From assembly GCA_015478675.1 (NCBI GenBank), contig JADMIH010000031.1:1-29549 (forward strand): 29,549 bases of DNA. Direction: 5' to 3'. Below, in pieces: positions 1 through 29,549 of the stretch. The notes beneath the pieces were generated by a model that made no database searches, was not told the origin of the DNA, and saw only the letters and a list, made by a program, of their open reading frames with translations. Position numbers and translations under genes: made by a program. Source of the stretch: Chloroflexota bacterium (GTDB lineage Bacteria; Chloroflexota; Chloroflexia; QHBQ01; JADMIH01). The first letter of the stretch is position 1; every line of letters begins with the position of its first letter.

Positions 1-66
1 GGGTAGGTGAGGGTAGGTGAGCGCTACTCCTTGCAGATTGGCTACACCCCAACTCTGAACTCTTAC
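1..66 (+). mobile_element. MITE copy A, right part only
   Basis: Right portion of the short GTAA-ended element described in full at 1479-1625; the left part lies before the window. It shows two tandem copies of a 10-bp unit (gggtaggtga, positions 1-20) and then the conserved right end, ACTCTGAACTCTTAC, ending at 66. It has no coding capacity. The right end is 14 bp upstream of a -35 hexamer at 81. Identity rests on similarity to the other copies in this window. Confidence 0.75.
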
Positions 67-80
67 CTCCTCAGCCCTCG

Positions 81-110
81 TTGACGGTTCTACAACCATT
101 CTGATATATT
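81..110 (+). promoter_or_regulatory. Sigma-70-type promoter for mce
   Basis: TTGACG at 81-86 and TATATT at 105-110 are separated by 18 bp, with a TG at 102-103 one base before the -10 (extended -10). Transcription would start near 117, giving a leader of about 40 nt before the epimerase gene. Confidence 0.6.
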
Positions 111-154
111 ATTGGGGCCAACACCCAAAACTTTGGCAAGGGGCCGAATGACAA

Positions 155-583
155 TTGCCGCGTATTATCAAGATTAGCCACATAGGGTTGGCCACTGAGA
201 GCATGGAGGAGGCGCTGAAGGTATTCTCCGGCGCGATGGGCCTTGAAGTGACTGGCAAAGAGCGAGTGGTGGGCGATGCTGTAGACGTGGCGTTTCTCTC
301 AGTTGGCGAGAGCCGTCTGGAGCTTCTTGAACCATTCGGCAACGAAGGTCCTGTACAGAAGTTCCTGGCGAATCGAGGCCCCGGTATACATCATATTTGC
401 TTTGAAGTCGAGGATTTGCCTGGCTTACTCGCCTGCCTTGAAGCCTCCGGCGCGGAATTAATAGACCGGGAGCCGCGCACCGGGGCAAATGGCAGCCAGG
501 TCGCTTTTGTCCATCCCAGGTCGGCAAATGGGGTACTTATCGAGCTGGTCGAGGCAGCTTCCATTACAGGCCGTCCTTACTGA
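155..583 (+). CDS. mce: Methylmalonyl-CoA epimerase
   Basis: Predicted to interconvert (2R)- and (2S)-methylmalonyl-CoA, linking propionyl-CoA carboxylation and methylmalonyl-CoA mutase in the cytosol. The 142-residue protein has the usual length and a single vicinal-oxygen-chelate fold pair. Visible metal-ligand positions are His9 (ISHIGLA), Glu56 (LELLEP), the His79-His80 pair (GIHHICFEVED) and Glu130 (VLIELVE), in the order typical of the family. The start is TTG at 155, preceded by AAGGGG at 138-143; an ATG at 148 is out of frame. No mutase or carboxylase gene is in the window. The next gene starts 35 bp downstream in the same direction, so co-transcription is likely. Confidence 0.92.
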   Translation: MPRIIKISHIGLATESMEEALKVFSGAMGLEVTGKERVVGDAVDVAFLSVGESRLELLEPFGNEGPVQKFLANRGPGIHHICFEVEDLPGLLACLEASGAELIDREPRTGANGSQVAFVHPRSANGVLIELVEAASITGRPY

Positions 584-618
584 GCAACTCATACAACCCC
601 GGTTTCACAGGAGCACCG

Positions 619-1416
619 ATGCTCAAAGATGAGCAAGGCACAGCGCACCACCCAACGCTGCCTCTTACATATGGCTCTTATCTGCGTGTGCCTGAACTGG
701 TAGGGCTACAATCTCCCCTCAGCATTCCCGTTGAGCACGATGAGATGCTCTTCATCATCGTGCAGCAGGCGCAAGAGCTATGGTTCAAGCAGTTATTGCA
801 CGAGCTGCACGCGATTATTCACTTCCTGGAAAACCACGAGCTTCTGCAAGCCGTACGTCTTCTGGGCAGGGCTAACGCCATACTGCGTGTGCTAGGTGAT
901 GAGGTTACCATCCTGGAGACAATGCCGGCGCAGGAGTTTCAGCGTTTCCGGCATGTCCTCTCTTCCTCCAGTGGCTTCGAGTCTGAGCAATTTCGAGAGT
1001 TAGAGCTTGCATCCGGGCTTGGCGATGCAACCTTCCTCAAGCTTGTAGGCAAGCATATGAATATGCATAGGCTGCGCTCGGCGTGGCCGCAGAGCCTGGC
1101 TGACGCCTTCCGTAAGCTACTACATGATCTCGCCTCCAATTCAGTGGATGCTTTGGTCTCCATTTACACAACACCCCAGCGTCATATGGAGATGTATATG
1201 CTCGCGGAGAGCCTTGCAGACTACGAGGCCCTTTTTGGCGAGTGGCGCTTTCACCACATCAAGCTGGTTGAGCGCACAATAGGCGACCACGCTGTAGGCA
1301 CGGCAGGCTCAACCGGGGCTGGGTACCTTACGAAAACCCTCGGCTACCGCTTCTTCCCCGAGCTTTTGGAGGCGCGTAATAAGCTCAGCGCCCTCGCAGC
1401 AGACCCGCCTGGGTAG
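619..1416 (+). CDS. kynA: Tryptophan 2,3-dioxygenase family protein
   Basis: Haem dioxygenase family that opens the indole ring of L-tryptophan to N-formylkynurenine, the first step of the kynurenine pathway. The 265 residues match the short bacterial length. Family landmarks are TYGSYLRVPEL (17-27), the helix FIIVQQAQELWFKQ (45-58), ETMPAQEF (100-107), SGFESEQFRELE (118-129, with the substrate-carboxylate Arg126), the haem-ligand His213 in WRFHHIKLVERTIG, and a GTAGSTG loop (227-233; usually GTGGSSG). The distal residue, normally His in an HQAYELW-type motif, is Gln49. Catalysis may therefore be altered, although His replacements in characterised enzymes are reported to keep some activity. 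AGGAG at 609-613 supports this ATG. No other kynurenine-pathway gene is nearby. Confidence 0.88.
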   Translation: MLKDEQGTAHHPTLPLTYGSYLRVPELVGLQSPLSIPVEHDEMLFIIVQQAQELWFKQLLHELHAIIHFLENHELLQAVRLLGRANAILRVLGDEVTILETMPAQEFQRFRHVLSSSSGFESEQFRELELASGLGDATFLKLVGKHMNMHRLRSAWPQSLADAFRKLLHDLASNSVDALVSIYTTPQRHMEMYMLAESLADYEALFGEWRFHHIKLVERTIGDHAVGTAGSTGAGYLTKTLGYRFFPELLEARNKLSALAADPPG

Positions 1417-1478
1417 GACATTTAGGGCGTTTGCGCTTCTTTGCGCTTCTTCGCAGGCTAAGCTTTGCACAGCTACTG

Positions 1479-1625
1479 GTAAGAGTTCAGAGTTAGGGTG
1501 GAGGGGCTAGCCCCCTCTCCCTTCATGGGAGAGGGGGTTGGGGGTGAGGGTGCGTAAGGGTGCGTAAGGGTACGCCTCCACAGCGACTCCTTCAAGATTG
1601 CTATACCCCAACTCTGAACAGTTAC
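1479..1625 (+). mobile_element. MITE copy B, complete, with 8-bp target duplication
   Basis: A 147-bp non-coding element with imperfect terminal inverted repeats: GTAAGAGTTCAGAGTTAGGG on the left, and on the right the complement of GTAACTGTTCAGAGTTGGGG. It is flanked by an exact 8-bp direct repeat, AGCTACTG, at 1471-1478 and 1626-1633. Inside are a GC-rich hairpin core (CCCTCTCCC..GGGAGAGGG, about 1510-1540) and 10-bp tandem units (gggtgcgtaa). GTAA termini plus 8-bp duplications are the known signature of IS66-family elements, so this is inferred to be a non-autonomous IS66-type MITE. No transposase is present in the window. Confidence 0.82.
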
Positions 1626-1659
1626 AGCTACTGCGCCCGCTGCGGCGTAGCATCGGCTG

Positions 1660-1668
1660 TGTTATAAT
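1660..1668 (+). promoter_or_regulatory. Extended -10 promoter for the response regulator
   Basis: TGTTATAAT is a perfect extended -10 (TG, one base, TATAAT at 1663-1668). The hexamer at the expected -35 position (1640-1645, CTGCGG) is a poor match, as is common for extended -10 promoters. The start would be near 1675, about 35 nt before the regulator gene. The -10 lies 37 bp after the right end of MITE copy B. Confidence 0.6.
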
Positions 1669-1709
1669 TAGTTGACCGCTGCAAAAAGAACAGGCCCCCT
1701 TGGAACATT

Positions 1710-2381
1710 ATGCGTATTCTAATTGTGGATGACGATGCACGAATCCGCGACATATTGAAGCGACAGTTGAGCTATGAAGGCTATCAGGTGGCTCTGGCAG
1801 GTGACTCTCATGAGGCTTTTGCCGAGGTTTCAGCCGACCCACCTGACCTCGTACTGCTGGACTTGATGCTGCCTGGGATGGATGGGCTTGAGATTTGCCG
1901 TAGGCTCAGGCAAGTAGATGACATACCAATCCTGATGCTCACCGCAAGGGGAGCCCTTGAGGACAAAGTAGGTGGGCTGGACAGCGGCGCTGACGACTAC
2001 CTTGTAAAGCCTTTCCAGCCTGAGGAGTTGCTTGCCAGGGTGCGCGCGCTCCTGCGCCGCAGGCAGCCCCAGAGCGGCGCACTGAAGTTCGGTGTGCTAA
2101 CAGTGGATCCATCTGCCAGACAAGTGTGGGTAGAAGAGAGGGCGGTCGAGCTATCAAGCAAGGAGTTCGATCTGCTGGAGTTATTGGCCCGCCACCCTCG
2201 ACAGGTGCTTACCCGAGAGACTTTCTATGACCGCGTCTGGGGCTACGACTTCAGCGGCGAAAGCAATATACTCGAAGTGTACATACGGTATCTGCGCTCA
2301 AAGCTCGAAGCGGCAGGGTGCCCGCACTACATACAGACGGTGCGCGGCGTCGGCTACGTCTTGCGCGAAGAGAACTCCTGA
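1710..2381 (+). CDS. OmpR/PhoB-type response regulator
   Basis: DNA-binding response regulator of 223 residues, the usual family length. The receiver domain (1-115) shows the acidic cluster Asp7-Asp9, phospho-acceptor Asp51 (LVLLDLMLPGMDG), Thr78 and Lys100 (DYLVKPF). The winged-helix effector domain (about 125-220) includes ELSSKEFDLLELLARHP and the C-terminal hairpin TVRGVGYVL. It should be phosphorylated by the histidine kinase encoded 42 bp downstream and then regulate transcription. The stimulus and target genes cannot be read from sequence. The ribosome-binding site is weak. Confidence 0.95.
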   Translation: MRILIVDDDARIRDILKRQLSYEGYQVALAGDSHEAFAEVSADPPDLVLLDLMLPGMDGLEICRRLRQVDDIPILMLTARGALEDKVGGLDSGADDYLVKPFQPEELLARVRALLRRRQPQSGALKFGVLTVDPSARQVWVEERAVELSSKEFDLLELLARHPRQVLTRETFYDRVWGYDFSGESNILEVYIRYLRSKLEAAGCPHYIQTVRGVGYVLREENS

Positions 2382-2423
2382 AGCGCCAACCTCATTCCTG
2401 GGCTGCACGCCCAAAGCATTGAT

Positions 2424-3884
2424 ATGTCACTACGCTGGCGTTTAACATACTGGTCAACCCTCACCCTGGCTGTGGTCTTCGCCGTCTTCAGCACTGTGGC
2501 GTTTCTCACAGTGCGCTATTTCGTCTACCAGTCGGTAGACGACAACTTGAGGCGGCAATCCACCATCTTGCAGGTCTATCTACTCTCCTACGGCATCAAC
2601 AATGTTTCCAACCTGAGCAACCAATCGCAGCCGGGAGCGGTCTTCTTCACCTTGATTGACCCGGCGAGTGGTCGCGTTGTTTCTGAAGACCGGCAAGTGC
2701 CTATCAGACCGGAGCTAATCTCAGACACGCTGGACCACGGCACCACCCTGACTACCATACAGGGGCAGAACAACACGCCTATTCGTGTTCTGCTACAGCA
2801 AGTTGTGAACAAAGTAACCGGGCAGGTATATGTGCTGCAAGCCGCTACACCTCTCGATGTCAGCAATCAGTTCCTCAGTGAGGCTGCGCTATCGCTGGCG
2901 GCTATATCGGTGGTGCTCATCATCGCGGCGGTAATCGGTTCGCGTGTGCTCACGGGCCGGACGCTACAGGCAGTTGAGCAAATAACGCGAAAGGCGCGCC
3001 AGATAGAGGTTTCGCAGGACCTGTCACAGCGCATCCCCGAAGGGGGAATAAACGACGAGGTCGGCCACCTGGCATCTACATTCAACCAGATGCTGGCACG
3101 GCTCGAAGCGGCATTCGAGGCGCAGAGACGCTTTGTGGCCGACTCATCGCACGAGCTACGCACACCCCTAACTGTAATCAAGAGCAACCTGCATTTGCTG
3201 CGGCGCACCACCGATCCCGGGGAGCAGTCAGAATTGATAACTTCAGCAGAGGCCGAAGCGTCCAGACTCAACCGGATGGTGAACGACCTGCTTTACATGG
3301 CGCAAATGCAGGCCGGGCATGACCTCAAGCCGGTTCTGCGGCCCGTAGAGTTGGATAGCCTGCTTCTTGACATTTTTGCACGCGCCCGCGCTATGGCTGC
3401 GATTAAGAACCAGAAGGTAATTCTCGCGCATGAAGATATAGCTGCCACAATGGGCGACCGCGACCAGATTCAACATCTCCTTCTCAATCTGGTGGATAAC
3501 GCCACCAAGTACACACCGGAAGGCGGTACGATTACTCTCGGCTTGTGGATCGATGGGCGGCGAGTGCGGATAGAAGTCTCCGACACCGGGCCCGGCATAA
3601 CCCCAGAAGGGCTTCCTTTTGTATTCGACCGATTCTATCGTACACAGGAAGCTCGACAAGTCGAGCGAAATGGGTCGGGCCTCGGCCTCGCAATCGTAAA
3701 ATCCATTGCGGAAAGTCACAACGGGGACGTAGAGGTAAGTAGCGCGCCAGGGCAAGGCTCGGTTTTCAGGGTCTTCTTGCCTTTGATCGCATCCACGCTA
3801 CAGCCAACACCCTACGATACTGGTGGCTCCGGGAACGGGAAGAATATACCTGAGACGCTCTCCGGCGTGAGGCGCGAAACGTGA
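2424..3884 (+). CDS. Membrane sensor histidine kinase
   Basis: Inner-membrane two-component sensor, 486 residues. Order of parts: short cytoplasmic start, TM1 at about 11-32, extracytoplasmic sensor region 33-152 without a recognised fold, TM2 at about 153-175, HAMP linker about 176-230, HisKA helix with phospho-acceptor His243 (SSHELRTPLT), and the ATPase domain with N-box Asn359 (NLVDNATKYTP), G1 DTGPGI (387-392) and G2 GSGLGLAIV (417-425). A tail of about 30 residues after the ATPase domain is low in complexity. It is the evident partner of the preceding response regulator. Its stop codon overlaps the GTG that may start the next gene. Confidence 0.95.
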   Translation: MSLRWRLTYWSTLTLAVVFAVFSTVAFLTVRYFVYQSVDDNLRRQSTILQVYLLSYGINNVSNLSNQSQPGAVFFTLIDPASGRVVSEDRQVPIRPELISDTLDHGTTLTTIQGQNNTPIRVLLQQVVNKVTGQVYVLQAATPLDVSNQFLSEAALSLAAISVVLIIAAVIGSRVLTGRTLQAVEQITRKARQIEVSQDLSQRIPEGGINDEVGHLASTFNQMLARLEAAFEAQRRFVADSSHELRTPLTVIKSNLHLLRRTTDPGEQSELITSAEAEASRLNRMVNDLLYMAQMQAGHDLKPVLRPVELDSLLLDIFARARAMAAIKNQKVILAHEDIAATMGDRDQIQHLLLNLVDNATKYTPEGGTITLGLWIDGRRVRIEVSDTGPGITPEGLPFVFDRFYRTQEARQVERNGSGLGLAIVKSIAESHNGDVEVSSAPGQGSVFRVFLPLIASTLQPTPYDTGGSGNGKNIPETLSGVRRET

Positions 3885-4717
3885 ATCGGGTTTCGACCTG
3901 TGATGGCGTTTGGGGGGAGAGATTGGCTGAGTACGAGAATTTGCTGATTGATTTGGATGTGGAAAAGCACATCGCTGTGGTCACCGTCAATCGGGCCGAC
4001 AAGTTGAACGCACTGAACCGGGCGCTGTTGGCCGAGTTGGACCATGCACTTGACGAAATTGCTCAGCAGAGCGATATTCACGTGCTGGTGCTAACCGGTG
4101 CGGGAGCGCGGGCCTTTGTCGCAGGCGCTGACATAGCTGAAATTGGAGGGCTAAAGGGGCAGCAGGATGGGGCGGAGTTTGCCCGCTTCGGCCAGCAGGT
4201 CTTTTCAAAGATCGAGCGGCTAACGATACCAGTGATCATGGCAATCAATGGGTATGCACTTGGGGCCGGTTGCGAATTAGCCTTGTGCGGAGATATTCGC
4301 CTGGCCGCAGATACGGCGCAACTCGGCCAGCCGGAAGTGAACCTGGGGGTGATTCCCGGCTACGGCGGCACGCAGAGGTTAGCGCGTATCGTTGGGCGCG
4401 ACAGAGCCAAGGGGATAATATTCACAGGCGAGAGATTGGGCGCGGAAGATGCGTACCGCCTCGGCATCGTAGACAGGGTGGTGCCAGCCGCAGACCTGCT
4501 TGACGAAGCGCTCAGTTTGGCTGAAAGCCTTGCTGCCAAAGCGCCCCGCGCCCTCGCGTTAGCCAAAATCGCCGTAAACGAAGGAGTATTGCTCTCTCTT
4601 GACGATGGTCTCGATCTGGAAGCCGAACTATTCGGGCAGGCTGTCGAGACGCAAGACCGCAAGGAGGGTACCGACGCCTTTCTTGAGAAGCGCCAGCCCC
4701 ACTGGCTGGGCAGATAG
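3881..4717 (+). CDS. Enoyl-CoA hydratase/isomerase (crotonase)
   Basis: Predicted to hydrate trans-2-enoyl-CoA in fatty-acid or related acyl-CoA breakdown. The oxyanion-hole and catalytic segments are intact: AFVAGADIAEI (79-88), ALGAGCELALCGD with Glu132, and GQPEVNLGVIPGYGGTQRL with Glu152. Both glutamates required by true hydratases are present. As drawn, the start is a GTG overlapping the kinase stop by 4 nt. An in-frame TTG at 3923 after a GGGGGGAG tract would give LAEYENLLIDL, which fits the usual family N-terminus better, so the first 14 residues are doubtful. Substrate specificity is unknown. Coupling to a two-component system probably only reflects gene packing. Confidence 0.92.
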   Translation: MNRVSTCDGVWGERLAEYENLLIDLDVEKHIAVVTVNRADKLNALNRALLAELDHALDEIAQQSDIHVLVLTGAGARAFVAGADIAEIGGLKGQQDGAEFARFGQQVFSKIERLTIPVIMAINGYALGAGCELALCGDIRLAADTAQLGQPEVNLGVIPGYGGTQRLARIVGRDRAKGIIFTGERLGAEDAYRLGIVDRVVPAADLLDEALSLAESLAAKAPRALALAKIAVNEGVLLSLDDGLDLEAELFGQAVETQDRKEGTDAFLEKRQPHWLGR

Positions 4718-4720
4718 ACG

Positions 4721-5701
4721 TTGTCATCTCAAGCCGAGACCACTGGTGGTTTCATCATCAGAGACGCTCGCAGCGAGGACAAAGAGCAGGTGCTGGCTTT
4801 TACAGCGCATACCTGGGACTTCGGCGATTACATCCACCACGTCTATGATGAATGGTTGGACGACAAGAGCGGGCTTTTCCTCGTAGCTGAGGAGAAGAAG
4901 TCGGGCAGGCTCGCTGCTATTGATAAACTCACTATCCTCTCTCCTACAGAGGCCTGGTTTGAGGGGTTACGTGTCAGTCCTGACTTTCGCGGGCGCGGGT
5001 TGGCCGGCGAGCTTCAACGGTATATGATCGGCGAAGCTCGGCGTTTGGGCGCGCAGACAGCTCGCCTGTTGACACTCCTCAGCAATTCGGTGGTCCACCG
5101 CAACGCTTACCGCGACGGCTTCTCCCGGTTATTTATTGTGCGCTTCTGGAAGTGGCGGGAGCCGGACATCGAGAGCGCACAGGCAAGCGATCCCAAGATG
5201 GCGATGGAGTTGAGGCGAGCCACACCTGAAGAAGCGCCATTACTCTTTGAGTGGTGGCAAAAATCATCGTCTTTCGCCACCGCAGGGCTGCTTCACCGTA
5301 GTTGGGCATTCAGCAAAACCTCGGCTGATGAATGGACCGGCAGGGCCGCTGCTGGGGAGCTATACGTACCGCAAGGGCTTGATACGGCCCTGCCGGTCCT
5401 CCCTCCCCCGACAGCCATGATTTGGCCGGAGCATGAGGATGGCAGCCTGTTGTGGAAGATAAACCTTCTGTCAGCGGCGAGCGAAGAATGGGATGGCCTG
5501 GCAAGGGGACTGATAAAAGTTGCGCAACAAGCTCGCGTTGCCCAGATCGAAGGGCTCCTTCCCGACTCCATTGACACTCTCATGGGCCTGCGAAGCGCGG
5601 GCTTTACCCCGGACGATGACAATGAGAGATTATGCCTCTTTGAGCTACGCCTCGCTCCTCATCGCTCGTCTGCCGAAGGCATTATGAAGAGACCCCTGTA
5701 G
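4721..5701 (+). CDS. GNAT-family N-acetyltransferase
   Basis: Acetyl-CoA-dependent acyltransferase of 326 residues. The N-terminal GNAT domain (about 11-145) contains the acetyl-CoA pyrophosphate loop in LRVSPDFRGRGLAGELQRYM (83-102). The C-terminal half (about 170-315) looks like a second, degenerate GNAT-like or substrate-binding domain, and its function is not recognised. The start is TTG at 4721, 3 bp after the hydratase stop, which suggests translational coupling. The last 43 bp overlap, in antisense, the 3' end of the HExxH gene on the other strand. The acceptor substrate is unknown. Confidence 0.82.
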   Translation: MSSQAETTGGFIIRDARSEDKEQVLAFTAHTWDFGDYIHHVYDEWLDDKSGLFLVAEEKKSGRLAAIDKLTILSPTEAWFEGLRVSPDFRGRGLAGELQRYMIGEARRLGAQTARLLTLLSNSVVHRNAYRDGFSRLFIVRFWKWREPDIESAQASDPKMAMELRRATPEEAPLLFEWWQKSSSFATAGLLHRSWAFSKTSADEWTGRAAAGELYVPQGLDTALPVLPPPTAMIWPEHEDGSLLWKINLLSAASEEWDGLARGLIKVAQQARVAQIEGLLPDSIDTLMGLRSAGFTPDDDNERLCLFELRLAPHRSSAEGIMKRPL

Positions 5702-6246
5702 ATGCGGCGCACGTAGGGCGGAAGCAAGCTCATATCGCCCATCGTGCCGCTGGCAAGGCCAGCGAACATCTCCCAGTCGTTACGGTCAACGAGCATACCG
5801 GGCCAGTTTTGGGCCGGTATGCCATGCGCGTAGCCAAAGGCAAGTTTGGCCGCGACTGCGTATGTTGGTTTTGTTTCCACACTCAGCCGGACAACAGCCT
5901 CTATCATCTCCTCTTTGAGAGGCTCCCTGCGGCTGTGCCACCAGGCGTGTGCCAGCTCATGTACAGCCGCTTCATGCTGGGCGCTGTAGAGCCGCACCTC
6001 CCCTGTAGACGGCTGCCAGTAGCCTCCACCACCTATGCTGCTCAAGTCGTCTATGCAGAGATTCACGTTGGCGTGGAGCCACCTCTGGGCTTCCTGTGTG
6101 AAGTGATATTTACTCATCGCAGTATCAACAAAATACCAGCACTGCTTTTGGTCCGGGTGGGGCGCGGTAGCTGGCCGGACCACACCAGCCGAACCACGTA
6201 GAGAATACAAGGCGCGAACGAGTTTTTTCAGCGTGGCAGCGATCAT
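5659..6246 (-). CDS. Putative HExxH zinc metallopeptidase-like protein
   Basis: A 195-residue protein of no family that I recognise by name. It contains a clear zinc-protease signature, AAVHELAHAWWH, with His96-Glu97-Xxx-Xxx-His100. A possible third ligand is Glu159 in DWEMFAG, 59 residues downstream, a spacing and context seen in gluzincin-like families. There is no convincing signal peptide; the basic N-terminus (MIAATLKKLVRALYSL) could be a weak membrane anchor. The ATG is supported by AAGGA about 9 nt upstream. The gene converges with the acetyltransferase gene and overlaps it by 43 bp. It could instead be a non-proteolytic zinc protein. Confidence 0.72.
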   Translation of the reverse strand: MIAATLKKLVRALYSLRGSAGVVRPATAPHPDQKQCWYFVDTAMSKYHFTQEAQRWLHANVNLCIDDLSSIGGGGYWQPSTGEVRLYSAQHEAAVHELAHAWWHSRREPLKEEMIEAVVRLSVETKPTYAVAAKLAFGYAHGIPAQNWPGMLVDRNDWEMFAGLASGTMGDMSLLPPYVRRIYRGLFIMPSADER

Positions 6247-6501
6247 TTTCCGGTTCCTTATCTATGTGCCAACTAACTATATCATATGCAACCGCTTGCA
6301 ACCCAAATGTGACTTGTTCGTTGTATATTATGAGGGTGCTGAAGTGCTTCCTGGCACGAAAACTGCTTGAAAGTGAACGCGGGCTGTTCTAAGCAAGGCA
6401 AAGGGGCCAAAGCGGACGCAAGGTACCAAAGTGGGCGCCCTATTAAACAGGCAAAAGTGAGAATCAGAAGCAATAGGCAATAACTAGGAGGAAGAAACAT
6501 T
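6247..6501. other. Divergent intergenic region
   Basis: 255 bp between the HExxH gene (leftward) and the secreted-protein gene (rightward), so both promoters should lie here. On the plus strand TATATT at 6324-6329 is a possible -10 without a good -35. On the minus strand a TATAGT-like -10 near 6275-6280 is weak. No repeat of the MITE family and no RNA gene was seen. Confidence 0.4.
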
Positions 6502-7890
6502 ATGGAGAAGAAATGGATTACAGCTGCAAGCACACTGGGTGCTGCAAGCTTAGTTTTTAGCGCCGCGGCGCTGGCGCAGACACCACCGCCCAGCCCCTCG
6601 GTTACGGCGGAAACAACGTCTACCGCCAGTACAACAGGCACAGTGACTGCCGGCACCTCGGCTACTGCGATGGCTTCAGGCACAGCCGAAACGACGGTTA
6701 CAGCCGTCTCCACAGTTACATCAGTTCCCGTAACCGGTACCGCGCAGCCAATACCGACCACCGTTATCTCATCTAATATTTACGTGGCGGGCGGCACAGG
6801 CGGTTTCCCCTTCGCAAACTCGGCTTTCCAGAACCTTTGGAACCGCACCGATAGCCTGGTTGCGGCAGGCACCGTGAAGCGCACATGGTTCTGGGGGCCC
6901 GGCCCGAACACCCCAGGCCTCATCGAGCAGTACAACGAAGACCCATCGGGCAAGAAGCAGCGTGTTGTCCAGTACTTTGATAAGAGCCGCATGGAGTTGA
7001 ACAACCCCCTGGCTAATCCTTCACAGCCCTTCTTCGTCACCAACGGCTTGCTCACCGTCGAGCTAATATCAGGTTACATTCAACTTGGTGATAAGGACTT
7101 TGTGAAGTATCGCCCGGCCTGTATCCCGATGTCGGGTGACTTTGGCACTACGCTCGCACCTACATACGCCTCTTTCCAGAAGGTGTCCAACACCCAGGCA
7201 GGTGATCACAATGCTCCTAACCGCACAGGCCAGAACGCAACCGACACGATAGACAACGCAGGTAATGTAGGCAACGACCCGTCAAAGGCGAATGTGCCCA
7301 ACGTGAAGTATGTCTACTTTGAGCCTACAACCAAGCACAACATACCGGCGGCCTTCTGGGACTTCCTGAACTCCTCCGGCCCCGTTAAGAACGGTAACGG
7401 CCAGACAGTAAACGAGCAGTTGAGCACGCCCTGGTTCTACGCCACAGGTCTGCCTATAAGCGAGGCATACTGGGCAACCGCCAAGATCAACGGCCAGGTT
7501 AGGGACGTACTTATCCAGGCTTACGAGCGCCGCGTACTTACTTATGTGCCGACCAATCCGGTGGGCTTCCAGGTAGAAGACAGCAATATCGGCCAGCACT
7601 ACTTTGACTGGAGATATCGTAACTTCGGTTATTGCGCAGGCCAGCCCGTCACTACACCTACAGCACCTGTTCCCGCGCCGTCGGGCACAGTGCGGCCAAC
7701 AGGCACGTCGGTGACAACACCGGAAGCGAGCATGACGGTTCAGCCGAGCGGTACAGCAGGCACACAGACTCCGCTAGCATCCCCTTCGGTTCAGGGCACG
7801 CAGAGCCCTATGGCCAGCCCTTCCGCTAGCGCTACAGTTACAGTTGGAACGACTGTTACAGTGGGGACTACTGTTACAGTAACACCATAA
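6502..7890 (+). CDS. Secreted Thr/Ser-rich surface protein
   Basis: 462 residues. A signal peptide (basic MEKK, hydrophobic 6-23, cleavage likely after ALA at 23-25) directs export. Residues 27-90 are a Thr/Ser/Ala/Val-rich linker. A folded domain of about 290 residues (95-385) contains FANSAFQNLWNRTDSL, RTWFWGPGP, VVQYFDKSRMEL and QHYFDWRYRNFGYC, resembling extracellular domains often found in Chloroflexota; its function is not known to me. The tail (386-462) is again Pro/Thr/Ser-rich and ends in VTVGTT repeats, without LPXTG or a C-terminal membrane helix. The tracts look like glycosylated or extended linkers. AGGAGG at 6486-6491 supports the start, and a strong terminator follows. Confidence 0.8.
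   Translation: MEKKWITAASTLGAASLVFSAAALAQTPPPSPSVTAETTSTASTTGTVTAGTSATAMASGTAETTVTAVSTVTSVPVTGTAQPIPTTVISSNIYVAGGTGGFPFANSAFQNLWNRTDSLVAAGTVKRTWFWGPGPNTPGLIEQYNEDPSGKKQRVVQYFDKSRMELNNPLANPSQPFFVTNGLLTVELISGYIQLGDKDFVKYRPACIPMSGDFGTTLAPTYASFQKVSNTQAGDHNAPNRTGQNATDTIDNAGNVGNDPSKANVPNVKYVYFEPTTKHNIPAAFWDFLNSSGPVKNGNGQTVNEQLSTPWFYATGLPISEAYWATAKINGQVRDVLIQAYERRVLTYVPTNPVGFQVEDSNIGQHYFDWRYRNFGYCAGQPVTTPTAPVPAPSGTVRPTGTSVTTPEASMTVQPSGTAGTQTPLASPSVQGTQSPMASPSASATVTVGTTVTVGTTVTVTP
7837..7883 (+). repeat. 18-bp tandem repeat inside the secreted-protein gene
   Basis: Two full units and a partial third (starts 7837, 7855, 7873) beginning GTTACAGT and encoding VTVGTT. The repeat lies at the extreme C-terminus of the protein and may vary in copy number between strains. 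Confidence 0.8.
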
Positions 7891-7915
7891 CGTAGCCGTT
7901 CAGCTACAGCAAATG

Positions 7916-7949
7916 CAAAGAGGCCGCTCCACTTCGAGCGGCCTCTTTG
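7916..7949 (+). terminator. Rho-independent terminator after the secreted-protein gene
   Basis: Perfect 14-bp stem (7916-7929 with 7936-7949) around a 6-nt loop CACTTC, starting CAAAGAGGCC and ending GGCCTCTTTG, followed by TTATC. It starts 25 bp after the stop codon. Confidence 0.88.
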
Positions 7950-8194
7950 TTATCTGTGCCGGGGCAAAGATATAACTGCCCGCAAAGGTTACGTGGGGCA
8001 CAAGGAGGAGAATTAAACAAAAATCCGAACGAACTTTGCAGTTCCTTCGGATTTTTGTTGCTGCAAGTGCTCAACACACCTGCATTGGCCTTAGTATATC
8101 TACAAACAGAGCAGCAGTCAATAGGCAAGTTGAGCAGTTATCCACAATGACGGTGGACAAGGAAGGGCCAACGATTAGCCCGATGCTAATGCCA
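7950..8194. other. Convergent intergenic region without a gene
   Basis: Lies between two converging transcription units. It holds the second hairpin at 8018-8057 and otherwise no supported coding sequence. A single perfect DnaA-box-like nonamer (TTATCCACA, 8138-8146) stands alone and is not evidence of an origin. Confidence 0.5.
8018..8057 (-). terminator. Bidirectional terminator hairpin for the glycan cluster
   Basis: A 12-bp stem (CAAAAATCCGAA at 8018-8029 with its complement at 8046-8057) extended, past a C-C mismatch, by a 4-bp stem GAAC/GTTC around loop TTTGCA. On the minus strand it is followed by TTTTTGTTTAATT, so it can end the leftward glycan transcript. On the plus strand it gives ATTTTTG and could back up the terminator at 7916-7949. 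Confidence 0.75.
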
Positions 8195-9391
8195 TTAGCT
8201 ATCATGCGCCCCTGATTTGCTTTTGAAAGCAGATGTGGTTGGGCTACCCGACGCAGCTTCGGCAACTATCTCATCAAAGAGAGCTTCCCAGCGCCTGGCA
8301 ACCACTGCGGCGCTATATTCTCGCTCAACCTTCAGGCGCAGCTTCGCGCCTAGCTTGTGGCGCAGGCCAGGCTCGTCAATCAGGCGGTTGATCGCGGACG
8401 CCACCGCCTCAGGGCTTTCGTGTGGCACAAACAGGCCGCTCACTTCATCCTCTATCTGCTCTTCAGTGCCGTTGTCACGCGTCGCGATCACAGGGAGGTG
8501 TGCCGCGCCCGCCTCAGCGATCACATGAGGCATGCCTTCGCCCTGGGCTAACCAGACGAAGATATCGAGGCCCGAAAGTAATCTTGGCACGTCAGGACGG
8601 TCTCCCAGAAAGAGGAGCCTTCCTTCGAGGCCGAGGTTGGCCCCTAACCGCGCCAGTTCACCGGCATACTCCGGCATGAAGGCGTCTGGCCCACCGACAA
8701 TGACAAAGCGTGCTTCAGGGTGCGTCTTGCAGACGGCTGCTGCTGCTCGCACAAAGTCTTCCACCCTCTTCTTGCGGTCGAGCCTGCCTACCCAGCCAAC
8801 TAAGGGCATACTATCCTCTACTCCAAGCTCTCGTCTGGCTGGCTCCCGGTGAAGCTGATCAAACTCTGCGAGATCCACCATAGAGGGGATTTCCAGCGCA
8901 TGTTGTGGGCGATCCGGCATCGCAGAGGCTGCCGCCCGCCGGATTGTATCGCACACGCCCACGTAGCGGCTCGTGAAATGTTTTGGCCCCGCAAGCGCCT
9001 CTCCCACAAGGCCGCCGTGCTCTATCAGTGGAGGGCGTCTACCATGCGCCAGCCGCGCCAGCGCAGGGTAGACGTCCGGCACGGCCTGGCACGCAACGAT
9101 GACATCGTAAGCAGGCAGCTTGCGGGATAGATATTCTACGGTGTCTTCAAATGAAAGATCATATGGCGTGCGGTCTACGGGCACACCCAGCGACTCAAGC
9201 TGTATATGGGTTTGGTCGGGCATGTTGGGCTTGCGGAAACATGCCACGACCTCTATCTTATATCGCGCTGAGTCCAGATTTTGCGCCAGGAGCCGCACTT
9301 CTGTCTCCTCGCCGCCTACCACCAGCCATGAGAAGACAAAGAGCACCCGCTTCGGCCTGCTCAGCCCCGTGACGCCGGTAATATCACTCAT
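8195..9391 (-). CDS. Glycosyltransferase, GT4 family
   Basis: 398-residue GT-B fold retaining glycosyltransferase that would add a sugar from a nucleotide donor to a surface glycan or lipid acceptor. The N-terminal half starts with VLFVFSWLVVGGEETEVRLL (16-35). The C-terminal donor domain has VGWVGRLDRKKR (198-209) and the GT4 EX7E pair Glu285/Glu293 in GEGMPHVIAEAG. The sugar transferred cannot be predicted. It is the last gene of the minus-strand cluster; its ATG follows a GGGGGG tract and lies 18 bp after the dehydrogenase gene. Confidence 0.88.
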   Translation of the reverse strand: MSDITGVTGLSRPKRVLFVFSWLVVGGEETEVRLLAQNLDSARYKIEVVACFRKPNMPDQTHIQLESLGVPVDRTPYDLSFEDTVEYLSRKLPAYDVIVACQAVPDVYPALARLAHGRRPPLIEHGGLVGEALAGPKHFTSRYVGVCDTIRRAAASAMPDRPQHALEIPSMVDLAEFDQLHREPARRELGVEDSMPLVGWVGRLDRKKRVEDFVRAAAAVCKTHPEARFVIVGGPDAFMPEYAGELARLGANLGLEGRLLFLGDRPDVPRLLSGLDIFVWLAQGEGMPHVIAEAGAAHLPVIATRDNGTEEQIEDEVSGLFVPHESPEAVASAINRLIDEPGLRHKLGAKLRLKVEREYSAAVVARRWEALFDEIVAEAASGSPTTSAFKSKSGAHDS

Positions 9392-9409
9392 GACCCCCCA
9401 TTTGCACGC

Positions 9410-10396
9410 CTAAGCGCGAACTCCGATCATACTTCGCAATTCCACGACTTGTCCCTGGCTCACGGATTGGTTGGCGGCTGTTGTAAGCCGGTGGGTTTGA
9501 ATTGCCTCTGCGTAGGGCGAGCGTACCTTGTTCGTCTTTCCCTGTACAGCATCTATGAAGTCTCTGTCCTCTCGGAGGAAGGGGTCGCCCTCGGCCCGAC
9601 GCACAGGCCTGCCTTTTCCTATGTCCGTCATTATCTCGAACTCCGACAGCTCAATTGACAGCCCTTCACAGAATAGGTGCAATCCTATACGGTGCGGCCA
9701 GTTGAGCAGACAAGTAGAAGAGATCGTGCCCAGAGCGCCCGACTGGAAGTGGAGGGTGGCAGTTGTCACATCACAGACATCGGAGTCGGGAAAGCCCACG
9801 CGGCTCATGCGCGAGCCTGCGGCGTAGACCTCCGTCACGTTGCCGACGAGCAAGCGAGCAAGGTCGAATATGTGCGTAGTCTGCTCGACCATTTGCCCAC
9901 CCGACTCTGCTTCCTTGCGCCACCAGGGAGGTGGCGGGGTGCTGTCCAGCCAGTAGCCGAGCGCCAGGCGCGCCGGGTTCTTGCTCAGTAGCTCTTTCGC
10001 CTCCTCGGTGGTATCCAGATAGCGCCAGTGATAGCCGACTGCTGTAATGAGGCCATTGCTTTCTACAGCTTCGGCAATCTTCTCGGCGGTTTTCGCGTCC
10101 GCGGCCAGTGGCTTTTCGACAAAGAAAGGGAGGTTGCGCTCTATAGCCGCCAGTTCAGGCGCACCATGCGCGAAAGGCGGCGTACATATATAGAGCGCGT
10201 CAAGCTCTTCGCTTTCCAGCATTTGTGCAAAGTCCGAGTAAGCTTTGCCGCCGCAGCGCGCCGCCTGTTCTTGTGCGCGCTCCATTACCGGATCAGCAAG
10301 GGCCACGACTTTCACGTCGCTGAACGATAAAAGATCGCCCACATGCCTGCTTGCAATTCCGCCCGCTCCTATAAAGCCGATACGAATTGTGCTCAT
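9410..10396 (-). CDS. Gfo/Idh/MocA-family sugar dehydrogenase
   Basis: NAD(P)-dependent oxidoreductase of 328 residues, acting on a sugar, cyclitol or nucleotide-sugar hydroxyl. The Rossmann loop GFIGAGGIASRH (7-18) and the family motif EKPLAAD with Glu94-Lys95-Pro96 are intact, followed by the alpha/beta C-terminal domain (about 125-320, with GGQMVEQTTHIFDLARLL). Its place between two glycosyltransferase genes suggests a role in making an unusual sugar for the glycan. Start ATG is supported by GAGAGG about 6 nt upstream. The exact substrate is unknown. Confidence 0.9.
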   Translation of the reverse strand: MSTIRIGFIGAGGIASRHVGDLLSFSDVKVVALADPVMERAQEQAARCGGKAYSDFAQMLESEELDALYICTPPFAHGAPELAAIERNLPFFVEKPLAADAKTAEKIAEAVESNGLITAVGYHWRYLDTTEEAKELLSKNPARLALGYWLDSTPPPPWWRKEAESGGQMVEQTTHIFDLARLLVGNVTEVYAAGSRMSRVGFPDSDVCDVTTATLHFQSGALGTISSTCLLNWPHRIGLHLFCEGLSIELSEFEIMTDIGKGRPVRRAEGDPFLREDRDFIDAVQGKTNKVRSPYAEAIQTHRLTTAANQSVSQGQVVELRSMIGVRA

Positions 10397-10426
10397 TTAT
10401 TCCTCTCTTTGTTGTAATTCTACCCG

Positions 10427-11635
10427 CTATGACACAAAGCTCATGTCTGTGAAATCGAATTTGCCGGGCAGCGCATCTCTCAGGAGCATATCATATAGCT
10501 CCGCAGTTTCCCTCGCCATACGGACTGCGCTAAAGTCGCGCCTTGCAACAACTCGCCCATTCGCGCCCCACTGCGCCGCCAGTTCCGGCTGCCTCAGAAG
10601 CTCAATAATGGCGGAAGCTAAAGCGGCGCTCTCTTTGGACTTCACCAAACGCCCCGTGACCCCGTCCCTCACCACCTCGCTTGTGCCGCAAACGTGGGTT
10701 CCAACGACGGGAAGCCCGGCGTACATCGCCTCCAGCGCGGCCAGTGGCAACCCCTCAAACAAAGAGGGCAGCACGAAAATGTCTGATGATGCAAGAATCT
10801 CCGCGACATCAAAGCGGCGCCCCAGGAAAGAAATGCGGCTGGATAGCCCCAGCCGTTGCGCCTTCTGCCTCAGTTCTACTTCGAGGTCTCCTTCTCCTAT
10901 CCAGACAAAGTGCGCCAGTGATTGAGGCTCAATGATAGAAGGTATAGCCTCAAGCAAGTAGCTGTGCCCCTTTTGCTCAGTCAGCCTGCCGACAGTCACA
11001 ACCAGCTTAGTATCAGGCCCCACGCCCAGGCTGCCGCGCACCTGGCTGCGGTTGCTGTGAGCCTCAAGAGGTTGGATGCCATTGCGAACTACAGTTATTT
11101 TATGTCCCGGCACGCCTGCGTCAATATAACTTCTCCTTGCCCATTCAGAAACAGCTATCAACAGGTCGCAGGCTGCTACTATACGCACATGATTTTCGCG
11201 CTGATCCCGATCAGTAAGCAGATAAGGAAGGTGTTCCGTCCTGATGACAATGGGCACTCCTGCGTCTCTGGCCGCAAAGACGCCCTTTGTTCCTTCCCAG
11301 CCGATGCCTGCATGACAATGCATAATATCCACCTGATGCATTTGTAAGGCACGGCAAAGAGCAGTGTAGTTATTCACTTCGATAGCCGGTGTTTTTACCC
11401 CGATTGCGCGGGCGCGTTCAATAAAGTTTGTGCCCGATCTGGAAGGTGGGCAAACAAAAAGAATTTCGTATGCATCTCGCAACTGCAAGGCGAGGGCAAG
11501 CATATGCTCGCCCATGCCGGAAGGCTCAACGCTATCTGTAAAGAGACATAACACAGGCTTCAGATGCCGAGCCTTCGGCGTGATACTCTTACTTGAAACC
11601 CTGTGGCCTGTTGAGGAAGGGTTCGTAGCGTTCAA
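10427..11635 (-). CDS. Glycosyltransferase, GT4 family
   Basis: 402-residue GT-B glycosyltransferase. The N-terminal acceptor domain has PSGMGEHMLALALQL (38-52) and the donor domain has TVGRLTEQKGHSYLLEAI (214-231). The EX7E pair is Glu294/Glu302 in FEGLPLAALEAM. The first 25 residues are a polar extension outside the fold. The start is TTG at 11635, with AGGAG about 7 nt upstream; a nearer ATG is out of frame. It lies 113 bp after the fusion gene, a gap with no visible signal, and 30 bp before the dehydrogenase gene. Confidence 0.9.
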   Translation of the reverse strand: MNATNPSSTGHRVSSKSITPKARHLKPVLCLFTDSVEPSGMGEHMLALALQLRDAYEILFVCPPSRSGTNFIERARAIGVKTPAIEVNNYTALCRALQMHQVDIMHCHAGIGWEGTKGVFAARDAGVPIVIRTEHLPYLLTDRDQRENHVRIVAACDLLIAVSEWARRSYIDAGVPGHKITVVRNGIQPLEAHSNRSQVRGSLGVGPDTKLVVTVGRLTEQKGHSYLLEAIPSIIEPQSLAHFVWIGEGDLEVELRQKAQRLGLSSRISFLGRRFDVAEILASSDIFVLPSLFEGLPLAALEAMYAGLPVVGTHVCGTSEVVRDGVTGRLVKSKESAALASAIIELLRQPELAAQWGANGRVVARRDFSAVRMARETAELYDMLLRDALPGKFDFTDMSFVS

Positions 11636-11748
11636 TCCATTCTCCTGTCGGGGTAGCTGCCGGCGTTACACCGTGTTGTATCTGGCATAAGCTGAAGAAC
11701 GTTCGCGCCAATGTGACCTCAGCGTGATCTAGCAAGCGTCCGTAGTTA

Positions 11749-14028
11749 TCATGCAAGACGTGTGCCGCGTCGGAGTTCCCTCACCACATCTGCTTCTTCC
11801 AGATAGCGCCGCAGCGCATCTTCCAACGTTGGAAGGGGTGTGCCACGTTCGCTGCCAAGCACGCTATATGCTGGGCGCTTGGCGACCCAGCCCATCTCTG
11901 ATATCGGGCGAGCTACAACGAGGCCTGGGTCCAGCCCGGCCATCTCAGCTATGCGCCGCCCTAGATCCACCCATGTAGTCGCGCCATTATTCGCCAGGTG
12001 CCATATCCCCTCTTCGCCGTCCACCAGCAGGTCCAGCGATGCACTCACCAGGTCGGGCACGTAAGTAGGCGATACCATGCAGCCATTTGTAGTGTGAACC
12101 GCATTGCCCTGCGCCAGCGCACGAAGTGTGTTGGTGACGAAATTATAGTCATCCCAGGGGCCAAAGAAGGCGCTCGTACGCACCACCAGGGCAGCGGACA
12201 ATGCGGCAAGCGTCTGCTCCTCGGCCTCGGCCTTGCTTTGTCCATATACGCCGAGCGGCGCGACTCCGTCGCTCTCCACGTAGGCTCTATCCAGTGCGCC
12301 ATCAAAAACCAGGTCACTGGAAAAAGTGACGAGCCTCACGCCCTTTTCAGCGCAAGCCACAGCGAGCACGGCTGGGCCTGTCGTATTCTCTCGAAAGCAC
12401 GCCTCTTGCTCGCGCTCGGCATCGTCAACTCGCACATACCCTGCTGTGTTTACAACCGCCCAGGGCTTGTAGCGTGCTAAGAGGGCGCGAACCTCGCCCA
12501 CGTTTGCGATGTCCATCTCGGCGCGCGTCACGAGCCTGTGAGCAAGCCCCCGCTGCTCGCAAATCAGGGCAAATGCCCGGCCCAGAGTGCCCCTTGCGCC
12601 TGTGATCAACAACGGCTGCGCGCTCGTTCTCCATTGCTCAGACTTCATACGCCACGGATTCCTGATGGAAGCTCCATTCGCTGAGACAGAGAAGCCGTAA
12701 CAGAGGCGCACAGGGCGGCGCCACCAACCGGGCGCTTCTAGTGTGGGGTGGCTCGGCTCCCTGCCCGACGCAAGCTCGCGCATGAGGCCCGCCAGGGCAG
12801 TAGCTCTAGGCTCCGGCGCTCGCAAGTCGAAGACTCCAGGCTCGTAATGGTCTCGCATCTCAGTCACCAGAGAGTCCCAATCGTAAGCACCCAGGAGCGA
12901 CCATGCGGTGACGGCTCGAACGTCTGCCCCCTCACCGCGTAATCTCTCGGCAGCCGACCAGAGTTCATTGAGCCATCTTAGCTGCTCCTCACGCGTACAC
13001 CCATTGTGTGCCTCGGTGAAGGCCGTAGGCAGCCCGTAGCGCTCCCATGCCTCCCGCAGCAGGCGATAAGGCCCGTATAGCCCTTCGGCTCGCACCCTTA
13101 CCGCTTCAACATCAGCATATTTATCCCGTCCATTGCCTCCATGCAGGTGCTGTGGGTATCGCTTCAGGTGTTCATCAAGAAAGCGCTCACCGGTGAGATA
13201 ATAGTTAAGACCGATGATGTCGGGCGGGCATATGTTGTCGAGGAACCACTTGAGTGCGTCTTCCTCTATACCTGCCCAGCAAAGAAAGCCCCACATGGGG
13301 TGCTCTCTATTCACTTTGCCGCAGAGCAAATCGAAAGTGAGCCATCTACGCTCATTTTCCCACTCTGCTTGGTAGGTGAGAGGGGGTGTGCTGAATGTCC
13401 TCGCGGCATCCTCTGTCTGCACCAGTTGAGCGTCGGGGCGAACCTTGCGTATAGCTTGCATTGCCAGAACTACCGCGCGGCACTCTGTCAGCAGGGCCGT
13501 CGCAAAGGCAAGGTTACTGTGCGCGTGCGGGTACCAATGGCCGTAAAGACCACTGAAGCGGGCGGTAGTTAGCGGCTCGTTTACAGGTGTGTAGCTTTGG
13601 ACCCAGGGGTATCTCTCGGCCAACGCTTGAGCAAAGCGCGCCAGACCCTCAGGGAAGCCTGGGTCCAGCAGGTTGGTGCTGAACGGTCCACTGCCATGAT
13701 GTACAAGGCCAACTATGGGACGAACTCCAAGCGAGCGTAGCCGCTCCAACCGCTCGTCGCTCCAGGACCAGTCTGCGCTCTCCAGGCCGTCGGGCGCGGT
13801 ATCCTCCCACAGGATCGGGTAACGGATAGCCGCTATGCCAAGCCCCGCGAACCTCTCAAGGTCCTCGATGCGACTGTCATGCCCGGTGCGCTTCACCTGA
13901 TCAAAGACCCGGTTGCCCACACGATTAACGGTACACTCTATCCCTGCCCACAACTCTAGTCCGCGCTTTGCCTCCCTCTCTATAGTGTTGGCAGATGCGC
14001 TGCTCGCATAATCTCCGTCGCGTTCCAT
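11749..14028 (-). CDS. GH1 glycosidase-RmlD reductase fusion protein
   Basis: Two complete enzymes in one 759-residue chain. Residues about 20-420 form a family 1 glycoside hydrolase with acid/base Glu151 (YTPVNEPLTTA) and nucleophile Glu339 in TEAHNG, a variant of the usual TENG. Residues about 470-745 form an RmlD-type dTDP-4-dehydrorhamnose reductase: nucleotide loop TGARGTLG (476-483), TFSSDLVFDG and the catalytic YGQSK (Tyr595, Lys599). There is no signal peptide, so the glycosidase part is cytosolic. The start is placed at the ATG at 14028 because AGAGGAG precedes it and it clears the upstream gene; an ATG at 14124 would overlap that gene by 68 bp. Possible roles are recycling glycan fragments or acting on a nucleotide-linked sugar. 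Confidence 0.87.
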   Translation of the reverse strand: MERDGDYASSASANTIEREAKRGLELWAGIECTVNRVGNRVFDQVKRTGHDSRIEDLERFAGLGIAAIRYPILWEDTAPDGLESADWSWSDERLERLRSLGVRPIVGLVHHGSGPFSTNLLDPGFPEGLARFAQALAERYPWVQSYTPVNEPLTTARFSGLYGHWYPHAHSNLAFATALLTECRAVVLAMQAIRKVRPDAQLVQTEDAARTFSTPPLTYQAEWENERRWLTFDLLCGKVNREHPMWGFLCWAGIEEDALKWFLDNICPPDIIGLNYYLTGERFLDEHLKRYPQHLHGGNGRDKYADVEAVRVRAEGLYGPYRLLREAWERYGLPTAFTEAHNGCTREEQLRWLNELWSAAERLRGEGADVRAVTAWSLLGAYDWDSLVTEMRDHYEPGVFDLRAPEPRATALAGLMRELASGREPSHPTLEAPGWWRRPVRLCYGFSVSANGASIRNPWRMKSEQWRTSAQPLLITGARGTLGRAFALICEQRGLAHRLVTRAEMDIANVGEVRALLARYKPWAVVNTAGYVRVDDAEREQEACFRENTTGPAVLAVACAEKGVRLVTFSSDLVFDGALDRAYVESDGVAPLGVYGQSKAEAEEQTLAALSAALVVRTSAFFGPWDDYNFVTNTLRALAQGNAVHTTNGCMVSPTYVPDLVSASLDLLVDGEEGIWHLANNGATTWVDLGRRIAEMAGLDPGLVVARPISEMGWVAKRPAYSVLGSERGTPLPTLEDALRRYLEEADVVRELRRGTRLA

Positions 14029-14056
14029 AGCTCCTCTGGTGGCCGCGCCAGCCAGA

Positions 14057-14722
14057 TTATCGGTCGCCGAGGGGCGAGGCATCAAAGCGCGCAAGCAGGT
14101 CGGCGGGCGAATCATAGATGGCAATGGCGCCTTTCAGCTCGGCGTCTCCCCAGCCACCGCATCTGACGCCAATCGTGGGCACTCTCGCCTTCCCTGCGGC
14201 CTCTATGTCGTAAGGCGTATCTCCCAACATCACAACTTGCTCTGGAGGATAGCCTATCTTCTTGAGGGCAGCCTGAATAATGTCTGGGTCGGGCTTTGAT
14301 TTCTTTGCATCGCCCGATGAGGTGGTATCCTCTACAAGGTCTGCTACCTCCGCAATCGTTAGCAGCTCCTTGAGAAGCTGCGGCTCAGACGAGCTCGCAA
14401 CTACCAGCTTCAGGCCCTTGTCTTTCATGCGCTGGAGCAATTTCCTTGCTTGCGGGAAGGCCACAAGCTGAGGCATGTACTTCTCCTGGAAGATCTGCGC
14501 GTACCATTTGCTGAGCTGCTTGCCTTCTTCGCTCTCTTTGTCCACGCCTATGGTGCTCGGAAGGAGATTGTCGCCTCCCATCCCCACTGCCCGCCTGATC
14601 TTCTCGAAGGAAAGAGTGTAGCCGCCCTCCGCCATCGCCTCTACCCAGGCCTGCGCATGCTCGTCATTACTGTCCACAAGCGTGCCATCCACATCGAGGA
14701 TTACTCCGCGAAAGTTGCCCAA
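14057..14722 (-). CDS. HAD-superfamily hydrolase, beta-phosphoglucomutase-like
   Basis: 221-residue HAD protein with the four motifs: Asp10/Asp12 in DVDGTLVDSN, Ser110 in VVASSS, Lys143 in KKSKPDP, and Asp168/Asp172 in MLGDTPYD. The helical cap between motifs I and II is of the phosphoglucomutase/phosphoglycolate-phosphatase type. In this cluster it could make or remove a sugar phosphate that feeds nucleotide-sugar synthesis. The start is TTG at 14722, supported by AAGGAG 9 nt upstream. It sits 28 bp before the fusion gene, consistent with one transcript. Confidence 0.9.
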   Translation of the reverse strand: MGNFRGVILDVDGTLVDSNDEHAQAWVEAMAEGGYTLSFEKIRRAVGMGGDNLLPSTIGVDKESEEGKQLSKWYAQIFQEKYMPQLVAFPQARKLLQRMKDKGLKLVVASSSEPQLLKELLTIAEVADLVEDTTSSGDAKKSKPDPDIIQAALKKIGYPPEQVVMLGDTPYDIEAAGKARVPTIGVRCGGWGDAELKGAIAIYDSPADLLARFDASPLGDR

Positions 14723-14766
14723 CTAAAGTGTCTCCTTCTTTACCGGTCGCCAGTCATCCGCTAGCC

Positions 14767-16368
14767 TTACATAGCTGCGGTGGCGGTCGTGCCATATGCT
14801 GGTTGGAAAGCTCCGTCAGCGGCTGTCCGCGTCAACGCTTCGAGCTTCTCCAATTTTTGCACTTCTTCAGCGGCATTCTTGCCCGCGATGAAGGCATGAT
14901 CAGAGTTGTAATACTCCCACTCGCTGTAGCGGCCTGAAAGTACAATCCCCTTGCTCGCCACCCACTCCCTGATGATTTTGACGTTCTGCGGGCGGGCATG
15001 GTCATAAACTACGTAGGCATAAGGCATATCCACCTGGTTGGCTGCCCAGATCGGGTCATCTTCATTGATGATGCCCACCCGCCTGCACTCTTCGATGCAG
15101 CGTTGAGTGAGCGCGTCCCCGTCACAAGGCAATGGCTTGTACTCCGAGTAGGTGATCTCGCAGGTGAGGCCGAAGCCACCCGGCGGGTTGCAATAAGGGC
15201 TGGCGTTGCCTTGCACAAAGATGCGGTGGAAGACGGTGTCTTCGGGATAGTAAATCCAGTGCTTATCCGTAAGATGCTCGCGCCCCACGCCGAGGTTTAC
15301 GCAACGCACCGAAACATGCCTTAGCCCTTCGGCGGCAGCTCGTATATCTGCGGGCACTTCCTTGCCCATCAGCTTTACCAGCACGGGCAGCGGCATAGTA
15401 CTTACCAGACGCTTGTACTGTAGCTCTCTGCCATTGCTCAACGTTACTGTGCGCTTGTCGGGTGACACCGCTTGCACGCGTGTGTTGAGCATCAACCGGT
15501 CTTGCACATAAGGAAGGAAGCCATCCATGAGGGCCTGAAAGCCGCCACGAAGAGGGTAGCCGAAACGGGCATTGGGCCCCATCGGCTTTGGCACGGGCTG
15601 TAGCGCGCCATCAATAATCTCTTGCAGGTCGGGGAGGGGCACGCGTCCTCCCAGCCATGAAGTTTCCATCTCGGTGAGAGGCACCGCCCACAACTTCTTG
15701 TTGTAAGGTAGCGCGAAGTGCTTGCCGATGCCCGCGCCCCAAACCTTATATATAAATTCCTCAAAGTTACGCGGCTCACCATTGGGGATTGTAACTGAGC
15801 AGCCGTTATTATAGCCTGGTGCCGGTGCCACGACGCTTTCTACCGTGCCGTCGGCACAGCAGTCCATTAGCTCGTCGGGCTTGCCGTTACCCCCATCCTT
15901 AATATACGACAGCTCCACGCTAAGTGGCGCTCTGACTGCCGGTGTGGTAGCGCCCAAGCTTTCTTCAGTCGCTGCGCTTCCGTAGCGGGCTTCTATCGCA
16001 CCTATAATGCACTCTTTTATTACCTCCGGCGGCAGACCGTAGAGTGCGCCCTGGAAAGGATAACGTGTATAGACATCTTTGCTGTATATCCAAGCTTCGC
16101 GGTCTTGCCAGTGCACATTGTCGCCCAGTAATATTTTATAGAGCCTATGAACGTGGTCATCCTTTGAAAACATGATATGTCCGGCATAGTCAAAAGTGAA
16201 ACCATTATCTATAATCGAGCGGCACCAGCCGCCCACTGTGGAGTTCTGCTCAATGAGCAAAGCGTCGCTGCCCAGATGATATGCCGCGCTCAAACCAGTC
16301 GGCCCGGCGCCGATCACAATGTTTACAGGGCCTCTGTTGCTGTTTGTATCGCTCACGATGTTCCTCAC
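14767..16368 (-). CDS. UDP-galactopyranose-mutase-like flavoprotein
   Basis: Predicted FAD protein that interconverts UDP-galactopyranose and UDP-galactofuranose, or a related amine-oxidase-fold enzyme. FAD motif VIGAGPTGLSAAYHL (18-32); then FDYAGHIMFS (59-68) and YPFQGALYGLP, which recall the long, eukaryotic-type mutases, as do the WAVPLTEMETSWLGGRV and YKRLVSTMPL segments. About 60-80 extra residues near 128-200 (rich in Ala, Gly, Pro, Asn) are not expected from that family. The listed GTG has no ribosome-binding site; the in-frame GTG at 16356 has TGAGGA 7 nt upstream and is the likelier start (529 residues). The neighbouring glycosyltransferase fits a galactofuranose role. FAD protein is certain, mutase activity is inferred. 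Confidence 0.8.
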   Translation of the reverse strand: MRNIVSDTNSNRGPVNIVIGAGPTGLSAAYHLGSDALLIEQNSTVGGWCRSIIDNGFTFDYAGHIMFSKDDHVHRLYKILLGDNVHWQDREAWIYSKDVYTRYPFQGALYGLPPEVIKECIIGAIEARYGSAATEESLGATTPAVRAPLSVELSYIKDGGNGKPDELMDCCADGTVESVVAPAPGYNNGCSVTIPNGEPRNFEEFIYKVWGAGIGKHFALPYNKKLWAVPLTEMETSWLGGRVPLPDLQEIIDGALQPVPKPMGPNARFGYPLRGGFQALMDGFLPYVQDRLMLNTRVQAVSPDKRTVTLSNGRELQYKRLVSTMPLPVLVKLMGKEVPADIRAAAEGLRHVSVRCVNLGVGREHLTDKHWIYYPEDTVFHRIFVQGNASPYCNPPGGFGLTCEITYSEYKPLPCDGDALTQRCIEECRRVGIINEDDPIWAANQVDMPYAYVVYDHARPQNVKIIREWVASKGIVLSGRYSEWEYYNSDHAFIAGKNAAEEVQKLEKLEALTRTAADGAFQPAYGTTATAAM

Positions 16369-16480
16369 TCTCTAGAATCTGTTATATGTTATTCAACTTC
16401 CTCAAAGGTAAGCGGGCCAATTGGCCTTATAGAAACTCTCCTTCCAGTTGAGCTATGGGAGCACGATATTTAGGTGCACT

Positions 16481-17647
16481 CTACGCCTGTTCGAGAGCAG
16501 CACTCTTTTGTGCTCTTACAGGTAATGAGTCCCTTTGCTGTTGGATTGCTTCCGCTATGAGCGCTTCCATTTCGCTCACTGTAGAATCCCATGACGTGCG
16601 TGCAAGCACCGAGCGCATCTTTTCTGCTCGTGCGGCCCTTTCTTCATCGGAAGAAGATAACGCCTCCTCGCAAGCCGCGATAAACTCTTTGGGTGTTGCT
16701 CCCAGATAAACAATATCGCCGTAGGGGACGGCCACATCGGTAATGGGGGTGCTTACTATCGGCTTCTCGGCCACCATGTACTCCAGCGTCTTAGTGGGGC
16801 TGATGAAGCGTGTAGACTCGTTGCGTGCGAAAGGCAACAGGCACACGTCCCAGCCTGCGAGGTAAGATGGGAGGTTCTCGTAGCTTCGCAGCCCTATGTA
16901 GTGAATATTGGGCTGCTCAGGCAGGTCGTTGACGTCAATCTTGACAACAGGACCAACCATAACGATCTGCCACTCAGGGTGCGCCTCCGCTAGCGCGTCG
17001 AGCAACGCCAGGTCCATTCGCTCATCAATAACGCCGTAGAAGCCGAGGCGTGGGTGCGGCAGGTGCGCCTGGTCGGTAGCCTCCGCAAAGCTGGCAGCCT
17101 GCCTAAAGTGAGCAGCATCAATGCTGCTGGGGAAGCAGTAGAGATTGTCGTGTCGGCCCTTCTTCGCCTTATAGAGGCTTGGCCCGCCGGTGAAAACTAT
17201 GTCTGCCCAGCGCAATAGAGCAGCCTCACGCTCAAGCAGTTGTGGTGGCGCGAAGCGAAAGGCCGATAGCTCGTCCATGCAATCGTAGACCACCGCCTCC
17301 GGCTCAAGTTCCTGCGCTAGAGGCAGGGCCATAGGGGTGTAAAGCCATGCGACGTAATTCTCCAGCTTTTGCTCATCGACTAACTGCTTGAGAAGAACTT
17401 TGAGCACAGGCAATTGCTCATCACTGAAGCCTGGTGATGCCAGGTTAGTGCACGGCTTACAGACAAGCACATCAGGAGCCGGCGTATCGAACTCCCAGTG
17501 TGGATCTTCCCCAGCTAAGTACGCTTGTTCCTGGATGAAGAATACCCTGTGGTCGGCGGCAAGCCGTGAGAGCAGGTGTTGCGGACGCTGGTAAACAAAA
17601 TCCCAGTTGAGATGTGAGAAGACAACCAGATCGTAATTCCTGTACAT
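16481..17647 (-). CDS. Glycosyltransferase (GT-B fold)
   Basis: 388-residue glycosyltransferase starting DLVVFSHLNWDFVYQRPQHL, a form common among enzymes encoded beside UDP-galactopyranose mutases. The donor half holds PRLGFYGVIDERMDLALLDA and the region RFISPTKTLEYMVAEKPIVS, where the conserved Glu would contact the donor sugar. It is the first gene of the minus-strand cluster. The ATG is supported by GGAG 6 nt upstream. A 112-bp gap separates it from the flavoprotein gene. The donor sugar is not determined, but galactofuranose is plausible from context. Confidence 0.87.
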   Translation of the reverse strand: MYRNYDLVVFSHLNWDFVYQRPQHLLSRLAADHRVFFIQEQAYLAGEDPHWEFDTPAPDVLVCKPCTNLASPGFSDEQLPVLKVLLKQLVDEQKLENYVAWLYTPMALPLAQELEPEAVVYDCMDELSAFRFAPPQLLEREAALLRWADIVFTGGPSLYKAKKGRHDNLYCFPSSIDAAHFRQAASFAEATDQAHLPHPRLGFYGVIDERMDLALLDALAEAHPEWQIVMVGPVVKIDVNDLPEQPNIHYIGLRSYENLPSYLAGWDVCLLPFARNESTRFISPTKTLEYMVAEKPIVSTPITDVAVPYGDIVYLGATPKEFIAACEEALSSSDEERAARAEKMRSVLARTSWDSTVSEMEALIAEAIQQQRDSLPVRAQKSAALEQA

Positions 17648-17776
17648 TTATTCTCCATTCCGCATGCAAAGTCAGCCACATATACGCTACTAAGCACAGC
17701 CATAAGGCACTAAAGCAAGTAATGTGCCAGGCGAGTGAAGGAGCAGGGCTCGGGGCTCGGCCGCTGATCCCCGATC
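17648..17776. other. Region upstream of the glycan cluster
   Basis: 129 bp that should carry the leftward promoter of the seven-gene cluster. Read on the minus strand there is a TATATG-like -10 near 17690 but no good -35. No gene is seen. Confidence 0.3.
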
Positions 17777-17958
17777 GTAACTGTTCAGAGTAAGCCATGA
17801 CCCTATGGGTCACCACTACCGATGAAAATACGAGTGATTCAGCACCCCTCTATACTACTACCCTTCTCATTTCTAGAGGAGTAGGGGTGAGGGTGCGTGA
17901 AGGTACGCTTCCACAGCTACTCTAAGAAGGTTGCTCCACCTCAACTCTGAACATTTAC
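17777..17958 (+). mobile_element. MITE copy C, complete, diverged core
   Basis: 182 bp bounded by GTAACTGTTCAGAGTA on the left and ACTCTGAACATTTAC on the right. The hairpin core is much decayed (cccttctc..gaggagtagg), and the 10-bp unit gggtgcgtga is recognisable. The right flank is AATGGGAT and the left flank is CCCCGATC, so it has no matching target duplication. Copy D follows after exactly those 8 bp. Confidence 0.75.
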
Positions 17959-17966
17959 AATGGGAT

Positions 17967-18148
17967 GTAACTGTTCAGAGTATGGGCTTGGGGGGCCGGC
18001 CAGGCCCCTGACGAGGTTACAGGGGTGATTAAAGCCCCCTCTCCCTTCATGGGAGAGGGGCATGGGGTGAGGGCGGGTGAGGGCAGATGGTTCAACACCC
18101 GCACGGATACCCCAAGGAGATTGCTCCACCTCAACTCTGAACATTTAC
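17967..18148 (+). mobile_element. MITE copy D, complete, with 8-bp target duplication
   Basis: 182 bp bounded by GTAACTGTTCAGAGTA and ACTCTGAACATTTAC, flanked by exact AATGGGAT repeats at 17959-17966 and 18149-18156. It has the intact hairpin core (about 18034-18060) and a left module with gacgaggttacaggggtg that is shared with the copies at 24714 and 26309. It is inserted directly beside copy C, and its right end lies 14 bp upstream of the -35 of the SAM-riboswitch promoter. Confidence 0.82.
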
Positions 18149-18162
18149 AATGGGATCTCTTC

Positions 18163-18192
18163 TTGACATAGTGTGTACTGTTGGTGTAGACT
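18163..18192 (+). promoter_or_regulatory. Promoter for the methionine/folate gene
   Basis: Consensus TTGACA at 18163-18168 and TAGACT at 18187-18192 with 18-bp spacing. The start is expected near 18199, just before the riboswitch aptamer. Confidence 0.7.
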
Positions 18193-18203
18193 AGGCGGAC
18201 AAG

Positions 18204-18304
18204 CTAATAGAAATCGAGAGTGGTAGCGAGAGAACTGGCTCTAAGACCTACCCGGCAACCGGCAACAGCGCGGTGCCCCACCCAGCCCTCTGGGGAAGGA
18301 TTAG
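18204..18304 (+). promoter_or_regulatory. SAM riboswitch aptamer (class I or I/IV type)
   Basis: The segment TCGAGAGTGG..AACTGGCTCTAAGACC..CCCGGCAACC..GCGGTGCC follows the conserved order of the S-adenosylmethionine (S-box) aptamer. The closing P1 helix can form between CTAAT (18204-18208) and ATTAG (18300-18304). The usual GGAGGGACTGG segment is replaced by GCGAGAGAACTGG, so it is a divergent member. A terminator follows at once and the next gene makes methionine, the expected target: high SAM should stop transcription. Confidence 0.85.
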
Positions 18305-18322
18305 GCCGCTCAACGGCAATAT

Positions 18323-18349
18323 GGCCTCTCCTTGAGAGGTCTTTTTGTT
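18323..18349 (+). terminator. Riboswitch expression-platform terminator
   Basis: 8-bp stem GGCCTCTC (18323-18330) with GAGAGGTC (18334-18341), counting one G-T pair, loop CTT, followed by TTTTTGTTT. It lies 18 bp after the aptamer and about 100 bp before the start codon, so it is an attenuator rather than an end-of-gene terminator. Confidence 0.85.
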
Positions 18350-18445
18350 TGGCATATTTGGCAGTAAGCTATGGGTGGAGTGCTATGGGCGCGTCACCGG
18401 CGATCTATGAGGCAGCTTTGGCTGCCATGGGAGGCACCGACGTAA

Positions 18446-20482
18446 ATGCCTGCATCTGAAAAACGAAATATCGACCAAAGCCATCCTTTTCTCGTCCGTT
18501 TGCGTCAGGAAGGGCCCATCATCTGCGATGGCGCGATGGGCACCATGCTCTACTCTATGGGTGTGCCTGATGGACATTGCTTTGATGAATGCAATATCTC
18601 GCAGCCCGACCTGGTGCGTAGCGTGCACGAAGCATACATCAAGGCTGGCGCTGACATCATCGAGACCAACACTTATGGCGCGAACCGCTTCAGGCTGTCG
18701 TTATTTGACCTGGGTGACAGGGTGCGCCAGATCAATATGCGTGGAGCTAAGATAGCCCGGGAACTGCGCGAGGTGAGCGGCCAGCCCGTGCTCGTGGCCG
18801 GCGCTGTTGGCCCCCTTGGCAAGCCTATCCGGCCGGTAGGGGTTATCCCGGCAGACGAAGCGCGTTCTATTTTCCGCGAGCAGATAGAGGCTCTCCTTGA
18901 AGGTGGGGTTGACCTCTTTATCCTGGAGACGTTCCGCGATCTTGAAGAAATGCGCCAGGCGCTCACGGCGGTGCGCGAGGTTTGCGACTTGCCTGCGGTC
19001 GCGCAGATGACCTTCGAAGAGGACGGGCGCACCCAGATGGGCAACACCCCTGCGGAGGTTGTGGCCGCTCTTGAAGCGTTGGGCGCTGACGTCATAGGGG
19101 CCAACTGCTCGACCGGGCCTCAAAGGATGGCTCGTGTTATCTCCGAGATGGCGGCTCACTCGCACAAGCCGCTATCGGCGCAGCCCAACGCAGGCTGGCC
19201 TGAGATGGTTGGCGGACGCATTGTTTACGTCTCTACTCCTGGCTACATGGCCGACTTCGGCAAACGAATGGTCGCCAGGGGCACAAAGATACTTGGCGGC
19301 TGCTGTGGCACCACACCAGCCCATATCAAAGCACTGGTTGAGTGCCTGCGCCAGCCGGGAGAGACCTCAACGCCGGGTGAGGTGCCTGGCCGCCCATGGG
19401 GTGCCGCTAGCTCGCTCTCTTCAATCACCGCTCCACTCACCGCGGCGCAGAGCGATACGCCTGTCCCCAGGTCGGGTGGGGTAATTGAGGAGAGTGAAGA
19501 GCGTCTATCTGTGCACGATGAGGCAGGCTCTTTCGGTTGGAAGCTCGGCAAGGAATTTGTGGTCAGCATCGAGCTTGATCCGACCAAGGGAGTAAACCCC
19601 AAAAAACTTATTATCGGCAGCCAGATGCTGAAGCAGAAAGGGGTAGATGCGGTAAATGTAGCTGATAGCGCCCTTGGCCGCGCTTCGATGAGCGCGCTTG
19701 CCGTTAGCTATCTCGTGACGCAGCAGGTGGGTATAAACGCGATTGTCCATTTCACTACTCGCGACCGCACGCTGATGGGTATTCAGGCCGAGCTACTCGG
19801 CGCGCATGCAATGGGGATACGCCATATACTTGCTCTCACGGGCGATGCGCCCAACCCTGTTGAAGGGCTAGGCTCATCGGCTGTTTTCGATATTGATTCT
19901 ATTGGCCTGATCAAGCTGTTGACCAAGCTGAACAGAGGCGAAGATATAGCGGGAAACAGTATCGGCGGCACCGCCGACTTTCTAATCGGTTGCGCTTTTG
20001 ACCCGGCGGCTCGCGACTTGCCTCTGCAAATAGATCGCCTGGGACAGAAGCTGGAAGCGGGGGCGCACTTCGTCATGACGCAGCCTGTTTACGATCTTGA
20101 GCTCGTAGATCGCACTCTTGAGCACGTTAAGGCGTTCAACGCGCATGTGCTGCTGGGCATACTGCCTTTGCAGAGTTATCGCCATGCCGAGTTCCTGCAC
20201 AACGAGGTGCCGGGTATTGTCATTCCCGAGTTTGTGCTTGCACGGATGCATGCGGCAGGCGCGGAGGGTCGCCAGGCAGGGGTTGAGATGGCCCAGGAGA
20301 TATTGAAGTACGCCCAGGACCGGTACGCGGGCGCCTACCTGATGCCGTCGTTTGGCCGCTATGAGCTATGCGCCAGCGTACTAGACGTTCTGCCGCGGTT
20401 TGCGCCCGTCGGCATCAGCAGCGAGGCGTCAGGGGGCGGCGCGCACAAATACCCCAAGAAGGTTGCTCCACCCCAACTCTGA
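18446..20482 (+). CDS. Bifunctional homocysteine S-methyltransferase/methylene-THF reductase
   Basis: 678-residue fusion of two one-carbon enzymes. Residues about 15-305 are a zinc-dependent homocysteine methyltransferase (DGAMGTMLYSMG at 28-39; zinc cysteines Cys221 in GANCSTGP and Cys286/Cys287 in GGCCGTTPAH). After a linker rich in Ser and Pro (306-360), residues about 368-660 form a methylenetetrahydrofolate reductase barrel (EFVVSIELDP, NVADSALGRASM, ILALTGDAPNP, HFVMTQPVYD). Together they make and use methyl groups for methionine, in line with the SAM riboswitch upstream. GGGAGG lies 12 nt before the ATG. The last nine codons (PKKVAPPQL) and the stop fall inside a partial MITE, so the natural C-terminus has been replaced. 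Confidence 0.93.
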   Translation: MPASEKRNIDQSHPFLVRLRQEGPIICDGAMGTMLYSMGVPDGHCFDECNISQPDLVRSVHEAYIKAGADIIETNTYGANRFRLSLFDLGDRVRQINMRGAKIARELREVSGQPVLVAGAVGPLGKPIRPVGVIPADEARSIFREQIEALLEGGVDLFILETFRDLEEMRQALTAVREVCDLPAVAQMTFEEDGRTQMGNTPAEVVAALEALGADVIGANCSTGPQRMARVISEMAAHSHKPLSAQPNAGWPEMVGGRIVYVSTPGYMADFGKRMVARGTKILGGCCGTTPAHIKALVECLRQPGETSTPGEVPGRPWGAASSLSSITAPLTAAQSDTPVPRSGGVIEESEERLSVHDEAGSFGWKLGKEFVVSIELDPTKGVNPKKLIIGSQMLKQKGVDAVNVADSALGRASMSALAVSYLVTQQVGINAIVHFTTRDRTLMGIQAELLGAHAMGIRHILALTGDAPNPVEGLGSSAVFDIDSIGLIKLLTKLNRGEDIAGNSIGGTADFLIGCAFDPAARDLPLQIDRLGQKLEAGAHFVMTQPVYDLELVDRTLEHVKAFNAHVLLGILPLQSYRHAEFLHNEVPGIVIPEFVLARMHAAGAEGRQAGVEMAQEILKYAQDRYAGAYLMPSFGRYELCASVLDVLPRFAPVGISSEASGGGAHKYPKKVAPPQL

Positions 20483-20490
20483 ACACTTAC
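20449..20490 (+). mobile_element. MITE copy E, right-end fragment overlapping a gene end
   Basis: About 42 bp matching the right end of copies C and D (ATACCCCAAG..TTGCTCCACC..ACTCTGAACACTTAC, ending at 20490). The rest of the element is absent; methylene-THF reductase coding sequence adjoins directly. The element's CTCTGAAC supplies the TGA stop at 20480-20482. The right end is 14 bp upstream of the rpsO -35. Confidence 0.75.
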
Positions 20491-20504
20491 CGCTAGAAAG
20501 CGCC

Positions 20505-20534
20505 TTGTCCAGCAGTCTGCGATTGTGTTATAAT
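20505..20534 (+). promoter_or_regulatory. rpsO promoter
   Basis: TTGTCC (20505-20510) and TATAAT (20529-20534) with 18-bp spacing and an extended -10 (TGTTATAAT, 20526-20534). The transcript would start near 20541, leaving a leader of about 135 nt before rpsO. Confidence 0.75.
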
Positions 20535-20582
20535 AGCCGCGTATTGCAAAGTGAGGTGTAGTAGGAATAAAGAAGGTGTGCC

Positions 20583-20661
20583 GCCTCCCAGCAGTAGAGG
20601 ATTTGAGGCAGATGTATGAACGCCCTGGAGAATGGGCCAGCGGGGGCGTCTGACCGCCCGC
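20583..20661 (+). promoter_or_regulatory. Structured rpsO leader
   Basis: Three possible hairpins in the 5' UTR: GCCTC/GAGGC (20583-20587 with 20605-20609), GCCC/GGGC (20622-20625 with 20634-20637), and a longer GC stem at 20640-20648 with 20655-20661 that ends one base before the Shine-Dalgarno AGGAGG (20662-20667). S15 often represses its own mRNA through such leaders, so this is a candidate autoregulatory site by inference. Confidence 0.45.
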
Positions 20662-20675
20662 AGGAGGTAATCTAA

Positions 20676-20969
20676 TTGGCATTGCAGACGGAGCGTAAGC
20701 AGGAGATAATCGGCGATTATAAGATACACGACACCGATACAGGCTCGCCTGAAGTACAGATAGCTATTCTGACGACGCGCATAAATGACCTGAGATCGCA
20801 TTTCACCGCTAACAAGCACGACCATCACTCTCGGCGTGGTCTCCTCAAGATGGTGGGCCGCCGCCGGCGGTTGCTCAACTATGTGGCACGCAAGGACATC
20901 AACCGTTATCGCGACATCATAACGCGTCTCGGCCTGCGCGACTCCACGTCCCGCCCAGGGCACCTGTAA
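20676..20969 (+). CDS. rpsO: 30S ribosomal protein S15
   Basis: 97-residue S15, a primary 16S rRNA-binding protein of the small-subunit platform. Recognised from [19 protein letters not shown] (24-42), [20 protein letters not shown] (48-67) and [14 protein letters not shown]. It is slightly longer than the usual 88-89 residues because of a C-terminal extension ([11 protein letters not shown]). The start is TTG at 20676, 8 nt after AGGAGG. It is followed by pnp, the common bacterial pairing. Confidence 0.97.
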
Positions 20970-20994
20970 TTCACCTCTCAAATATCAGAGTTTT

Positions 20995-21027
20995 GCGGCC
21001 AGTTTTTCGCGTAGTGCGGCTGGCCGC
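20995..21027 (+). terminator. Hairpin between rpsO and pnp
   Basis: 8-bp stem GCGGCCAG (20995-21002) with CTGGCCGC (21020-21027), followed only by TTT. It may be a weak terminator or a processing site like the RNase III site between these genes in E. coli. Confidence 0.55.
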
Positions 21028-21120
21028 TTTGGACTACCCTGGGCCGCCGACCACTGACAGCCCTATGGAAGCAAAGCCGGTTCGCAGAAGGTAATCACCG
21101 GCTGTTGAAGGAGAATGTTT

Positions 21121-23538
21121 GTGAACGAAAGTAAGAAATTCAGTACCACGTGGGCCGGACGTGAGCTAACGATAGAGACCGGCAAGCTCGCGGAACAAGC
21201 AGCAGGCGCTTGCACAGTACGATACGGCGACACGATTATCCTGGCGACCGTTGTAGCCGCCAGGGAACCCCGCGAGGGGACCGATTTCCTTCCGCTGACG
21301 GTAGATTACGAGGAAAAGATGTATGCCGCCGGGAAGATACCGGGCGGCTTTATCAAGCGCGAGGGGAGGCCCACTGAGGTAGCTACGCTTACCGCTCGCC
21401 TCACCGACAGGCCGCTTCGCCCATTGATACCCAAGCAATGGCGCTCCGAGATACAGCTTACAATCACCACCCTATCATCAGACCAGGAGAACGAGCCTGA
21501 CTTGCTCTCCATTATAGGCGGATCGGCGGCCATGAGCCTGTCGGACGTGCCTTTTGCAGGTCCTGTCGGCTCGGCCAAAGTAGGCTATATAAATGGCGAG
21601 TTCATCCTGAACCCGACTGCCCAGCAGTTGCAGGGCTCGGAGCTGGACCTCATACTGGCGGGCACCGCTGATGCTGTAACGATGGTTGAAGCGGGCGCAC
21701 GTGAGCTTCCTGAGGAAGTTATGCTTGAGGCCATTCGCCTCGGCTTCGAGGAAGGGATCAAGCCTGCCGTCGAGTTGCAGAAGAGAATGATCGAAGAGCT
21801 TCAGCCTAAGAAGCGCGAATGGCAGGCTCCCCAGACAGATACAAGCCTTGTTGACCGTGTAAACGACTTTCTGGGCACAAGACTGCGCGAGGAAGCCAAC
21901 AACCCCAACAAGTCGGTTCGCGAGGCGCAGACCGATGCCCTCATGCTGGAAGTCTCTAACCATTTTGTCGATGCCGAAGATGTGCCTGACTTTGAGAAAG
22001 GCAAGCTGAGAGGCGATGTGGCGAAAGCCTTCGAGTCGCTGTTGAAAGAAGAAGTACGCACGGCCATTTTGGAGCGCGGCGAGCGTCCGGATGGGCGCGG
22101 GGTAACGGAGATTCGCCCTATATCGATAGAGGTTGGGGTGTTGCCGCGCACGCACGGCTCGGCTATCTTTACACGCGGGCAGACCCAGGTGCTCTCTGTT
22201 GCCACGCTCGGCACTGGCGCTGACGAGCAGATGCTTGATGGCCTCGGCATCGAGGACAAAAAGCGCTATATACACCACTACAACTTCCCTTCTTACTCAA
22301 CAGGAGAGGTCAAGAGGTCGCGTGGCCCTTCCAGGCGTGACATCGGGCATGGCGCGCTCGCCGAGCGGTCATTAGTGCCTGTGCTGCCGAGCGAGCAGGA
22401 GTTCCCTTACGTAATACGCGTGGTCAGTGAGACGCTGTCGTCCAATGGCTCGTCTTCGATGGCATCGGTCTGCGGCAGCACATTGTCGCTGCTCGATGCG
22501 GGTGTGCCGCTCAAGGCTCCTGTGGCGGGTATCGCTATGGGCCTTGTTGAGAGCAAGGATGGCACTCAGCATCGCATACTCACCGACATTCAGGGGATAG
22601 AGGATGCGTTGGGCGATATGGACTTCAAGGTGGCAGGCACAACCGAAGGTATTACAGGCTTGCAGCTTGACCTGAAGACAGCCGGGCTTGCTTTCGCGAT
22701 CATGCAGGAAGCGATGACCCAGGCGCGTGACGCCCGCCTCTTCATACTTGATAAGATGGCGCAGGTGATTTCTGCTCCTCGTGAGGAGTTGTCGCTTTAC
22801 GCGCCGCGTATCCTGAGCATCAAGATCAACCCTGAGAAGATTGGCGCCCTGATCGGACCGGGTGGCAAGAACATTCGTGGCATCACGGAGAAGACCGGCA
22901 CCAAGATTGACGTGGACGAGACGGGGCTTGTGCAGGTAGCTTCCACGGACGGAGAGAGCGCCAAGCAGGCCATTAAGATGATCGAGGGGCTGACCAAAGA
23001 GGCCGAAGTTGGCGAGATTTACCTCGGCAAGGTGGTGCGTATCCTACCCTACGGCGCTTTCGTGGAGATTTTGCCGGGCAAGGATGGGTTGGTCCATATC
23101 TCGGAGCTTGCCGACTACCGTGTCGAGCAGGTTGAGGACGTGGTGAGCCTGGGCGACGAGATCAACGTGATGGTGATAGATGTAGACCGCCAGGGCAAGA
23201 TCAGCCTGTCGCGCAAGGCTGTGTTGACGGGCGAAATGCCCCCACCACGCGCTGAACGCGAGCGAGGCGGCTTCGGTGGCGACCGCGATAGAGGTCCGCG
23301 AGATGGCGGGCGAGGCGGCTTCGGCGGTGGCGGTGATCGTCCACCACGAGAAGGTGGCTACAGCCCTGGAGGCTACGGGCAGGGTGCCGGTAGTCGAGGC
23401 CCCAGTGGCCCACCTTCGGGTGGAGGCTACGGCAACCGCCCGCCACGCGAAGGCGGAGGCTACGGCAATCGCCCGCCTCGTGAGGGTGGCGCTCCCGGTG
23501 GAGATCGCCCCCCGCGAGAAGGGGGCAATCGCTGGTAG
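21121..23538 (+). CDS. pnp: Polyribonucleotide nucleotidyltransferase (PNPase)
   Basis: Phosphorolytic 3'-5' exoribonuclease of RNA turnover, active as a trimer. Order of parts: two RNase PH-like halves joined by an alpha-helical segment (catalytic acids in GIEDALGDMDFK, near residue 490-503), a KH domain with GPGGKN (about 580), and an S1 domain (about 629-700, GEIYLGKVVRILPYGAFVE). A 95-residue tail follows, rich in Arg, Gly and Pro, with RGG-like and NRPPREGG repeats, beyond the usual length of about 700. The start is set at GTG 21121 because AAGGAG (21108-21113) is 7 nt away; the ATG at 21115 is only 1 nt from it. Protein 805 residues. Confidence 0.96.
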   Translation: MNESKKFSTTWAGRELTIETGKLAEQAAGACTVRYGDTIILATVVAAREPREGTDFLPLTVDYEEKMYAAGKIPGGFIKREGRPTEVATLTARLTDRPLRPLIPKQWRSEIQLTITTLSSDQENEPDLLSIIGGSAAMSLSDVPFAGPVGSAKVGYINGEFILNPTAQQLQGSELDLILAGTADAVTMVEAGARELPEEVMLEAIRLGFEEGIKPAVELQKRMIEELQPKKREWQAPQTDTSLVDRVNDFLGTRLREEANNPNKSVREAQTDALMLEVSNHFVDAEDVPDFEKGKLRGDVAKAFESLLKEEVRTAILERGERPDGRGVTEIRPISIEVGVLPRTHGSAIFTRGQTQVLSVATLGTGADEQMLDGLGIEDKKRYIHHYNFPSYSTGEVKRSRGPSRRDIGHGALAERSLVPVLPSEQEFPYVIRVVSETLSSNGSSSMASVCGSTLSLLDAGVPLKAPVAGIAMGLVESKDGTQHRILTDIQGIEDALGDMDFKVAGTTEGITGLQLDLKTAGLAFAIMQEAMTQARDARLFILDKMAQVISAPREELSLYAPRILSIKINPEKIGALIGPGGKNIRGITEKTGTKIDVDETGLVQVASTDGESAKQAIKMIEGLTKEAEVGEIYLGKVVRILPYGAFVEILPGKDGLVHISELADYRVEQVEDVVSLGDEINVMVIDVDRQGKISLSRKAVLTGEMPPPRAERERGGFGGDRDRGPRDGGRGGFGGGGDRPPREGGYSPGGYGQGAGSRGPSGPPSGGGYGNRPPREGGGYGNRPPREGGAPGGDRPPREGGNRW
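23422..23487 (+). repeat. 33-bp tandem repeat in the pnp tail
   Basis: Two adjacent units starting GGAGGCTACGGCAA at 23422 and 23455 encode GGYGNRPPREG twice. Related PPREGG copies flank them on both sides. Synonymous differences between the units indicate that the protein sequence is being kept. Confidence 0.8.
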
Positions 23539-23594
23539 GTCGGTTCCAGTACGGACACTGCGACGCTTGTAAAATGCAAAGAGCAGTAAGGCAG

Positions 23595-23619
23595 GACCTC
23601 TCCCAAATAGGGAGGGGTC
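23595..23619 (+). terminator. Terminator after pnp
   Basis: 10-bp stem GACCTCTCCC (23595-23604) with GGGAGGGGTC (23610-23619), one G-T pair, loop AAATA. The T-run that follows is interrupted (TCCATTTGTCCTTT), so efficiency is uncertain. Confidence 0.7.
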
Positions 23620-23693
23620 TCCATTTGTCCTTTACGCCATACTCAATGTCGCCCAAGCTAGCTTGACATAAAGCCGAACAGCAAGGTAGGTAA

Positions 23694-24503
23694 TGTGCCA
23701 CTCATCTTACGCATGGCGGGCGACCTACTGCCAGAGCTGCATTAGCGGGATTATCATTGGCGCTGGCTACCTCGCTTAAGTTGTACCCAGGCGTGCTGGT
23801 GCTTTATCTCATCATGCGGCGCGAATGGAGGGCGCTAGCCGCCTTCGCTCTTGGTCTTGTAGGCTATGGTCTGGTGGGAATGCTGCTGACCAGCCTGCAG
23901 GACACCTGGACTTATTTCACCCGCGTGCTGCCGAACCCCGGGGGCACCACAGCCTGGATGGAGAACCAGACGCTAAGCGGCTTTGTCGCCAGGCTGCTCA
24001 CCGACCGCATCCGCCTCGAGAGCTTCGCCGCTGATCTGCCTGCGCGTGCCCTCAAACTTAGCGTGCTAAACTACGCGGTTGGGGCTTTGGTCATAGGGTT
24101 GGTGCTAGGGCTGAGCTATATCCGTCGTAAGTCACAGTCACAACAGCAGCTACAGCCCCCAATTCGTAGCGGTTCGTCATACACACTTGGTTTCGCTTCT
24201 CTACTCTCTGCCACTATATTCGTACTGCCAGCCGCGTGGTTGCACTACTACGTAGCTTTTCTTCTGTCGCTGGCCGTCGCCTTCTATTGCCTGCAGGCAG
24301 ACGGTGGGTACTGGTGGCTGCACAGCCCCAGGTTGGTGACTGCTTCCGTTGTCTGCCTGGGGTTAGGCACGGTGTTGTTGATGTTCGGCAACGTGTGGTT
24401 TTTCTATAACCGCGACAACTTCGGAGGTGTCTGGAAGCTGCTGCTATCATATAAGTTCTACGGTGCTGTGGTCTTCTGGGCGGGGCTCGTGATGATGCAG
24501 TAG
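23694..24503 (+). pseudogene. 5'-truncated GT87-like membrane mannosyltransferase remnant
   Basis: An open frame from 23694 (stop at 23691) encodes the C-terminal part of a multi-pass membrane protein. It has ALAGLSLALATSLKLYP followed by YLIMRREWRAL, typical of the middle of DUF2029/GT87 polyprenyl-phosphate-dependent mannosyltransferases, and then about six hydrophobic helices. The N-terminal helices and catalytic Asp region (expected 150-200 residues) are missing, and no matching frame exists between the pnp terminator and 23694. A TTG at 23757 could start a 248-residue fragment, but there is no ribosome-binding site. It is most likely a decayed gene. Confidence 0.65.
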
Positions 24504-24713
24504 CTGGCGTTGACGCCGAAGCAAGCTATCAACAGCGAGGCACAAGAGGTGGAACCGCGTACGAACTCGATCTCACGGAGGGCCTTTGAGGAACCCGTGA
24601 TATAGGTGGCTCTCTGACTCTATACTGTGCGAAAGTTGAATCTATGCCCACGACGCTTGTTATGTAGCAACGTGGTGGTAATAACGGCTGGTGCCCCTAC
24701 GTCTATTGCGACA
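24504..24713. other. Intergenic region with a T-box-like motif
   Basis: 210 bp without a supported gene. AGGTGGAACCGCG at 24547-24559 differs by one base from the T-box antiterminator consensus, and a hairpin TCACGG/CCGTGA (24573-24578 with 24595-24600) follows. A normal stem I would have to overlap the truncated gene, and no aminoacyl-tRNA synthetase or amino-acid gene lies downstream, so this is at best a relic. Confidence 0.25.
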
Positions 24714-24801
24714 GTAAGTGTTCATGGTAGAGGTGAAGGGCCAAGCCCCTGATGGGGTTACAGAGGTGTCCCCTCCCTGCACCCCTGTTCTGAACAGTTA
24801 C
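24714..24801 (+). mobile_element. MITE copy F1, short internally deleted form
   Basis: 88 bp between GTAAGTGTTCA and TGTTCTGAACAGTTAC. It keeps the left module (gatggggttacagaggtg) but lacks the hairpin core and 10-bp repeats. The flanking 8-mers do not match. Confidence 0.65.
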
Positions 24802-24810
24802 TAGCGTTTG

Positions 24811-24963
24811 GTAAGCGTTCAGAGTATGGGTTACAGAAGTGTATTAAAGCCCCCTCTCCCTTCATGGGAGAGGGGCATGGGGTGAGGGTACGTAAGGGTG
24901 CGTAAGGGTACGCCTACACAGCTACTCCTTCAAGATTGCTACACCCCAACTCTGAACCCTTAC
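24811..24963 (+). mobile_element. MITE copy F2, complete
   Basis: 153 bp between GTAAGCGTTCAGAGTA and ACTCTGAACCCTTAC, with the intact hairpin core (about 24848-24875) and 10-bp units gggtacgtaa/gggtgcgtaa. It is separated from copy F1 by 9 bp. The flanks AGCGTTTG and CAGTAGCA do not match, so any target duplication is lost. The right end is 14 bp upstream of TTGACA at 24978. Confidence 0.78.
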
Positions 24964-24977
24964 CAGTAGCAAAGCGA

Positions 24978-25007
24978 TTGACAGGCATGTTATAATAGGT
25001 ATACATT
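24978..25007 (+). promoter_or_regulatory. Promoter(s) for the short ORF unit
   Basis: Two overlapping possibilities. TTGACA (24978-24983) pairs at 18 bp with TACATT (25002-25007). An extended -10, TGTTATAAT (24988-24996), stands on its own, since it is only 7 bp from that TTGACA. Either gives a start between about 25003 and 25014. Confidence 0.6.
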
Positions 25008-25046
25008 TAAGGCCGCGCAAGCTTTTGTGCGAAAGGAGCAGACGAT

Positions 25047-25121
25047 ATGGTGAAATTAGTTCACATAAACTTCCAGATTGGTCTTTCAGTCTGTGAGAGG
25101 AGTTCGTCTACACGCTGCTAG
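25047..25121 (+). CDS. Short ORF, 24 residues, possible leader peptide
   Basis: ATG at 25047 lies 8 nt after AAAGGAG (25032-25038) and just downstream of a promoter. It encodes MVKLVHINFQ followed by IGLSVCERSSSTRC and stops at 25121. No family is recognised. Inside it a hairpin can form (CAGATT 25074-25079 with AGTCTG 25088-25093), and two terminators follow. It may be a regulatory leader peptide, a small protein, or part of a non-coding RNA with a chance ORF. Confidence 0.45.
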   Translation: MVKLVHINFQIGLSVCERSSSTRC

Positions 25122-25144
25122 CTTTGATCGCCGCTTAACTACCC

Positions 25145-25180
25145 GGCCGTAGACGCTCTTTTCGCGCCAACGGCCTTTTT
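25145..25180 (+). terminator. First terminator-like hairpin after the short ORF
   Basis: GGCCGT (25145-25150) pairs with ACGGCC (25170-25175) and is followed by TTTTT. The 19-nt loop may hold a smaller stem. It lies 24 bp after the short ORF. Confidence 0.65.
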
Positions 25181-25210
25181 GCTGCCTTGAGTGTTGCGCT
25201 GCATTCCTGG

Positions 25211-25244
25211 GGCCGTAGACCATCTGGAGGTCTGCGGCCTTTTT
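25211..25244 (+). terminator. Second, stronger terminator before the RIO kinase gene
   Basis: 11-bp stem GGCCGTAGACC (25211-25221) with GGTCTGCGGCC (25229-25239), one T-G pair, loop ATCTGGA, then TTTTT. The first ten bases repeat those at 25145, so the two terminators look related by duplication. It ends about 50 bp before the kinase gene. Confidence 0.8.
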
Positions 25245-25295
25245 ATCGTTTGTTGTGTTAGCGAAGCGGCGTATCTCAAGGAGCTTTTTCCATAG

Positions 25296-26210
25296 ATGAA
25301 AGATTACTCACACTATCTGGATTACTTACAAGATGACCTGGAAGAAAGTGAGCAACGGGAGCCCCGCACCAAAGCCAGGCGGAGTAAGCCAGAGGTTGTT
25401 GAACCGACTGCACAAGTTGAGACCAGGAAGGAGGGCTTCAACCCTTCCTTCTCGTCCTCCTTTCACGAGCGAGATTGGATCCTCACCTATCTGAGCGGAT
25501 TTTACGAAGACCAGCTGATCACCGATGTGCTCAGGCAAGTAAAGGGTGGCAAGGAGGCAAATGTATACTGCTGCGCGGCGCACCCATCAACCGGCATGGA
25601 CCTCATCGCGGCTAAGGTATACAGGCCTCGAATGTTCCGCAACCTGCGCAATGATGTGCTCTACAGGCAGGGGCGCGACATACTCGACGATGGCGGCAAC
25701 AGGGGCAGACGCGAGTTTCTGGCGATGAAAAAGAAGACAGGATTCGGCCAGAACTTGCGGCATACCTCGTGGCTCATGAACGAGTTCCAGACGATGGAAT
25801 TGCTCTATGCAGCGGGCGCTGATCTCCCAAAGCCTGTGGCTCACAACGACAACGCAATCTTGATGTCGTACATGGGCGATGAGCGGTGGCCCGCACCCAC
25901 ACTCAACAGCGTCCGGCTCGACAAAGAAGAAGCCCAACCTTTGTTCGAGCGACTGCTACATAATGTTGATCTGATGCTGGCGGCGGGGCGTGTGCATGGC
26001 GACTTATCCGCTCACAATATTCTCTACTGGGAAGGCGAAGTTAGAATCATAGATTTCCCTCAGGCAGTGGACCCGTTGGTAAACCCTAATGCTCTCGATC
26101 TGCTGGCGCGAGATGTCGAGAGATTGTGCCAGTACTTCGCCCGCTACAACATCGTGTCAGCCCCGGCAGAGCTAACGGCGGAGATTTGGTCGCGGCACAT
26201 CCCCACCTGA
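25296..26210 (+). CDS. RIO1-family atypical serine kinase
   Basis: 304-residue cytosolic kinase/ATPase of the RIO family, best known from ribosome maturation in archaea and eukaryotes; the bacterial role is unclear. A charged, probably disordered N-terminus (1-55) precedes the kinase fold: ATP loop VKGGKEANVY (82-91), Lys107 in AAKVYRP, catalytic VHGDLSAHNIL with Asp236 and Asn241, and metal-binding Asp253 in IIDFPQAVD. All key residues are intact. AAGGAG at 25278-25283 is 12 nt before the ATG. The promoter is either upstream of the tandem terminators (attenuation) or hidden in the 50 bp after them. Confidence 0.93.
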   Translation: MKDYSHYLDYLQDDLEESEQREPRTKARRSKPEVVEPTAQVETRKEGFNPSFSSSFHERDWILTYLSGFYEDQLITDVLRQVKGGKEANVYCCAAHPSTGMDLIAAKVYRPRMFRNLRNDVLYRQGRDILDDGGNRGRREFLAMKKKTGFGQNLRHTSWLMNEFQTMELLYAAGADLPKPVAHNDNAILMSYMGDERWPAPTLNSVRLDKEEAQPLFERLLHNVDLMLAAGRVHGDLSAHNILYWEGEVRIIDFPQAVDPLVNPNALDLLARDVERLCQYFARYNIVSAPAELTAEIWSRHIPT

Positions 26211-26308
26211 AACAGCGAGACTTCCACTCTGCGCCCCAGAAGCGCGCAGAACCTTCGGCATTTACTCAGCGCTCTCTGCGACTCAGCGGTGCGTTTAAAT
26301 AAGCCGTG
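26211..26308. other. Region after the RIO kinase gene
   Basis: 98 bp without a gene. A 7-bp stem TCTGCGC/GCGCAGA (26228-26234 with 26244-26250) has no T-run and is a weak terminator candidate at best. Confidence 0.3.
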
Positions 26309-26510
26309 GTAAGCGTTGATAAGCGTTCAGAATAGGGGCTTGGGGGCCCCCTGGCCAAGCCTCTGGCGGGGTTCCAGGGGTGCCCCCGGCTCTTCCTATG
26401 CACAAAGCCCCCTTGTGGGAGAAGGGCATAGGGCGTGGGAGAAAGCCCCCTCTCCCACGAGGGGAGAGGGGGTTGGGGGTGAGGGCGGGTGAGGGCGGGT
26501 ACACTCGCAC
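26309..26510 (+). mobile_element. MITE copy G, right end missing
   Basis: The left end GTAAGCGTT is followed by a 10-bp duplication (aagcgttgat/aagcgttcag) and the left module (tctggcggggttccaggggtg). Then come two hairpin cores in series (about 26407-26430 and 26443-26472) and 10-bp units gggcgggtga. No recognisable right inverted repeat remains, so the right boundary is approximate. The insertion precedes the yceD promoter. Confidence 0.65.
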
Positions 26511-26530
26511 ACCCCCAAGCCCAGCACTGC

Positions 26531-26559
26531 TTGACAGCGTGCGTGCAGTGCCCTATAAT
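26531..26559 (+). promoter_or_regulatory. Strong sigma-70 promoter for yceD-rpmF
   Basis: Perfect TTGACA (26531-26536) and TATAAT (26554-26559) separated by the optimal 17 bp. The transcript would start near 26566, about 30 nt before yceD. Confidence 0.9.
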
Positions 26560-26594
26560 AGCGAGGTTGCCGCGTAATCTAAAGCATAGGGAAA

Positions 26595-27191
26595 ATGGAC
26601 ACTTCTAATACAGACCTGGTATTCAATGTTGCCCAACTCCTTAAGGAGCCGGTAGGGGCGATACGAAAATATAGCCTTGATACTCCCCTACTCGTGTTGG
26701 CTGAAGAAAGCTCCGAAGATGGTAGCCTTGCGGCTTACGACCTGCATGGCAGCGTGAAGGTGACGCGGATGAGCCGTGATTTGCTGGTGCAAGGTGATGT
26801 AGAGGCCTCCGTCAGCCTGGAATGTAGCAGATGCCTTGAGCAGTTCCGCCTTCCTGTAGATGCTATGCTGGAAGAGTTATTCCAGCCTACATTGGATGTG
26901 GAAACAGGTCGCCCTGTGCAGCTTGATGATTCTGAGAAGGATGACACCGCCTTCCATATCGATCAGAACCATCTGATGGACCTCTCTGAACCTGTGCGGC
27001 AGGCGCTGCTCGTTGCGTTGCCGCTCAAACCTTTGTGTAAAGAGGAGTGTGCGGGGCTCTGCCCCCACTGTGGGGCCAATCTCAATGAAACCCAGTGTGG
27101 CTGTGAGAGCGAAGACGTTGATAGCCGTTGGCAAGGCCTCCGCGAACTGAAGTTAGGGGATCTACCGGCAGGCGACTTGAATATAAACTAG
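26595..27191 (+). CDS. yceD: DUF177/YceD family protein
   Basis: 198-residue member of the YceD family, encoded with L32 in most bacteria and linked to 23S rRNA accumulation and ribosome assembly. The core motif SLECSRCLEQF (Cys77, Cys80) is typical. The C-terminus has a further Cys-rich segment, CKEECAGLCPHCG..QCGC (148-170), characteristic of the longer forms and probably metal-binding. The ATG at 26595 has a weak AGGG upstream. rpmF follows 19 bp later. Confidence 0.93.
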   Translation: MDTSNTDLVFNVAQLLKEPVGAIRKYSLDTPLLVLAEESSEDGSLAAYDLHGSVKVTRMSRDLLVQGDVEASVSLECSRCLEQFRLPVDAMLEELFQPTLDVETGRPVQLDDSEKDDTAFHIDQNHLMDLSEPVRQALLVALPLKPLCKEECAGLCPHCGANLNETQCGCESEDVDSRWQGLRELKLGDLPAGDLNIN

Positions 27192-27210
27192 ACCAAGGAG
27201 CGAATAAACT

Positions 27211-27411
27211 ATGGGTGCTACACCCAAACAGAGAATCTCCAGCAAGCGCCGTGGCGACCGCCGCAGCCAACAGCACCTCAAACCCCTTCAGCTGGTGGAG
27301 TGTCCTCAGTGTCACAACCCGCGCCAGCCTCATCATGTTTGCCCCACCTGCGGCACTTATCGTGGCCGCCAGGTCATCCAGATCGAAGCAGCAGAACCAC
27401 AGCAAAGATAG
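27211..27411 (+). CDS. rpmF: 50S ribosomal protein L32
   Basis: 66-residue L32 of the large subunit. N-terminal TPKQRISSKRRGDRRSQ is the conserved basic arm. A zinc ribbon is formed by Cys31, Cys34, Cys44 and Cys47 (CPQCHNP..VCPTCGTYRG), so this is the zinc-binding form. AAGGAG lies about 11 nt before the ATG. The order yceD-rpmF-fab is widespread; plsX, often between rpmF and fabH, is absent here. Confidence 0.97.
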   Translation: MGATPKQRISSKRRGDRRSQQHLKPLQLVECPQCHNPRQPHHVCPTCGTYRGRQVIQIEAAEPQQR

Positions 27412-27494
27412 GCCGTAGCCCTTAGCGCGAGCAGCTATCCTTGTGAAGTATCAGCATCTCTCATCCCTGAGAGCGTACCCGGAGCTAACTAATT

Positions 27495-28502
27495 GTGGCT
27501 AAGTATGCGGCTATAACAGGCTGGGGCAGTGCGGTGCCCGATAAAGTGCTCACTAACAGCGACCTGACGAAGTTGGTTGATACCTCAGATGAGTGGATCA
27601 CCAGCCGTACAGGTATACGTGAGCGCCGCGTGGTCTCTGATGGGGAAAGCACCGCTACACTTGCGGTCACAGCGTCGCGCCAGGCCCTGGAGCGTGCCGG
27701 TGTTTCGCCCTGGCAAGTTGACCTTGTAATCTGCTGTACTGCTACCCCCGATTATCTCTTTCCCGCCACCGCGTGCCTTGTGCAGCACGAGATTGGCGCG
27801 GAAAATGCCGGCGCCTTCGATCTCGAAGCTGCCTGCGCCGGATTTATTTATGGTCTGAGCGTGGGAAGCCAGTTTATTAGCACAGGCGCATATAAGACCG
27901 TGCTTGTGGTGGCTGCCGAAGCCCTCTCGCGCTTCATAGACTGGCAAGATCGCGCCACCTGTGTTCTTTTTGGCGATGGCGCGGGCGCAGTCGTGTTACA
28001 GCCCACAGACTCACCGCGAGGGCTTCTTTCTTTCGTACTCGGCTCTCACGGCGTTGGCGGCGATCTCATCAAGCTGCCCGCAGGCGGCGCTGCCGAGCCT
28101 GCCACCTACGAGACAGTTGAGAAGCGTGAGCACTTTATCAAGATGAACGGACAAGAAGTCTATCGTTTTGCTGTGCGCATCATGGGCGACTCGGCTGTTG
28201 AAGCTCTCCATAAAGCGGGCCTTGAGTACGAAGACATCTCCCTTTTTATCCCTCACCAGGCAAACCTCAGGATAATCAACTCGATTGCCGATAGACTACA
28301 TCTTGATCACAGCAAAGTCTTCATAGACATAGACAAGTACGGCAATACCTCTGCCGCCTCCATTCCTATTGCCCTCTGTGAGGCCGTTGAGCGGGGGCGC
28401 GTAAAGCCGGGCGACAACCTGCTTTTTGTCGCCTTCGGCGCAGGGCTGACGAGCGCGGCCTCTGTCGTCAAGTGGGGAACAGACGGGGATAGGGGCCGGT
28501 AG
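27495..28502 (+). CDS. fabH: 3-oxoacyl-ACP synthase III
   Basis: 335-residue ketoacyl-ACP synthase III that starts fatty-acid chains by joining an acyl-CoA primer to malonyl-ACP. The catalytic triad is visible: Cys114 (EAACAGFIYG), His254 (FIPHQANLRI) and Asn284 (KYGNTSAAS). The N-terminal SDEWITSRTGIRERR (31-45) is typical of the family. The start is GTG at 27495 with GGAG at 27481-27484. The 83-bp gap after rpmF shows no promoter, so read-through from the yceD promoter is likely. Confidence 0.96.
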   Translation: MAKYAAITGWGSAVPDKVLTNSDLTKLVDTSDEWITSRTGIRERRVVSDGESTATLAVTASRQALERAGVSPWQVDLVICCTATPDYLFPATACLVQHEIGAENAGAFDLEAACAGFIYGLSVGSQFISTGAYKTVLVVAAEALSRFIDWQDRATCVLFGDGAGAVVLQPTDSPRGLLSFVLGSHGVGGDLIKLPAGGAAEPATYETVEKREHFIKMNGQEVYRFAVRIMGDSAVEALHKAGLEYEDISLFIPHQANLRIINSIADRLHLDHSKVFIDIDKYGNTSAASIPIALCEAVERGRVKPGDNLLFVAFGAGLTSAASVVKWGTDGDRGR

Positions 28503-28537
28503 TCTTTAGTACTTGTTGTTCATTTGAGGTGTGATAG

Positions 28538-29485
28538 ATGGTGCCTACAGGTAGCGCAAACGCCAATGTGGCCTGGGTTTTTCCAGGGCAGGGCTCGCAA
28601 GCAGTGGGTATGGGCAAGGCTCTATACGATGCCTACCCTCGCGTGCGCAAGCTTTACGGGCTGGCTGATATGGTTCTTGGCTATTCAATCTCTGATCTCT
28701 GCTTTTCCGGGCCTGCTGAGGAGTTGCAGCAAACGGTCCACGCCCAGCCTGCTTTGCTTGCAACCGAGATTGCGCATCTTTACAGCCTGCGCCTGCGCTA
28801 TCCGGGTGAGTATGATCTCGCCGGCTTTGTGGCGGGCCACAGCCTCGGCGAGTACTCGGCGTTAGTGTCTGCCGGTGCGCTGGCCTTCAAGGACGCGCTA
28901 ACTCTGGTGGCTGAGCGCGGCAAGCTGATGCAGGAAGCAGGCTCCATGCTAGGGCAACCTACGGGCATGGTGGCAATTATTGGCCTCGCTGAGGACCAGG
29001 TGGGCGAAATTTGCGAGCTAACAGGGGTTGACCTCGCCAACATTAATGCACCCGGTCAGGTGGTGTTGAGCGGGCCTGTAGATGCTCTGGAAAAGGCGCA
29101 GGCTCTGGCGCGAGAGCGCGGAGCGCGGCGTGCTGTTCCTCTGGCGGTGAGCGCGGCTTTCCACTCGCGGTGGATGCGTTCTATCTCCTCGCCCTTCGGC
29201 AAGCATATAGCGCAGACCCGCTTTGCCGACCCACAGACGCCGGTGATCGCGAACGTCACAGCCAGGCCCATGTCGGGTGCCGCCGAGATACGCAAGCTCC
29301 TCGAAGAGCAAACATATTCCCCGGTGCGCTGGGTCGAGTCGGTGCAATTCATGGCGGACCAGGGTGTTACTACATTTGTAGAGGTTGGTCCGGGCAAGGT
29401 CCTCACAGGGCTTATCAAGAGGATCGCACCCCAGGCACAGACTATATCGTCCGAGGATTTGCTTTCTGGCGTATCCGCCGGGTAA
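28538..29485 (+). CDS. fabD: Malonyl-CoA:ACP transacylase
   Basis: 315-residue enzyme that moves malonyl groups from CoA to acyl carrier protein for chain extension. The nucleophile Ser102 lies in the GHSLGEYSAL motif and the catalytic His209 in SAAFHSRWM. FPGQGSQAVGMG (15-26) and VEVGPGKVLTGL near the C-terminus are also conserved. GAGGTG at 28526-28531 is 6 nt before the ATG, and the gene is 35 bp after fabH, in one operon. Confidence 0.96.
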   Translation: MVPTGSANANVAWVFPGQGSQAVGMGKALYDAYPRVRKLYGLADMVLGYSISDLCFSGPAEELQQTVHAQPALLATEIAHLYSLRLRYPGEYDLAGFVAGHSLGEYSALVSAGALAFKDALTLVAERGKLMQEAGSMLGQPTGMVAIIGLAEDQVGEICELTGVDLANINAPGQVVLSGPVDALEKAQALARERGARRAVPLAVSAAFHSRWMRSISSPFGKHIAQTRFADPQTPVIANVTARPMSGAAEIRKLLEEQTYSPVRWVESVQFMADQGVTTFVEVGPGKVLTGLIKRIAPQAQTISSEDLLSGVSAG

Positions 29486-29513
29486 TAGGGCTGCGAAGCC
29501 GAGAGGTGGTACA

Positions 29514-29549
29514 ATGGGTAAAGTCATTGCTGAAGTGCAATTCTCGCCG
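29514..29549 (+). CDS. Start of a further gene, cut by the window end
   Basis: ATG at 29514 follows GAGAGGTGG (29501-29509) and opens MGKVIAEVQFSP, running off the window. It continues the fab operon direction, 28 bp after fabD. The N-terminus is reminiscent of small thiamine-binding (DUF77/MTH1187) proteins, but 12 residues are too few to assign it. Confidence 0.55.
   Translation, partial: MGKVIAEVQFSP

Follow-up and report, generated by a model that had tools for sequence, protein, structure and literature searches.

The window, that is the whole stretch of 29,549 nucleotides analysed here from an uncultured Chloroflexota bacterium (contig JADMIH010000031.1), contains several short elements that lie directly upstream of predicted promoters, and among the genes behind these promoters are those for a response regulator and ribosomal protein S15 (Table 1). 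The MITE-like elements, 147-182 bp in complete copies, have ends of the form GTAA..GTTCAGAG and CTCTGAAC..TTAC and 8-bp target duplications. With their small size, inverted terminal repeats, lack of a transposase gene and target duplications, the complete copies have the features by which MITEs are recognised, and two of them are flanked by perfect duplications, while a matching duplication is absent at the copies starting at 17777 and 24811. The right end at 17958 is followed by AATGGGAT, identical to the duplication of the next element, which indicates that both elements occupied one site; element 17777-17958 is, by inference, the older of this adjoining pair. The truncated copy upstream of the S15 gene contains the final codons and stop codon of the preceding ORF, which encodes homocysteine methyltransferase and MTHFR domains. 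Scanning the window for Rfam families and tRNA genes gave no match, and none of its genes is an IS66 transposase flanked by ends like those of the elements.

Table 1. Elements, target duplications and predicted promoters in the window.
Feature	Position	Strand	Details
Element, right part	1..66	+	Left end beyond window; right terminal repeat 46-66
Predicted promoter	81..110	+	-35 TTGACG 81-86, -10 TATATT 105-110, spacer 18; next listed ORF (glyoxalase-like) from 155
Target duplication AGCTACTG, left copy	1471..1478	.	8 bp; 8/8 match
Complete 147-bp element	1479..1625	+	Inverted terminal repeats, gene-free
Target duplication AGCTACTG, right copy	1626..1633	.	8 bp; 8/8 match
Predicted -10 TATAAT	1663..1668	+	Offset 37 rather than 38; -35 poor; precedes response-regulator ORF 1710-2381
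182-bp element adjoining following copy	17777..17958	+	No matching left duplication
AATGGGAT	17959..17966	.	Flank of element ending 17958 and left duplication of next element
182-bp element within same 8 bp	17967..18148	+	8-bp duplication AATGGGAT
AATGGGAT, right duplication	18149..18156	.	8/8 match
Predicted promoter TTGACA-18-TAGACT	18163..18192	+	-35 at 18163, -10 at 18187; precedes ORF 18446-20482
Truncated element, right end only	20446..20490	+	Start approximate
Predicted promoter TTGTCC-18-TATAAT	20505..20534	+	-10 at 20529; precedes ribosomal protein S15 ORF 20676-20969
Degenerate element-like pair of ends, 88 bp	24714..24801	.	Beside next copy
153-bp element	24811..24963	+	No matching target duplication
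Predicted promoter TTGACA-18-TACATT	24978..25007	+	Weak -10 at 25002; precedes RIO1-kinase-like ORF 25296-26210

Spacing between element ends and promoters

The promoters are predicted, being matches to the sigma70-type consensus rather than mapped transcription starts, and their position is given as an offset, the number of base pairs between an element end and a hexamer. Five of the six well-matched right ends in the window conform to one spacing, with 14 bp to the -35 hexamer in four cases (ends at 66, 18148, 20490 and 24963, each promoter with an 18-bp spacer) and 37 bp to the -10 in the fifth (1625), all as the first-pass annotation had measured; at the sixth, 17958, which was absent from that annotation's list, a second copy follows within the same 8 bp. 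The -10 of the promoter at 24978 is uncertain because a misplaced TATAAT is also present at offset 27. The best promoter has its -10 at offset 36-42 at these five of six right ends; of 6000 positions drawn at random in the loci of genomes G002 and G003, 97 show this (binomial P ~7e-9). When all 12 scored window ends are counted, six fall in this range, the additional one being the degenerate end at 24801 (score 7.0), whose 'promoter' lies inside the left end of the next element.

Comparison of copies beyond the window with random positions reproduced the peak near 14 bp from the -35 hexamer. Within G002 and G003, the best promoter falls at offset 36-42 for 49 of 134 non-redundant ends (19/52 and 30/82, respectively), compared with 97 in 6000 for the same control; the remaining 7-bp bins, counted from offset 22, contain 0-5 ends each. 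The peak is narrow, with the -10 at 37-40 and the -35 at 14-16. The two hexamers can also be scored separately in the set of 146 ends that includes the window: a -35 match alone (at least 5/6) occurs at offsets 14-16 in 29 ends, compared with 0.7 per position elsewhere, and in 21 of these a -10 follows at spacer 16-18 (control spacers, 0-2); conversely, among 31 ends chosen by the -10 alone, 12 have a -35 (at least 4/6) at spacer 16-18, the control spacers giving 6 and 2. These 146 ends were reduced from 160 by their outward sequence, and the possibility that promoters form part of the copied element, against which the first-pass annotation had argued, or of a longer repeat can thus be dismissed. 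Strong promoters are found at other offsets as well (30 in L032 and L271, 24 in L029).

A similar geometry is seen in Viridilinea, IRC4_bin_30, G022 and two further large genomes. Promoters accompany four of nine ends in G022, all at offset 37, and one each of these ends precedes tRNA-Gly, tRNA-Glu and the S2 gene; more generally, ORFs start close downstream of promoter-facing ends. The single orientation that had been noted for the elements is true of the window but not of the other genomes, and as a general rule it has to be abandoned; it is a local feature of the window only.

In sister genomes, two different elements occupy the same base pair in L104 and L157, and the promoter is identical in L135 and L170, yet the 8-9 bp adjoining the elements differ. 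One promoter was found free of an element in a sister genome, and an empty-site search in G003 for the L160 locus returned the element itself as the sole match.

Relationship to IS66 and to known promoter-targeting elements

The elements are best explained as MITE-type, non-autonomous copies related to a single clade within the IS66 family. Their GTAA../..TTAC ends, GTTCAG-type core and 8-bp duplications fit the IS66 type when compared with the IS66 copies of G089 (8/8 duplication in seven of eight, 2/8 in the eighth) and others; IS66 copies of Chloroflexota have ends that begin with GTA, carry a TCAG core and often read GTAA..GTTCAG. An IS66 transposase gene bounded by such ends is present in G022 (one end seen) and in G021 and G722 (both ends). 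The G022 ORF, which matches PF03050, stops 15 bp before a 14-bp terminal motif, so that a family end directly follows the IS66 gene, and the G021 transposase matches both NF033517 and PF03050 (NCBIfam IS66, 268.6 bits against a cut-off of 180). The IS66 copies in G021, G722, G726 and G633 each have a predicted promoter at a distance of 38 bp from one of their ends, and the three of these transposases that could be placed group with the unlabelled G515 (support 97/95). The trees were built without G726, G617, G465, G682 and G090; G722 was included from the second tree and G633 in the last only, while G101 is present solely in the first, and the last also excludes G102, G609 and G054. The autonomous copies associated with promoters belong to a single IS66 clade; in Chloroflexota, most of the other IS66 copies examined show no such association.

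Promoter targeting by all IS66 elements can be rejected, as the best promoter falls at 36-42 in only two of the 16 ends of the eight G089 copies (scores 6.2 and 6.4), with one further end having its second-best promoter there (score 7.7). Among relatives of the G021 transposase (at least 38% identity), G483 (weak, 4.0), G639, G646 and G621 lacked a clear promoter at the ends found; G515 offered a single doubtful end without a promoter, and this end search recognised none in G617, G609, G009, G676 and G537. The promoter-negative tree label of G701 is doubtful, since one of its ends passes (offset 36, score 10.5, AT-rich DNA). A search for IS66 transposases (PF03050) gave no match in the fragmented MAGs G002 and G003, which are the richest in copies, so that no mobiliser was found in them. 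The plasmid and viral collections yielded no close relative of the clade: in one search all 1153 records were below 60% identity, with the 40 of 1153 listed at about 27-30%, and another search used a 197-aa fragment of L026 as the query.

The Ty3 and Ty1 retrotransposons of yeast integrate at a fixed distance from promoters by way of the transcription machinery; the working is similar to that considered here, although they are an unrelated kind of element, in another domain of life and with another polymerase. The Ty3 analogy has also been drawn for bacterial promoter-targeting elements (PMC3942029). Guerillot et al. (2014, PMC3942029) described TnGBS ICEs and the ISLre2 family (p-MULT 3), which insert 15-17 bp upstream of the -35 boxes of sigma-A promoters, generate 8-9 bp duplications and have an orientation tied to the asymmetry of their ends, and they proposed contact with the RNA polymerase initiation complex; ISKra4 (p-MULT 4, Mutator-type) also targets promoters, in both orientations when its ends are alike. 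The elements studied here share the fixed distance upstream of sigma-A -35 boxes, mostly 14-16 bp, but their ends and linked transposases are IS66-type rather than Mutator-type with TnGBS/ISLre2/ISKra4 terminal repeats, and they are mostly short MITEs of Chloroflexota, whereas the TnGBS/ISLre2 elements are autonomous IS or ICEs found mostly in Firmicutes. With the IS66 family they share the GTAA/TTAC termini, the 8-bp duplication and the NF033517/PF03050 profiles, and differ from most other Chloroflexota IS66 copies examined, which lie away from promoters. A literature search found no report of promoter targeting by IS66, and such targeting by an IS66 clade and its MITEs looks new.

Proposed guided insertion and its alternatives

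It is probable that these IS66-clade MITEs are directed to the DNA just upstream of sigma-A-type promoters, through contact with RNA polymerase or through DNA bent by it. The 8-bp target has its centre about 11 bp upstream of the -35 hexamer, near -46 of the inferred transcription start, and the transposase may locate it by contacting sigma region 4 or the alpha C-terminal domain of promoter-bound RNA polymerase, or else by recognising a polymerase-induced bend in the DNA. The degree of difference between the two ends probably determines orientation, as proposed for TnGBS/ISLre2.

The first-pass annotation had offered either guided transposition or selection among insertions. The latter supposes that insertion is widespread and that survivors are those that keep the promoter and gain a usefully placed upstream end, by insulation or with the terminal repeat as an activator site near -61. 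Every copy seen is indeed a survivor, the terminal repeat would sit where a class I activator binds, and the short distance to the downstream ORFs also agrees with this scenario. Nevertheless, tolerance of harmless upstream positions would give a broad upstream tail, and counts past offset 42 are at background; the peak is only about 4 bp wide despite several unrelated element interiors and the use of both ends. Moreover, elements with duplications (at least 5 of 8 bp) have exactly one promoter end in 15 of 25 cases, none in 10 and two in none, and the 17 best (at least 7 of 8 bp) divide into 11, 6 and 0, while two promoter ends occur in 5 of the 12 elements without duplications. These counts, the narrow peak and the different elements at one base pair of an orthologous site make guided transposition the well-supported option; selection for the exact architecture is possible, and the selective account as a whole is rather improbable.

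One could also imagine that the transposase reads a DNA motif or bend common to promoters, RNA polymerase playing no role. Both hexamers do stand at fixed places, and the anchor test did not clearly separate the -35 from the -10, the latter shifting 0.70 bp per added spacer base. On the other hand, hardly any sequence preference is seen in the 8-bp duplication or in the flank to offset 13, no position exceeding 0.35 bit; both hexamers vary, yet 42 of the 49 ends in the peak have a promoter with a 17- or 18-bp spacer, as expected if the holoenzyme does the reading; and IS66 and ISKra4 elements, with different transposases, arrive at nearly the same spot. This explanation is considered unlikely. 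Mobilisation in trans by a Mutator-type transposase of the ISKra4/ISLre2 group, with the IS66-like ends a coincidence, is very doubtful. It would accommodate the ISKra4-type copies of three Chloroflexia loci (L247, L253, L258), which have nearly the same promoter distance (-35 at 15-17, -10 at 38-40), and the ISKra4-matching fragments in G001, G004 and G089. However, the ISKra4 ends are different (GGGTGCGC-type in L253 and L258, GGTTSCACC in L247; duplications of 8 or 9 bp), as is the transposase family, whereas IS66 copies of the same phylum have the GTA-starting ends with the TCAG core and a family end directly follows the IS66 gene in G022. An ISKra4 match is absent in G003 and G022, and the weak one in G002 (30.7 bits) falls in another Mutator-type ORF, whose sequence looks IS256-like.

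Returning to guided insertion, we lean towards the view that recruitment by promoter-bound sigma-A RNA polymerase arose independently in an IS66 clade, by convergence on nearly the TnGBS/ISLre2/ISKra4 position, and that the MITEs of this clade have spread as a general rewiring layer upstream of the -35 across Chloroflexota promoters, including those of tRNA and ribosomal-protein genes. If so, promoter-directed transposition in bacteria is not limited to one transposase lineage, and the arrival of two DDE transposase families at almost one position behind the -35 would suggest that both are guided by a landmark of the host, namely the RNA polymerase holoenzyme, a proposal that would become directly testable by comparison. 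In uncultured genomes the elements would also provide a sequence-based marker for sigma-A promoters, and each carrier genome could contain dozens of genes whose upstream control regions have been severed near -50.

Elements and promoters within the window

The elements of the window terminate in GTAAnnGTTCAGAG on the left and CTCTGAACnnTTAC on the right, and the 21-base right-end pattern has 11 matches there at up to three mismatches, as against none in 100 shuffles. Complete copies measure 147-182 bp, one degenerate copy measures 88 bp, and two copies are flanked by perfect 8-bp duplications (AGCTACTG and AATGGGAT). The right ends and hexamers from which a first-pass annotation had derived a fixed distance to the -35 box all proved correct on direct re-check of the window. 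A sixth right end had been missed, and as a second element is inserted in exactly the 8 bp adjoining it, one site before one promoter has been used twice. The window promoters precede genes for a glyoxalase-like protein, a response regulator, homocysteine methyltransferase/MTHFR, ribosomal protein S15 and a RIO1-type kinase.

Element-related features of the window
Feature	Position	Remark
Sixth right end	17958	
Upstream ORF	18446-20482	final codons and stop (..KYPKKVAPPQL) come from the truncated element
Truncated element	20446-20490	
Probable decayed copy	26320-26501	left-end-like TAAGCGTTCAGAATAGGGG and the internal hairpin again, no recognised right end

A promoter peak in other carrier genomes

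When the PNPase of the window was sought in 158 genomes (153 matched), the best identities, 63-66%, were to G086, G088-G090 and G093, members of the same class as Candidatus Viridilinea. An exact pattern scan of a collection of 84,980 species returned eight loci: three in Viridilinea (G001), two in the Chloroflexota MAG RHO1_bin_4 (G002), and one each in the Chloroflexota MAGs RHO2_bin_36 (G003) and IRC4_bin_30 (G004) and in a deltaproteobacterial MAG. At up to one mismatch, CTCTGAACNNTTAC occurs 106 times in G002 and 80 times in G003, whereas the reversed pattern occurs 10 and 6 times. The question of a genome-wide peak was tested in carrier genomes other than the window's own, with 58 stretches around such matches from G003 (all 80 listed places) and 31 from G002 (38 exact and two one-mismatch places, among the matches listed). 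In all, 162 ends were obtained from 49 paired elements, those of the window among them, and from single ends carrying no more than one mismatch.

A TATAAT-like hexamer (at least 5/6) starts 37, 38, 39 and 40 nt outward of 5, 12, 12 and 7 of 161 ends; other positions have 0-2 each, and one has four. Filtering out ends that resembled others in their outward sequence left 146, of which 134 lie outside the window. The best predicted promoter within 115 bp (score at least 6) had its -10 at offset 36-42, counted outward from the element end, in 49 of these 134 (45 at 38-40), compared with 97 of 6000 positions drawn at random from the same loci (P ~5e-52), and each remaining 7-bp bin from offset 22 onward held at most five ends. 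The spacing claimed for the window is also present as a peak in G002 and G003. A search from the -35 alone agrees with it: among the 146 ends, 29 hexamers fell at offsets 14-16, 21 of them with a -10 at a spacer of 16-18 (control spacers, 0-2). Support for the -35 was weaker when starting from the -10 alone, with at least 4/6 of TTGACA at spacer 16-18 in 12/31, where control spacers gave 6 and 2. Within 450 nt of 49/53 promoter ends an ORF of at least 100 aa begins, at a distance of 45-170 nt in 29 cases; the corresponding figure for non-promoter ends is 65/82, with more scattered distances. Among exact-match ends fetched elsewhere, peak promoters were found at 3/5 in G001, 3/6 in G004 and 2/2 in G216; G340, G382, G184 and G265 jointly had 0/8 passing, three of the eight with a low-scoring best promoter at 38-40.

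The elements had also been said to lie always in one orientation. This holds inside the window, where it is invariably the same end that points to the promoter, but not in G002 and G003, where both ends do so (for example, by end type, A1 9/28, A2 5/14, B1 11/26, B2 5/13, C1 5/9 and C2 2/9, the last including one window end). Promoters per element were counted for 37 paired elements of 120-300 bp with enough flank, the window and two duplicates being left out. The 25 elements with at least 5/8 duplicated bases had one promoter end in 15 cases, none in 10 and two in 0, and the 12 with at most 4/8 had two in five, one in four and none in three. Two promoter ends without a duplication are the expected product of recombination between two copies, each at its own promoter; loci L103, L108, L145, L167 and L169 have this appearance. 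The sister genomes G003 and G002 carry different elements, of 176 and 214 bp, at the identical base pair (L104/L157), with the same duplication, one base altered on one side in G002. At L135/L170 a shared -35 is preceded, at 15 bp, by a different element in each sister genome, and the adjacent 8-9 bp differ sharply. The promoter adjoining the L145 element of G002 is also found in L115 of G003, there without a neighbouring element.

IS66 transposases linked to the ends

In G022 the 14-bp terminal motif lies 15 bp beyond the stop of an IS66-family ORF; the -10 lies at 37 in 4/9 ends, among them one before a tRNA-Gly, one before a tRNA-Glu and one before an S2 gene, and at 30 in 1/9. An IS66 copy of 1439 bp in G021, an Oscillochloris MAG judging by protein name, its duplication not recognisable (2/8), has TTGGCG-18-TATAAT at 14/38 (-35/-10 offsets) past one end, and its transposase scores 268.6 bits against an NCBIfam IS66 cut-off of 180. 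A search of 400 genomes from the phylum for relatives of this protein gave matches in 72. G722, G726 and G633 each have a promoter at 15/38 beyond one end, the promoter of the G483 relative is weak (score 4.0), and none lies at those IS66 ends that were recognised in G639, G646 and G621. The last tree places G021, G722 and G633, the three placeable labelled promoter-associated transposases, with unlabelled G515 on one side of a branch (support 97/95). G722 and G726 (11.0 and 13.7 Mb) hold 18 pattern matches at up to two mismatches, versus 21 for the reversed pattern; seven of the 18 have a promoter at 36-42, six of these strong (11-17) and at 37-39.

Promoter association is mostly absent from the non-clade IS66 copies examined. 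G089 has eight full-length copies, seven with perfect duplications, and 2/16 ends are marginally in the peak (scores 6.2 and 6.4); copies with perfect duplications in G039, G559, G473, G681 and G710 have no end in the peak, and G701 is ambiguous because of one end at offset 36 (score 10.5). The G089 loci L204-L211, where the 8-bp duplications are AT-rich and promoters show no clear association with the copies, represent another target habit within the family.

A probable guide and known parallels

The centre of the 8-bp target lies about 11 bp upstream of the -35, at roughly -46, and no useful consensus emerges among its bases (0.35 bit at most). With each extra spacer base the -10 shifts by 0.70 bp and the -35 by 0.30 bp, so that element distance tracks the -35 slightly better, although not decisively. 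Promoter-bound polymerase holoenzyme probably guides the element to its target; it is the most economical guide, given that two different enzymes arrive at nearly the same position and that a bipartite, variable promoter is read. Strong promoters at L271 (G022) and L032 (G004) lie at 7/30 rather than the usual 14-16/37-40, that is 7-10 bp nearer, about one target-duplication length.

Insertion at 15-17 bp upstream of the -35 box of sigma-A promoters, with duplications of 8-9 bp, has been reported for TnGBS, ISLre2 and several ISKra4 elements; the asymmetry of their ends sets the orientation, and polymerase contact has been proposed for them (Guerillot et al. 2014, PMC3942029). The term IS66 does not occur in that paper. 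As a positive control, Chloroflexia ISKra4-type copies were scanned at 28 loci, and three of the eight with a bounded element called by script (L247, L253 and L258) have promoters at 15-17/38-40; their terminal repeats differ from those of the IS66-type elements. Together with the published cases, this control indicates a behaviour of a known kind; as far as the portions of the literature searched extend (including PMC3281130 and PMC3189936), the IS66 clade, together with its MITEs, has not been reported as a carrier of it before.
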